From Macrocystis pyrifera (lineage: Eukaryota; Sar; Phaeophyceae; Laminariales; Laminariaceae): a DNA stretch of 64,000 bases. Under the pieces are notes generated by a model. The model saw only the letters and a program-made list of their open reading frames with translations. It searched no databases and was not told the DNA's origin. The DNA is taken from NCBI GenBank assembly GCA_031763025.1, contig JASSKH010000001.1, positions 20,127,142 to 20,191,141 of the forward strand, given 5' to 3'. A program made the translations under genes and the position numbers. Every line of letters begins with the position of its first letter. The first letter of the stretch is position 1. Positions 1-64,000 of this stretch are shown one piece after another.

Positions 1-2922
1 TCTGCTTCTAAAGAGAAATTACTGGAAGGGCGCCCGCCTTGGAAGCTTGGGTGCATTGCCATCACCACCGTCACCGCCAGCAGCAGCAGCACCACCACCA
101 CCACCACCACCACGTTGAACAATCCGTCGTCTTCAAATCATCGATATCATTGATTCACGTGTGAGATACAGCCACCACCACCGAAACCAAAACCATCGCC
201 GCCATTCTCGAAGCTGTTCCGCACTACCACCACCACCATCCCCATGTCCATGGCCCATACCAGAGGTGTTCCGCAGCATCATTATTTCCATAACCACCGC
301 CCCTAACAGAGCTGTTCCGCACCGATGGCACACCGGGTGTTAGCGCCGGCTCGGACACCAAAGTCGCAAAGGTTGAACTTTCCAGTTTTAGGCCGCCATG
401 CTGAACTTTTCAGTCGTCGAGGTAACATGCTATTCGTCCCGGTGAAATGGGCGGTATGATGACATCCAACCACACACACACAACTTTAGCCACGGGATAA
501 ACAACCGTAACGTAGCCATTGTATCGTCAAACTATTATTCATAGGGCAACAATTGGTCGAAACAAGGTGTACTGCTGTACTCGTCACGTTTGTTCGGTGG
601 GACCTACAGTATATAGAACTAGTAATATTAATAGTAAAAGCGGGTGATACTGATGAATCCCAGTGATGAATCCTGCCAATGAAGAGCTTCATGGAAGAGT
701 GGAGTGCTCGTTTTCACATTTTCCGGTGGGACCTATGATTACAGTAGTATCGGCGGCTTTTCCATTTATTGATGAAGCATGTATTAAGAGTGAAGAGTTT
801 CATGGCCGAGTGAAGCCGCTTGGTGTTGAAGAAATTGTCACTCGCAAGGTTCGGTGTCCCAGCAGTACATAACTGGAAGCTCCACCGGCAAAGAAACAGT
901 CAAAAATACTATTGAAACAGTAAAATGTTAAAAGTATTGAAATACTACTAAAATATTGAAATACAGAAGTGAAAAAGAGAGACCACCCACTCGACCCGCC
1001 ACTTCCTGCACGGCATCCCTCTCGTGGTTCTACAGACAGTAGGTTACACCCTAGCTACTAGCCACTAGCCACTAGCCACTAGCCACGCAGATTGCACCAC
1101 CTTCGTTGAACCAAATATTACCACTACTGCTGTCGTAGCCAATCCTACTGATGTACCAAGCAGCCCTACTGTACGCAATCCTGCTGTACGTAGGCAAAAT
1201 CCTTGCGTAGGGAGCAGGTGGTGCGTCGAGGCATCACATATGGTACGTGTCGCAGCGCACTTGCATCGCTGTATCATCCTATTAAACACTAATGGCCGTA
1301 ACAACCCCCCCACTCAACGCTTGCACCTGCTGCAGTACTCAAGAGGTACGTTATGGCAGATGTCCGAAAATTGTTGCAAGAAAATTCGTGATGTCAGTTT
1401 TCGTTGCTACGGCAAAAATCGGGGATGAAAAACCATCCCCGGGTTTTCCAATGTATCCATGACAAACCCACGAAAACTCCAACACATGAATGACGAAAAC
1501 ACAAAAACAGGAGTACACGCCTTTGCCTGCTTATGCGCCATGAGCACGATGGTCAGTGTCACGTATACGAGGTACTGCTTGTACTGAACATATTATATAC
1601 CAGGTAGACTATAGAGTAGGCAGCGTGGTACCGTTGCAGAAAAAAAGTTGGAGCATGTGGAAGTTACAGACCATTAATGATCGATCATTCATTGACATAC
1701 GACGCATTACTCACCGCATATCCTCCGGCTGAGACCAAGGGTTTTCCAACGTTTCATCCAATGATTTTCAACTGTAGGTGGAGGCTTTTCACTATCGGGG
1801 ATAGGGGAAACAATTATGTCACGGCAAAAAATCTTGTTACGCACGGCGGACCTTCGTTACGCGTAAACTCTAAGCAACCCCGTAACGTATTCCCTGCTAC
1901 TAACCGTATCCGATTATAGTAGTAACTGCCGTGTAACCGATACACACCCACAATAGTTGAGTAAAATACGAAGAAGCCGCCAAATAAGAAAGGGAAGCTG
2001 AGATTTACAAGGAACTAAAAAGGTTCGACGCGTTTTTCTTCAAATAGCTTGAATTTAGCGTACTGAACACCTTTCCAGAAAAAAAAAAAAAAACGGGGCC
2101 AACAGCCCTGTTTCTTACTACAGTAGGTGTAACAGCAGGTGTAACAGCAGCTGTAACAGCGGGTGCCCTGTACAGTACTTGGTGTAAAGTATTGCATTCC
2201 GGTGTACCGGGCATGCCAATATATCACATAAAGAGAAGTACTGCTGTTGTCTCTATGTACCACTACAGCTGTAATTCGAAGCCAGAACCTACCTGGTACT
2301 GTACAGTACGTTCCCAATAAACACAAAACAGAAAAACCGAAGCATCTAAGAACGCAAACACCAACGCCCGCCGGTTTTTTAGTGTGTCGGCTTTGACGTT
2401 GCGCCATCGTACCGTAGTATATACCTGGGTATATATATATTATATATTATATATTCATCCATGGATGCACCATTTGACAATAAATATACCACGGTAAGAG
2501 ATAACGAGAAGGAAACTTCTACCTGGCAAAATCGGTTTCGGCTCGGACTGACATATGCCAAGCATGTCCACAAACAAACAAACAAAAAAACAATCTAACA
2601 AAATACTGACGCAGAAATTCTGGAAACTGGAAAATTCCAATTCCAATGGTCGCTTACGCCTATTCTGCGATAATGACAAGAGTGACTATTAATCGACTGA
2701 CAATACCCTACTGGTACTATTAATACTAATACAGCAGTATATTGAACACCTTCGAGAGTGCGACATAAAACGACTACTATTATATACTGTTGTACCACTC
2801 CTTGGCACACATGTCTAACGTATTGATGGCATTCTATTAATAGCACACATAAGGACAGCCATTTTCCACGCTTCGTACATGTCATGATTTACAGTACTAC
2901 AGCAATATACAGTATACAGTAC
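1..2922. other. No recognisable gene; simple repeats
   Basis: I see no convincing coding region. Positions about 61-330 are rich in CAC/CCA trinucleotides, which produce short histidine- and glycine-rich frames on both strands that I treat as by-products. A 9-bp unit (CTAGCCACT) is repeated in tandem near 1053-1085. TACCAGGTA and TACCTGGTA words occur near 1599 and 2290. Confidence 0.6.
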
Positions 2923-2924
2923 TA

Positions 2925-3026
2925 TTACGGGGGTCCATAGTTAATGGGACCAAATTTTGTTTGTAAACTGTAAATATATAGGTTTTTGTGTATACCATAT
3001 GTCCTATTAACTATGGTTCCCCGTAA
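2925..3026 (+). mobile_element. TA-flanked palindromic MITE, copy 1
   Basis: Almost fully palindromic element of about 105 bp. It begins TTACGGGGGTCCATAGTTAA and ends with the inverted sequence CCCCGTAA, and has a TA on each side. No coding capacity. The TA target and short inverted ends fit a Tc1/mariner-type non-autonomous element. The family has about fifteen copies in this window in both orientations. The centre reads ...AAATATATAGGTTTTTGTGT..., which defines the plus orientation used here. Confidence 0.85.
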
Positions 3027-3034
3027 TACTACTA

Positions 3035-3136
3035 TGGGGGTCCATAGTTAACAGGACCTATGGTATACATAAAATCCTATATAGATACCTATTTTTACTG
3101 GCAATAGTTGGTCATATTTACTAGGGACCCCCGCAA
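3035..3136 (-). mobile_element. TA-flanked palindromic MITE, copy 2 (diverged)
   Basis: Second copy of the same family, only about 8 bp downstream of copy 1. Its ends are worn: TGGGGGTCC on the left and CCCCCGCAA on the right. It lies in the opposite orientation to copy 1, so the two form an inverted pair. Confidence 0.75.
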
Positions 3137-3212
3137 TAGAGGAATCATCTATGAAAAGTTCCTCGCCTACCATCGTGAAAGCTTTATTAATATTAATAGC
3201 AGGATCTGCCTA

Positions 3213-3317
3213 TTACGGGGGACCATAGTAAATAGGGCCAAATATTGTTAGTAAAAATAGGTAAATATACAGGTTTTTGTGTGTACCGTAGGTCCTATTT
3301 ACTATGGTCCCCCGTAA
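3213..3317 (+). mobile_element. TA-flanked palindromic MITE, copy 3
   Basis: Third copy within 400 bp. The left end TTACGGGGGACC follows CTA and the right end reads CCCCCGTAA, with the right-hand TA lost. A double TATTAATATTAATA word lies just upstream near 3185. Confidence 0.85.
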
Positions 3318-3734
3318 AAATGTGTAGTACCAGGTATACAGATACAACTCAGGAAACGCGTGCTAGGTCATATAGACCATGCATCCAGAATAGACGGATC
3401 TCGCCCAGCGACATCAGCTATTCACACAGTACATGAATCAAAATCGGCGCTAGATCTGCCTTAAAATAGTTCGATCATGTTCATCACCAGTGGAGATTGA
3501 CCATCTGTCTGAGGTGTCCAATTTCAGAAACAAACGTGACCGTAACTACTGCCTGGTATGTTTTAGTGTGGATATCGTCGGTCGTGCGCCCCGTGACGAT
3601 CAATAGTGCTCGTTTTTGGCGACGGACCATCACATATTTGCTAATTGGGAGTTATGTCTCCATTACAGTAACGGTCCCTCTACGATATGGTGCCGATGTG
3701 CATGCGCCAGGCAACAAAAGACTTGGTGCCGGCA

Positions 3735-3952
3735 TTTTTTTTTTTTTTTTTTAGCGTCACTTTTACCTTCCAGCCTAACTCACTCGTAGGAGGTTTTATC
3801 CTCAGCGATCTGGACAAGCCGTGGTCACAGGTGTCGTCCCTTCTCCCCCCCGGTACGTGCCTTTATTTTTTGTCGCGCATAGGGTTCAGCATTCCCTCTG
3901 CTCGTCGATTTTCATCGAATGTAGCTAACTCACGCTCTCGCGCTTTCCGCTA
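3735..3952 (-). mobile_element. tRNA-derived SINE, 5'-truncated copy
   Basis: Minus-strand copy that starts with the poly(A) tail (T-run 3735-3752) and carries the conserved body: CTCGTAGGAGGTTTTA, the GGCACGTACCGGGGG block, and GAAAGCGCGAGAGCG on the complement. Similarity stops at 3952, exactly at the TA where two other SINE copies are altered, so the tRNA-like head is missing. Confidence 0.85.
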
Positions 3953-5050
3953 GCGGCAATCGGCACTATTAATATGAATAAACTACTCCGCACCCTGCCA
4001 CACTATCAATATCTAGTTGATCACATCTGTGCCAAGTGATTCAACAGGCGCTAAACGTACATAGCGGGCAGCGGGCACTACTCAACTGGCGCTAAAGAGG
4101 GACAGACCACTACTCCCCTCTATACTGTACCGGTATGTGCACCCCGACTCTATACAGTTCGTGGCTGCAGTCTGCTATGGCGAGAAAAATCTTCCTTGTC
4201 CCATGCATTTGCTCGTGCCAAGTCAGAGGTCTTACCCACGCGACTTGTTTTATGTTTGTTTTAGGCGAGTTGAGCCAAGTCTCCGTCGTTTCAGGCATCT
4301 GCTGCTGCCAAACCCCGACGTTTTGCCCGTTTCGAATTCAGTGTTTCGTTGCATTGTCAATTTCATCGGTGATCTCTCACACAGGCAGTACACCGAGCTT
4401 TTGTACGAAGCGTATTCAAGAATAGTCGAGTTTCCACCACACAGCTAATTAGTATTTATTAATCGTTGTTGTTTTCGTCGTCTACTCCCATCCCTTTCGC
4501 TATATAGCTGTTATATTGATACATTTGATATTGACATTGATACATTTGATCGTGATACATCGTACTAGTCGTCTCGACCTTGGGTTGACTATAAATTGGT
4601 ACCGGCACCTGATACCGCTCTGTCCGGTAATAGAAGGAATGTTTGGGTATACCTTCTTCATTACACAGTAGTATACGTTCAAAAATATAAAATACCCCGA
4701 AAGATCAAATGGTGCATACATTTCCCGACAGAGTGGTGCGGTGCCGGGTATGTACGATTTCACAATTTTACACTACAAGCAGTAGCACAAGTACATACTA
4801 TATCATGTTGATGTGATACAACACTATTTATTAATACTGTAGGCAGGCAGGCAGGCACTACTTTCCGTTGTACCCGAGGCAACGGCCACATGATTGAACA
4901 AGGAAGGCTACACTACTACACAAGTACAATAGCTACGACTTGTACTGCAGAATAGAAACGTCGACCTCTTCTATAAATAGAGAGGCGAACGGCAGCGGCT
5001 GCATATACATGTAACGTGTTACGGCAGTAGTCTACCGTATTCTCGCATGC

Positions 5051-5092
5051 CGTAAAGAGGCTGTAAAGAGGCTGTAAAGAGGCTGTACCTCA
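5051..5092. repeat. 12-bp tandem repeat
   Basis: About three units of GTAAAGAGGCT in direct tandem. No coding frame is evident. Confidence 0.7.
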
Positions 5093-5264
5093 AGACCGTT
5101 GACTTCGCAAAGGGGTGCAATCGTCCGAAAGCGCGCGTTTTTTCGATAGCGCCAATCACAGATCAATACCGAACGAACCAGATCTATGGAGAGCCCTCCC
5201 AAAATATATTGTTCTACTTCATTTATTTGCGACCACCTTTGCCGTTGTCGAAAAAACTGAACTA

Positions 5265-5369
5265 TTACGGGGGTTATAGTTCACAGGACCTATGGCATAC
5301 ATAAAAACCTATATACTTTGCCTGTTTTTACTAACAATATTTGGTCCTGTTTACTATGGTCCCCCGTAA
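5265..5369 (-). mobile_element. TA-flanked palindromic MITE, copy 4
   Basis: Complete copy with TA on both sides (CTA on the left, TATC on the right). The centre reads AAAACCTATATACTTTGCC, the opposite orientation to copy 1. Confidence 0.85.
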
Positions 5370-5947
5370 TATCACAGATTATCATGACAACAACAACAAC
5401 AAATAGCGCCCAAAAACGATTGCAGCCCTCAACGTTCTTTTCTCTTCACGGTACTCCATACCAGGTATTATATATTATACAGCAGTACATCAAATACATC
5501 AAATTACTACTAAGAATACGCGTCATAAATAGTACATGCGTATCAACTCTTCTATTAATACCAGTTAAGAGGACGCCACGAGCAGCACCCTCAGGAATGC
5601 GTCGTCAACTATCCGCGCGTACGTAGGCGTTTCGGCAAAATATACATACGGCTTGGAAATGGAGGGAGGGATCGGCAACCAAGATCCGTATTTCGTTGTT
5701 GCAGAATAGTTGATACAAATATGCAAGAAGAATGCTGATGCTGAGCGTTTTACCCCATTTTTGCACTTTTTGGGGCCAATAACTTACTACCCGTCATGGG
5801 AACGTAGCTTTTACTCCCGCATCATCAACGACGATCGACGACGATTACTGAAGAGATGCATCATCCGCCTGAAGAACAACAATATTTTCGTGAAGGCAAA
5901 CTTCTTCATCGGTGATGTAGCCGTTGCGCTATGCTCCCTTGCGTGAA

Positions 5948-6121
5948 ATGAAACATATTACCGTTTTGGTGAGCCTTTTGTGCTTCTCGCTCGCAACTTC
6001 GAGCACACGAAAGCACCTCGTGGTCGTCTCTGGCTGCCTACGACTGCAGCCTCGCGCACCCGGCGCCCTCGCACACCATCAGGAGCATCCCTCAATTTCG
6101 CGGGCTGTAGTTTTCCTGTGA
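5948..6121 (+). CDS. Short ORF with signal-peptide-like start
   Basis: A 57-residue frame starting MKHITVLVSLLCFSLATSS: a basic residue, a hydrophobic core of about 14 residues, then small polar residues. This resembles a cleavable signal peptide. The remainder is low in recognisable features and the overlapping frames on both strands are similarly open. It could be the first exon of a secreted protein or simply chance in GC-rich sequence. No family is recognised. Confidence 0.15.
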   Translation: MKHITVLVSLLCFSLATSSTRKHLVVVSGCLRLQPRAPGALAHHQEHPSISRAVVFL

Positions 6122-6627
6122 AGAGCTGTAGCTGTCCACAAGTGAAGTGCAAACGTTCCGTTGCGGGTTGTTTTTAGTGTCGTTTTGAGCCCCCAAAGTT
6201 TGACCAAATTTAACCACCGCAGCACCTCTAAGTCGAGGTGTAGGCCTCTGTTGAGAACCTGAGGGAAATCAATCTATTAATAGAGACAAACGCAAGCTGC
6301 CGTGAAAAACCTCTTTCAAGTCACCGTCGCTTTCCGGTAAGCACGAACCAACCCAAGTTCAAACGCAGCGTGGTAAAACAGCCATGTTTTTTCTGTCCCG
6401 AAAAAACATCTAGAAACCAGAGTAACCGGAAACCCGGGGAGCAGGAATTGCTTGGGCGCCAGCGTGGCCTTAAGACGTGTAGACGCGTTTATTAGTTAAA
6501 TGGTGTGTTCAGTAATAGTAGGAAAAGTAGGGTGTGTTAGGATATAGTATACTCCGCGCAATAAGCTTGGTTGTCTTGGGTCATACTGGGGTAGGCATGC
6601 TTAGATTTCCCGAGAAAATAAACCGTT

Positions 6628-6720
6628 TTTTCTACCCGTCGACATACCCAGCCAGTACACCCAGTGTCCGTGCCGATTCTTCATCCTAGTAATAGATACA
6701 AGCTTTGGGGTCACAAAACC
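6628..6720 (-). mobile_element. LINE 3' UTR fragment
   Basis: Minus-strand fragment matching the 3' UTR seen at 12.6-13.2 kb: CTACCCGTCGACAT, GTGTCCGTGCCGA, and GATACAAGCTTTGGGGTCAC. On the complement it reads CTTGTATC-TATTACTA-GGATG. The corresponding CTAG site is unaltered in the copies at 41.1 and 56.4 kb. Confidence 0.7.
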
Positions 6721-6755
6721 ACGACACAGATTTACAGTAGTACATAGTAATGCAC

Positions 6756-7075
6756 GCCGGCGTCCCCGTTGACTTCCGCGTGCCTGCTAACATCAATCTC
6801 GTGGCTTCGAGACTCACCGAGTGCATACTCGTAGGGACTTTTTTCTCGCATAAAAAATGATTATTAATGGGAGAAAGCGCGAGAGCGTGAGTTATCAACA
6901 ATCGATCAAAACCGTATACCGAATGAATATACTGAATGAACCCTATGCGCTATGAAAGTGAAGGCACATATCGGGGGGGAGGAGGGACGATATATGTCAC
7001 CACGACTTGTCCAAAACATCGCTGAGGGTAAACCTCCTACGAGATAAGCCGGGAAGTAAAAGCCATGAAAAAAAA
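6756..7075 (+). mobile_element. tRNA-derived SINE, diverged copy
   Basis: Starts CGCCGGCGTCCCCG, has a B-box-like CTTCGAGACTC, then the SINE body and a short A-run. It is shorter in the D-arm region than its relatives. At about 6855-6863 it reads GATTATTAATGGG where other copies read GATTAGCGG, a net gain at the TA described in the findings. Confidence 0.8.
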
Positions 7076-7144
7076 GGAATATATATCTGGCAAAAGCTTC
7101 GGTAGAGCTTTTACCACTTGTTCGATAAAACGCTCGGCACACAC

Positions 7145-7840
7145 CGTGTACGAGACGAACGCGTTAAAGGTAACCGTTGACGGTTGTGGCGGTTGTGTCT
7201 CATTGCCTTGGCCCTTTTACTGCTGTTAGGATTGCAGATCCGTTTAGGGGACAAACTACGTAAACAGTGAGTGGTTCGTTCCCCGAACGGGACTACTGCA
7301 GTTTACTCTAGAAGGGTGAGGGTTAGGGGTAGGGGTAGGGGCAGCTTTTCGAGTGTTCATCTCCTACACAGCGTGTGTCGATCGTTTTCTGGCATGATGG
7401 TAAAAAGCTGTAACATGGCGAGCTTCCCTCAAACGCTTATCGGCTCTCGGCTGAATTGTACAAACGTAAAATATGACCCAACATCAAGGCTCCCTGAAAA
7501 GGAGTATTTCACCGCCGTGCCTACCATCAAGCACGATCAAGATCGCGGACCGCAAAAATATCATATAGTACGTACGTATAACACATCACGTACGAGTACT
7601 TTGGGAACATACCGCATGCAGTCAACCACCTGGTATCAATGAGAAACAAGCACTGACATGTCGTTCTCATATCCTCACTCCCTTGTACATACACTACATT
7701 CATTACTTTCCTATTAATACCTTGTATTAATAGTAGCTATTTAAATAGTATTGACAGCAGTGCCTGTGGGACGGATAAGCCTAGAAGTTGTAAGTACCGC
7801 AGAAGGTAGCCCCTTCTATAAGGGACCCTAATACCATACC
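7145..7840. other. No gene seen; telomere-like stretch
   Basis: Between the SINE and the gene piece on the minus strand I see no supported gene. Positions 7313-7343 hold GGGTTAGGGGTAGGGG-type sequence. This could be a degenerate interstitial telomeric repeat or just G-rich sequence; it is too short to decide. Two TATTAATA words lie near 7710 and 7730. Confidence 0.4.
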
Positions 7841-7844
7841 AGTA

Positions 7845-8993
7845 TCATATAATATTATCATACCTTCGGGATTGGGGATTGGAGGTTCCTTGTAATGTTA
7901 CCGTGGTACCATATCGCGGGTCCCTCAAAAATTGTTCGTGACCAAATTCACAGCATGTGTCTAAAGCGGTCAACCACCTGGTATCAAAGAAACAACAAGC
8001 ACCGACATTATTGCCATCCATGACACCACACGTAATGTATCTCATCACGTGCAGCTTGCTGCAGGGTGAGCTCACCTCTTCATAAAGTTTGGTACTGGCA
8101 TACTGCTGCTCTTGTGCCTCCGCGGCGGTGCCTTTGACAATATCTCCCACCGTCGCTCCTCCGGCCGCCTCCTGCTGGCCCGCCGTGCCTTCGGACACCT
8201 TTCCAGGATGACGCGGCTCCCCCCACGCAGCCCCAGCACCACATTCTCGGTGAATGATGGAAGCATTACCATGGGATGGCGCGACCGAATTTCCTTCTGC
8301 CGCTACGATGACTTCCAGGTGCGGTGATGGTGAGGATGATGGGGCGCTCCACAAAGAAGGGTCGAAGAAGCCCCAACGTCGTGCAGGAATGAGCACGATG
8401 ATGGCGCAGCATACAACCCACAGAACATAGCGGGCTTCCTCCGGGATGTGCATCCCAATCATCGTCGACACCGCCGCGATCATCAGGTCCATCTCGTGGT
8501 AGTCTCCGTGGTCTTCGTCGAGATCATGTTGGTGCGATTCTTTCGTGTCCTGCTCCGTCGATTCCGCCGCGTGGGTGCCTGTTCGACCGGTAGCGCTGCT
8601 TCCTTCCGGCCTCACGACAGGCCCACTGCCGGCACGGCAGTCTTGGCCGTCGCCTTGACCGTTGGCATTACTGTTGGCAGTACCGTTGCGGTTGACGTTA
8701 CCGTTGGCTTTACCGTTGACGTTGATGTTACCGTTGGCGCTAGCGTTGGCGTTGCTGCCACCCCTCTCCATGCGCAAAAGCGTACGCTGCATGCGGGCGA
8801 CGTAAGAACCAGGAGACTCCGGGCAGGTACCGCGTGCCGAGTGGGGGGGGGAGTGGGTCTGTCTCGCGCGCTCGACCTGCCGAAATACATAAATGCATTC
8901 ATGCATACCAACAAACACCAGGTACCAAGTATACAAGTGTGTGTTTGTCAGAAATTGGAGCTTTCGCCACTGCTGTACACTGCGCGCACCCAT
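7845..8993 (-). CDS. Putative single-pass membrane protein with Asn-rich repeat
   Basis: This is the longest frame here that is not a repeat by-product (382 codons from an ATG at 8993). Residues about 80-113 are an Asn/Gly/Ala-rich tract made of NANGNxNVNG-like units. Residues about 150-170 are acidic and histidine-rich (DLDEDHGDYHEMD). Residues 189-204 (YVLWVVCCAIIVLIPA) form one clear membrane segment, followed by RR. The end is Gly/Ala/Glu-rich. Codon 306 is followed by GAG|GTGAGC, a good splice donor, so the true exon may stop at 8076 with the last ~76 codons intronic. The start is uncertain: Met68 (MQRTLLRMERGG), just before the Asn tract, is an alternative. A host gene of unknown function is the most likely reading; no family is recognised. 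Confidence 0.45.
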   Translation of the reverse strand: MGARSVQQWRKLQFLTNTHLYTWYLVFVGMHECIYVFRQVERARQTHSPPHSARGTCPESPGSYVARMQRTLLRMERGGSNANASANGNINVNGKANGNVNRNGTANSNANGQGDGQDCRAGSGPVVRPEGSSATGRTGTHAAESTEQDTKESHQHDLDEDHGDYHEMDLMIAAVSTMIGMHIPEEARYVLWVVCCAIIVLIPARRWGFFDPSLWSAPSSSPSPHLEVIVAAEGNSVAPSHGNASIIHRECGAGAAWGEPRHPGKVSEGTAGQQEAAGGATVGDIVKGTAAEAQEQQYASTKLYEEVSSPCSKLHVMRYITCGVMDGNNVGACCFFDTRWLTALDTCCEFGHEQFLRDPRYGTTVTLQGTSNPQSRRYDNII

Positions 8994-9150
8994 CCATGCA
9001 TTATAGCATGCATTATAAATAAAATTGCTGTTAATACTACCTGGTAGTAGTAAGCAACCGCTGTGAATGCTGTGAATGAGATCCAGGATTTCGTCGAAAC
9101 TCGTATTCGCATGCTGTGTGTCATGTGTGTTATACTAATACTCGTACTAA

Positions 9151-9184
9151 TCATACTAGTCATACTAGTCATACTAGTCATACT
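9151..9184. repeat. 9-bp tandem repeat
   Basis: About four units of CATACTAGT in direct tandem. The unit contains a CTAG site. Confidence 0.7.
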
Positions 9185-9555
9185 CCACACGTACGTACTG
9201 TACGATCATGTTAAAAAGAATATTATTAATACTAATACCGTCAAGTCGAGGATTTCGTCGAACCTCATCATATTTGAAAGATGCATGAGATGGGTGTCAT
9301 AATTTACCGTAGCTCGTGCCTACTCCGGGTTTTACTTACGAGGCAGGTGGAGTAAAATAAACCACACCCCTTTTACTGTTTTTAGACACACCGCTCTGCT
9401 ATATATTACCGGGTGCTCCATATCCTTCACACTATATACTATATCCTAGTATATGAAAATGAAATGGTATGTTGTATTGAGAGACTCGTGTCTGTAAATT
9501 ATGTGCAGCAGTGCGTGCAACCAGCTTGTGGCTCGTGCGCAGTATATAACCACTA

Positions 9556-9658
9556 TTTACGGGGGGCCAGTTAATAGGACCTACGGTACACACAAAAACC
9601 TACATAATATCCATTTTTGCAAACAATATTTGGTCCTATTTACTATGGCCCCCCGTCA
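9556..9658 (-). mobile_element. TA-flanked palindromic MITE, copy 5
   Basis: Copy with left end TTTACGGGGGG after CTA and worn right end CCCCCGTCA-TA. The centre reads AAAACCTACATAATATCC, minus orientation. Confidence 0.8.
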
Positions 9659-9659
9659 T

Positions 9660-11230
9660 ACGTACCGGTATCATGTACCTGGTCTTGCATACTACAACAT
9701 ACCACAACATACTACAGCAGCAGTACAAGTGCATCATTTCTCATTTCAGAAAGTGTACGAGAATAATGGTGCCGGTATTTTAACTATGGGTTAATCCGAA
9801 ATATTAATATTACTATGGTACCTGGTAGAGCAGTAGGAGCGTTGTTGTCACTAGCAGTGCCTACCCACTATTACTACTATCCTACCTGGTATAACATGTG
9901 TTACTCACGGTACCGCTGCTGTACCAGCTATATCCCATTCAAGAGGACATCAACACTGACTTACAGTACTTCAGATGTAACATCGGGCAGTATGATATGA
10001 TACACGAGGAACACATTACATTTTAGGGCTGGGCGCCGGCCTGTGCCATATCACGCCGACAAAAGAAAAACGCTCCTATTACATACTGGTATAATTTACG
10101 ATTTACGATTTATGATTTATGATTTATGATGGCACAGCCAAATTCCCGATGGCGCCGCTGATGCTGCTGCCGGTGGCCAAAAACGGCCCTGTACTCGAGA
10201 GAACACTCAGAAACCCTGACTTCAAAGGTGTGCCAGGTGTAAAGTACCAGGTACCAGGTATATAACAAAGAAAAAAAAATCTCGAAACGTTTATTAATAT
10301 CAATGGTTGAATTGGAATTGTCGTGCGGTGTACCAGATCATGCCAGATGATGCGATGCATGACAGATTAATAAACGAGCAAACAACTTTTGGGCTGGCAA
10401 CACGCCTGCGCCGATCGCACCGCGGTGCAAGAAGTTACAGCAGTCAGTAGAAACAAAATGCTACGAACGTGTAGTGTGGTGTGGTGTAGTGTAGTGTTGG
10501 ACGAGTACACGAGACAGACAGAGTACGAGTAGGGGCGAATTTGCTAGAAAGAAATGCGTAGGGCTGTGCTGATGCTGCCGATGGCCACAAAAGGGACTGC
10601 TGTGCTGTGCTGTACTGGAGACGGTACTGGCAGGGAAGTGCTGCTTAATACTTACTACACGTGAACCTGGTACTTCAAACGTGTGCTGTTATTACAAATA
10701 ATATTGCTGTATTAACAGTTGTGAGGTTACCGCGCAGTACCGGGTATGGGTTAAGGTGTGTTCGGTACAGAGTACAAGGTTCCCCTTCGGAATTGGGTTG
10801 ACTTGAAATCCCGGGGGGTATCGCAAGATGGAAATGGGCTATGATGCCGAGGCGCTTCCATGTGTATGAGCCTATGTGAGGTTCGCTGGTGTTTGCCGCA
10901 GCTGCTGTTGCTGTCGTAGCCCTGCTGTATTGCGCGCGCGCTTTTGAATTCAAGAGGAGGGGAAGTAGAGTGTGGGTTTGAATCGTGCCGCTCGTTGTTT
11001 TTAGGACGGCACCTCCACAGGAAAACACGCAACACACAGAAGCACCGTTCCAAGTTGTCACTGAAAAAAGATCTTGAGGTATGGCTGCTACTATTGTACT
11101 ATGGACGCCATATCGCTGAAAGCTAAAAGGTTACCTGAGATTGATACTGTAGTGTAGTTTGAGGGCTGCCCAGCGAAAAAAACAAGTTCTTTGAAGTGAG
11201 TTAAAATCGCACCAAGAGTGAGGCAGACCA
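9660..11230. other. Unassigned intergenic sequence
   Basis: No supported gene. The stretch is dense in TACCAGGTA/TACCTGGTA words (near 9822, 9888, 10243 and 10250). It also has a 7-bp tandem (ATTTATG/ATTTACG) at about 10091-10131. Short frames on both strands around 10.7-11.1 kb show no recognisable domain. Confidence 0.5.
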
Positions 11231-11663
11231 CTATTAACAGTGCTCAGCTCTGATCGAGCCGATCCAACCTTTTCTGAGCCAAGCTCTCGGACTCGGGCTG
11301 GCGTTTATCATCCGAATCCGACGCTCATCGTGCTGGACACGTATGAGCAGGCCACAGTCTCAAGGAAACTGCGGAGTCTGTTGTATGTGGCAAGATATCC
11401 GCCCCACCGGCGCTTTGGGTCTGTTCGAAGTTGTCTCGGAGTTTTATACAAAAAATGGAGAGCTCCTCTTGAGGTATTCCAGCATAAGGAACCTACTCAC
11501 ATCGCCCAGGATGCGCAGCCTAGGGGCATACATGTATATACAGTGCCGGAGGCGAATCCCGCACACAAAATCGACAGCGGTAGCCCAAGATCGGCCTTGC
11601 GTAGCCGCCGATGCTGCTCTGTGGCAACTTGTCTTAATTCGGGTACCGACAGGATGCCTTGTA

Positions 11664-12341
11664 CGATACTCAGCTTAGATTAGACGCCATCCGCAAACGG
11701 CGTCTCTTCTTCGCGGGGGGGGGGTGGCACGGCAAAGCAAGGATCGATTACCCAGTCGGGTAATGTTCGGGACGATGGCTGGTGGGGAGAACCCGAGACC
11801 TGGCGGACAGGTTAAGACTTGGCATAGATGCATAGTCGAAGACCTTAGGGAGTTCCGAGCCACCGAAGGGTCGACGGGACTTGCCCCCTTGGTGTTTGGA
11901 GTTGAGACCGCGCTGTGGCCCACTGCTGCGAAAAAAAAGGCGGGGAAGTGGTACCGGGGGATTCTCGAAGCAGCCGAACGGTTAAGGGTGAGGTGGCACG
12001 AGGCTGAGGCTGAGCTGAGTAGACAGCGCCGCGCATCCGCCGTAGGTGGTGTCCAAGGGAATGGGGGGAGGAGGGGCAACAAGAGGAGTAGCAGAAAACC
12101 CGACCAAGGGAATGCGGAGAGGGGGGGGAACAGGAGTAGAAGGGAAACTGCAGTGGACGAAAGTAGGAGGGAGATGGCAGACAGGGTAGCAAGGTACCGG
12201 GCAGACTGGGAAGTAGAACATGCCTATACTACTCGTACCAACTGGTGCAGCTGGTTCGAACGTGGTCTTCCTTTGTCTTCCTTTTGTTTTTGTTTATTTT
12301 TGTTTCATTTTATTTTCTTTTTTTGCGCTGACCCTATGTGA
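11664..12341 (+). CDS. LINE ORF2 C-terminal tail, frameshifted
   Basis: C-terminal part of a LINE polyprotein. It opens with LDAIRKRRLFFAG in one frame and continues after a ten-G run (about 11716-11725) in another frame as ARQSKDRLPSRVMFGTM, then REFRATEGST and AGKWYRGILEAAERLRVRWH. The last part becomes Arg/Gly-rich and ends at 12341. The same blocks occur at 57549-57941 on the minus strand (MFRTMAGWENPG, FQATEGST, KSGKWYRGVVEAA), so this is a real conserved protein tail. In many LINEs a similar arginine-rich tail follows the reverse transcriptase. The reverse transcriptase core is not visible upstream; 11240-11660 has open frames but no motif I recognise. The G-run frameshift marks it as dead. 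Confidence 0.65.
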
Positions 12342-13237
12342 TTTTCATTTTATTTATTTTTCTTAGTTTCTCGGATTGATAAGCCTTATTGAAGGAGTCG
12401 CGTGGCGTGAGTGGATGTCGAGCCTGCTTTGCTTGCTTCGTATTATCTGACGCCGAAGGGCCGGACATGGTTGACGAACGCTGGACAGAGGCGGCAGACA
12501 GGGTAGCAAGGTACCAGGCGGACCAGCAGGGAGACCCTGGCTGTGCCACTCGTACCATAAACTGCTGCCGCTACCTGGGGGATGCTCTGTGCTTTTGGTT
12601 TGCCTGTTATTTTCCCTTGGTTCTTACTGTAGTCTTACTCTGTTGACTATTAAGAGTGGTGTTTTCTTTTTCCTTTTTTCCAGTTCGTTCTTTTCAAGTG
12701 TCTGCCAGATCCCCTGCGGGGGGGCACGAAGGTTTGTTTCTTAGGCAGTTTCCTATGCGGTTCGATTTCGAGCTTCAGATTTGTATTTTTCGATCCAAAA
12801 AATGAATGACCCTGCTTATGCAGTCCAAATATGCAAAATCCGACCGGAATTTTTTCGATTTGAGAATCCGATGACCCAAGAATCGAACCGCATAGGAAAC
12901 GGCCTTAGATATCTATATTTTTTCTTTTTTCTTTTTTCTATTTCGAATTGTCTTTGTTTTTTTTTCTCTTTGTTTCGATTCGTTTCTCTAGGTCATGGAA
13001 TGTTTATGTCGTGCCTGTCGTACGCAGTATGATGACATGGCATTGCATTGCATACGTGGCAACGTAGTATCTCTGTGGCGTAGCTTTGTGACCGCAGAAG
13101 TAAGTCTTGTATCTCTTCTATTAATATTAATAGGATTGAAGAATCGGCACGGACACGGGTTGTGCTGGATGTCGACGGGTAGAAAGAACGGTTTATAATG
13201 ATGTGAAGAAAACAACAACAACAACAACAACAACATT
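12342..13237 (+). mobile_element. LINE 3' UTR ending in (AAC)n
   Basis: The 3' UTR of the LINE above. A ~22-bp piece (GCAGACAGGGTAGCAAGGTA) at 12177 recurs at 12501, then come conserved blocks: GGTTTGCCTGTTATTTTCCC, a T-rich stretch, CAAGTGTCTGCCAGATC, TTCGAATTGTC, CTAGGTCATGGAATG, GATGACATGGCATTGCATTG, and GTCGACGGGTAGAAAGAACG, ending in an (AAC)n run at about 13212-13236. Related tails lie at 6.6, 37.4, 38.3, 41.0, 45.1 and 56.3-57.0 kb. This copy is interrupted by a MITE at 12744-12904 and carries a double TATTAATATTAATA gain at about 13118. Confidence 0.75.
12744..12904. mobile_element. PIF/Harbinger-like MITE in LINE 3' UTR
   Basis: About 160 bp with long inverted ends: GGCAGTTTCCTATGCGGTTC on the left, and on the right the complement of GGCCGTTTCCTATGCGGTTC. 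TTA stands on both sides (12741-12743 and 12905-12907). The insertion is absent from the corresponding place in the LINE tails at 41.3, 56.6 and 56.9 kb, which run straight from GGTTTGT into the T/A-rich part. A 3-bp TTA duplication and a GGC start fit the PIF/Harbinger superfamily. Confidence 0.75.
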
Positions 13238-13239
13238 GG

Positions 13240-14038
13240 AGGCCGAAAACGTCATCCATCACCCTACTCCCAGCAGTAGAAAGCTAGCTAACGAGTGAGT
13301 AGTACCTATCCGGAGGAAGTACAAGCGCAACGCTTGTGTGGCAGTTCGGTGCCTCACGCCGTGGGTCCACCATGACCATTTTCGATGTTTTTCAGGGCTG
13401 CACAGCAACAAGCAGGTGTACCTCATACAATGCAGCTACATACTCGTTGTCATATATACGTGCGACCTCATTTTTTCCGATAAACATCTTACTTTTAGTA
13501 TTATGTACAGCCAGCCGTACAGCGACGACAGTTAACACCTGTGTAAAAGTTGTATCGTACTCGTGTTCAAACTCGCAACGCATTCTCGGTTACTGGTACA
13601 TACGCACGGGGTAGAAGGTACGAGAGTGTCATATCCTTCCCTGTAGTCTCCCTCCCTACCGAGCCTCGGATGGTTCCGAGGGTGTGGCGATGCTGGCGTG
13701 GCTGCAGTTGCCCCGATATAGCTAGTAGTGTACAACAGCAGCACATGTCTGTGCTCACCACTTGCATGCCCATATTCAGGCTGAGGGGACAGATTTTTGC
13801 TTTCGCCAAGACATCCTACAGCAAGCCACTTCATAAATCTCAGCGGAGTCTTCACGTGGATATGACTGACAGCAACAGAAAAAAAAGGCAAAAAGTGGGC
13901 CCTGTTATACGTAACGGATCTTTTACTTTAGTGCGACGTGTATCCCCTTTCACCCTCTCACAGCAGTAGATTTGGACTGCTGTACAGAAACAAATACCAC
14001 CCTGTCCCTAAATATAAAGGACGTTTGAATACTATGAC
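13240..14038. other. Unassigned sequence
   Basis: Open frames exist on both strands but none shows a domain, and splice signals do not single out one strand. No repeat family is recognised. Confidence 0.4.
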
Positions 14039-14040
14039 TA

Positions 14041-14146
14041 TTACGGAGGACGATAGTAATAAGGACCAAATATTGTTAGTAAAAATATGTAAATATATAG
14101 GTTTTTATGTATACTTAAAGGTCCTATTGACTATGGACCCCCGTAA
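14041..14146 (+). mobile_element. TA-flanked palindromic MITE, copy 6
   Basis: Left end TTACGGAGGACG after CTA, right end CCCCCGTAA with the right TA lost. Plus orientation (AAAATATGTAAATATATAGG in the centre). Confidence 0.85.
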
Positions 14147-14149
14147 AAA

Positions 14150-15180
14150 TATACACACGGATTTTATTTCTATTAACAGGGACAGCGGTATCTACAGTAA
14201 CTCTAGTTTCAAATGGCATTTCCCCGAAACGGGAGTCCGGTGTTTACCAGTAACGGTTGCTATTACTCAACAGGTTAGGACATGCCGTACAAGCAAGCAA
14301 GCGCCTTACAAGCCCCGAACCGAAGGTAGGTAGGTATATGCATGCACCAACTTCTCGCAGTTCATTTCGATTCACGGACCATTTCTTCGTGGTTTCTCGC
14401 ATACGCGTTATATTTCCAGGTGCATATTTTAGAGCGTCCACGCGGATTGTGAAAACAGATATCGCATACTAAAAACAATACCTGGCGCAAAAAATGGGCC
14501 CTTTTGGAGTGTGTCGATTCTGCCAATGTTGCGTAACTCGCCTAAAACCAGGGGGGGGGAAAAAAGGTCGTTGGGAAAAAGCCTTCTAAACAATACGAGG
14601 CAAGAAGGCGCGGAACCCTTGCCGCAATAAAACGCAAGGCGCGTGCCGTGGTGGGGGGGGGGGGGAGGGGACAGACTACTTTGTGACCCCGGGTGATCTG
14701 AGTTGAGAATATATAGGGTTAGGGAGCAGGAGAAAGAAGGGCGAAGATCATAAATAGTCGACGGTGCATAAGCGATACCAGTACTGTTCTTGAAAATGTT
14801 GTTGTTTTCACATTAAGTCAAGTCCTAAATATTGAGTCCGTGCTCACAGGACAGGACAGGCTCCAAAAACAGGAGATGAATTGTACTTAAGGGGAAACAA
14901 ATAAAGCCAAATCAAATCACATGATAATTCGGAAAACAGAAAAGCAGCCAAATACACATTTTAGGGCTGAAACACAGCGTACACCTTCAGCAGGAAAAAA
15001 GTCAAATCCTTGCACGATTTGCAACCTACCTACAGTACTAGTAGTATAAACTACCATGGGTCGGCATACGAAAAACAAAACGAAAGAAAAAAGAAACAGA
15101 ATGAAGTAAAGTGATTTGAAATGAAGCACATCAAAACATAGCAAAAGTGGTCAAATCCCAAAGATAAAGAAGAGAAGAGC
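14150..15180. other. Unassigned sequence with G-runs
   Basis: No gene is supported. It holds two short G-runs (about 14551 and 14652-14668) and A-rich stretches near 15060-15100. Confidence 0.4.
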
Positions 15181-15189
15181 AAGACTTAT

Positions 15190-15380
15190 CACGGTATATT
15201 GACGGGACGGGAGCGACTGTAACGGCGGGACGGGACGGTAAAGTCGTCGAACTGGCCCCGTCGTCCCGTACCGTCGACAAATTCTCTGACCGTCGTCACT
15301 TACCGTCCCGTCCCGCCACAAAACTCTGTCCCGTTGTACTTCCTTTACCGTCCCGTCCCGTCCAGAAAACCTCCCGTTGG
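15190..15380. mobile_element. hAT-like repeat with CCGTCCCG words, left part
   Basis: Degenerate repeats of the word CCGTCCCGTCCCG and its complement GACGGGACGGG at irregular 30-45 bp spacing. The block continues after the inserted hAT at 16428, so the two parts were once one element of about 950 bp. The outer ends are not clear. Assignment to hAT rests on the word pattern shared with the better-defined hATs here. Confidence 0.5.
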
Positions 15381-16419
15381 TAGGGCTGTGAGTCGGTAAC
15401 ATTTGACGACTACTGCCTGTAATAACTTTAGTAGTCGCCAGTCCGCGAAGCCAGCCGACCAGCCCAGAGCAAAAAGAGCCCCCCCCGCTGGAGGCAAAAA
15501 CTACGCTATTCGGCTTCACATGACAAAAAAAACGGCTTCTAAACTAAAAAAAAAAAAAAAAAAAATACGACCTAGGTTAACGTACGTTTCAACGCAAAAA
15601 CAAAAGAGGTTCAGCTTACACACCAAGAGTAAAAAAAAAAATGAGCAGTACAATAAATGTACCAAGTAGTTCCACCCCGGACTATAGGACCCCGTGACAG
15701 CAAGTGTTTCAGTCGCACTATTACCTCACGGGGATACCAGCATAGCAGCGAATTCATCACGAAGCGAGCGGTGCATAAGATATGCCCAGAAGAAAAGATC
15801 TTGAACCCCTCGGCGATGCTAATATTTTATAAAAGTCGCTCCCAACCTTGCGCGAAACGCGCGCGTTGATGATGACGGCAAGTCCTAAACCATATATCAT
15901 GGAACATCATACGAAAGACAAAGAGTTTTCGCAAACTAAACAGAGACATGTCATACTAAGTGAGGAAGCTACTCGATGGACTCACAACTACAGTACGGCA
16001 TAGACTCAGACGATTCGTCGGACGCCAGCTCTATAATAGCATACCGCCCCGCTTTCCCTGCCCACCCCCTATTAATAGTCGAAAGAAAAGACACCACCAT
16101 CCAATGCGTCGTTTTCAAAAGGTGTAATGGTTGGTCAAGTTGGTATCGAGAGAGATAGATGGCCTGCTCCGCCATGGGTGCGTGTGTGTGCGTATGGATC
16201 TCTCGCCGCGCGCTGCAGTACCGCAAGGAATGTGAGGGTACCCGCAGCCGTCCGCAGCAATTCATGTCAAAGAGTTGTATCCCGCATAAATAACGCCTTC
16301 CTATAGTTGAGGAAACCCAGTAGGTCCGAAAGTCACTACCTCTGTTTCACGACTGACTATTAGGCCGACTATTAATAGTAACTAGTCGGTGACTCAAGTC
16401 GTGCCAACTCACAGCCCTA
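15381..16419. mobile_element. hAT element with perfect 8-bp duplication
   Basis: Inverted ends TAGGGCTGTGAGTCGGTAAC (left) and TTGGCACGACTTGAGTCACC-like sequence ending CTCACAGCCCTA (right). The flanking 8 bases CCCGTTGG are identical on both sides (15373-15380 and 16420-16427). This is the hAT signature. The interior of about 1.04 kb repeats words such as GACTAGTCGG near the ends but holds no transposase, so it is non-autonomous. A relative with ends of the form AGGCCTGTG(A/G)GT lies at 24.1-25.3 kb. Confidence 0.85.
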
Positions 16420-16427
16420 CCCGTTGG

Positions 16428-17170
16428 ACAACACCGTCCCGTTCCGTTGATAAAATCACTCCCGCTCTCCCTTTCCGTCCCTTCGCGTCGAGATACCGTT
16501 ATTCACTGTCCCGTCCAGTCGTCCAAACCTGCACTCCCGCCAACAAAACTTCTCCAATATTCACTCCTGCCCGTGGTTTTTTGCCGTCTATTCCCACCAA
16601 GAAGTACGAAATTCCAAAGTTCATACTTTCCAAATATTTTTCTATACAAAAAATCCGTTGTATTTTTTTTTTTTCGCAGCAGAACTGGTAGTTACGTGAC
16701 ATTAAAATCACGAATTGACGATATTATGACAACATGACACTTCGAAGTATGAAAGGTTAAAAACGATTGATAATCGAATCAGATTTCATTACTTACAAGT
16801 AATCTGTACGAATCCTCATACTTCCGATGGCAAAATGAACACTATTAACACTAACAACCTAAAGCTGTCTTACCCACCACACAAACATACATCATCACAC
16901 ATCATCACACACCAAAAACCCACACAGGAACAGCACCAAAATCCTGTTCGTTGTATTTTACCGTCCCGTCCCGTCGTGAAAACGAAAACCATTGTACTGT
17001 ACCGTCCCGTCCGGTCGTTAAAATCCATCCCGTTGAAATTTATTGTCACGCCCCGTTGAGAAATTGTGCACCCACTGTTCCGTCCCGTCCCGTTCCGCCA
17101 ACTAGTTTTGTCGTCCATCTAAATTTGTCGTGTCCCGTCTTCATTTAATCCCCCGCCAAAGACAAGTCAA
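16428..17170. mobile_element. hAT-like repeat with CCGTCCCG words, right part
   Basis: Continuation of the block at 15190-15380, with CCGTCCCGTCCCGTCGTGAA-type repeats. Positions about 16590-16900 are ordinary A/T-rich sequence between two word-rich arms. That is the arrangement of a non-autonomous hAT with subterminal repeats. No protein is recognised. Confidence 0.5.
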
Positions 17171-17199
17171 AACAGTCCCTCCCGTCTCGATAGTCAGTC

Positions 17200-17950
17200 A
17201 GTCACTCTGAACAAAACAAGCCTTGGGGAAGAGCTACGCACACGTACAAAAGCAGACGAACGCAAACGAACGCAGAGAAAATAAGGAAACAAGGAAAAGG
17301 AAGCAAAGCAAAAGCGAAGCGAAAGAGCTACGAGTAAACAGGAAAAGTAAATAAATGCAGAATGTGTTGGTCGTTGTACCCGTGAGTCCCACCGCAAACT
17401 GAAAAAGCCACTCGAAACTGAAAACCAACCGCCCCGTGCGCGTATAACGTAAATTATGATCACCAGCACGTATCGTATACCAACTGTGGAAATAGCATTA
17501 ATAATACAGTAGTTACACCTGTAATAATAATAGCCGAGACATACGGCAATCTGCTCAACTGGTGACGGAGTTATGGACACCTGCAATCGAGAGCTATAAT
17601 CTGGCCACCCGCCTCAGGGCAAAGATCTGCGTATGATGGCGCTCAACGGAGATGGTGCGATGGTCACAACGTCACAACTTTACGGCAGCAGCATTGCTCG
17701 CTATCAAAAATGCATCAACGAATGTCATTACGAATGCTCCCGTACGTATGGTGTTACGAGCGGTGTTACGTTGGTGTTACCCGTACATTCCAATCGATGC
17801 TACTGGATGCAAGCGGTTCAGCCGTTCAGAGCTCAGGCAGCTGCAACCTGCCACTCCCTGGATGGATTAACGTGTACAGCAGCAGCAGTAGTGCTGTACA
17901 TAAACACCTGGTGTGTGCCCCATAACCTATTGTAACACCTGGTTTGATAA
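17200..17950. other. Unassigned sequence
   Basis: No supported gene. Frames on both strands are open over short distances only. Confidence 0.4.
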
Positions 17951-17963
17951 TACGAGAGTGGAG

Positions 17964-18057
17964 GCCTTTGGTACTGCAGTCCCAATTGGGGGACAAACCA
18001 GTTTAATTCCAAGTGGTTTGTCCCCAAATCGGGACTGCATGCAGTAGTACTAAAAGG
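17964..18057. mobile_element. piggyBac-like palindromic MITE, diverged copy
   Basis: Palindrome with CCTTTGGTACTGCAGTCCC and GGGGGACAAACC on the left arm and GGTTTGTCCCC, GGGACTGC and TACTAAAAGG on the right. It is the same family as 27620-27708 and 55947-56035, but the TTAA flanks are lost. The right arm has an extra ~8 bp (ATGCAGTA) not present in the other copies. Confidence 0.7.
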
Positions 18058-18485
18058 CATCAAGCCACCACCATGGTATCATGTTGCACATTGCTATTGC
18101 GACCAGACAATAAACCTGTCCAAGCTATGTTTAGCGGTCTGCGCCGGCGCACATTGCTGGGTTTACAGCGATTGCTGTACTACGCTGTTGCTTACCCGGG
18201 TATACCTGGTACAATGTTGACGATTTTCCAACACTCCGAGAACTCAGCCCTGAATCTCGCCAGCGCTTCGATACAGCAGAAAGACGGAGCGAGAGTCAAA
18301 CTTACCGCATCTCCGGCTATACTAAAAGTACATGTATACGTGCGTATACTAGGATTGTATCGCGCCGGTACGATTCAGTAGGTATAAATACCCTAAATAC
18401 CCTTGGGTAGTCAGTCGTATTCAGTATTCAGTATTACCGGTACGTACGTAGAAAGTATTTTAGTTGGTACCTGGTACCAGGTATA

Positions 18486-18812
18486 GCCGGCGTCCCCGGT
18501 GGCTTGGTAGGCGGTGGCTTGGTAGGTGGTCCGCCTGCCTATCAAGATCAGTTTCGTGGGTTCAAATCTCACCGAGTGCATGCTCGTAGGGACTTTTTCT
18601 TGGATAAAAATTGATAAGCGGAAAGCGCGAGAGCGTGAGTTAGCTACATTCGATGAAAATGGACGAGCAGTGGGAATGCTGAACCCTATGCGCGACAAAA
18701 AATAAAGGCACGTACCGGGGGGGAGAAGGGACTACACCTGTGACCACGGCTTGTCCAGAAGATCGTCGAGGGTAAAACCTCCTACGAGTTGGGCTCGAAA
18801 GTAAAAGTGACG

Positions 18813-18817
<5 letters not shown>
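18486..18817 (+). mobile_element. tRNA-derived SINE, full-length copy
   Basis: The head GCCGGCGTCCCCGGTGGC has an A-box-like TGGCTTGGTAGG (duplicated by a 15-bp slip) and a B-box-like GGGTTCAAATCTC. The body ends GTAAAAGTGACGATAAA. The tail runs into a TA microsatellite, and the 4.1-kb element is inserted directly beyond it. RNA polymerase III transcription would be expected from the two boxes. Confidence 0.85.
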
Positions 18818-18849
<32 letters not shown>

Positions 18850-18889
18850 AGGCTTTCCTTCGGAGTGGGTATTCCGTCGTTTCTTGTAC

Positions 18890-19100
18890 AAATACATTTA
18901 GTTTGGTTGGCTTTGGGCTATGACGCCAATTGCAGTTTTGGTTGGCTTTGGGCTTTGACGCCAATTGCAGTTATATTGCAATTGGGGGAATAGCCCAAAG
19001 CCAACCAAACTAAATGTTATGACGCCAATTGCAGTTATATTGCCAGTTATATTGCAATTGGGGCAATACCCAAAGCCAACCAAACTAAATGTATTTGTGT
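18890..19100. repeat. Fold-back end of the 4.1-kb element, copy A
   Basis: Arms of TTTAGTTTGGTTGGCTTTGG and its complement, with inner pieces GACGCCAATTGCAGTTATA repeated in both directions. The whole forms a ~200-bp imperfect palindrome ending with ACAAATACATTTAG / CTAAATGTATTTGT. The same structure is present at 32880-33090. It may be a separate palindromic element captured near one end. Confidence 0.7.
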
Positions 19101-19554
19101 AAAAGAAACGGTGAAGGATGTAATACTAGCGTTTATTTGTGAATGTAACGTGAAACGCAAGATCGGGTGACGCAAGAGTAAGAATGGCATTCGTCTAATA
19201 ATAAGGATAACATATTTCATCAGTGCGGGGGGAGAGAGTGGAGTAGTGCATGGCATGTGGATGATATACAACATACAGGCTGTTGTTTCAAGGAAGGTTC
19301 GGGACAGAGGGGAAAGCAGCAGTGTCGGCAACGACAACGGTTATGGAAATGTTGTATAGTTGCTGGGCGGCCGCGATTTCGATTTAGCCAGCATAGGGGT
19401 TTGGATGAGACATGGTATGTAAATAGTCTTCCAGGCTGCTGTAGTAACGAGGCGGGAGGCCCAGAATGTGGATATGTCCGCTGTTGAACCCGTTGGGTAT
19501 GTGTAGGGAGAAATAGTCGTGATTTTGGGAAATGTGGGAACAATTTGTTGCCTC

Positions 19555-19717
19555 TCATTCGTCCTGGATGGAGACAATCTGCTTGGCGTACTGCTTCGGA
19601 ATTCCGCGAAGCCCTGGAGCAGGCGAAATGGAAGGGAGTCTTCTTGCGCTTGATGATGATGTCTCCGTCTTTGATGGTGGAGTCCGTCAGGCGGCAGTTG
19701 TAGCACTTGCCACCGAC
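19555..19717 (-). CDS. Zinc-finger exon (C-x2-C...H-x2-C), copy A
   Basis: Reads GGKCYNCRLTDSTIKDGDII followed by IKRKKTPFHFAC. The pattern C-x2-C, ~23 residues, H-x2-C matches the spacing class of PARP-type zinc fingers, a tentative family call from motif shape only. Directly after HFAC the frame that looks protein-like changes: LRGIPKQYAKQIVSIQDE then stop is one base out of register, so the exon is frameshifted or differently spliced. Both copies share this, so it predates the duplication. A pyrimidine tract and an AG precede GTCGGTGGC in the sense direction. Confidence 0.5.
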
Positions 19718-19989
19718 CTGGTCGAAGTAAACAGGGTGCGCGGGGCGGGAGTGGCGTGCAGGAAATGGCGGGGGAGGGGGAAGGGGGGGGGGGGGGGGGG
19801 CAGAGTTCAGTATTTGTACTGCTCTACAGCGGCACAACAGCAGTACGTAATCGCTTGCTATACAACGGCAGCAGCAGCAGCAGAAGCAGCAAGTACATGG
19901 GTAAAACGCAGCAGGAAAACGGCCAAAACACTTTTTAACGTACCAAAACGACCATTTGGGTGCAAAAACGACCAAGAAAAACAGTAATC

Positions 19990-20890
19990 CGAATACATAA
20001 GAACAATCAGTGGATATTGAGCCAGCAATAGCACAGTATCAGCAGCAGCAGCAGCAGCAGCCGCAACGGCTTCGAGCAGTGGTTGCGGCAGCATTAGCAA
20101 CATTAGCAGCAGCAGAAGCAGCAATGGATCGCCGCAGCGTTGGCAGCAGTAGCGGCATAGCAAAGATATGATAAAAAAGAAGAAACAAAGTATGTACCCT
20201 GGTATGCCGCGACCGCAAAAACTACGGAATTTCATTGGCGAAACAAAAATATGTACACACAAATGACCAGCATGATGTACAACGCAGCAGCAGCACCACA
20301 GCAGCGTAGCAGCTATATGGAAAGAACGAAGCCCAAAACGAGAAAAAGCAGTACGTACGCAAAATGCAGCAGCAACATGACCAAAATATGTTTTCCAGGT
20401 ACCCAAACGACCATTTAGGTACAAAAACGATCAAGAAAAACAATAATCCGAGTACATGCGAACATCCAGTGGATATTGCGGCAGCATTATTATTGGCATT
20501 AGCAGCAGCAGCAGCAGCAGCAACGGATCGCCGCAACGTTGGCTGCAGCAGCAGCAGCATAACAACGATATGAAAAGGAGGAAGAAAAAAACTACGTACC
20601 CTGGTCGGCCGCAATCGCAAAACGTACGGTAATTATTGACCATACAGAAATATGTACACACACACGAGTGTAATACACACACGAATCACGTCCAGCATGA
20701 TGTACGGCAACAACGCAGCAACACCACAAAAAAAATCGTTGACGATACAGAAATATGTACACACGCACAAGTGCACACAAATCATGTCCAGCATGATGTG
20801 TACGGGAACAACGCAGCAGCGCCACAAAACGACCAAGAAACACAATTATCCGAGTACATACGAACATTCAGTGAATATTGCGGCACCACT

Positions 20891-20930
<40 letters not shown>

Positions 20931-21934
20931 GCAACGGATCGCCACAGCGTTGGCAGCAGCAGCAGCAGCATAGCAACGATATGAATAGAAGGAAGAAAAA
21001 AAGTATGTACCCCGAGTCCGTCCGAAAAGTATTTTTGGTACCTCACTATAGATAGACCCACCCCCGCATTCTGTACGGCAACAACGCAGCAGCAGCAGCA
21101 TAGCAACAATACGAAAAGAACCAAGCTAAAATACGAGAAAAAGTAGTTCGTACGCAAAATGCAGGAGCAAAACGACCAAAATATATTTTTTACGTATAAA
21201 AAAAAACATTTGGGTACAAAAACGGCCAACGAAAACAATGATCCGCGTTGACAGCAGCAACATAGCAACGATATGAAAATAAGGAAGAAGAAAACTATGT
21301 ACCCTGGTATGCCGCGATCGCAAAACCTACGGAAATTCAGTGACGATACAGAAATATGTACACACACAAGTGCAGCATGATGTACAGCAACAACGCAGCA
21401 GCACCACAGCAGCAGCAAGCAGCAGCATAGCAACGATAGGAAAAAAAATCAAGCCAAAAACGAGAAAAAGCAGTACGTACGCAAAATGCAGGAGCAAAAC
21501 GACAAAAATATTTTTCACGTATCAAAAGAACCATTTGGGTACAAAAACGACCAAAAAAAACAATAATCCGAGTACATACGAACATTCAGTGGATATTGCG
21601 GCAGCATTAGCAGCAGAAGCAGCTACAGCATTAGCAGCAGCAGAAGCTGCAATGAATCGCCGCAGCGTTGGCAGCAGCAGCAGCAGCAGCATAGCAACGA
21701 TATGAAAATATGGAAGAAAAAAAGCATGATGTACCCTATTAATAGTATGCCGCCATCGCGAAACCTACGGAATTTTATTGACATTCCGAAAATATGTACA
21801 CTTCCAGCATGACGCACGGCAACAACGCAGCAGCACTACAGCAGCAGCAAGTGCTCAGCAGCAGCAAGTGCACAGCAGCAGCAAGTGCACAGGAGCAGCA
21901 GGTGCACAGCAGCAGCACTCATGGCGTGGCGCTG

Positions 21935-21967
<33 letters not shown>

Positions 21968-21985
21968 GAAACGAGCAAAGGGGGT
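19990..21985 (-). repeat. CAG/CTG-rich satellite-like array, copy A
   Basis: About five to six diverged units of roughly 300-460 bp. Each carries a CAG/CTG tract, CGGATCGCCGCAGCGTTGGC-like text, GTACATACGAACATTCAGTG, a run near ACCATTTGGGTACAAAAACG, and ACCCTGGTATGCCGCGATCG. It sits between the two zinc-finger exons, so it is either one long intron or an amplified insertion. Long Ser-, Ala-, Cys- and Leu-rich frames through it are by-products of the triplet runs. Confidence 0.7.
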
Positions 21986-22320
21986 ACGTAGGGTCACCAA
22001 AACATGTACACATAGAAATCGTGCGCACCGAAAATGCACCACAGTAGCAGCAGCACTCACATCGTTCGGTGCAGCGGTGACGGCGACAGCTGAATCCTCC
22101 GTTCCTTCGTTCACGTCCCGCAAACAGTTGTGCATGTGCGCGTTCGCGTGCACTGTGTAAGAGGAGCCGACGCAACGCACGAAGGGGAAAGAACGAGCAT
22201 GGATGAGTCCAAAAAATAATAAACGCTTTGAGGTAGCTTTGTATGCAAAAAGGCAATTGAAAACCCCCCAAAAACGTACTGGCAACAGACAGCATTCAAC
22301 AATAGACCCAAGACACTCAC

Positions 22321-22585
22321 CACTGTCAGCAGTCTCGAGGGAGTACGAGACAGTCCCTTCCTTGATCGGGCGAGCACATAACTCGCAGTTGGTTGCCCAA
22401 TACAGGATGATCCCGCCACCATCGCACATGAGATCCTCGCAGGTGGCGAAGGCCACGTTTTTGCCACCAGGCGCGGAGTTCTTGGGCAAGTAAGTAAGTG
22501 CTGGTCCGTGCACCGGTCGCAAACAACAGTCGGCACCAGGTCGGTCTTTGTCGTTGCCGCTCTCTTGCCAGAGGGCGAGGACCAC
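22321..22585 (-). CDS. Zinc-finger exon with Cys pairs, copy A
   Basis: Sense reading includes GGKNVAFATCEDLMCDGGG, then IILYWATNCELCARPIKEGT and VSYSLETADSG. It then meets AGTG|GTGAGT, an excellent splice donor at 22321. CELC plus PIKEGTVSYS resembles the first half of the finger in the other exon (CYNC...STIKDGDIII), so a domain repeat is likely. The upstream limit is uncertain because two frames are open. Its partner in copy B is at 29340-29604. Confidence 0.45.
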
Positions 22586-23129
22586 GCGCCTCTCGACGAG
22601 GGGGAGGTGAGCTTAGGGGGCGTGGAGAAGGGAGAGGCGGGGGTTGCAGCACCAGCAGATTCGCCACCGACAGCAGCAAGCAGCTTGGCCGCCTACAGCT
22701 GCATCTAGATGCCGTTCGTCGAAGGCGAGACGCCTCTTCTAGGCGTTGTGCGAAGAGCTGTCTATTAGTTGCAGTTTGCGAAGAAGAAAGAAGAAAGGTT
22801 GTTTGGCTGTTTGGCTGTTCGGCTGTTTCAAAGAAGAAGGGCTGTTTGCGAAGAGCTGTCTATCAGTCGATCTGTCTGCCAAGAGCTAGCAAGTGACAAC
22901 GACCTCAAAAATCGTAATTATAGTTGTATCTATATATATAGTGTAATCCGTACCTCTGGTACTAATAGTCGTTAATGACAGCAGAACAGCAGACAGCATC
23001 ACAGATCAACCCGCCCGATTGCCGATACCCATTCTCTTTACACCATACCGGCACGGAGGAACACCCTCGTTCCCACTTGACGCAGCACACGAGACACAAG
23101 CAATAACTTTGCCAACTGGTAGGCTCAAA

Positions 23130-24040
23130 GGGGAGAACAGTTTCGTATCGAATCGATTTCAAATCGTTTTTTTTAATGAATCGACGTCAAGGTTCATCTG
23201 ATTGGTAAAAAAAAGAATCACCAAGAAGACATTTGTTATTTGTGGCGAGGCGAGGGCAAGTCGATCCCCTTTGGATTGAACAAGTCCCAAAAGACTTCTT
23301 GCAAAATCGATTCGAATCGATCAGAAATGTAAGGATATCATCCAACTTGCATGACATGTTCGCACTGGGCCAACGCCCCCTATACCAAGTAATCCATCGC
23401 TGTTGAGGAAATTCCGATGGCCACCACCCAGGCAATAAATCGTGAACCTCAACGAGTGGCGACCGGGGCAACAGCCGAGCCCACGGCTACAGACCATAGC
23501 ACCACGTACTCCGGCGGTAGCTCTTGAACAAAACATCATGGCTTCCGTCCGCCCAGTTCTTCCACCAGGTAGATCGGCCAAGCGCTACGAGAAGCAAGCG
23601 ATCGACCCTAAACACGGAGGAAAAACTTAGGACTTGACCATAGCTGCATCGCCGCCGCTGTCCCGCGCGTGGCGTTCAAGGGCTTCCTGCACCCACCCAG
23701 GAGAACCTTAGAGTGGTAGGTAGCTTCCTGGGGTGCGCCGCAGAAAAAAACTGAGGCTGGCGGCGGCGCTCACGCGACGATGCACATCGTCGCTCTCATC
23801 TGCTCTCCTCGGTGCTTGTCGGCCGGATGTTGTGCTAGATGTTGCGTTATTCCAATCTCATACATTTCCTAGAAGGATATGCTGGGATACGTGGTTTCCT
23901 GATAGAAACCAAAGCACGTTTTTTCCCACCAAATCAGTATCCTGCGATTTGAAATCACCAAATCGATTTGAAATCGATTCCAACAGAAAAAAAGTCGATT
24001 CGAAATCGATTCGATTCAAAAGCGTCCTTCGTTAAAAGGG
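23130..24040. mobile_element. Possible hAT-like element with AATCGATTT words
   Basis: Both arms repeat self-complementary words: AATCGATTTCAAATCG and CGATTCGAATCGAT near 23150-23320, and AAATCGATTTGAAATCGATT near 23945-24025. The middle (about 23340-23900) has open frames but no recognised domain. I could not define terminal inverted repeats or a target duplication, so the class is inferred from the word pattern. Confidence 0.35.
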
Positions 24041-24091
24041 GCACTAACGGTCTACACTACAGTAGACTATATCAACAGACAGCCGATATAG

Positions 24092-25284
24092 GAGGCCTGT
24101 GGGTCGGCATGACTTATATTCGCCGACTAGCCATTAGTCGGACTAAAGGTCAGTCGTGAAACGGAGGTGTCCATCCTCCAACTTGTCGAGTTTACTTGAT
24201 TTGTAAAGAGGGCGTTTTTAAGGCGGAATGCAGCTTTTCAACGTGAATCGCTGTGGGCTGCGGATGCCTTCATGCCCTGTGACAGTGCAGCGCGCGGCGG
24301 GCAAATTCTATCAGCACCCAACCACGCAGTCACCGTTGCTGTAGTCGTCACTTTCTACCGTCGATGTGTCCCTCCTCTCGAGGGTTAGAGTTAGGGTGAG
24401 GGTGAATAAACGAACAACATCACCGAGGGATCTACGCCCTGGTGGTATATTTCGTACCAGGTAGTGGTTAACGTCGGATATTGCTGCTGCTGTACTAGCT
24501 TTGGTGTCAGGGGTTCGATTCTGCTCCTGTATGGAGTATGGAGTATGGAGTTTTACCTCTCAAAAATGACACCAACTACTGCTGTCGAGAGCGCCCATTG
24601 TAGCGTAGGTAGATACAATCGATCTGACGCTAGCCGACAAGGGAAGAAAGTGCTGAACCCTTCTCGCGATAAAAGTGCTACTGAAGGCAAGCCACGAGCC
24701 GAAGTGGGGATGGGGGAGAGGGGCGTACTACAGCAGTAAGTGGGCTAGGATCTGACTCACGAGTGGGAGGGAGCAGGAGCATGGAGGGCTGAGAAAGTTA
24801 TGGGGATGGAAAAAAAGTTTTTTCAGTGGATAGTGTGCAATAAAGTATGCACCGGTGCCGTTCAATTGTTGTCAACACTGGATATACGCAGCTTGGTCAT
24901 GAGTTCGCTGCTTCGCTCGTATCTCCGTCAGGTCATGTTGCGATTCAACCGATAGCCGTCACGGTCCTCTAATCCGGGGTAGAGAATTAATTTTTTCGTA
25001 CTTCTCGTTTCGGTACTGTTCTTGCGTAAACTGATTCCGTCTTTTGTGTTGGAAGTTCCGTGAAGCTAGGCCATGTTCATCACTTATAGCGCTAGTCTTG
25101 TGTAAAATGAGAAGCCAATTAGTGCAATTTTGGCCTCCAGTAAAGAAACACAACCCCTCGGACAAGTTTTTTTTTTGCTCGCCTGACTTAGCCGCCTAGC
25201 CGCCAAGTACCGACTAAACTCAGCTAGTCGGATTTGCAGACTAGCGTCTAGTTATCAGTCGTGAAATGCCAACTCACAGGCCTA
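24092..25284. mobile_element. hAT-like element
   Basis: Left end AGGCCTGTGGGTCGGCATGA and right end CACGACTGA...TGCCAACTCACAGGCCTA are inverted and related to the hAT at 15381-16419. Subterminal words GACTAGCC, TTAGTCGGACT and CAGTCGTGAAA recur at both ends. The flanking 8-mers (CGATATAG and CAATTGAG) match at 5 of 8 positions, so the duplication is doubtful. No transposase is seen inside. Confidence 0.55.
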
Positions 25285-25661
25285 CAATTGAGTCCCCCTA
25301 TAGTCCCTTTGTAGTCCCTTTATAGTCCCCTTAGTCTCTCTATTAATAGTCCTTACTACTGTACAGCTGTAGCTTAAGTCAACACTCGCAACCAAGCCGC
25401 AGCAGATACACTACAACAACACAGTTATTTATAGTCACAGTCCCCCGGTACGAAACAGTAGTGACCATTGACATTAACATTAAAATTACCCTGGAAAGCG
25501 TTACACAATCACCACAGCAGCAACCAGGGAAAAACTTGACCGTTGAACAACATAACATCTGCATCGCCAAAGGATGGTCATACGCCATAATACAGCTACT
25601 GTATTATTTCTTATACTACAGCAGTAGATGCTACAAGTGCACTTTACAGAAGCCCGTTTTG

Positions 25662-25720
25662 ACTCTAATTTCAAGTGGTTTGTCCCAGCGACGGGGAGTC
25701 CAGTCCTATAGGGGTTAATA
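25662..25720. mobile_element. piggyBac-like MITE, half copy
   Basis: Right half only: AATTTCAAGTGGTTTGTCCC, GGGGAGTCCAGTCC, then AGGGGTTAA. The terminal GGGGTTAA is preserved as in the complete copies. Confidence 0.55.
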
Positions 25721-25724
25721 GTAG

Positions 25725-26566
25725 TAATAGTACTTAATACTACTAGCGCAACTAATAGTACTCAACATAACCACAAGAAACTGTGAAACAAGAAATGCCA
25801 AAATCGATTTTTGCGCGAAACAAAAAAATAATGACGCATTAAGTTGTTGTGGAACATACCCCGCCTCAAATGAGAATAAGAACACGTGATAATAGAAACT
25901 AGACCTTGGCCCAAAATAAGAGAAGGGCACCCCCAAACTACTCGGAAATAATGTAGTCGTATTTCGCTTTTTTCCCGTATCTGCGAACCGTCCGTATCCC
26001 CGTTTGAGAGCGACATGATCTTATCACCGGATAGGAGCGAAACTCTCTGCAATAAATAAACCTGGTACAGTATTTACATATTCATGCTCGAAGAGTGCAA
26101 AGCCTCGGGACGGGGGAAAAGTCGGGCGAAACCCTGGTTATCCAGGTTTCCGAGCCAGGCCGAATATACCGTCTTCCCTTCTTACGGACCCTTTTGAGCC
26201 GGGTGGGTACTCTACTGCTGTAAACAAATGCTTTTACAAGGGTCTAGACCACAAACAGAATAGTAGGGGTGGTATTCAGTGTACAGTATAGCACTGTGCG
26301 GCCAAAACATTTCTGACTAATGGGGCTCCTGAGCTCAAAATTGACGTCACTGTAGCATACTGCTGTGACGTGATTCCTTGTATCCTCAAGCCATGGGATT
26401 CTTGATCGGAATGCATATGCTCGAATTGATTTCGCAACGTCGGTTTTCGGGCGAGGCCGATTTTGGGTGAGGTCTAAAGACCTCAAACCAGGACCCTCCG
26501 GAAAATAAGAACAGCAGCATACCCCGTACCCGGTAACCTACAGCAGTATTAGTAGATAGCATGCTA
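25725..26566. other. Unassigned sequence
   Basis: No supported gene or repeat family. Confidence 0.35.
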
Positions 26567-26677
26567 TTATTACGGAGGACCATAGTAAATAGGACCAGAT
26601 ATTGTTAGTAAAAATAGGTACATATACAGGTTTTTATGTATACCATAGGTCCTATCAACTATGGTCCCCCGTAATAA
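26567..26677 (+). mobile_element. TA-flanked palindromic MITE, copy 7
   Basis: Ends extended symmetrically to TTATTACGG and CCGTAATAA, with TA on both sides and C before the left TA. This copy may show the full inverted repeat, with the shorter TTACGG ends of other copies as a variant. Confidence 0.85.
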
Positions 26678-26921
26678 TACCTACCAGGTACTGCGGTACT
26701 GCTGTACCCGCCCTACTCTACCGTACTATAGCACGCGCCTGTACTAGAAATAGTATTAATACAAATCGTACAACTATGATACTACAAATAGTATAAAAGG
26801 GTTGCTGGAATTTGGTCTCGTGTGCTGCAGCACTTACTGTACAACACAGTACAGCCCTGCTGTACCAGTACAGAGCACTGCTGTAGAGCACTGTAGGACC
26901 AGCATACGCATATGCCCATAC

Positions 26922-27211
26922 CTGGTGGTGGAAAGGGCGCTCTCCCCGCTGGACGAAGACAGCTCCCACTGTGACGACTCGTCCCGCTCCTTCCGCCCAA
27001 CGTTGATCGACAGCGATATCCCGATCGGGTCCGGAGACGCGGGCGACGGTTTTGCCGAGCCCTGTACGTGTGTCGGGCAGTCGACACTCAAACCCTCAGT
27101 GCTTCCGGTGCCCTGGGTGTGGAGGCTGCTACTCTGAGTGCTTGCGTCCTCACTTTGTTCTGGTTCTTCTGCTTGCGGCAAGATAGGACTGCTAGAGAAT
27201 GACATACTAGC
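26922..27211 (-). CDS. Probable host exon, Ser/Glu-rich protein
   Basis: Flanked in the sense direction by one of the best splice acceptors in the window: a C/T tract of about 35 bases ending TTGCTTGCAG|GCTAG. The donor is CACCAG|GTATGG at 26922. The frame stays open for the whole 290 bp: ASMSFSSSPILPQAEEPEQS..., CPTHVQGSAKPSPASPD, GISLSINVGRKERDESSQWE, SSSSGESALSTTR. It is low-complexity, acidic and serine-rich with no known domain. Met at 27205 could be the start codon if the acceptor closes a 5' UTR intron. Function unknown; neighbouring exons were not found. Confidence 0.5.
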
Positions 27212-27619
27212 CTGCAAGCAAGAGGAAGGGGGCGAGGAGGAGGAGGGGGGGGGGGGTTAGTGTAGCTGCGTCTGAAAAGGAGTTACGGCTTGGAGCAGCA
27301 ATAGCAATAGCGGGGAACAGAAAGCAACAAGAAGAAGCAACGCAACAGTCCTAGCACTATCATCCCGGTACAAGGTTACCACGGCTAGAACGCGACCAGA
27401 AAAGGCGCGACACGACGTCACCATATATAGGCACTATTGTACCCATATTCGCTGATATGTCGTGACCCAACGTCGCCTTATCTAGGCACTACTGTACGCT
27501 TACTACCAGGTTCGTAGGTGATATGGCGTGATCCGGCGTCGCCATATTTAGGCACTGTACCTATATTAGGCGAGTCGCGTTGTATACAACAGTATATATC
27601 GTGTGGTACTACGTCTTAA

Positions 27620-27708
27620 CCCCTTTAGTACCGCAGTCCCGATTTGGGGACAAACCTGTCTAATTCCAAGTGATTTGTCCCCAAAACGGGACTGCGGTAC
27701 TAAAAGGG
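27620..27708. mobile_element. piggyBac-like palindromic MITE with TTAA
   Basis: An 89-bp palindrome starting CCCCTTTAGTACCGCAGTCC and ending with the inverse (GGTACTAAAAGGG). It is flanked by TTAA on both sides (27616-27619 and 27709-27712). The TTAA target and CCC start are the piggyBac superfamily signature. The arms enclose GGGGACAAACC / TGATTTGTCCCC. No coding capacity. Confidence 0.8.
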
Positions 27709-27787
27709 TTAATGGTACCTATAAGACGAGTGGTCGCTATAGCACCGAACAGACAACAACAGAGTACTACTACAGCAATATTATGTG

Positions 27788-28449
<662 letters not shown>

Positions 28450-28945
28450 TAGAAGTGGTAGTTCAATACCGGCCCTCGAATGAGAAACCGGGGTGGCCCT
28501 GGCTGAATTTCTTATTCGAGAATGGGAGCGTTCCACATAAGTTTAGTATAACCGCTCCACACAAACTTATTCCCCCGGAAGTGTTACGGCATGCAGCCTT
28601 ATGACATGCTTTTTTGTCGCTCTCTTGCCTGTGGATGTTTTCTCTATGACAGGGCCGGTACAAAGTGTAGATAGAGATACTCGCCACCAGGATACTGCAC
28701 TGCAGTAGAAACATCCGTACCTGTAGCTCGCTTTCCGATCCTGTAGCGGGCGTGTATTCATTTTTTAGAATGCTACTTTCAGCGAGTACAATGTATAATA
28801 GGATCAGCGCAGAACTGCGGTTTAGGCTCTACTCTACTGCTGCTGTAGATCTACGTTCAGTGTATGTAGTAAAGTAGATCTTGAGAGCTAGCGCCAGCCT
28901 CAATGATGGACTGGTTGCTTCGAGGCTGTAGCCGTATCTGTACTA
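28450..28945. other. Unassigned sequence
   Basis: No gene or repeat family recognised between the microsatellite and the MITE half at 28946. Confidence 0.4.
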
Positions 28946-28999
28946 TTTACGGGGGTCCATAGTTAACAGGACCTATGGTATACGTAAAAAACTATATAA
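28946..28999 (-). mobile_element. TA-flanked palindromic MITE, copy 8, left half
   Basis: TTTACGGGGGTCCATAGTTA after CTA, running to AAAAACTATATA. The other half follows the 4.1-kb element at 33122-33173. The two halves together make one normal MITE, so the large element was inserted into its middle. Confidence 0.85.
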
Positions 29000-29339
29000 A
29001 TACAACTATAATTACGATTTTTGAGGTCGTTGTCACTTGCTAGCTCTTGGCAGACAGACCGACTGATAGACAGCTCTTCGCAAACAGCCCTTCTTCTTTG
29101 AAACAGCCGAACAGCCAAACAGCCAAACAACCTTTCTTCTTTCTTCTTCGCATACTGCAACCAATAGACAGCTCTTCGCACAACGCCTAGAAGAGGCGTC
29201 TCGCCTTCGACGAACGGCATCTAGATGCAGCTGTAGGCGGCCAAGCTGCTGCTGTCGGTGGCGAACCTGCTGATGCTGCAACCCCCGCCTCTCCCTTCTC
29301 CACGCCCCCTAAGCTCACCTCCCCCTCGTCGAGAGGCGC

Positions 29340-29604
29340 GTGGTCCTCGCCCTCTGGCAAGAGAGCGGCAACGACAAAGACCGACCTGGTGCCGGCTGTT
29401 GTTCGCGACCGGTGCACGGACCAGCACTTACTTACTTGCCCAAGAACTCCGCGCCTGGTGGCAAAAACGTGGCCTTCGCCACCTGCGAGGATCTCATGTG
29501 CGATGGTGGCGGGATCATCCTGTATTGGGCAACCAACTGCGAGTTATGTGCTCCCCCGATCAAGGAAGGGACTGTCTCGTACTCCCTCGAGACTGCTGAC
29601 AGTG
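29340..29604 (+). CDS. Zinc-finger exon with Cys pairs, copy B
   Basis: Same protein stretch as 22321-22585, with a few substitutions (for example CELCAPPIKEG here, CELCARPIKEG in copy A). It ends at AGTG|GTGAGT. Both copies keep the reading frame through the cysteine region, so the coding sequence was intact when the element multiplied. The next exon after this donor is not identified. The exon at 32254 starts in a different phase if AG|GTCGG is used, so at least one further exon or another acceptor is needed. Confidence 0.45.
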
Positions 29605-29956
29605 GTGAGTGTCTTGGGTCTATTGTTGAATGCTGTCTGTTGCCAGTACGTTTTTCGGGGGTTTTCAATTGCCTTGTTGCATACAAAGCTACCTCAAAGC
29701 GTTTATTATTTTTTGGACTCATCCATGCTCGTTCTTTCCCCTTCGTGCGTTGCGTCGGCTCCTCTTACACAGTGCACGCGAACGCGCACATGCACAACTG
29801 TTTGCGGGACGTGAACGAAGGAACGGAGGACTCAGCTGTCGCCGTCACCGCTGCACCGAACGATGTGAGTGCTGCTGCTACTGTGGTGCATTTTCGGTGC
29901 ACACGATTTCTGTGTGTACATGTTTTGGTGACCCTACGTACCCCCTTTGCTCGTTT

Positions 29957-29959
<3 letters not shown>

Positions 29960-29993
<34 letters not shown>

Positions 29994-30197
29994 CAGCGCC
30001 ACGCCATGAGTGCTGCTGCTGTGCACCTGCTGCTGCTGTGCACTTGCTGCTGCTGTAGTGCTGCTGCGTTGTTGCCGTGCATCATGCTGGAAGTGTACAT
30101 ATTTTCGGATCGTCAATAAAATTCCGTAGGTTTCGCGATGGCGGCATACCAGGGTACATACATAATGCTTTTTTTCTTCCATATTTTCATATCGTTG

Positions 30198-30231
<34 letters not shown>

Positions 30232-31001
30232 AACGCTGCTGCTGCCAACGCTGCGGCGATTCGTTGCAGCTTCTGCTGCTGCTAATGCTGTAGCTGCTTC
30301 TGCTGCTAATGCTGCCGCAATATCCACTGAATGTTCGTATGTACTCGGATTATTGTTTTTTTTTTGGTCGTTTTTGTACCCAAATGGTTCTTTTGATACG
30401 TGAAAAATATTTTTGTCGTTTTGCTCCTGCATTTTGCGTACGTACTGCTTTTTCTCGTTTTAGGCTTGATCTTTTTTCCTATCGTTGCTATGCTGCTGCT
30501 TGCTGCTGCTGTGGTGCTGCTGCGTTGTTGCCGTACATCATGCTGCACTTGTGTGTGTACATATTTCTGTATCGTCACTGAATTTCCGTAGGTTTTGCGA
30601 TCGCGGTATACCAGGGTACATAGTTTTCTTCTTCCTTATTTTCATATCGTTGGTATATTGCTGCTGCCAACGCGGATCATTGTTTTCGCTGGCCGTTTTT
30701 GTACCCAAATGTTTTTTTTTTATACGTAATAAAAAATATTTTGGTCGTTTTGCTCCTGCATTTTGCGTACGAACTACTTTTTCTCGTATTTTAGCTTGGT
30801 TCTTTTCGTATTGTTGCTATGCTGCTGCTGCTGCTGCGTTGTTGCCGTACAGAATGCGGGGGTGGGTCTATCTATAGTGAGGTACCAAAAATACTTTTCG
30901 GACGGACTCGGGGTACATACTTTTTTTCTTCCTTCTATTCATATCGTTGCTATGCTGCTGCTGCTGCTGCTGCCAACGCTGTGGCGATCCGTTGCTGCTT
31001 C

Positions 31002-31059
<58 letters not shown>

Positions 31060-31448
31060 AGTGGTGCCGCAATTTCACTGAATGTTCGTATGTACTCGGA
31101 TAATTGTGTTTCTTGGTCGTTTTGTCGTTTTGTGGCGCTGCTGCGTTGTTCCCGTACACAACATGCTGGACATGATTCGTGTGCCTATTACACTTGTGCG
31201 TGTGTACATATTTCTGTATCGTCAACGATTTTTTTTTGTGGTGTTGCTGCGTTGTTTCCGTACATCATGTTGGACGTGATTTGTGTGTGTATTACACTCG
31301 TGTGTGTGTACATATTTCTGTATCGTCAATAATTACCGTACGTTTTGCGATTGCGGCAGACCAGGGTACATAGTTTTTTTCTTCCTCCTTTTCATATCGT
31401 TGCTATGCTGCTGCTGCTGCTGCAGCCAACGTTGCGGCGATCCGTTGC

Positions 31449-31479
<31 letters not shown>

Positions 31480-31960
31480 AATGCTAATAATGCTGCCGCA
31501 ATGTTCACTGGATGTTCGCATGTACTCGGATTATTGTTTTTCTTGATCGTTTTTGTACCCAAATGGTCGTTTGGGTACCTGGAAAAAATATTTTGGTCAT
31601 TTTGCTGCTGCATTTTGCGTACGTACTGCTTTTTCTCGTTTTGGGCCTCGTTCTTTCCATACTGCTGCTACGCTGCTGTGGTGCTGCTGCTGCGTTGTAC
31701 ATCATGCTGGCCATTTGTGTGTACATATTTTTGTTTCGCCATGAAATTCCGTAGTTTTTGCGGTCGCGGCATACCAGGGTACATACTTTGTTTCTTCTTT
31801 TTTATCATATCTTTGCTATGCCGCTACTGCTGCCAACGCTGCGGCGATCCATTGCTGCTTCTGCTGCTGCTAATGTTGCTAATGCTGCCGCAACCACTGC
31901 TCGAAGCCGTTGCGGCTGCTGCTGCTGCTGCTGATACTGTGCTATTGCTGGCTCAATATC
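29960..31960 (+). repeat. CTG-rich satellite-like array, copy B
   Basis: Inverted counterpart of the array in copy A. ACCAGGGTAC anchors fall near 30148, 30609, 31361 and 31774, with a worn one near 30911, giving unit lengths of about 300-460 bp. CTG tracts differ in length from copy A, as expected of unstable triplets. Confidence 0.7.
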
Positions 31961-32253
31961 CACTGATTGTTCTTATGTATTCGGATTACTGTTTTTCTTG
32001 GTCGTTTTTGCACCCAAATGGTCGTTTTGGTACGTTAAAAAAAAAAATTGGCTGTTTTCCTGCTGCGTTTTATGCATGTACTTGCTGCTGCTTCTGCTGC
32101 TGCTGCCGTCGTATAGCAAGCGATTACGTACTGCTGTTGTGCCGCTGTAGAGCAGTACAAATAATGAACTCTGCCCCCCCCCCCCCCCTTCCCCCTCCCC
32201 CGCCATTCCCTGCACGCCACTCCCGCCCCGCGCACTCTGTTTACTTCGACCAG

Positions 32254-32416
32254 GTCGGTGGCAAGTGCTACAACTGCCGCCTGACGGACTCCACCATCAA
32301 AGACGGAGACATCATCATCAAGCGCAAGAAGACTCCCTTCCATTTCGCCTGCTCCAGGGCTTCGCGGAATTCCGAAGCAGTACGCCAAGCAGATTGTCTC
32401 CATCCAGGACGAATGA
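32254..32416 (+). CDS. Zinc-finger exon (C-x2-C...H-x2-C), copy B
   Basis: Preceded by a C-run and pyrimidine-rich stretch (32167-32240) and TTCGACCAG, a plausible acceptor. It encodes GGKCYNCRLTDSTIKDGDII and IKRKKTPFHFAC. The one-base register change after HFAC is the same as in copy A. The TGA at 32414 closes the LRGIPKQYAKQIVSIQDE frame. The finger class is inferred from spacing only. Confidence 0.5.
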
Positions 32417-32879
32417 GAGGCAACAAATTGTTCCCACATTTCCCAACATCACGACTATTTCTCCCTACACATACCCAACGGGTTTAACAGCGGACATATC
32501 CACATTCTGGGCCTCCCGCCTCGTTACTACAGCAGCCTGGAAGTCTATTTACATACCATGTCTCATCCAAACTCCTATGCTGGCTAAATCGAAATCGCGG
32601 CCGCCCAGCAACTATACAACATTTCCATAACCGTTGTCGTTGCCGGCACTGCTGCTTTCCCCCTCTGTCCCAAACCTTCCTTGAAACAACAGCCTATATG
32701 TTGTATATCATCCAAATGCCATGCACTACTCCACTCTCTCCCCGCACTGATGAAATATGTTATCCTTATTATTAGACGATTAGACGAATGTCATTCTTAC
32801 TCTTGCGTCACCCGATCCTACGTTTCACATTACATTCACAAAAAAAAACGCTAGTATTACATCCTTCACCGTTTCTTAC

Positions 32880-33090
32880 ACAAATACATTTAGTTTGGTT
32901 GGCTTTGGGTATTGCCCCAATTGCGATATAACTGCAATTGGCGTCATAACATTTAGTTTGGTTGGCTTTGGGCTATTACCCAAATTGCAATACAACTGCA
33001 ATTGGCGTCAAAGCCCAAAGCCAACCAAAACTGCAATTGGCGTCATAGCCCAAAGCCAACCAAACTAAATGTATTTGTACAAGAAACGAC
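32880..33090. repeat. Fold-back end of the 4.1-kb element, copy B
   Basis: Inverted counterpart of 18890-19100, with the same TTTAGTTTGGTTGGCTTTGG arms. Confidence 0.7.
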
Positions 33091-33121
33091 GGAATACCCA
33101 CTCCGAAGGAAAGCCTTGTAT

Positions 33122-33173
33122 TTAACTATTTTTACTAACAAAATTTGGTCCCGTTAACTATGGACCCCCGTAC
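33122..33173 (-). mobile_element. TA-flanked palindromic MITE, copy 8, right half
   Basis: Continues MITE copy 8: TTAACTATTTTTACTAAC to TGGACCCCCGTAC. A TATTAATA word follows directly (33174). Confidence 0.85.
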
Positions 33174-33356
33174 TATTAATAACATGATTCCGCTTGAACT
33201 GTTGCTGTTGCTGTTGCTGTTGCTGCTGTTATCGTTCTTGTGGCTACTGGTGCTGTTTCCATGTTCGCTTTTCTGCTACAAGGGGGCAGGTCAGCACAGC
33301 ATACAAACACGAACGAGTATTTTTCCTCCCAAGTGTTTCGGTCCGTTTTGCTGCTA

Positions 33357-33462
33357 TTTAAAGGGGTCTATAGTTAACAGGACCTATGGCATACATAAAA
33401 ACCTACATATTTAGGCATTTTTACTAACAAGATTTGGTCCTGTTTACTATGGTCCCCCGTAA
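33357..33462 (-). mobile_element. TA-flanked palindromic MITE, copy 9
   Basis: Left end worn (TTTAAAGGGGTCTATAG) after CTA. Right end GGTCCCCCGTAA followed by TA. Confidence 0.8.
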
Positions 33463-33469
33463 TATTAAC

Positions 33470-34745
33470 ACAGCTGTAGCAGCAGCAGTATGATATATTA
33501 ATAGCATGCGTATACGGCGGGTTTCCCATCACTTGGAACACGATGCGCCTTCCAGTGCGAAACGTATGAAAATGATATACAGCAGTAGTATTAATAGTTA
33601 CTTTCTATACCAGGACCTGATGGTGTTCTTATTCCGGGCGATCCAGGGGCGCACGCACGACAAGCAGACACGAAGACAAAAAACACTCCTGAAAAGGTAA
33701 TAACGACAAACGAACAATTACTATAGTGGATTCGGATTTCTGGACGAACTTACGAGAAACGCACTATTTTCACAAAATATTTTTACTTACTGTAGTTTTA
33801 GTGCACTCTCCCCTTTTTGGGGTCTCGAAAAAGGATACATGGTGGGGGGTGTAGTTTTTTTTCAAGTGCACAACACGGCGATCCGGGAACAAATCCTAAC
33901 TTATGATACTGCCTGTACCTTGGGTTAGGGTTACTGTTAGCTCTACGTCGGCGGGTGATGTAATACCAGGTACTTCTTGGATCATATGGTTATCATTATA
34001 CCCCTATTATTAGTAGTAGCCCCCAAACCCTTTTCACCGTCCAAACTGAAGACATACATACGGACGGAACGCGCGCTACATGACATTTCGCGAAGCAAGG
34101 GCTTCTTTCTCGCGGTAGACCACCGCAACAACTGCTGTGCCTTGAGGTAGAGTTGGCGCAACTGGTTGCGAGAATGCCGACCTCACTCCTGTGTCGGATA
34201 CCTTCCAAACGTAATTAAATGCTGCAGACTGCAAACAAACGTAACTAAACGCTGAGACGCTGCTTGTGTGTAAGATCGGTCATGAAACGGAAGTGTGACC
34301 GGTCATGTATAGTTTCGTCAGAGTAAAATTACTGACCAGATACCCTGGCATGCCTCTACTGAGACGTAAAAATTCTAGCTGGAATATGACATCGCTACAG
34401 CACCCCTCCGCGGTTGAGCTGTCCTAAAATCGCTAAATATAGACTGTCTCGGGGCTCGAGGCCTTCCCTTGCAATCGCAAAGCAACGACCGTTCCTGGCA
34501 TCAGTCTCGGAGATGGTACCATTAAACAAGTGTATCGTACCAGCACAGCTACCATGCGTACTGCTCAATCACGGCATGGCGGATGCTGCCAACCTCCTGC
34601 GGCCGTCACACAATTACGGACATTTTACTGCTGTAGTAGTTCGACTGGCACTGATGAGAGCAGTCGTAGGAAATTGTCTGTTTTTTTCAGGCACGTGCGT
34701 TTCACTTGCAATACTAGTGGTACGACAACGCCTGACCCTAACTTT
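33470..34745. other. Unassigned sequence
   Basis: No supported gene. TATTAATA words occur near 33497 and 33590, and TACCAGGTA near 33966. Confidence 0.4.
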
Positions 34746-34749
34746 TTTT

Positions 34750-35200
34750 CAGGGTTCTTTACGGTGCGGTTTTTCCTATCGGTTCGGTGCGGTCCGGTGC
34801 GGTTCGGTGCGGATAGCCGCACCGCACCGCATCGTAGGTTTTACGAAATGGGAAAACCGCACCGAACCGCACCGTAGGACTTCAAATATAATCGAACCGC
34901 ACCGTAGGGTTCCCGACATCTGAAAACCGCACCGAGCCGCACCGTAGCATTTATGATATTTTTAAACCGCACCGAAACGCACCGTAAGATTGCTGATTTC
35001 TTAAAACCGCACCGAACCGCACCGTAGGAATGCCATCGAAACCGCACCGCACTGTGTGCGTCAAGATACGGTGACAAAAACCGTAGATCGGTTACTTGAC
35101 GGTGCGGTTGACTTGAAACCGTAGAAAAACCGCCGTTCCATCGCGCGGAACGGTGCAATAGGGTCACGGTTTCGCACGGCTCATGACTGTTTCTGCACGG
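34750..35200. mobile_element. hAT-like repeat with ACCGCACCG words
   Basis: Starts CAGGGTTCTTTACGGTGCGG. The interior repeats AACCGCACCGAACCGCACCG-type blocks, each followed by TAGGA and ~12 variable bases, with a period of about 35-40 bp. The first ~60 bp carry the inverse word CGGTGCGGTTCGG. The right end is unclear. The same words fill 36960-37350. Confidence 0.55.
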
Positions 35201-35269
35201 TTTCGTGTCAAAAGTGTACCCGCTGACTCGTGGTTGATACTATGGTATTTCATATTTTGAATATTTTCG

Positions 35270-36330
35270 TTCTTGAAAAACAGAAAAAGGTTAAATTGGT
35301 TATATTTACATGTTTCTGAAATATTACATACTCGAGTCTCCGGTCGTTGTTCGCTAGGAGTCGTTCGGTTTCAGCGAGGTACGCTTCGAAGTACGCATGC
35401 AGCCCTGCGGCAATCACGTCCTGCAGGTTCGCACACGCAGATCTCAGTGTCTTCCACACGGTTATATCCCGGGGGTGGGCACGCAAGAATTGCCGTGCAT
35501 CCTCCCTCGCTGTCCATGCATGCTAATATGAATGCGGCCAAGGTTTCGGCAGACTCACACCATCCATGTCTGTCCGCGGTGGCGACGTGGAGGGGGTGGT
35601 ACCTCTTTTTCGATCGCATCAATAATAGCCGCAGTGAAAAACTCAACCATGCCAGACGTATTACGGGGCTGGTTAAGCTGGTTGAGAGTGGAGATGACCC
35701 TCGCGACTACTCGTTCACGACACTTTTCATCGGACATAAAAAGCTGCCTGTCGAACGCTCGGCGTTTTGTTGGTCTACGTATTTGTCTGTTGGACGCAAA
35801 GTGACCACTGAGTCGGACTTTGATATACAAGATGTTGTGGTCTGAGTCAGCCTTAGCTGGGGCAGGAGGCTATGGGACGACTTTAACATCTTGTACTCTA
35901 AGTCGATGGGCTTGACGGGTTAGGATGTAGTCGATCCGCTTACGGTCATTCGGGTTAGTGCCGTTGTGTGTATGCAAAATCCCACCCTTGCGCGTGCTGA
36001 AAAACGTGTTGGTGAAAACTTGCAATTGGTGGCGAACGACAGGAGTCGTCTGCCATTACCGTTACGGACATCACGTCCATATGCTCCAAGCACTCTACTT
36101 TCATCATCACCACACCCTTCCATCCTCTGTCCAGTTCGCGTGTTGGCATCCATCAGTACAAACAGACACTCTTTCGTCGGGATCTTTGCCACCAAGTCCT
36201 CCAGCCTTCTGCCAGAAACTACGTTTCAGTTCAACGTCCTTGGTACAATCACTTGGAGCATACGCAACGATGAAATTAACTGCCTCGCATTTGCTAGCCA
36301 GCTCAAAGCGCATAGACCTGCCGGAAAATA
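35270..36330 (-). CDS. LINE endonuclease-region fragment, broken
   Basis: Minus-strand remains of the AP-endonuclease-like (exonuclease-endonuclease-phosphatase) domain of a LINE: FIVAYAPSD near 36270, then IPTKECLFVLMDANTRTGQR, LGAYGRDVRNGNGRRLLSFA, and further on LNQPRNTSGMVEFFTAAIID, ALR/LRSACANLQDVIAAGLHAY and AETERLLANN. The same order and wording occur in the better copy at 58310-59153 (VVAYAPTEAN, IPTKECLFVLVDANARAGRR). It is frameshifted several times, cut before the reverse transcriptase, and starts inside the domain. Confidence 0.7.
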
Positions 36331-36599
36331 TGAAAATAGGAAATATGAAAATATCAGATTTAAATAGGGTATCCGTAAAAACTGAAACATGCAAAAATAG
36401 CAGCATACTGTATATTGTGCCGGCACCCATCATGCAATTCATGTTCATATTATTCACTCTTCATTTTATATTTTTATCTATTGTCTATTGAATTGAATCT
36501 GTTTTTTCATGTGTTCGTGCTTTTGCTCTCTTGACTTTGCGTATAAAGTACAAAGTATAAGTAAACAGCATGTACCTGGCACGCAAACCGTACGAACCC

Positions 36600-37372
36600 T
36601 AGGGCTTGTACGGTTTATTCATACGCTGCCTATAGCGGTTTTGATAGTGCGTTAGTGCCCCGAGAAAAAGCGTCAGAAACCGAACGAAACCGTACGAAAC
36701 CGTACGAAACCGCGTTTTGTACGGTTTATCAATACGGTGCACCGTAGAAAAACAGCGGTTGCGTTGGTGCCCCGAAAAAAGGCCTGAGAACCGTACGAAA
36801 CCGCCGTTTTGTACGGTTCACTCATACGATGCACCGTAGATAAACAGCGGTTTCGTTAGTACCCCGATAAAAGCCTGAGAACCGTACGAAACCGCGGTTT
36901 TGTACGCTTTATATACACCGTGCACCGTAGAGAAAAGCATGCGTGTGTTGTACGCTTTTCCCGACGGGGATTGGAACCGCACCGTAGAACAACCGATTCA
37001 ACGGGGAACCGAACCGGACCGAATGATATATCACAAAACCGAACCGCACCGCAAGATTTCCGGTATTCTAAAACCGCACCGAACCGCACCGTAGGATTAG
37101 GATTTAACACAAAACCTGACCGCACCGTAGGATTCACAATGTCTGAAAACCACACCGAACCGCACCGTAGGATTTCCGATTGTTGAAAATCGCACCGAGC
37201 CGCACGGTAGGATACATCACAAAACCGAACCGCACCGTAGGATTTACAATACCTGAAAACCGAACCGCACGGTAAGATGTCCGATTTTCTAAAACCGCAC
37301 CGAACCGGACCGTAGGATTTTCGATATGAAAAAAACGCACCGTGCACGGATGGATGACCGTAGAGATCCCTG
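36600..37372. mobile_element. hAT-like repeat with ACCGTACGAAACCG / ACCGCACCG words
   Basis: The left arm repeats ACCGTACGAAACCG and TACGGTTTATCAATACGG. The right arm repeats AACCGCACCGAACCGCACCG and ends GACCGTAGAGATCCCTG, the inverse of the CAGGGTTCTTTACGGT end at 34750. The left end TAGGGCTTGTACGG is a poorer match and the 8-bp flanks do not agree. It may be a composite of two related elements. Confidence 0.5.
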
Positions 37373-37382
37373 TTTTTTTTTG

Positions 37383-37427
37383 TTGTGCTTCGGTTTGCCT
37401 GTTATTTTCCTTGATTCTTAGTCTTGG
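37383..37427 (+). mobile_element. LINE 3' UTR fragment
   Basis: TGTGCTTCGGTTTGCCTGTT and TTTTCCTTGATTCTTAGTC match the start of the 3' UTR at 12590-12635. It directly abuts the right end of the hAT-like repeat. Confidence 0.65.
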
Positions 37428-37429
37428 GG

Positions 37430-37631
37430 CGTGTCTTAACCCCCCCTAGAGAGCATGGGAACGAGCGGAACGGAACGAGGCTGTTCGTGGCCATTCGTTC
37501 CGTGCCTGTGCAAAAAAATGTGTTTGAAGGCGTGTCTTAACCCCTCCCAGGGAGCATGGGAACGAGCGGAACGGAACGAGGCTGTTCGTGGTCATTCGTT
37601 CCGTGCCTGCGTAAAAAAACGTGTTTGGGTC
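37430..37631. repeat. 101-bp tandem duplication
   Basis: Two adjacent ~101-bp units starting CGTGTCTTAACCCC. Each contains GGGAACGAGCGGAACGGAAC and CATTCGTTCCGTGCCTG, so each unit also carries a GGAACG/CGTTCC word pair. The units differ at a few positions. Confidence 0.85.
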
Positions 37632-37945
37632 CATGCAGAATCCTGGGCCTCGCCAGCTCAATTAGTACGAACGGTATCTTTTGCACATGCCAGAGCACAT
37701 TGGTGTCCGCATCCATCTTCGGTGGTGTCCATCTACATCAAATAAGATCCTATAAGTTCCCGTTCGGCCGGGCCGTTCGGTCCTCCCGAACAAGAAAAAG
37801 GGGTGCAACACTTCTTCTTCCTCTTCCTAGATAGATATACAGTTTTTCTCGGGCTACACTGAATCTATTCGTTTCCCACAACCAATCAGCATCAATTCAT
37901 GCAGCAAATAATATTGCACCCGGTTCGTTCCAATGCTCTCTGGGG

Positions 37946-38146
37946 GGTGTACTCGATAGGAGAGATGTACTCGATCTCATGCATGGCCGTAGTCGTATGA
38001 CCATAGACCCTCGCATCCCTACAATGCCGGGACGGAGCATGTCGGGTTTTCACTGACCAGGCAGACATTGCTTGCACCAAGCGCGAAGCGCCGTGAGGTG
38101 TCCGGCGAGTCGCATGAAGGGTGAGCTGCATCCTTCTAAGAACCGA
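37946..38146. repeat. ~200-bp dispersed repeat, copy 1
   Basis: GTGTACTCGATAGGAGAG through GTCGTATGACCATAGACC, CATCCCTACAATGCCGGGAC and GAGCTGCATCCTTCTAAG. Bounded by direct repeats CAATGCTCTCTGGGGGG (from 37931 and from 38147), which look like a target duplication. Other copies: 48821-49005 and 61132-61236. A minus frame is open in the first two copies, but nucleotide identity alone explains that. Confidence 0.75.
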
Positions 38147-38282
38147 CAATGCTCTCTGGGGGGGGTTAACACACACCCTTACCCTGTTTATATGCAGTGG
38201 AATTTGTTTTTAGCTCCTGCTGTAGTGCCTGCTGTCTGCTACATTCCCTAGGGGGGGGGGTGCAAAAAAAAAAAAATCTCTT

Positions 38283-38545
38283 TTACTTTTTCGTTCGATT
38301 TGCTTCTTTTTTTTTGTTTTCTCTCGTTCATAGACTGCGAATGTGTATGTCGTGCCTGTCGTATCCAGTACCGTAGTGTGATGACATGGCATTGCAATGC
38401 CTACTCTAGTATCCCTGTGACGTAGTTTTTGACCACAGAGCTTGTATCTCTCCATGAATAGGACTGAAGAATTGGCACGGACACTGGGTGTGTCATTCAT
38501 GGATGTCGACGGGTAGAAATAACGGTTCAACGTATAAGAACACAC
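38283..38545 (+). mobile_element. LINE 3' UTR, 3' part
   Basis: Matches 12960-13200: GTGTATGTCGTGCCTGTCGT, GATGACATGGCATTGCA, GAAGAATTGGCACGGACAC and GTCGACGGGTAGAAATAACG. At 38452-38462 it reads CTCTC-CATGAATA-GG where unaltered copies read CTCTC-TA-GG, a 6-bp gain. Confidence 0.75.
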
Positions 38546-38941
38546 ACCTCAACACCACAACACTATCGAACTTTCTATACCGTTGTACGTACAAGAAGAC
38601 AGCACACACAGACACACAAGAGGCAAAGGTAGCACACCCACCCTGACACTTTCGAGTCGGTTTTCTCCAAAACAACGGGGGCACGCACGCCCAACGAGAA
38701 TGATGTGTTTTAATGTTCCTCATGTTTCTCCCAAAGGTCCGACGAAATTCGAGGTATGCCAGAGACGCATTGCTTGCTCGCTCGCTCGGCGTTTGTTAGT
38801 TTGTTCGTTTGTTACGTACGTATGTAGCCTCCCCAATTGTCGCGAAAATCACCTTGGGAATTCGTCCGAGAGGAGTGTTTTATTTTGAGGAGCCACGCCA
38901 GTTTTTTTCGATGTCTTTTGTTTGCTCGAGTGAATAAAAAA

Positions 38942-39132
38942 CAGGGATGTTCCCAGGCCGGTCCGGTCGGGTCGGGTCGGGTCGAGTGACGGTATCCGGA
39001 CCCGATCCGTGATGAGTTGAAGACTTTATGACTCGACCCGACCCGACAGAACCCAACCCGATCCGCGAGATTTCGAAAAGTTCCTGACCCGACCCGCGGG
39101 CTGGGGTAATAAATGACCCGTGAAGAGCCCTG
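38942..39132. mobile_element. Short hAT with GACCCG words
   Basis: A 191-bp element, left end CAGGGATGTTCCCAGGCC and right end GAAGAGCCCTG, filled with GGTCGGGTCGGGTCG and CGACCCGACCCG words. Flanks ATAAAAAA and AAAAAAAT are compatible with, but do not prove, an 8-bp duplication. Short hATs with this word are known from other eukaryotes. Confidence 0.65.
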
Positions 39133-39139
39133 AAAAAAA

Positions 39140-40545
39140 TCGATTTCATGTGTTCTCAGCAGAAGCTATTTACCATTTCTCGTATATATTTTCTAGCGGG
39201 AGGAAACATGCCTTGCGGAAAACGGAACACCTCCCGAACCGAACCTCCGTTGTTGGTTGCAGTCGATTTATTACTATTAACAGGAAGGAAGCTTACATTC
39301 ACGGCAATATTGACTACTGTCAAATCACTTCGATGTATTTTTCAACCCGAAAGACGCGTCCGAAACGCATGCCATGAATATCACTCCGTCATCCGTTGGT
39401 CAACTTGAAAAAACGTACGAGTTCTCGAGCCACCGATGTCGTTCAACATTGAGCTTCGGCGACAATGCTGTTAATAATTAATAATCACTGATATTCCCAC
39501 CGACTCAAGCCTCAAACGGAGCCCCGCGTTCCGTAATTCACGAGCGCTGCAGCTGAGTATACTGTAGTTGTAAGGATTAACGACTGTAGAATAACCAAAT
39601 ACCGGAATAGGTTGACGGGATTCAAACACAACGAGGCGAACTACGTAATGGTCTACTGCTGGTACCAAACACCAGTGCCGTCAACGTATGCCGTTTTCCG
39701 TAAGGCGTGCTTCATAGGCCACTATCAATGTAACCGGAAATACTACCAGGTACATATTAATAGCTGCTGCGGAAAAGACAAACCTTACGAGATAAATCAT
39801 GAAAACACCTTGGGGCATAATCTGGCCGGCGCGGTCCCTCAAGTGTTACCAGGTGTATACGGTACTGCTGTATGTTTGTATAACGGTACATACCAGGTAA
39901 TCGTCCGCATCGCATGACCACACGACCGAGGGCGGAGGTCAGCTTCCTACGACTAGGAGTTGCACACTTGGGATGGCACCGGCGCAAGGAAGGGACATCG
40001 ATGTAAGGGAACGAGGCGGAAAAATACCTGCGTCGTCACACTCTCAATGCAACTATCACCACCGACATCGGCTTCTAGAACCACTACATGGCGCCGATTT
40101 CAGCGCCATGTGCTTCTCACGCACCACACAGCATGCATATGGGGGCGGGCGGTGCCGCATCCAGCTGCAACCTCAAACCCATGGTTGTGGTCGCCGCCTT
40201 GGGATGGGTTCGTCCTGGCACTCATTCTCAACGATTACGTCCGCTTTCTGGCTTCCTCTCAAAGAGTACTCAACAGAGCGTAACTCCTGCCACACAAGCC
40301 CGCTCGGGCACGCGAACCGCGCGATCGGTGCTATCGTATCTGGCCTGTCGAGCGTACCGGCTTCTCGAAAAAAACCCTGTACACATCCTGTACAACGGAG
40401 GCTGGGGAGGGCCAACACCCCTGTCCGGACAATTCGATTCTGGACGATGATCAAAACTTTCCACACGTAAACGTAGTCCACTAAAAACGCAAAAATGTAA
40501 TAGCAGGCGCAACTACGGACGTTCGTCACTAATCACACTCCTAGT
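39140..40545. other. Unassigned sequence, possible exons
   Basis: Around 39960-40500 several frames on both strands are open for 80-160 codons in GC-rich sequence. None shows a recognised domain, and splice signals do not choose between them. TACCAGGTA words lie near 39748 and 39893. Confidence 0.35.
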
Positions 40546-40549
40546 TCCC

Positions 40550-40550
<1 letters not shown>

Positions 40551-40596
<46 letters not shown>
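40551..40596. repeat. (CTG)15 microsatellite
   Basis: Pure CTG run with no frame context that I trust. Confidence 0.95.
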
Positions 40597-40598
<2 letters not shown>

Positions 40599-40984
40599 CG
40601 GTGCCGTAGGGCAAAACCACGAGAGATCAATCACCCTCTCGACTCAACTATCAACAATGACAATCTGGTTGCAGCGGGTGTGACTTTCAGTTAAAAGTGG
40701 GCAAACATGTCGAGACGTGTTGGTAAAATGTCTTCTCATTCATTGGTTCCGGCCTCCGGCGGCATGATACATTGTTTTCGATGTGTAACTGAAGCAACGT
40801 TCGCTCGTCTTCTGAAAAAACGGGGACAAGGGAGAAAAAAGGAAAACAAAAAAAAGCGCCCTGAGAGCAGTAAAAAGGTGTACGTACTGATATTGGTAAA
40901 GGAGACAACCGGTGACTATTACCGATGTCCCGAAACACAACAAACTTTGGGATTAAACAGAAACACATAAAATATCCATACCAT

Positions 40985-41465
40985 GTTATTGTTGTTGTCT
41001 TCACATTAAACTGTTATTTCTACCCGTCGACATTCAGCAGCACAACCAGAGTCCGTGAGGATTCTTCAATCCTAGAGAGATACAAGTTCTGTGGTCACAA
41101 AGCTACGTCACAGAGATACTACGTTGCCACGTATGCAATGCAATGCCATGTCATCATACTGCGTACGACAGGTACGACATACACATTCCATGACCTAGAG
41201 AAACGAAACGAAACAAAGAGAAAAACAAAAACAAAAACAAAGAAGACAATTCGAAAGAGAAAAAGGAACAAGAAAAAAAAAACAAAAAATATACCCTGGT
41301 ATATAATATATATATAAAGACAAACCATCGTGCCCCCCCCTGCAGGCGATCTGGCAGACACTTGAAAAGAATGAACTGGAAAAAAAAAAAAAAGGAAAAA
41401 GAAAAAAACACCACTATTAATAGTCGTCGTCAACAGAGTAAGACTACAGTAAGAACCAAAGGGAA
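40985..41465 (-). mobile_element. LINE 3' UTR, nearly complete
   Basis: Minus-strand copy from the (AAC)-like 3' end at 40985 to TTCTTACTGTAGTCTTACTC near 41445. It keeps the CTAG site at 41072 unaltered (GATTCTTCAATCCTAGAGAG) but has CTATTAATAG at 41412 where the copy at 56.74 kb has CTAG. It lacks the Harbinger-like insert seen at 12744. It abuts the exon at 41537-41704 on its 5' side, in the same strand. Confidence 0.8.
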
Positions 41466-41536
41466 AATATGTGGACAGTGACAGTGGGTACATCGTAATA
41501 GTAAAATAGTAATTGTAAAAATATATGCTTCCTCAC

Positions 41537-41704
41537 CCTGAGCTTGCCGGGGCGAGAGGCATCATCTCCGAAGCCTTCGTCGGGTTCGCTCCCGCTGTCG
41601 CTATCGACATCTATGACAGATGAAAATGCTCCTGACTTGACCTTGGCCCTACACACCGCCCACCGCCGCTGCTGCCTATTCTGCGGCTTCGGGGAATCTG
41701 CCAT
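41537..41704 (-). CDS. Probable first coding exon, basic then acidic N-terminus
   Basis: ATG at 41704 opens 56 codons: MADSPKPQNRQQRRWAVCRA, KVKSGAFSSVIDVDSDSGSE, then PDEGFGDDASRPGKLR. It ends at CTCAG/G|GTGAGG, a good donor. A basic patch followed by a Ser/Asp-rich acidic stretch would suit a nuclear or chromatin-associated protein, but that is a guess. Downstream on the same strand lies a LINE 3' UTR, so either the LINE sits in the first intron or the gene is cut there. No second exon was found. Confidence 0.4.
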
Positions 41705-41888
41705 GGCGGGTCTGCGGGGCAAACAGGATGGAAATCCGCGCGCAGCAACACGAAGAATAGACAACAGCAGACAGCAGCAGGTGTAGTGTCAGAAAAATTT
41801 ACGGCGCATGCGTAACACAAGACGCAGACAATGGGAGACAACAGCAGCAGCAGGAGGCTATTAACAAGTAGGCGGAACGTACCAGAAA

Positions 41889-42230
41889 GCCGGCGTCTCC
41901 GGTGGCTTGGTAGTAGGTGGTCCGCGTGGCTACTAAGGTCAATTTTGCGGGTTCTAGTCTCACCAGTGACTCAGTGCATACTCATAGGAACTTTCTCTAG
42001 CAAATAAATTGATTTAGCCGAAAGAGCGATAGCGCGAGTTAGCAACATTCGTTAAAAAACGACAAGCAGTGGGAATGCTGGACCCTATGCGCGATGAACA
42101 TTAAGGCACGTACCGGGGGGGAGGAGGGACACGACACCTCTGACCTGTGACCACGGCTTGTCCAAAAGGAGACTGCTGAGGGCAAACCTCTTACCACTAC
42201 GAGGAATGTAAAAGTAATGATGAAGAAAAG
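41889..42230 (+). mobile_element. tRNA-derived SINE, full-length diverged copy
   Basis: Head GCCGGCGTCTCCGGTGGCTT with A-box-like GGCTTGGTAGTAGG and B-box-like GGGTTCTAGTCTC, then the body to GTAAAAGTAATGATGAAG. Near 42188 it reads CTCTTACCACTACGAG where other copies read CTCCTACGAG, another 6-bp gain at a TA. Confidence 0.8.
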
Positions 42231-42773
42231 GCCAGTTTTAGTTATACTGCGGTACTCGTTAATACTGATACCAGTACATTTTTTGTTGTGGTTCTGATAC
42301 AGGCAAGATAAATTATGTCCTCTAATTTCTTGCTCGGCCTTGTGTTGTTCCTCTTGTTTTTTTTCCAAGAAAATACTCGTAATGATACACCATTCGTTCG
42401 ACAGCTGCACTACTGCTGTAACGTAGACTAGACTACTATTAATACAGAATACTGTATATGATGTGTATTACCCACAACCACAAGTCTGTAAATAAGCATC
42501 TTTCCGAAGTAAGCGCGTTTGGCATTCATTGAGTTTTACTTGCAGCTGAAAGTACCATCCTTCTCATCTTCTGTGTGGTAGACAGCTGTAGTACATATAT
42601 ATATATATAAACCTACTGCTGTGTCAGTAAAAAACAACCATGAGTGAGCTGTTGTGCCGTTTTGCCAGAGCTCCAACAGTCATTTTTATTGTACCAGGTT
42701 TTGAGCAGTAAAAATATCTGCCGGCGATGAGGTCCACCTCTCGGTGCACTGCTGTCTTCTTGTCGTGCCTCAC

Positions 42774-42856
42774 CTTGCTCCACTCTCCAGACTCTGTCGG
42801 GGGTGGCCTCGGGGTTGGTCGCGGCGTGTTCCAAGAGGCTTGCTCATTGTGCTCAT
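42774..42856 (-). CDS. Weak candidate first exon
   Basis: ATG at 42856 gives MSTMSKPLGTRRDQPRGHPR and then QSLESGA before GCAAG|GTGAGG, a good donor. Short and basic with no domain. It rests on a start codon, an open frame and one splice site only. Confidence 0.2.
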
Positions 42857-43003
42857 TTTGAATGTTATCAAGATTTCACGCACAGCCTCGTGAGCGGTAA
42901 AACTATATGACAGCAGTCTCGTAGAAATTGTTTGGTGGTATTATTAGTGTAATGTGTAATTTCCCAGGTTTCTTCGTTGGGCGCGGTATGCTACGTCAAG
43001 GTG

Positions 43004-43072
43004 TTACGGGGGACCATAGACCATAGACCATAGCAAATAGGACCAAGTATTGCTGGTAAAAATAGGTAAATA
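43004..43072 (+). mobile_element. TA-flanked palindromic MITE, copy 10, truncated
   Basis: Left half only: TTACGGGGGACCATAG with the CCATAGA unit tripled, then AAAATAGGTAAATACAAG. It is cut off by the GC-rich hairpin sequence that follows. Confidence 0.75.
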
Positions 43073-43073
43073 C

Positions 43074-43121
43074 AAGGCGCTTCGCTCCGCGGGCGGCCTA
43101 CGCCGCCCGCTAAGCTCGCTC
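43074..43121. repeat. GC-rich hairpin block
   Basis: GCGCTTCGCTCCGCGGGCGG followed by CCTACGCCGCCCGC forms a perfect 9-bp stem (GCGGGCGGC/GCCGCCCGC) with a 4-base loop, then TAAGCTCGCTCA. A related block (CTTCGCGTCGCGGGCGG...CGCTACGCTCGCTCACAC) lies at about 43280-43318 in the same direction. Confidence 0.6.
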
Positions 43122-43572
43122 AGGAAGGAAACATCAAATTATGCGAAGCGGACAGAGGTCCATGATTGAATATTGTTTTTTTTATGGCCCCTGTAGGTAG
43201 CTGCAAACTGGCGACTTGATAATGCCAAGAGTCCCGCCGCCATGCTTCAGGAGAAAAGAGCTCGGACGCCACATATGCTTCGCGTCGCGGGCGGTTTTCC
43301 GCTACGCTCGCTCACACGTCGTACATACGTACATACCCCAGGTAGGGTACTTATTTTCTTCTTTCGATATGCTCTGTGTCTGTGTACTCGTCGTATGTAC
43401 GAAAGACAAAGCACAGAACGGCACAGCAACACAGCGAAAACAATGAAAATGAAACCGAAAAAATCTGAAAAACAAAAAATCCCCGTCCCCTTTCGTGAAA
43501 TAATTTACTACTTGATTGGAACACCTTACGCCAGTCAAAAAAAAAAAAAAAAAAAGAAAAAAAGAAAAAATC

Positions 43573-43755
43573 TTACAGCAGAGCTTCGCTTTCAGCCTCG
43601 TACGCCGCCCGCCCCTCTCGCGACCATCTCGCCACCGATTCAGTCCGGGTAAAGCTTCCCTCCCTCTCTTCCACAGTGAGCCCCGTCGCCCGCCTCGCGT
43701 GAAGCCCGGTGCTCACCGTGGACCTCGACGCAAGCTCGACAATGTTGGTGTTCAT
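43573..43755 (-). CDS. Weak candidate ORF
   Basis: A 60-codon frame, MNTNIVELASRSTVSTGLHA..., Arg/Glu-rich, ending AAYEAESEALL. It has protein-like composition but no domain and no splice support. Confidence 0.2.
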   Translation of the reverse strand: MNTNIVELASRSTVSTGLHARRATGLTVEEREGSFTRTESVARWSREGRAAYEAESEALL

Positions 43756-43875
43756 TCGGGGTACCTCCCTCTTGTGACTCTCAGCCCGGTCGCAAAAATA
43801 AGCACCGCTTGAATATTATCTTACAATCCCGAACGAACCGTAAATACTCGTACGTACTCTATCCAAAATCACAAA

Positions 43876-44216
43876 TGGAGGCCAGACAGAGCCTATTGAT
43901 GCATCCCTCGTGTCTCGAGGCACACGCGACGCCTAGGAACGAAAGCGGCGACCGCGCTCCTTGCAACTCCCCCTCTACTCGCCAGCATCCGCTGACACCC
44001 GCGACGGTGCCGGGTTCGCCCGCGCAACCGTGCTCGGAGTACACGCACGCACACGAAACGAAAGAAGAAAAAGGGAAAGAAGGACTGAAAGTACGACGAG
44101 AAATGGAGAAAACAAAGACTCGCTGGAACGGTCCGGCAAGTAATAAACGGAGGCGATTCCCAAGTGGGAGCGCTGAGAGGCCAGGGATGTACCAACCGAG
44201 CACGCTCAGAGGTTGA
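43876..44216 (+). CDS. Weak candidate ORF, basic C-terminal part
   Basis: A 113-codon frame from an ATG, MEARQSLLMHPSCLEAHATP..., with KVRREMEKTKTRWNG and NKRRRFP near the end, which could be a nuclear localisation patch. The A/G-rich stretch makes open frames likely by chance. The opposite strand is also open. Confidence 0.2.
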
Positions 44217-44235
44217 GATATCTATAAGTATATAT

Positions 44236-44288
44236 ATAGAGGTTTTCGTGTGTACCGTAGGTCCTATATATACTATGGTCCCTCGTAA
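44236..44288 (+). mobile_element. TA-flanked palindromic MITE, copy 11, right half
   Basis: GAGGTTTTCGTGTGTACCG, TACTATGGTCCCTCGTAA. The left half is missing or replaced by TA-rich sequence. Confidence 0.65.
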
Positions 44289-45084
44289 ATAGTAAGTACT
44301 GCTCAACGTACATACAATACATGTACCAGGTATCATACCATGCACAGTAGGTACTACGACTGCTTCCGTGCTGGTGCTTTGCTGCTGCCGTACGACTAGA
44401 GGTTGGACCCTGCGGGCACCCGTTTTGGTACCCGCCACAAACGGGTACCCGCCAATTTTTGGAGCCCGGAACCTACCCTACCCGCCGGGTAGTGCGATTT
44501 TGACAACCGGGTACCCGGGTACCCGTTGTTTTGCCGGGTACCTGGGTATTTTGCCGGGTACCCGACATTATTTTTCATGTATTTTCTCCTTATTTCAGTG
44601 CCAGGAAGAATGAAATTTGAGTGCAAGATACAGTATTAATAGTGTGTAGTACTGTTCTGTGCCGAAAGGACGAGTACGAACGGTTTATGTTGTTGATTCG
44701 ATACACAAGCCGCCTAAACTTGCCTTGCCTTGTCATGTACAGCATTATGACATTGCGCAGGCGTGATAATAATATGGGTTTGAAAGCGCAAATGGTGTCA
44801 AAATATGTTCTATGGGATGACGGTCTCGTCGCGTAGAAGCCTGCTGTGAGCATTTCCCGACCCAATACGTACCGGATATCGGAAAGTAGCACTATTTCAT
44901 CAACACTATGATTAATCGTGGTAAAGGCTGAATTGTTGCATCACAGTAATTTATTCTTGTTTTTTTAGTCTTTTTGTTCTTATTTTTTAGTCTTGCTTGT
45001 GTCGCTGTGTTCTAGTACCCGGTACGCTGGCACTTCACTTGCTTGACCCTTGAATTTGCGGTTATTCTTTTTTTTGTCTTCCTC

Positions 45085-45236
45085 TATATCACAGTCTGTG
45101 ACCACAGAATCAGTATCTTTCTAGGATAAGAAATCAGGACGGACATTGGGCGTACTGATCAGGCTGGGTAGAAAGGACGATTTAATGTGACGACAGCAAA
45201 CAACAACAACAACAAACAACAACAACAACAACAAGT
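45085..45236 (+). mobile_element. LINE 3' UTR fragment inside a hAT
   Basis: GTCTGTGACCACAGAATCAG, ATCTTTCTAGGATAAG and GGGTAGAAAGGACGATTTAA, ending in an (AAC)n run at about 45197-45233. The CTAG site is unaltered. A younger insertion within the hAT. Confidence 0.7.
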
Positions 45237-45305
45237 AATGCAGAACTACCGTGGATAGCTGTATTACAAGCTGTTGAGTAACGCGGAACTACCGTAGATA
45301 GTATA

Positions 45306-45779
45306 TCAACAACCGAGCGTCTTCGTCTTGCTAGGTGCCGGGGAGGCTCCCCCCGCGACCTGCTCGCCAGTGCTGTTTGCCGCACCAGCAGTAACCGTTG
45401 CTTTCTTGCGCGCGAGAAAGGATCCTTGGGCTTGGGCCGGCGCACTGGCAGTCAGTCGCTGCGCCCGCAACACCCGAACCCCCGTCATTGGCATTCGGAT
45501 TTCCCGCGGGCACTGACTGGTACCTCTTCCACGAAGTCATCGCTATCTTTCTCCTCCGATTTTCCACTGCTGCTGTTGTCAAAGCCAGGGCTTGCAGAGT
45601 TTTCGCTGTCGTCGCTGCTGCTGTCTGCATCGCTTTAGAGGGAGGGCAGTTTGCACACTGCTCTACAGGCAGGCGAATAGGAACAGTTCACTTTCGGCGG
45701 GATTCTCAGCAACATCGCCCTCCGCCAGCAATTCAGTTTCCTGAGAGACCACGCCAGGATCGCTCGCCTCCTGGTTCAT
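45306..45779 (-). CDS. Gene remnant within hAT, acidic Ser-rich
   Basis: ATG at 45779 opens MNQEASDPGVVSQETELLAE and GDVAENPAESEL before a stop. Further on, another register reads SSDDSENSASPGFDNSSSGK, SEEKDSDDFVEE before GAG|GTACCA. The last part, SFLARKKATVTAGAANSTGE QVAGGASPAPSKTKTLGC written in two pieces, ends at the TGA at 45306. The stretches look coding but lie in different frames, so there are introns or decay. It may be the N-terminal region of the hAT's own transposase gene, or a captured host piece. No BED finger is visible. Confidence 0.35.
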
Positions 45780-46119
45780 TGTGCCCAGCTGGTGCCGCGT
45801 AACGATACTACTGCCGTGTGCTGTGCGCATCCTCTTCAGCGTTGGATTTAGCTACTGCAATTGGTGGTTCGTGTCGTCGACATGTGTGAGTGTGTGTGTT
45901 TTGACTGGGGTTCCTATGAGTAAAGATATTGTCCAGGCATAACGAACCGGACATACCACTTACCCGCGTGTACCCGAAAACCCGCGGGTACCCGGGTACC
46001 CGGTTCCGAAAACCCTCGGGTTTTGAGCTCGGACCCTACCCGTCAACGGGTACGACCCGTCCGGGTATACCCGCCGGGTACCCGGGTAACTGGAGGGTCA
46101 GGGTCCTACCTCTACGTAG

Positions 46120-47210
46120 GATCCAGTATCAACGTAATGGGCCCTTTCAAGTATTAATAGGCCCAAGAGGCAGGAACGGTAACAAGAACAGGACGCGGGT
46201 CATGGCTGGTGATATTGAAACAGAATATCCGAAACGTTGGGTTTGGGTCGGCTAGATGACGTAGTCAACTTCTGTACCGACGTTTTCGTCAAGTGATTTT
46301 CGCTTAGTGCGGACGGTCAGCAGTGCTTCTTGCTTCGTGCGTATCATATCGATAGTGTGTTATTCATGTTGTTGCTTCTCTTATGTACCTCGTCGTGATT
46401 TCTATTTTAAGGCACACCTTGGCAGGGCTGTCGCATTACGGCCTCGATCTGCCTACGCATCTACTGTACTCTATTACTCTATGTGATACACCCTCGGCCA
46501 CTACGCGGCTCCGTCGCGTCGCGGCGAAAATCCTCTTGTACTTGGTACGGTATGATATCATACGCTCTTATATCATACGCTCTATGTTCTCTTCTGTCTC
46601 GTCTAACTTCATGAGTTGTCTTTGCGCTGTCCTCACCACGGAACTCTTCACCTATTAAATATAAAAAAAATACCTGCATTCATCTTGCACAGGTATCTGT
46701 ATGTAGGGTGAATAAGCACACACTCGATGCAAAACTGTTGGGTTATCACTAATGTAGCTTGGGCTTGCGCGAAATACCGTAGAACACAGAGTATGAGCTG
46801 ACCACGGGTAATTTCTGCAAAAACAGGGGGGGGTTTAAGAGACGTCCCCGCTTGGATCGAAGCACACACCTCACAGGGTAGAACCTAATCTAATTTTGTT
46901 TTTACCCAACTCATGTGAATGTATATATTACTCGTACAACATCACTGCGTGCTGTAGCGCCACGGCACCCACACCCGCGTCCTTTCTTTTCGAACAGGCG
47001 GGCTGACGTTTTTGCCAGGGTCAAGCTGAAGATCATGTCTCATCGCCACACGCTCCATGCATTATTTCTTCATTTTTTCCACGCTCTCTTCTGTGCCGAT
47101 CACCACAGCCCCCCGGTACAACCAGCAGCATTGAGCTGCGATTAGGATGGAAAACGAAGCGAGAACGCGTACAGCAGCAGTTTCTTTTTTTTGCCCGCCG
47201 CAGCCGGGCC
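46120..47210. other. Unassigned sequence
   Basis: No supported gene. One TATTAATA word near 46154. Short frames only. Confidence 0.4.
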
Positions 47211-47239
47211 CCCCACACCATACGCGGGGGGGGAGGTAC

Positions 47240-47660
47240 TCGTTTCTTGCCTCAGTCATTTGACCATTGACCACTCATCCCTTTCGATACGGACACCGTT
47301 CCTACTCCTAATAGAGACACCTCCAACAATTGGGAGCTCAAAACGTTGTTTCCATATATTTCATAGACACTTTTTGCTAATCTTATCCCCTTCCTGTCTG
47401 GCCGCCTGTGGCCACCATCCATCTCCTAGGATAGCGATCGTTTTCTCGCTGCTATCTAGTGTATCAAGCTCGTCCATGCCACATTCGGCGATTTCCCTCA
47501 TCTCCTCCTCTGACACATCCCGTTCCTCCTTGTACAGTCACATTCTCCTACTATGTGAGTTCTACTCTCTAATACTTTGCCACACGGGCACATCTGTGCA
47601 TCTACTTCCTCCTCCTCCCGGCTATTGGTATACCTCTTTCTTCATTCTGGCAACCAGGTC
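47240..47660 (-). CDS. LINE polyprotein C-terminal fragment, frameshifted
   Basis: Minus-strand reading includes EEEEVDAQMCPCGKVLESRT, then HIVGECD, then one base out of register LYKEERDVSEEEMREIAECG and MDELDTLDSSEKTIAILGDG. The C-x-C...H...C cluster with a following KEERD and an acidic helix-like stretch is typical of the zinc-knuckle tail after the reverse transcriptase in endonuclease-type LINEs. At least one frameshift separates the knuckle from the rest. No catalytic part is present. It differs from the LINE at 57-59 kb, so a second LINE lineage is likely. Confidence 0.55.
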
Positions 47661-47986
47661 AACTACACGAACTCGCAGTTTCAGCGCGAAATTGGGCCGT
47701 GCAAATACGTTTTCATTTCTATGCCTTCGCTCCTAATATCTCTCAAGTGTTTTCTGATTCCACCTTGTTCCTTAGCGTTAGCTTTTCCCTTATTTCTATC
47801 CTTTCATCTACTTCTGCCTTGTACCTCCCAAACTTGTCGGCGGACATCACCTCTTATGGTTTCCCCCCCGTATCCTTTCTTTACTGAACTGCTCATGAGT
47901 GTGACCAATAGATGGACCACGTACACTTGTTAATGGCGTACAATGCCGTACGAGTAGTGTGACAATATTTGACGTATCACGCAGCT

Positions 47987-48179
47987 CGCAAAGTTGAGTT
48001 TCAACAGCTGGTGAGGAAGTACCTTGCTATCTCGGCGACCTTAGGGGGTTCAGAGCGCCTGTTTTCCGTGGCGGGGAGGGGAGGGAACCCAGTCACTCAG
48101 TGAGAAGCGCTCCACAAGTCTGACACACAAGAACGTCGAGAGCACAATATTCCTGCACTCCAACCAGTCCACGTGGTAA
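47987..48179 (+). CDS. hAT transposase C-terminal fragment, frameshifted
   Basis: KVEFQQLVRKYLAISATLGG then SERLFSVAG in one frame. After a G-rich stretch (about 48071-48086) another frame reads SEKRSTSLTHKNVESTIFLH SNQSTW (in two pieces) and stops at 48179. The pair 'A-I-x-A-T...S-E-R-x-F-S-x-A-G' and 'R-x-x-L...V-E-x-x-x-F-L-x-x-N' is the hAT C-terminal dimerisation domain (hATC). It is the only recognisable transposase piece in the window and it is broken. The rest of the protein upstream is missing. Confidence 0.75.
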
Positions 48180-48820
48180 TTTGCAGATCATCGCCGTCCG
48201 GTCGTTCGTGCAGTAGGCAACATTGCTGTGGGTTGGCTCGATTCTTCGATTAACAGGCCGTACTCCCTTGCGGTTCGTCGTATTGATATTGATGGTCGTT
48301 GTCTGTTTTCTCGTGTCTTGGCAGTGGTCTATTAATAGGTAGGTATATTCTTGTTGGAATTTTGTACTACTACGGAGTATTGGTTTCGATGTGCTTGGGA
48401 CGAATTCACATGAGATTACAACCCTGGTGGAGGGATCGCGACCATGGATGTGCGTGCGCCAAAAGCGATCATTATCTTTTTTCACTTAAAACCCAGGTAG
48501 CGGGTTTTCGTTCGATGCTTCTTAGAAGTGCTTGGGGGAGATACCTTGATCCTTGCGATAGGAGTTGACAGGTTCGGGGGCAAGTGACAAGGGTGGTAAA
48601 ATCAGTAGAATTTTGGGGGACGGGTTGCAGAAGGTAAGAGTGACAGTCGGAGCGAAACGGCAGTGACACTTTCCGTGGTACGACCGATAACATCAGTATC
48701 GAGCAACACCGCACAACCTGCCGTGCTTTAAAATACGCTCGCGGCAATTTGAATCCGGCCATTCGTATGGACAGCGGGATTTTGCTCTATGCTCGTTTGG
48801 AAGTGCTGGGGGTAGGCGGG

Positions 48821-49005
48821 GGGGGTGTACTCATTGTCGTGCATAGCCGTAGTCGTATGACCATTGACCATCGCATCCCTACAATGCCGGGACGGAGCAC
48901 GTCGGGTTTTCACCGACCAGGCAGACATTGCTTGCACCAAGCGCGAAGCACCGTGAGGTGTTTGGCGAGTCGCATGAAGGGTGAGCTGCATCCTACTAAG
49001 AACCG
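48821..49005. repeat. ~200-bp dispersed repeat, copy 2
   Basis: GTGTACTCATTGTCGTGCAT through ACCGTGAGGTGTTTGGCGAG to CATCCTACTAAGAACCG. Same family as 37946-38146, entered through a G-run on its left side, as in the other copies. Confidence 0.75.
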
Positions 49006-49009
49006 CTCA

Positions 49010-49555
49010 AGAGGCGGAGTTTCTATCATATGGATGATAGCATCAATAGAGGGACTTAATTTCTGGTAGACGGGGGGGGGGGGGGGGGGGCGTTGGTTCT
49101 CGCTTGGTAGATATAGCGGTGGAAATCAGGTTGTTGGTTTTGGGAGGCTTGCTTTTTGTGCAATGAACAGTTGATAGTTGTCGTACGTGTGCGTTCTTGT
49201 GCTGATTCTCAATCTTGCTTCTTCGAGGGTTCTTCGTTGAATGGCACCCATGCTGCACACCATCGGACGGGAAATGGAACATTACTACACAATACTACTG
49301 TAAGACCGTGCCGATGTCTCATGTTCTCATGTTCTTATGTTGCTGCTGCCGTCGTATAATGCCCGGTGCCGATGGGCCTACTGCTGTACCATGCATGGTA
49401 CATGCAGTAGTATGATGTCATACCAGGTTTCAAACAGAGTAAGCATGATATTGTACACCGTGTCAAGCAGTCACTGTTTTGCAGCCTGATACCTAGCACA
49501 TGATACGTAGCACATACGCAGGTATAAAATAACATATAAATGATAAAATCACTTG
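49010..49555. other. Unassigned sequence
   Basis: A G-run of about 20 bases at 49071-49090. Otherwise nothing recognised. Confidence 0.4.
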
Positions 49556-49559
49556 ATAT

Positions 49560-49785
49560 ATCGCAAATCAAATATCACGGATACATTACCGATATATCCA
49601 CATATATCCCGTAACATATCAGGATATATCATATCCCGCAATTATATCCAATTATATCCAGGATACCTTGATATGCACATAAATATGGATGTAATATGAT
49701 ATACCCAGAATCGGGATCCAGATTTTTGGGAGCAATATCCATATCATATCCCGCCCGGTTTCCAACCCAATACCCAGCTCTTCTA
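49560..49785. mobile_element. hAT-like end with ATATCC words
   Basis: Repeats of ATATCC/GGATAT (CGATATATCCACATATATCC, CAGGATATATCATATCCCG) finish in CGGTTTCCAACCCAATACCC AGCTCTT (two pieces). On the complement the end reads AGAGCTGGGTATTGGGTTGG, which looks like a hAT terminus. The other end was not found. Confidence 0.4.
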
Positions 49786-50142
49786 CAGCAGTAGTAGAAA
49801 GGGTCGGTTTTAACGACATGTGATATCTTTCGTTTTTCATGTGAAATTTCGGCATTTCACCAAATTCAGCGAGGGTTGGCTGAATCTTGCCAAGTACGTG
49901 TGTCAGTTGGTTCGCGAAATAACCGTCCACCCTTCACAGAACCGTCACTACAGCAGCTGCGCTCGCGGAAACCATCCGTGCGGTGGTCCCACTGGCGTCG
50001 GCCTGACTCGTAGGCAGGTGTCGGTCGGTACCTTGAAGAGAGAAATTCATCACCAACTCGTCACGCTATAACGCCCAACGCGGCGAAGTCTCAGTTGTTG
50101 CCCTCGCCGAGCGCAGTCGGTTGGTTGGCCACCTCGGTGCGG

Positions 50143-50300
50143 TCACCTTGAGAAGTCGGTCACGAGAGTCCACAAGGCTTGCGCGCCTTCTGCGTTGGTC
50201 CATGACTTGAGAATGCCTTTGGGAACGACCCTGGCCAGCCTTGTGCGCTCGCGAGTGGTGGCACAGCTCGAGCGGTACGCTGCCCGATCCTCTACAGCCT
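50143..50300 (-). CDS. Candidate exon, Arg-rich
   Basis: YKAVEDRAAYRSSCATTRER, TRLARVVPKGILKSWTNAEG, AQALWTLVTDFSR, then TCAAG|GTGACC as donor. Composition is protein-like over 52 codons. Its 5' edge touches a hAT-like repeat, so the upstream part is lost or interrupted. No family is recognised. Confidence 0.25.
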
Positions 50301-50443
50301 TGTACCTAAACTTTCTGGAAAATCTAAACAACTTCGAGACGTCATTTTTCCGGGATAAAGTTTTTCTGCTTTTCCCGAGGTTTTTTTTTCCGGGAAAAAA
50401 GCGAAATTTCCCGAAAAAACTGAAGAACCTCAAAAACACCCTG
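50300..50443. mobile_element. hAT-like end with TTTCCCGG words
   Basis: Repeats of TTTCCGGGA, TTTTCCCGAGG, TTTCCGGGAAAAAAG and AATTTCCCGAAAAAAC end in CTCAAAAACACCCTG, whose complement CAGGGTGTTTTTGAG is a typical hAT-like terminus. Only this end is visible. Confidence 0.45.
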
Positions 50444-50635
50444 ACCCCAACTCACGAACTCCGATGAGACTCTGAGTATCCAAGTTTTACCGACTTCCTC
50501 GGTACCGGATTGACTCAGTACGACATGCAACGATCGCATTGCTCTCATTGTTCCTTCCTGAATGTTCCCTAAGTAAGTGTAGGATTAGTTTTACAGGCCT
50601 TGAACATGAGTGAGATATTCCCTTCTTTCCTTGTA

Positions 50636-50719
50636 CGTATGGGGATGAAGGAAATAACCGAATCACGAATCTCGCCCTTCTTAATCTCACGCCCTGCTAG
50701 CTACGCCATTGTAGGGAAA
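50636..50719 (-). mobile_element. Second tRNA-headed repeat family, copy 1
   Basis: Complement reads CCCTACAATGGCGTAGCTAG, GGGCGTGAGATTAAGAAGGG, then ATTCGTGATTCGG. Compared with copy 2 this keeps an A-box-like TGGCGT...GGGCG and a worn B-box. Too far from a clean cloverleaf to be a working tRNA gene. Confidence 0.5.
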
Positions 50720-50928
50720 CGTAGAGTCAATAAGAAACAAAACAAGAGGCTTGCAAACTTCATTTCCACCACACTGCTACAGTAAGTAGATGTCCAAATA
50801 GGTGGGTTCCTGGCTTACTCGAAGAGATAATTAAGGTTCAGTGGGGGAGAATGTGGTGGGAATCGAGTTTAGCAGTGTCTGGTATTATTTACAATAGTTT
50901 TGGTTCGGCAACGTTTTTAGTCTACTTT

Positions 50929-51002
50929 TCCTACAATGGCGTCGCATGCAGGGCGTGAGACTATGAGGAGCGAGGTCCATGGTTCGATTCTCACCATCCC
51001 CA
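50929..51002 (+). mobile_element. Second tRNA-headed repeat family, copy 2
   Basis: TCCTACAATGGCGTCGCATG, CAGGGCGTGAGACTATGAGG, GGTTCGATTCTCACC. The B-box GGTTCGATTC is perfect. It is followed by a shared tail and by the ~75-bp array in the opposite sense to copies 1 and 3. Confidence 0.55.
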
Positions 51003-51099
51003 TAAAAAGAAAAAGGGGGAATATCTTATGTTCAGGTACCTGTAAAACTAACTCATATAAAAAACACGCCGGAATGAACGATAAGAGCAATGCGATCAT

Positions 51100-51530
51100 T
51101 GCATACTGAGTCCGGTCAGTCCGGTACCGAGAAAGTCCGAAGTAATACTTGGATACGCGAAGTCGACTTTTACCTCCAACTTCCTCGGTACCGACCGGGT
51201 TCAGTATGCAATCATTAATGATCGACCCCGATGAGACTCTTTGGTATCCAACTTTTACCTCGGACTTTCTCTCCGTATCGCATTCACTATGCAACGATCG
51301 ACGCCGATGAGACTCTTAAGAATCCAAGTTTTACCTCGAATTTTCTCCGGACCGCATTCAGTATGCAGTATGCAGTATGCAATGATCGACCCCGATGAGA
51401 CTCGAGTATATATCCAAGTTTTACCTCGAAATTTTTTTCGGTACGGGACTGACAGGACTCCGTATGCTGTTGAGACTGCGAGCATCCAAGATTTACCTCG
51501 GAATTTCTTAGTACCGGATTCTGTCTGATC
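51100..51530. repeat. 70-90-bp tandem array
   Basis: Units carry GATGAGACTC, ATCCAAGTTTTACCTCG, TTCTC(G)GTACCG and CAGTATGCA(A)TGATCGACC. Unit starts fall near 51229, 51304, 51393 and 51465. A unit in the opposite direction lies at about 51105-51180, and another starts near 50461. They seem to be the tail of the second tRNA-headed family, amplified. Confidence 0.6.
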
Positions 51531-51621
51531 GCATTGCTCTCATCGTTCTTTCCTGAGTGTTTTTGAAGTGAGTGAATTTTACAGGTTCTTGAACATGAGA
51601 TAGCTCCTTTTTTTCTTATAT

Positions 51622-51702
51622 GGATGGGGATGAAAGTCAGAATCGAACCACGGACCTCGCTCTTCATAATCTCACGCCTTGCCTACGACGCCATCGTAGG
51701 GA
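51622..51702 (-). mobile_element. Second tRNA-headed repeat family, copy 3
   Basis: Complement reads CCCTACGATGGCGTCGTAGG, CAAGGCGTGAGATTATGAAG, CGTGGTTCGATTCTGAC. A good B-box. Tail to about 51800 shares AACTCGATTTCCACCACA with copy 1. Confidence 0.55.
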
Positions 51703-51984
51703 AATTAGGCTAAAAATAAAAATATTGCACAACAAACGCTACAAGAGACTGATAAACTCGATTTCCACCACATTTGACTATTCGGGTTTTCTCGAGCATG
51801 GAGGAATTCTTTGCCACGGGGTGCACATTTTCCCCCGACACCACTCACTCAGAGAGGGAGAGGGAGCTGAGAAGTCTACTCAACCCATTAAGCATCTAAA
51901 CCCACCTCTACCGACGGTGCCCGTGTCGATGGCAGTACCGAACCCCTTTGGTGCTTCGTCTTCATACTTCGTCGTAAGCACAAA

Positions 51985-52066
51985 TACGTCCAATAGCGCC
52001 GGCCGACTAGAGTTGGGAAGTCAGTCAGTTGGCTAGTTGGGAAGTCCAGGCAGCTTACAGCCCTGC
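51985..52066. mobile_element. hAT-like end (GACTAGTT/CAACTAGCC words)
   Basis: GCCGGCCGACTAGAGTTGGG, AGTCAGTCAGTTGGCTAGTT, CAGGCAGCTTACAGCCCTG. The complement CAGGGCTGTAAGCTGCC resembles the TAGGGCTGTGAGT end at 15381. Only one end is visible. Confidence 0.45.
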
Positions 52067-52449
52067 TGCCTTCTCTACAGAAACATAAACATATACCATA
52101 CCGAAATACCTGGCACCTGGTAGAAGGAGTTAATACATATACGCGCGGACCGTTGGGGGGTCCTGGATGTTCCGGCACTGAAAAACAAAGACAGCTGACT
52201 TGAACTACAGTATTAATATTAATAGTATAACTCACAAAATCTACAACGTAGTTGACTACCGGTATTAATCCTGCGCACTTCAACCTCGAAGCATACGATA
52301 CGCTCTGGTACTACCCTGGTGGTGTGGTGACGAAATATGAGCAACTGGACAGCAGCACGATGGTACAAGCTCTCCGTGCTCTTGCTGCATGCAGGCTCGA
52401 CCTCCATTGCTGCTGTGCTCGCTGCTGTGCTCGATTCGCGGCACATTTT

Positions 52450-52883
52450 TATCAACTTTACTTTCCAGCATAACTCGTAGGAGGTTTTACCCTCAGCGGC
52501 CTTCTTCTGGACAAAGCCGTCGTCACGGGTGTCGTCCCTTCTCCCCCCCGGTACGTGCCTTCATTTGTATCGCGCATAGGGTTCAGCTTTCCCACTGCTA
52601 TTGATAGCCGATTTTCATCCAATGTTGCTGATTCACGCTCTCGCGCTTTCCGCTATTACGGGGGACCATAGTAAATAGGACCAAATATTGTTAGTAAAAA
52701 TAGGCAAAATATGTAGGTTTGTATGTACACTATAGGTCCAATTAAGTATGGACCCCCGTAATAATCAATCAATTGTTCATAAAGTCCGTACTCGTACGAG
52801 TACGCACTCGGTGAGACTCGAACCCACCAAGTTGATGTTAAATAGGCACGCGGACCACCTACCAAGCTACCGGGGACGCCGGC
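52450..52883 (-). mobile_element. tRNA-derived SINE split by a MITE
   Basis: Body 52450-52653 and head 52764-52883 on the minus strand are interrupted by MITE copy 12. Other SINE copies read CTTTCCGC-TA-ATCAATT (complement) across this point, so the empty site is known and the duplicated target is exactly TA. Near 52595 it reads CTGC-TATTGATA-GCCGATTTTC where the other copies read CTGCTCGTCGATTTTC, a 6-bp gain. Confidence 0.85.
52656..52761 (+). mobile_element. TA-flanked palindromic MITE, copy 12, inside SINE
   Basis: TTACGGGGGACCATAGTAAA ... GACCCCCGTAA, 106 bp. TA on both sides, and the SINE sequence resumes on each side. This is the cleanest proof of the family's TA target duplication. 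Confidence 0.9.
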
Positions 52884-53088
52884 ATACAAGCACAAGCACA
52901 TGTACCGGTACATATTTATGAGCGAATATGCTACCTGGTATGAATAGTTTTTAATTTTGACGGCGCCAAACACTAGCGACAGAGATGACTGAAGCCTTTT
53001 TTTACTTGATTATACGGTATTTTTTCTACGCGACGCAACATCAAAGAGAGTGCTGCGGAGCGCGACGTCCACCAAACCAACACAATAC

Positions 53089-53423
53089 ACCGGCGTCCCC
53101 GGTGCCTTGGTAGGTGGTCCGCGAGCCTATCAAGATCAATTTCGTGAGTTCGAGTCTCACCGAGTGCATACTCCTAGGGACTTTTTCTTGCATAAAATTG
53201 ATTAGCGGAAAGCGCGAGAGCGTGAGTTAGCTGTACATTCGATGAAAATCGACGAGCAGTGGGAATGCTGAACCCTATGCGCGATAAAAATTAAAGGCAC
53301 GTACCGGGGGGGAGAAGGGACGACACCTGTGACCACGGCTTGTCCAGACGATTGTCGAGGGTAAAACCTCCTACGAGTGGGCTGGAAAGTAAAAGTGATG
53401 ATGAAAAAAAAAAAAAAAAAAAA
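53089..53423 (+). mobile_element. tRNA-derived SINE, full-length copy
   Basis: The best-preserved copy: head ACCGGCGTCCCCGGTGCCTT, A-box-like TGCCTTGGTAGG, B-box GAGTTCGAGTCTC, body to AAAGTGATGATG, and an A-run to 53423. The site AATTGATTAGCGG is unaltered and serves as the reference. Confidence 0.9.
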
Positions 53424-53702
53424 TTCACGAACCAACAGAGACAACGAACAACTGTAGTACAGAACCAACACCAAGAGGGCCCAGCTGTACACCGTTGCAC
53501 GAGAAGGTAGGAGTGACCGCTGCTGCGGCTGTGCTGAATTTTTATTGGGACCCGTTTCGGGCTGGCTGGGGCCGGTTTCCTACGACGTCGACCGAATCAA
53601 CACAGATCACAAACAACACCGACAACAAACCTCAGCACGGCACCAGCGCTGAACAACAAGAGAGCCCAGCTGCACGCCGTTGCACAGGAAGGCTACGGGT
53701 GG

Positions 53703-53703
<1 letters not shown>

Positions 53704-53743
<40 letters not shown>
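53704..53743. repeat. (CTG)n microsatellite
   Basis: About 13 CTG units with one CTA. Sequences on both sides (CAACAACGTG-poor, GAGCCCAGCTG twice near 53475 and 53665) suggest a local duplication. Confidence 0.9.
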
Positions 53744-53744
<1 letters not shown>

Positions 53745-53749
53745 ACTGC

Positions 53750-55610
53750 TGTGTAACTCCTTTCGAGCTTGGCTGAATATACTGTACGGTAGATTCAGAC
53801 TCCTTCGGAGCTGGCTGAATATCATGTTAATAGTATCAGCCCGGTTTCCGCCGGACACATTTTGGCGACGAGGTAACATAAGCAACTGGCTTGTCGTCCA
53901 CCATCTCCTGCTGCTATTAATATAGTTCCTATTAATAGTGACAGCTTTTCTTTGGTGAATGCTGGGTGAGGGGGGGGAAGGGGGGATCTGCGTACCTGGT
54001 AAATCTTGGGTAAAATAGCAAATGAATGGCATTCCGGCAAGCGATTTCTCGAGGTGCCTCGGCTGGGCATGTGGGGTTACGAGTTTGTTCTCGGCATGCA
54101 TGGTCACTGGTACCATCGATATGGTACTATCGTACTATCGATACCTGTGAAGTAGGAACATGGACGTACGTACAGCAGCACCTCACGTAAATGGTACCTG
54201 GTATGTACGAGTAAACGGTCCTCCACTTTGTGCCAGAGGGCGGCAGGTTGCAGTTTTTTCACGGTACATGCTCTCATCTGCACAGCTGCAGCTTTCAATA
54301 GTTATAGTTAATAGTGCTTGTGTACTTGTGTATGTGCATGACATTGTGTGCATGTCGGTTCGGGATTGTTACCAAAAGCTGAAAGATGCATACTATCAAT
54401 ATTACAGTAATACAAGAGGGTCATCGATGGTGGCGGCAAGGATTTGTGTGTGCTATTATTAATAATACGATACATATCTGCACATACATGGAGTCGGCGG
54501 CGCGGCGGGGGGGGGGGGGGGGGGGTGCAGCGGCTCTGGAGGTGCCTTCGTTTTCCAGTCCAGCAGTATTAATAGCTGTCATTGTTTTTTTTGTCCGGAC
54601 GAGAGAACGCAATGTCGAACTCTGCCGTGTGCTGTACATGAGCAGTGAGGGGGGTACAAGGTATATTACCGGAATCTCGCCGACCGAGAGATTGTGTATA
54701 CGAGGTGCCTGCTGCTCGTATTAATTATGAATAGTATGCTAATGGTTGTGTCTGGACTATACCAGGTACCTGCTAGTACGTACATGCATGAGTTTGTTTG
54801 TCTGTCTGCTGTTGTACAGCCTCGAAAAAACACCAAACTACAAACTACACAATCAATCTGGCGACCTTCAGCAGCCACGTACACCACCACGCCCGCATCG
54901 CCATGCGTGTGCTCCGCGTTGGATGCATTGGCCGCCAACTGCCGAAGGGAGCACGGTAGGTAGTCATATGCATCCACCCATTAACCCTCTTTGGCAAGTG
55001 CGACAGATGTGCAGTAGCAGCAGCAGTAGCAGCAGTTGGCAGTGGCCGTTGCCTCGATAATCATGGGACCCCGGCTCTGCTGGTGCGGTTACCCAGTGAA
55101 AGTACACAACAAGTATTAATAGTACAGCTGTTCAACTACCTACACAACCATGAAGGACATCGTGACATCACACCAGTCGCGCCCAGGCTGTGGACGGGCA
55201 AAGACACCTTCTCACCTGTTCACACACTGACGTTCCGTCCTGGCACCACTTGAATGCGATAGAGGTGGTCTGGCGAAGTAGTCACAGAAACCAACACACC
55301 CATCATGGTACGAAAAAGGCAAGTCTCCCCGACGATCTATTGGACCGAAAGTTGCTACCGCTTCCATATCAGCTGAAACCTTTTTCTTGGACTGCGGGGC
55401 AGCGCGGGCACTTCGAACAACTCAGCAACTCCCGGTAGACTGGTGGAGATTAACACGCAAAGCTCTACTCCTTCGGTGGGTCCATGGGTCGAGTTTCCAG
55501 CAAATTAGCTTCTGCACAGCGCTCCAAGGCGCATCAGGATGAGAACAGCACAGAGTATGTAAGAGTCGTCGATTTCCACTCTTGCGTTCTGTCTACGATA
55601 TCCCTAAACA
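53750..55610. other. Unassigned sequence rich in TA-N-TA words
   Basis: No supported gene. Contains TATTAATA near 53917, 53934, 54459, 54570 and 55114, several TACCTGGTA/TACCAGGTA words, a G-run at 54508-54525 and short CAG runs near 55015. Confidence 0.4.
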
Positions 55611-55615
55611 AGCTA

Positions 55616-55720
55616 TTACGGGGGTCCATAGTTAACGGGACCAAATTTTGTTAGTAAAAATACGTAAATATATAGGTTTTTATCTATACCATACGTCCTG
55701 TTAACTATGGACCCCCGTAA
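55616..55720 (+). mobile_element. TA-flanked palindromic MITE, copy 13
   Basis: Clean copy, TTACGGGGGTCCATAGTTAA ... GGACCCCCGTAA, with TA on both sides and C before the left TA. Confidence 0.9.
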
Positions 55721-55946
55721 TATTATTATTACCGCACTGCTTCTACCTGATACTCGTACTTCTGCGTAGTATCTGCGTAGTATCAGGTATACATGTTGGT
55801 AGGAAACAGAAACAGAACACCTCGGCCGGAACTCCCTCTCGTTTGCTCCGTACGGTGGTTACATGTACGTACCCTGTGGTACCAGGGTACATAAGAGAGG
55901 ATGCTCAAGCATGCAGCTTGCATCGGTTTTGTAGCTTTGTTATTAA

Positions 55947-56035
55947 CCCTTTTAGTACCGCAGTCCCGTTTGGGGGACAAATCACTTGGAAATAGACTGG
56001 TTTGTCCCCAAATCGGAACTGCGGTACTAAAGGGG
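55947..56035. mobile_element. piggyBac-like palindromic MITE with TTAA
   Basis: An 89-bp copy: CCCTTTTAGTACCGCAGTCC ... GCGGTACTAAAGGGG, flanked by TTAA at 55943-55946 and 56036-56039. Same family as 27620-27708. Confidence 0.8.
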
Positions 56036-56334
56036 TTAATAGACACGTGCCTCGTAGGATGGGAATTGGGACTGCACCCATGTTTTGGGGACAACATGAG
56101 AAATGCGTATGTTGTCTCCTCCTTTCTACGCAGCTTCATCAGTACAGTGCACCCAGAGTGTCACGGACGTGCCGACTCATTCTTGTGGTCACAGACAGAC
56201 TTCTGTACTGCTAGTGCTGTGGGACAGAGGAAGACCAAAACAATACTTATCGCAAATTCAACGGTCAAGCAAGTGAAGTGCCAGCGTACCGGGTACGAGA
56301 ACACAACAACACAAGCAAGACTGTTGTTTTCTTC

Positions 56335-57030
56335 ACATTAAACCGTTCTTTCTACGCGTCGACATCCAGCACAACCAGTGTCCGTGCCGAGTCTTCAATC
56401 CTAGAGAGATACAACAAGTTCTGTGGTCACAAAGCTGCGCCACAGAGATACTACGTTGCCACGTATGCAATGCAATGCCATGTCATCATACTGCGTACGA
56501 CAGCACGACATACCCATTCCATGACCTAGAGAAACAAAAGCGAAACAAAGAGAAAAAACAAAAAACAAAAACAAAGACAATTCGAAAGAGAAAAGAAACA
56601 AAAAAAAAGAAACAAAAATATACCTGGTATATGTATATACTTCAGTATAGCAACAAACCATCGTACCCCCGCGTAGGAGACGTGGCAGACACTTGAAAAG
56701 AACGAGCTGGAAAAAAAAAGAAAAAGAAGAAAACACCACTAGTCGTCAACTGAGTAAGACTAAGAACTACGTTGCCACGTATGCAATGCAATGCCATGTC
56801 ATCATAGTGCATACGACAGGCACGACATACACATTCCATGACCTAGAGAAACAAAAACGAAACAAAGGGAGAAAAACAAAACAAAACAAAGACAATTCGA
56901 GAAAGAAAAGAAACAAAAAAAAGAAACAAAAATATACCTGGTATATGTATATATTTCAGTATAGCAACAAACCATCGTACCCCCGCGCAGGGGATCTGGC
57001 AGACACTTGAAAAGAAGGAGCTAAAAAAAA
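56335..57030 (-). mobile_element. LINE 3' UTR, partly duplicated
   Basis: Complete 3' UTR on the minus strand (3' end near 56335). About 260 bp of it occurs twice: 56440-56700 and 56766-57010 share ATGCAATGCCATGTCATCAT, CATTCCATGACCTAGAGAAA, ATATACCTGGTATATGTATA and GGCAGACACTTGAAAAGAA. CTAG sites at 56399 and 56738 are unaltered and serve as empty-site references. Confidence 0.8.
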
Positions 57031-57039
57031 AAAAAAAAC

Positions 57040-57540
57040 GGCAGTAGAAAATAAGAACAAAAAGACAATACGCGTAAAACGAAATAAATTCTGCAATGAA
57101 ACACAATACAACTTGCGCAAGGAGATCAAAAAGGCTGCTACACTGCTGTTGTAGTATTGTACGTAAGCGGAAACCATACATACTCGGGAAGGACCGATAG
57201 CTGCTGCACGGACGAAGCAACACGAAGGAGAGGAAGATACCGGCATACGGACGGCGGGAAGGGGGAAAAGAAACAAGGGCGGAGACAAGGCAAAGGGCAA
57301 GAAGGAAGAGAGAAGGGGGGAAAAAGAGAACATCGTACTCCAGACGTGGTGGTAACATGGGTGCTCGTCTGACCTAGAAAATCGATTCGGGAACCTAACC
57401 ACACCCTTTGCCGTCTCCTCTTCTCGTCAATACCGGTGCCAAATGTCGGTACTGCCGCTGTGTCCCCCCCCCCCTCCCATTGAACAACTCAATAAGAAAC
57501 AATGAAAAATCTGCTAGACTTGAAGAGCTACTGTACTCGA
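57040..57540. other. No domain recognised, inside LINE
   Basis: Between the LINE coding remains and its 3' UTR. A/G-rich on the plus strand near 57240-57350 with long but featureless frames. Confidence 0.4.
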
Positions 57541-57548
57541 ACCGATAC

Positions 57549-58290
57549 CTAGCCACCCGATCTATCATTTCGTTTCTGCATCCGTCGACAGCTGTATGTA
57601 CCGGTACGGCTGCCCCCCCCCCCCCCCCCCCCCCCCCTCTCCTTGTCGCCGCTCTTGGCGTCCTCAGCTGCGTGGCGCAGCCGTCTTCTTTGCGCCTCGT
57701 GCCTGTGCCACCTCGCCATGAAACAGTTCGCCGCTTCGACGACCCCCCGGTACCACTTCCCGCTCTTCTTTGCCGCCCTCGGCCGTAACACCGTCTCTGC
57801 TCTGAACGGCAAAGGGGAGCTTTCCGTGGACCCCTCGGTGGCTTGAAAAATCCCGAAGTCGTCTGCTAGACATTGGGCCCAATTATTTTCTGGTCGATCT
57901 GGTCCTGGGTTCTCCCAACCAGCCATCGTCCTAAACATCACCCCCGGCGGGTCAGCCGTTCATTGGTCGTCCGCTCTACGGCCCACGCAAAGAAGATCGC
58001 CGTCTCAACGCTCTCGCATTTCGCCTTTTTGAGGGCCTTGGCGTACATGAGGTGGTCAGTGTGTTGTCGGCGCTGGAAGCCCATGATACGTAGGAGGAAT
58101 TGGGGATGTGCCGTTCGGAGCTCAGCGAAGTGCTCCTGGCCAAGAGTCCACGTCACACACCCGTACAGCAGGGTCTCCATCACCTCGGCCTGTAGCATGG
58201 ATCATCCTCCATATCATACAGCTCCCGCTTCAATCGATTGTAGTATGCCCATGCGAGTCAGATCCGTCTTGTGATCTCCGGGCATCCTCC
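57549..58290 (-). CDS. LINE ORF2 C-terminal region, frameshifted
   Basis: LQAEVMETLLYGCVTWTLGQ, HPQFLLRIMGFQRRQHTDHL, ERTTNERLTRRG, then one base out of register at a G-run near 57943, MFRTMAGWENPGPDRPENNW, FQATEGST, KSGKWYRGVVEAANCFMARW. The first block is the region just after the reverse transcriptase fingers in endonuclease-type LINEs (the 'xLLYGCETW' block). The rest matches 11724-12200. Two stops precede the MLQAEV block, so the copy is inactive. Confidence 0.7.
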
Positions 58291-58309
58291 CTCGCATATG
58301 GTGCTATTT

Positions 58310-59153
58310 TTATTTCGGCTGAGATTTCCGCGGTCTCGCACCACCCGGGTTTGTGTGAGTGCCGGGTTGGGGGGGTATTTCTTTCGCTACTACATCAAGA
58401 ATAGCATCGGCAAAGGATTCAGCCATCTCAGAGATAATGTTCGCGAGAGAAGGAAAGGGAGCTTGGAAGGGATCCGCGCCACTACTCGCTGCCTGCAGTC
58501 TCCGTCGAATCGAAACTTCTGCCGGTCGAAGGCCTAATTTTCGTTCGTACGTGTCTGCTCGGTGCGAAACGATCGCTGAGGCGGACCATCGCACATACGA
58601 TTTTATGGTCTAAGTCCGCCTTCGCTGGGGCCGGAGACTGGGGCTGGACCTTGACATCATCCACGCGAGATCGGTGTGCTCGGCAGGTTAGGATGTAGTC
58701 AATCCGTTTTTGGTCGTTGCAGCTGCAGATGCCGTTGAACGTATGAGATGTTCCACCCCTGCGAGCGCTAAAAAAAGTCTTCGTGAGAGCGAGCTTATTG
58801 TCTGGAGCGAATGCCAGCAGGCGTTTGCCCGTACTGCTGAGCTCATACGCTCCAAGCACCGTACCGTCACCACACCCTTCCATCCTCCTTCCAGCCCGTG
58901 CGTTTGCGTCTACCAGCACGAACAGGCATTCCTTCGTTGGAATGTGTTCCACCATGTGCCCCAATCTCTTCCCAAATTCCTCTTTCATCTGTGTGTTGAG
59001 ATTGGCTTCCGTTGGGGCATAGGCTACAACTAGGTTGACCGCAACGCTTTCACCAGTCAACTCGAAGCTCATAGACATGAGGCGTTCTGCAATTAACTGG
59101 TGGTTCTGGTGGTTATAAACAAACTTACGGCATAACGTTTCCTTCATTGCCAA
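58310..59153 (-). CDS. LINE endonuclease domain, C-terminally cut
   Basis: About 223 codons of an AP-endonuclease-like domain: VNLVVAYAPTEANLNTQMKE, IPTKECLFVLVDANARAGRR, SSTGKRLLAFAPDNKLALTK, TFFSARRGGTSHTFNGICSC, KRIDYILTCRAHRS, KADLDHKIVCAMVRL. Conserved features seen are V-x-A-Y-A-P, D-A-N-A-R, R-x-D-Y-I and D-H near the end. A further stretch to 58310 (LANIISEMAESFADAILD) matches the spacer in the copy at 35.3-36.3 kb. The reverse transcriptase core that should follow is absent: the sequence goes to its C-terminal block within about 100 bp, an internal deletion of roughly 1.5 kb or more. Confidence 0.8.
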
Positions 59154-59199
59154 ACGAACTCCGTATAGTCCTTGCCTGCCATCCGTTCCTTCTTGCCCA

Positions 59200-60245
59200 G
59201 AGCAGAAAAACCAAATATCCGGCTGCAGCAGGAGGCACCTGCTGCCTGCATCACGAGAGAAAGCTACTACTGTAGATCAGGTCGTGTTCATGCCTTGATT
59301 GAAGTTGTCCCGATCTGCATGCCCCGCAGGCGGAGCGAAAGCAAAACAGACAGGAGAGGCTCAAGAACTCGGAGGCAAAATGGAAAGCGGCGCAAGAGAA
59401 GAAGCAGTCTTCGCCCGTCCGCAAGGGTGGGAAGCGATGACTCCACCAGTCACACGAGACCACGAAACCACGATTGACTACTGCGCAGTTATATAGCAGC
59501 CGCCTCTTCCTTGTGGACCGCCGTGATGGCTGCAGTAACTTTTGATCATGTGGTGGTCACGAGGTGGCGAGCAATCGGGTTGGGTTATAGGGCGAGCAGC
59601 CCTGGTTGTCGGTGTAGTGGAGTGTTACGCTCACGGTACCGAAGACAGAAATAGCGTCTTACAATACTGCAAGACTGCAGCACTACAAATGTAGCCTAGC
59701 GAACCATCGTGGTCCGGCTTATCCTCTACGAGGCGCAAACCACGGTAAATATGGTGGAGGTCAGTCTTCCACTTTGTACATGATAAACTAACTAGAGGAC
59801 TCTACTGGAGGTCTACTGATGATTTTGTCGTGAAGTCTGGCTCCTGTTTTTTTGTATTCGTAGTATGTTGAGTGGTAGGTTATAAGGGAGGTTTGTGCAG
59901 GCAACACGGTGTGTGCAGGCTGTACGACCGAGTTCAACGTTGAGCACGCTCTTCAGGCTGTCTCTGCTGTGTCTACTGTACCATACTTGCTACCGTTTAA
60001 AAGTATTAATATATTCAGTGTATTCCTATGTGTCCACCTTGAAGTGGTACTTGCTCATCCACTATGGGCGATGAATACTAAGGAAACACCATTCGAATCT
60101 ACTGTACGTACTGTTAAATGGGTGTCTTTGTCGGAATCAACCTGAAGTCATGCTGATGCTTTTTTGCGCGAACTGATGCTCATGGCCAGTTTTGTTATAC
60201 GGGGCCGAGGATATCTCCCCAGCTCTCCTGCAGGCTGAAGCGGCC
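59200..60245. other. Unassigned sequence
   Basis: No supported gene. The LINE's 5' limit is not evident. One TATTAATA word near 60004. Confidence 0.4.
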
Positions 60246-60251
60246 CGTGCA

Positions 60252-60365
60252 AACGGGGGACCATAGTTAACAGGACCTACGGTGCACACAAAAACCTATG
60301 TATTTACCTATTTTTACTAACAATATTTGATCCTGTTTACTATTTTACTATGGACCCCCCCGTAA
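60252..60365 (-). mobile_element. TA-flanked palindromic MITE, copy 14
   Basis: Left end lost (AAACGGGGGACCATAGTTAA); right end CCCCCGTAA followed by TA. It has an extra TTTTACTA unit near 60342 (TACTATTTTACTATGG), shared with copy 15. Confidence 0.8.
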
Positions 60366-60692
60366 TAGCAAACTGTGTCTTATCAGTATATCATACCTGG
60401 TATATCATCATCATATATCAGGGTAAACGCGCATGTTAACTCCGTCGACGCTGAGCCTGAACCGGTGAACTCTGAAAGCCGTTGCGTATCCGCTGCTCAA
60501 AAGAGCGCAGAAGGTATTACGCATTCCTTCGGACGGAACAATATCGCCGAATAGTTGGCCTCTGTCGCTTACGTTTATACTTCGTAGTATGGTTGGTACT
60601 TGGTGTACACATGAAACTGGATTGTCTCAGATCTTTGTGAAAGAGCGTACGCACAACATCAGCCGTCGACGTAAAATCTCGGCTCGGCGTCA

Positions 60693-60766
60693 GGTTAACA
60701 GGACCTACGTCTATTTTTACTAACAATATTTGATCCTGTTTACTATTTTACTATGGACCCCCGTAA
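60693..60766 (-). mobile_element. TA-flanked palindromic MITE, copy 15, deleted
   Basis: GTTAACAGGACCTACG joined to CTATTTTTACTAAC, so about 40 bp of the first arm is missing. Right end CCCCCGTAA then TA. Confidence 0.8.
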
Positions 60767-61131
60767 TAGCAAACTGTGTTAACTCCGTCGCACGCTGAGC
60801 CTGAACCGGTGAACTCTTGCGTATTGTATTATTCGGACGGAACAATAAAGTTGGCTTGTCGCTTACGTTTATACTTCGTAGTATGGTTGGTACTTGGTGT
60901 ACACATGAAACTGGATTGTCTCAGATCTTTGTGAAAGAGCGTACGCACAACATTCGACGTAAAATCTCGGCTCAACTTTGAACTGCGCATGGTTTTGTTG
61001 ATTAAAAGCTTCAAATTAGTGTAGGATTCGTTTTTACAGGAGTAGGATTCGTTTTTACGTAAAAGGTTAGCCAGGGGTATTCGAAAAAAAATGAATGATA
61101 CACCACTATTTTTTGTTGTCCCAGACAGCGG

Positions 61132-61236
61132 GGGGGGGTGTACTCGATAGGAGGGATATACTCGATATCATACATAATCTTGGTAGTAGTATGACCATAG
61201 ACCCTCGCATCCCTACAATGCCGGAACGGAGGGGGG
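61132..61236. repeat. ~200-bp dispersed repeat, copy 3 (short)
   Basis: GTGTACTCGATAGGAGGGAT through CATCCCTACAATGCCGG. Right half missing. G-runs on both sides. Confidence 0.7.
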
Positions 61237-61373
61237 GGGGTATATTCTAAAATAAATTAAACACAGTTATAAAAACAATCGTCATTTTTTTATTTCGTCC
61301 ATAAATGTCACGTTTCTGGTTTGATTCACATGCTGACCTTGGGAGTGAGAGTATATTTCGTTGCATTTTTTTC

Positions 61374-61777
61374 CAGTGCTGGCAATTCCGGAATTCGCCG
61401 GAATTGTATCCAGCCAGACGGATTTTTTTTTTCCCGCGGAATTATGGAATTCTTAAGGGGGTCCGCGGTATATACAATCCGGCGCCACAGGTAGCCGTGG
61501 TGCCTTACGCTCGAAAAATTGAAAATGGCTGGGCGGCGTGTACACACGTACATACGCGACAGTCGACGATACAACGTTGGGGGCTTTGTTGGGCTTCATT
61601 TGCGTTTTTCCGGAGGCTGTCATGATGAGGATACAGAAGAAAAAGCACTCCGAATAACTGAGATACTGAATCTGCGGGGGGCCCTGTCTGCCGGAATTGC
61701 CGACCGGAACTGGAATTGCCCAAAACACGGAATTCCACGGCCGGAACTAGGTCAAACCGCCGGAATTGCCACCACTG
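61374..61777. mobile_element. Short hAT with CCGGAATT words, perfect TSD
   Basis: A 404-bp element, CAGTGCTGGCAATTCCGGAA on the left and CGCCGGAATTGCCACCACTG on the right (inverted). Flanking 8-mers are identical, TTTTTTTC on both sides (61366-61373 and 61778-61785). Words CCGGAATT, GGAATTCC and GCCGGAATTG fill both arms. No protein. Confidence 0.85.
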
Positions 61778-62273
61778 TTTTTTTCCGTGTACAGTACTCT
61801 CAAGATTAGCTGAAGTTTTTTTGCCCTGCCTCGCCCAAAATAATATGTGCAGCAGGTATATATTCTCTTCTCCCGTCGGGGAGTGGCCGACTGTGACCGT
61901 CGGCAACGGTGGGCGCTGCACCTCCCAATGGGGTGCGAAGGGGGTGGCGACTCATCTTCACATATGCTTGGTAAACATACAAAGTCTCCTCCGTTGCTCT
62001 CGTTCGTGGTGTTCCTGACTCACGCGACCGCCGGCTCCGCGGTCATCTACGATGCGAAGATGTGCTAGCTGAAAAGCTCTACCCCGCACCCCCGCATGCT
62101 TCGGTCACATCTTCCTCATCTCTGTAATGTGTGTGGTATGAATACGTACGTAACCTGGGTACATGCGCAGCTTTTCTCCTTTCTCCTACATATTAATAGC
62201 GGACAGCAAGCACAGCAACAAAAACAACGAAAGACACCCTCTCGAATCAAGTTTCTTTTTTCCTCGTAATTCT

Positions 62274-62818
62274 CAGTGATGTGCTTAACCCGGCGTGAAC
62301 CATGTAACCTACCGGTTATTACCGCAAATCAGGATTTGATGTAACCTACCGGTAAATAACCGCGCTGGCCGGGGACGAAAACGTTCCATCCCCGGGGTGG
62401 TAAACAACGTATGATGTTGGAAATATTGTTGTTTGAAAGCAGCTTGCTGTATGTAGGCTCTTCTGATGCTGTACACTTTACCAGCATCTTCGTTTGCGCT
62501 ACTGCTGGTGTGACAACCGTGACCAGCGCAAGAAGGGCTGCACGGCCCTCGAGGCCCTCGGGTTCAACAGAGAGTGCTGGCCCCAGAGACCCCCAAGAGG
62601 AAGAGGAAGATGCTGAAGAAGCCATGTGTTGTGTCTGCTGTGTGTGTGGAGTCCTCGGTGTGTGTGTGATGTTGTGTGTGTTGTGAAGGGGGCTCGAGGG
62701 GGGGTGGTCCCCCAGTGAGGGGCCCCCTGGAACTGAAAAAATAACCGGGAATTTCCATGTAACCTACCGCGGAAAGTTGTAACCGGTGATAACCGATGCC
62801 GGGTAATGCGCATCACTG
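62274..62818. mobile_element. Short hAT with TAACCTACCGGTTA words
   Basis: A 545-bp element, CAGTGATGTGCTTAACCCGG on the left and CCGGGTAATGCGCATCACTG on the right. TGTAACCTACCGGTTATTAC and GTAACCTACCGCGGAAAG words lie near the ends. The 8-bp flanks (GTAATTCT and GCATAAAC) do not match, so the duplication is worn or the ends come from different copies. The middle (62450-62700) is GT-rich with no recognised protein. Confidence 0.7.
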
Positions 62819-62819
62819 G

Positions 62820-63475
62820 CATAAACCGTAGTATAAATCGTTGCGATCTGCACGTAATAAAAAAACAAACAGAAAGGAATGGTTGGCTGATTGCTGCGGT
62901 ATCAGGGGGTTGGCATCTGGGATCGACGACCGCTTACTGACCCAGCTGCGCCGGGGGAAGCGTGCGAGAAACTGCCGAGCGAGCGGTCGACGCTCTAGAT
63001 CGGGCAGACAACAGGTCCCTTACTTTGCAATCGAATCTACCAGCTACGGTCGGAGCGAGATCCGACTGCTGTGCAGAACGTATACACGCGGCTGCTGTAT
63101 GTTCGCCAGATGGGATCTGGATGATCTGCGCATACTTGTACATGTTGGCGAGGTGGGGTCTACTCTACACATGTACGACCCTGGTACGTGTTATTAATGA
63201 TATGTATACCAATATGTATAATATTCTAAATTCGGGGAGACGAATTGGATATATAAATATATTTAATTCGGGGAGACGAAATAGCATATAGCATGCTATA
63301 AATTATGAGCCTGTCAACTGCGTTACAAATTGTGAAGCAGCACCACACATACATGAGCACGGCATTAATAGCAGCATTGCATGGGATGATAGGCCGGGTC
63401 GAAATCTGAATTTTCGTCGGGACTAGATAACACCAACAACAAAAAATAACCGACAACAATCCGGATATCAATGTA
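62820..63475. other. Unassigned sequence
   Basis: No supported gene. TTCGGGGAGACGAA is repeated at about 63234 and 63270 within A/T-rich sequence. Confidence 0.4.
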
Positions 63476-63478
63476 TGC

Positions 63479-63905
63479 GAACTCGCTCATACGACACCTA
63501 TTGACAGCCAGGAGGGGTCCGTCGAAACAACGTGACATCACAAACAAATCACCGACCACACACTAAAAAAAAAAAACGCTGAAGGCAAGCGCGAACTCGC
63601 TCATACCACCACCATCCAACCATGAAAAATGGGACCCTTGGGAACGGTACGCCAAGACTTTCGTTGACGCTGCGTTACAGTCCGTAAACCGCCTGCAAAT
63701 TTAGGCACAACTTGAGACATGCCTCGTCAACCCATAAGAAACAGTCGGTGAACTCGCTCATACGACAGTCCAACTAAAAAAAAAAAAAGCAGCTCACCGG
63801 AGAACAGCACGTCAATGACAATCTGCCTCTTATTGGCGCTGCACTAGTCTGTAAACTACGCCCAAAATTATAAAATTATGATCGTCTCAAAAATGTTACG
63901 GGTAC
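63479..63905. repeat. Diverged tandem repeat, ~115-160 bp units
   Basis: Units start with AACTCGCTCATAC near 63479, 63592 and 63750. Units 2 and 3 also share GACGCTGCGTTACAGTCCGT / GGCGCTGCACTAGTCTGT and GTAAACYRC-like text. Two units hold a 12-13-base A-run. Confidence 0.65.
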
Positions 63906-64000
63906 GCAAACCCACTAGGCTATCATAAGCAAAAAGTGCTCGTACTGTACTACCACCATGTCTTGCTTACCAGATGTACAGGTGCTACTGCTGTGTTTAT

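Follow-up and report, generated by a model that had tools for sequence, protein, structure and literature searches.

A probable excision footprint of a TA-target MITE is abundant in the genome of the brown alga Macrocystis pyrifera

The 8-bp word TATTAATA is strongly over-represented in the genome of Macrocystis pyrifera. Comparison of its copies with neighbouring repeats suggests, with a probability that we place at about 0.86, that it is the excision footprint of a ~105-bp non-autonomous MITE with TTACGGGGG...CCCCCGTAA ends that inserts at TA. A preliminary description of the 64-kb stretch of DNA analysed here (the window) had proposed the scar of a once very active TA(TT...AA)TA element. 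This proposal is supported by a resident TTAC...GTAA element, a target common to element and word, filled, empty and (with one mismatch) scar states at the same TA, and nested forms of the word.

Abundance and sequence context

The window contains exactly 39 copies of TATTAATA (Table 1), within the earlier estimate of 35–40, and 100 dinucleotide shuffles gave a mean of 1.10 (sd 1.05, maximum 5), close to the single copy previously expected. The excess holds across the whole 537-Mb assembly, with 94,130 copies (~175 per Mb) vs 7,522 of the reversed-word control; at ~609 per Mb the window is therefore locally enriched in TATTAATA. Along its scaffold, 43 copies (~215 per Mb) were counted in twenty 10-kb stretches, of which 19 lie 1 Mb apart. 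In a 275-kb sample there are 86 copies, compared with 2.1 or 7.8 expected under order-2 and order-3 Markov models, respectively. The one-mismatch neighbours of the word, taken as a group, are also in excess (210 vs 69.7); this is a pattern that decay of scars would give, but that AT-rich words in general may give too.

A C on the left or a G on the right accompanies 30 of the 39 copies, matching the three quarters claimed before. The further claim that the word is mostly framed as CTATTAATAG was overstated (9/39). Searches for ordinary gene content in the tested parts returned no Rfam match, no tRNA and no Pfam match among 10 ORFs.

Table 1. Coordinates of putative scars, elements and related features in the window.
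Feature	Position	Strand	Remarks
TATTAATA, copies 1–20	starts 626, 2718, 2835, 3185, 3191, 3967, 4829, 5553, 6275, 7712, 7725, 9224, 9802, 10292, 13119, 13125, 16070, 16370, 21737, 25341	.	Read as excision scars
TATTAATA, copies 21–39	starts 26754, 33174, 33496, 33589, 39755, 41415, 42437, 44634, 46152, 48330, 52211, 52217, 53915, 53930, 54457, 54567, 55114, 60004, 62191	.	Read as excision scars
Span of all 39 TATTAATA copies	626..62198	.	
Single scar TATTAATA	41415..41422	.	Empty paralogue CCACTAGTC in copy ~56,750; copy L026 also scarred
Nested scar TATTAATATTAATA	3185..3198	.	Probable re-insertion at terminal TA, then excision
Nested scar TATTAATATTAATA	13119..13132	.	Plain CTAG in paralogues 56330, 41000, L014, L026
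Nested scar TATTAATATTAATA	52211..52224	.	
Nested scar TATTATTAATAATA	54454..54467	.	Form predicted for re-insertion at the scar's central TA
TACTGTA, second putative scar type	12625..12631	.	5-bp gain at TA; empty in copy ~56,760 and in L026
Full TTAC-ended MITE	2925..3026	.	Flanked by TA
Full TTAC-ended MITE	3213..3317	.	Left flank CCTA
Full TTAC-ended MITE	5265..5369	.	Flanked by TA
TTAC-ended MITE	26570..26674	.	Within central TA of a TATTAATA (GCTAT-TA-(element)-TA-ATACC)
Full TTAC-ended MITE in dispersed repeat	~52654/52656..52761	.	At a TA; empty paralogues ~53,203 and ~42,015
Full TTAC-ended MITE	55616..55720	.	Flanked by TA; first 14 bp same at both ends

A resident element and its target

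The candidate source of the scars is a ~105-bp TA-flanked inverted-repeat element that starts with TTAC and stops with GTAA. Both ends read TTACGGGGG(A/T)CCATAG, and the terminal inverted repeats (TIRs) begin directly at the TA. The 275-kb sample contains 94 loci of the element, 52 of which are near-full (at least 95 bp), and it was the only abundant TA-flanked family found in an inverted-repeat search of that sample. Genome-wide, exact 19-bp element ends number 40,310, as compared with 0 for a reversed control; elsewhere, the TIR word had no match in viral contigs and three in genome contigs. The weakest element-like end, at L014:6119, retains ~15 bp of the element, and the DNA beyond it resembles, by eye, a putative Copia reverse transcriptase.

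Scars and MITE have a common target preference. In the 275-kb sample, AC precedes the TA at 27 of 59 element ends and 43 of 172 scar ends, whereas the controls gave 2,234/32,727 for all TA and 5/163 for TACCWGGTA ends. Among 67 isolated scars, a set that drops 19 of the 86 sites as nested, crowded or adjoining an element end, AC flanks 18 on the left and 21 on the right (background 1,022/16,366). The target had been described as CTAG; gains at CTAG are indeed seen, but the preferred target is better given as TAC-TA-GTA. For some TA-w-TA words, namely those with CTAC, CTGC, GAACC and ACAA inserts, the target-flank score equals or exceeds that of TTAA.

The scars might instead derive from a different TA-target element ending in TT...AA, such as an autonomous partner or a family now extinct. 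Any element with such ends would yield an identical word, and CCWGG scars occur although no resident family of theirs is conspicuous in the sample. Moreover, no autonomous element was found in the 275-kb sample, and the DDE_3 (PF13358) transposase profile gave no match on this genome, with three candidates scored. We nonetheless regard a different source as unlikely, since the common target flank and a shared insertion site point to the TTACGGGGG family or to one with the same transposase.

Filled, empty and scarred paralogues

One dispersed repeat family presents three states of the same TA. Comparison of its paralogues indicates that insertion of the MITE duplicated the TA, as the empty form reads CGCTA-ATCA and the filled form CGCTA-(element)-TAATCA. 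At the TA filled by the MITE at 52656..52761, a further paralogue (~6,858–6,870) carries CATTAATA, one change from TATTAATA; the case thus comprises a single repeat family, with a scar that has one mismatch.

Aligned copies of a second repeat family confirm the claimed gains at TA, in both cases at CTAG and with other copies lacking the extra letters. The gain is 6 bp at 41415, where a GTC triplet just downstream differs in copy number between paralogues, and 12 bp at 13119, with one base of difference nearby, so that both supporting cases come with small adjacent indels. The word at 21737 is likewise a 6-bp gain, yet its paralogues show TG there rather than TA. In these alignments, the added letters take the form expected of an excision footprint, that is, TA, a few terminal bases and TA. 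Spanning paralogues are available for just 4 of the 36 scar places in the window (overlapping pairs counted once), and most window sites are thus without a local empty allele.

Indel scans identified gap sites that can be written as TA-w-TA gains in 13 of 167 and 41 of 561 cases, with TATTAATA once in each, and are too dependent on gap placement for scar counting. A joined-flank test covered 18 TTAA sites for which paralogues span the insert; an empty match turned up at 3, none of them clean, and this rate is not above that of all 4-letter inserts (53/414, 25 of the 53 being CTAC or ATAG words). The cases of TTAA gain rest on direct alignments and not on the joined-flank test, and the scar reading is tempered by the rate in this test and by the indels beside the gains at 41415 and 13119.

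Nested forms of the word

Both nested forms that re-insertion predicts occur, and they follow the rule by which TA becomes TATTAATA. The nested doubles reported near 3185, 13118 and 52212 are present, and a fourth, the TATTATTAATAATA at 54454, lies beyond those three. Genome-wide, the terminal form TATTAATATTAATA occurs 2,982 times vs 15 and the central form TATTATTAATAATA 1,213 times vs 53. The terminal form outnumbers the central one 2.46-fold rather than twofold; the value of this ratio as a test of a 2 to 1 expectation is weakened because, judging from their flanks, many small-contig nested copies are one repeat, which inflates the counts from small unplaced contigs. On the large scaffolds C125–C127, 22 central loci fall into 21 flank groups, and the 12 terminal loci of C125 into 12.

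Slippage during replication, or tandem expansion of a 6-bp unit, would turn TATTAATA into TATTAATATTAATA and may add to this form, which is more than twice as frequent as the central one. As an origin of the word it is very improbable: slippage offers no route from TA to TATTAATA, and the many separately flanked TATTATTAATAATA loci cannot arise by it. Hardest to credit is that TATTAATA is a selected binding site in excess through regulation, for although it is a palindrome with favoured C/G flanks and CTATTAATAG matches the MEF2-type MADS-box consensus, other TA(A/T)4TA words lack its preferred flank (24 of 580 ends have AC), the word appears within dispersed repeats as letters gained at a TA, and ~94,000 copies and nested forms would be unexpected.

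A model for scar formation

Under the excision reading, the MITE would insert at a TA, preferably within TAC-TA-GTA, and duplicate it. A presumed transposase would later cut a few bases inside the element ends, so that one flank retains TA and the element's first bases and the other its last bases and TA; joining would then give TA-TTAA-TA, 6 bp longer than the original TA. The TTAA may arise either from a TTA overhang of 3 nt, in which the final TA would pair with its counterpart on the opposite end, or from 2-nt overhangs, TT and AA, that are filled and then joined. The word contains three TAs, and renewed insertion and excision could convert it to TATTAATATTAATA or TATTATTAATAATA. Most of the 94,130 copies would, on this model, have originated from the MITE. 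Among 13 inserts derivable from the element ends, the excess of TTAA is by far the largest. A single dominant footprint is unusual.

Other candidate scar words

TA-CCWGG-TA and TA-CWG-TA look like scars of other families, and TA-CGAG-TA is perhaps another. TACWGTA is in excess in the 275-kb sample (126 vs 53.5–55.1), and the site paralogous to the TACTGTA at 12625 reads TACAGTA at 41445. The joined-flank test found good empty counterparts for CTG at 12625 and for CCTGG at L012:4818. A TIR search of the 275-kb sample for a resident CCWGG-ended family returned one 80-bp pair (L013:8307, CCTGGT ends) and no family standing out.

Implications

To our knowledge, DNA transposon excision has mostly been studied locus by locus. 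Among the matches listed from open-licence literature on brown algae, MITEs, mariner and footprints, we found no description of TATTAATA scars, which is no proof of absence. We lean slightly towards a broader view, in which the brown-algal genome preserves a legible record of cut-and-paste transposition: every TA-target family would leave one uniform word (TTAA, CCWGG, CWG, perhaps CGAG), homogeneous owing to a self-annealing overhang, and insertions and excisions could be counted even for families without a living copy. On the excision reading, one 8-bp word would record tens of thousands of past excisions beside a surviving element, with scars re-used. Sequence alone would then reveal how insertion balances against loss, which targets are preferred and how ends are joined, and extinct families would be recognisable by their scars. 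Many short indels at TA in kelp may likewise be scars of transposons, a point relevant to marker design and to small indels in genes.

Comparison with known systems

PiggyBac elements duplicate TTAA and excise seamlessly, without a scar. The kelp scar has the same letters, but here TA is duplicated and TTAA appears to be an added remnant, unlike piggyBac. The canonical Sleeping Beauty and Tc1 footprint, TAC(A/T)GTA, likewise has the TA-w-TA form, and TACWGTA shows both an excess and a clean 5-bp gain here; its 3-bp insert with a central mismatch differs from the 4-bp palindrome TTAA in TATTAATA. Stowaway elements end in CTCCCTCC, whereas the kelp MITE ends in TTACGGGGG, which separates it from Stowaway proper. 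As far as sequence comparison goes, the kelp element has the Tc1/mariner hallmarks of TA duplication, TIRs that start from the TA and a TA-terminal bases-TA footprint; no transposase was tied to it, and its assignment to this class, as hinted at in the preliminary description, is tentative.

Tourist and PIF-Harbinger MITEs make a 3-bp duplication and generally excise precisely (PMC4561436); the kelp element, with its 2-bp TA duplication and scar, does not fit this class. Stowaway/mariner footprints keep TA and 1–4 bp of the ends (PMC1925063, PMC4561436); footprints are mixed in plants (PMC1925063) and non-canonical for Hsmar2 (PMC3770610). Stowaway and plant mariner-like elements (Osmar5, 14T32) resemble the kelp MITE in TA duplication, short length, lack of autonomy and a footprint of TA and terminal bases; their footprints are mixed (1–4 bp), whereas one product dominates in kelp. 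ISY100 of Synechocystis (IS630/Tc1/mariner) is bacterial, has a known transposase and yields TA-TA-TA rather than TA-TTAA-TA. When its cleaved vector ends are joined by ligase, the product is TATATA (PMC2170065), and in our reading the overhang pairs with itself; ISY100 resembles the kelp system in a single uniform rejoined product.

Abundance of TATTAATA in the giant kelp genome

The window lies at 20.13–20.19 Mb on a 26.5-Mb scaffold (C189), and our genome-wide counts cover the assembly of 537,376,219 bases in 223 contigs; the published Macrocystis pyrifera (giant kelp) genome is described as 537 Mb in 223 contigs, the largest of 26 Mb (PMC10498591). The 8-letter word TATTAATA, TTAA between two TAs, occurs 39 times in the window, in agreement with the ~35–40 exact copies of the preliminary description, against 1.10 expected from 100 shuffles (sd 1.05, largest 5) and 0.5 or 2.6 under order-2 or order-3 Markov models. 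A maximal-order Markov model masks this excess (36.5 expected) because its 7-mers derive from those very copies. Genome-wide there are 94,130 copies versus 7,522 of the reversed word, and the window is ~3.5 times as dense as the assembly as a whole. Of the 39 copies, 30 have a C to their left or a G to their right, again much as described (about three quarters); the further statement that they are mostly framed as CTATTAATAG fails, the full frame being present in only nine.

Proposed source element and target preference

The proposed source of this word, read as an excision scar, is a ~105-bp TTAC-ended MITE opening with TTACGGGGG[AT]CCATAG and closing with its reverse complement. In the window, 18 of 20 matches to TTACGGGG run on as this element. 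A 275-kb sample, combining the window with 20 pieces of scaffold C189 and four small loci chosen for containing the word, holds 94 loci, 52 of them at least 95 bp long, with a median pairwise divergence of 16.8%; it is the sole abundant TA-flanked inverted-repeat family detected there. The exact 19-bp element end occurs 40,310 times genome-wide (reversed control, 0), so roughly 20,000 to 40,000 elements carry at least one exact end. A DDE_3 search of the genome for a transposase gave no matches (three candidates scored), and we therefore describe the element as working like a Tc1/mariner-type element, without claiming membership. Kelp-type MITE DNA also lies near one end of three GTDB bacterial MAG contigs, L001–L003 (JALZVB010000211.1, JALZVY010000069.1, JALZWD010000061.1), labelled Saprospiraceae, Phycisphaera and Flavimaricola. 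Further inward their DNA looks bacterial by eye, and the contigs are probably chimeras assembled from a sample associated with algae.

One dispersed repeat was compared across its six copies in the window (Table). The filled copy, set against the two empty ones, identifies TA as the target duplication.

Features of the window
Feature	Position	Strand	Observation
Dispersed repeat, filled copy	52446		TTTCCGCTA-[element]-TAATCAA
Dispersed repeat, empty copy	53420		TTTCCGCTA-ATCA
Dispersed repeat, empty copy	42230		TTTCGGCTA-AATCA
Dispersed repeat, scar-like copy	7090		TTTCTCCCATTAATAATCA, one letter away from TATTAATA, at the TA occupied by the element in copy 52446
Dispersed repeat, copy	18830		GCTT at that place
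Dispersed repeat, copy	3735		Diverges past the TA
Element	26570–26674		Occupies central TA of a TATTAATA
LINE-type endonuclease ORF	58485–59276	minus	52 database relatives; sole organism-labelled one from Ectocarpus
Inverted repeat	18842–22936 / 28993–33124		Arms ~4.1 kb, 93.9% identical overall, rich in CAG/CTG repeats; 6-kb centre
AGT array	27788–28462		675 bp, in centre of that inverted repeat
40-bp units of ACCGAACCGCACCGTAGG type	34817–35055 and 36974–37343		Two arrayed blocks 2 kb apart

Outside the TA, element ends favour T, A and C at −3, −2 and −1 (0.58, 0.74 and 0.61; 69 ends, including MAG-derived loci L002 and L003). The flanks of TATTAATA are alike (0.56, 0.55 and 0.49; 180 ends), and those of TACCWGGTA show no such preference. 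With the sample restricted to kelp DNA, AC stands before TA at 27/59 element ends and 43/172 scar ends, compared with 2,234/32,727 of all TAs and 5/163 TACCWGGTA ends. After 19 of 86 sites were dropped (nested, ≤16 bp from another scar, or ≤20 bp from an element end), AC was present in 18/67 left and 21/67 right flanks versus a background of 1,022/16,366 (Fisher p ~1e-7 and ~5e-10, respectively). The flank preference does not single out the scar: CTAC, CTGC, GAACC and ACAA inserted between two TAs score equal to or above it. Trinucleotide repeats would presumably account for CTAC and CTGC, and ACAA presumably belongs to the element itself.

Proposed nested scars

Three TAs lie within TATTAATA, one at either end and one in the middle. 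A second round of insertion and excision at an outer TA would yield the terminal nested scar TATTAATATTAATA, which slippage could also produce; the same events at the central TA would yield TATTATTAATAATA, which slippage cannot. Genome counts are 2,982 for TATTAATATTAATA (control 15) and 1,213 for TATTATTAATAATA (control 53); their ratio, 2.46, comes close to the value of 2 that even usage of all three TAs would give, without matching it, and no argument here relies on it. One element in the window (Table) is a re-insertion intermediate caught in place. A first set of twenty loci per form, 18 of each from small unplaced contigs, fell into eight (central) and 14 (terminal) flank groups, so repeat copies inflate the nested counts of small contigs. 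On the large scaffolds, the 22 loci of the central form (C125–C127) sort into 21 groups and the 12 of the terminal form (C125) into 12; two of each form were already in the first set. Nested-scar loci of 64–172-kb unplaced contigs (among C3–C95) are often near-identical to each other (86–100%), which is not seen among those of C125–C127; these small contigs may be rich in repeats or have a different origin from the rest of the assembly.

Gains at TA and other putative scar words

Eleven copies of a second, ~500-bp repeat were aligned; a weak match at 45097–45208 and the remaining L017 copy were not among them. At site A (CCTA-GAGAG), copies 41000, 56330, L026 and L014 are empty, as are L012 and L008, in which the letters after the site are altered. 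Copy 12600 carries TATTAATATTAATA there (a 12-bp gain, with one further base close by), copy 6600 TAGTAATA and copy 38312 TATTCATG; the region is altered in L019 and absent from 56766. At site C (CCACTA-GTC), 56330 has no insert, 41000 and L026 have TATTAATA, 12600 has TCTTAATA, and 56766 has a different sequence, GCAGTAGAA. The adjoining GTC triplet ranges from one to three copies, so raw length differences there are not exactly 6. At site D (GACTA-AGAAC), 56330 and L026 lack an insert, and 41000 and 12600 show a clean 5-bp gain, TACAGTA. Site B (GATA-CAAG) carries TACCTGGTA solely in L012, with a 3-bp difference immediately upstream, and L026 shows a TACGAGTA gain with one letter altered. 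Thus at least three, perhaps four, distinct words have been inserted at TA within one family. At site 21737 there is a 6-bp gain relative to paralogues, yet these show TGG in place of the expected TA.

TACCWGGTA occurs 82 times in the 275-kb sample (2.2–2.7 expected); TACCAGGTA/TACCTGGTA has 25 sites in the window and a greater order-3 excess than TATTAATA. TACCWGGTA appears as 7-bp gains at TA within a MITE copy on a MAG-derived contig (L003:2762) and in L012:4818. TACWGTA occurs 126 times in the sample (53.5–55.1 expected), with 48 sites in the window (e.g. 12625 and 41445), and TACAGTA/TACTGTA is also seen as a clean 5-bp gain at TA. No resident family with TACCWGGTA or TACWGTA ends stood out in an inverted-repeat search of the sample. 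In the window, TATCATA/TATGATA (TATSATA) occurs 24 times (7.9–9.4 expected) and TACGAGTA/TACTCGTA 14 times (3.5–4.5 expected).

The systematic tests gave weak results, which count against the scar reading. Two indel scans each returned one TATTAATA gain, with 13/167 and 41/561 gap sites writable as an insert between two TAs, and joining flanks found empty sites for 3/18 TTAA sites, none clean, versus 53/414 across all 4-letter inserts. Support for reading TATTAATA as a scar comes from the alignments inspected by hand, the matching flanks and the nested forms.

Proposed excision chemistry

Thirteen distinct inserts can be built by taking at most four bases per element end; among them, TTAA showed by far the strongest excess (86 vs 2.1 or 7.8 expected). 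The TTA/TAA insert was found 68 times (32 or 51 expected) and a bare TA insert 268 times (about 119 expected). A 3-nt overhang TTA whose last two bases paired with the same overhang opposite would leave exactly TTAA; alternatively, filled-in 2-nt overhangs would do likewise. We infer that overhang pairing or fill-in may be the origin of TTAA. Stowaway footprints are described as mixed (PMC1925063), whereas here a single product dominates. ISY100, for which rejoining of the cleaved flanks to give TATATA is reported, offers a precedent for a single uniform product (PMC2170065).
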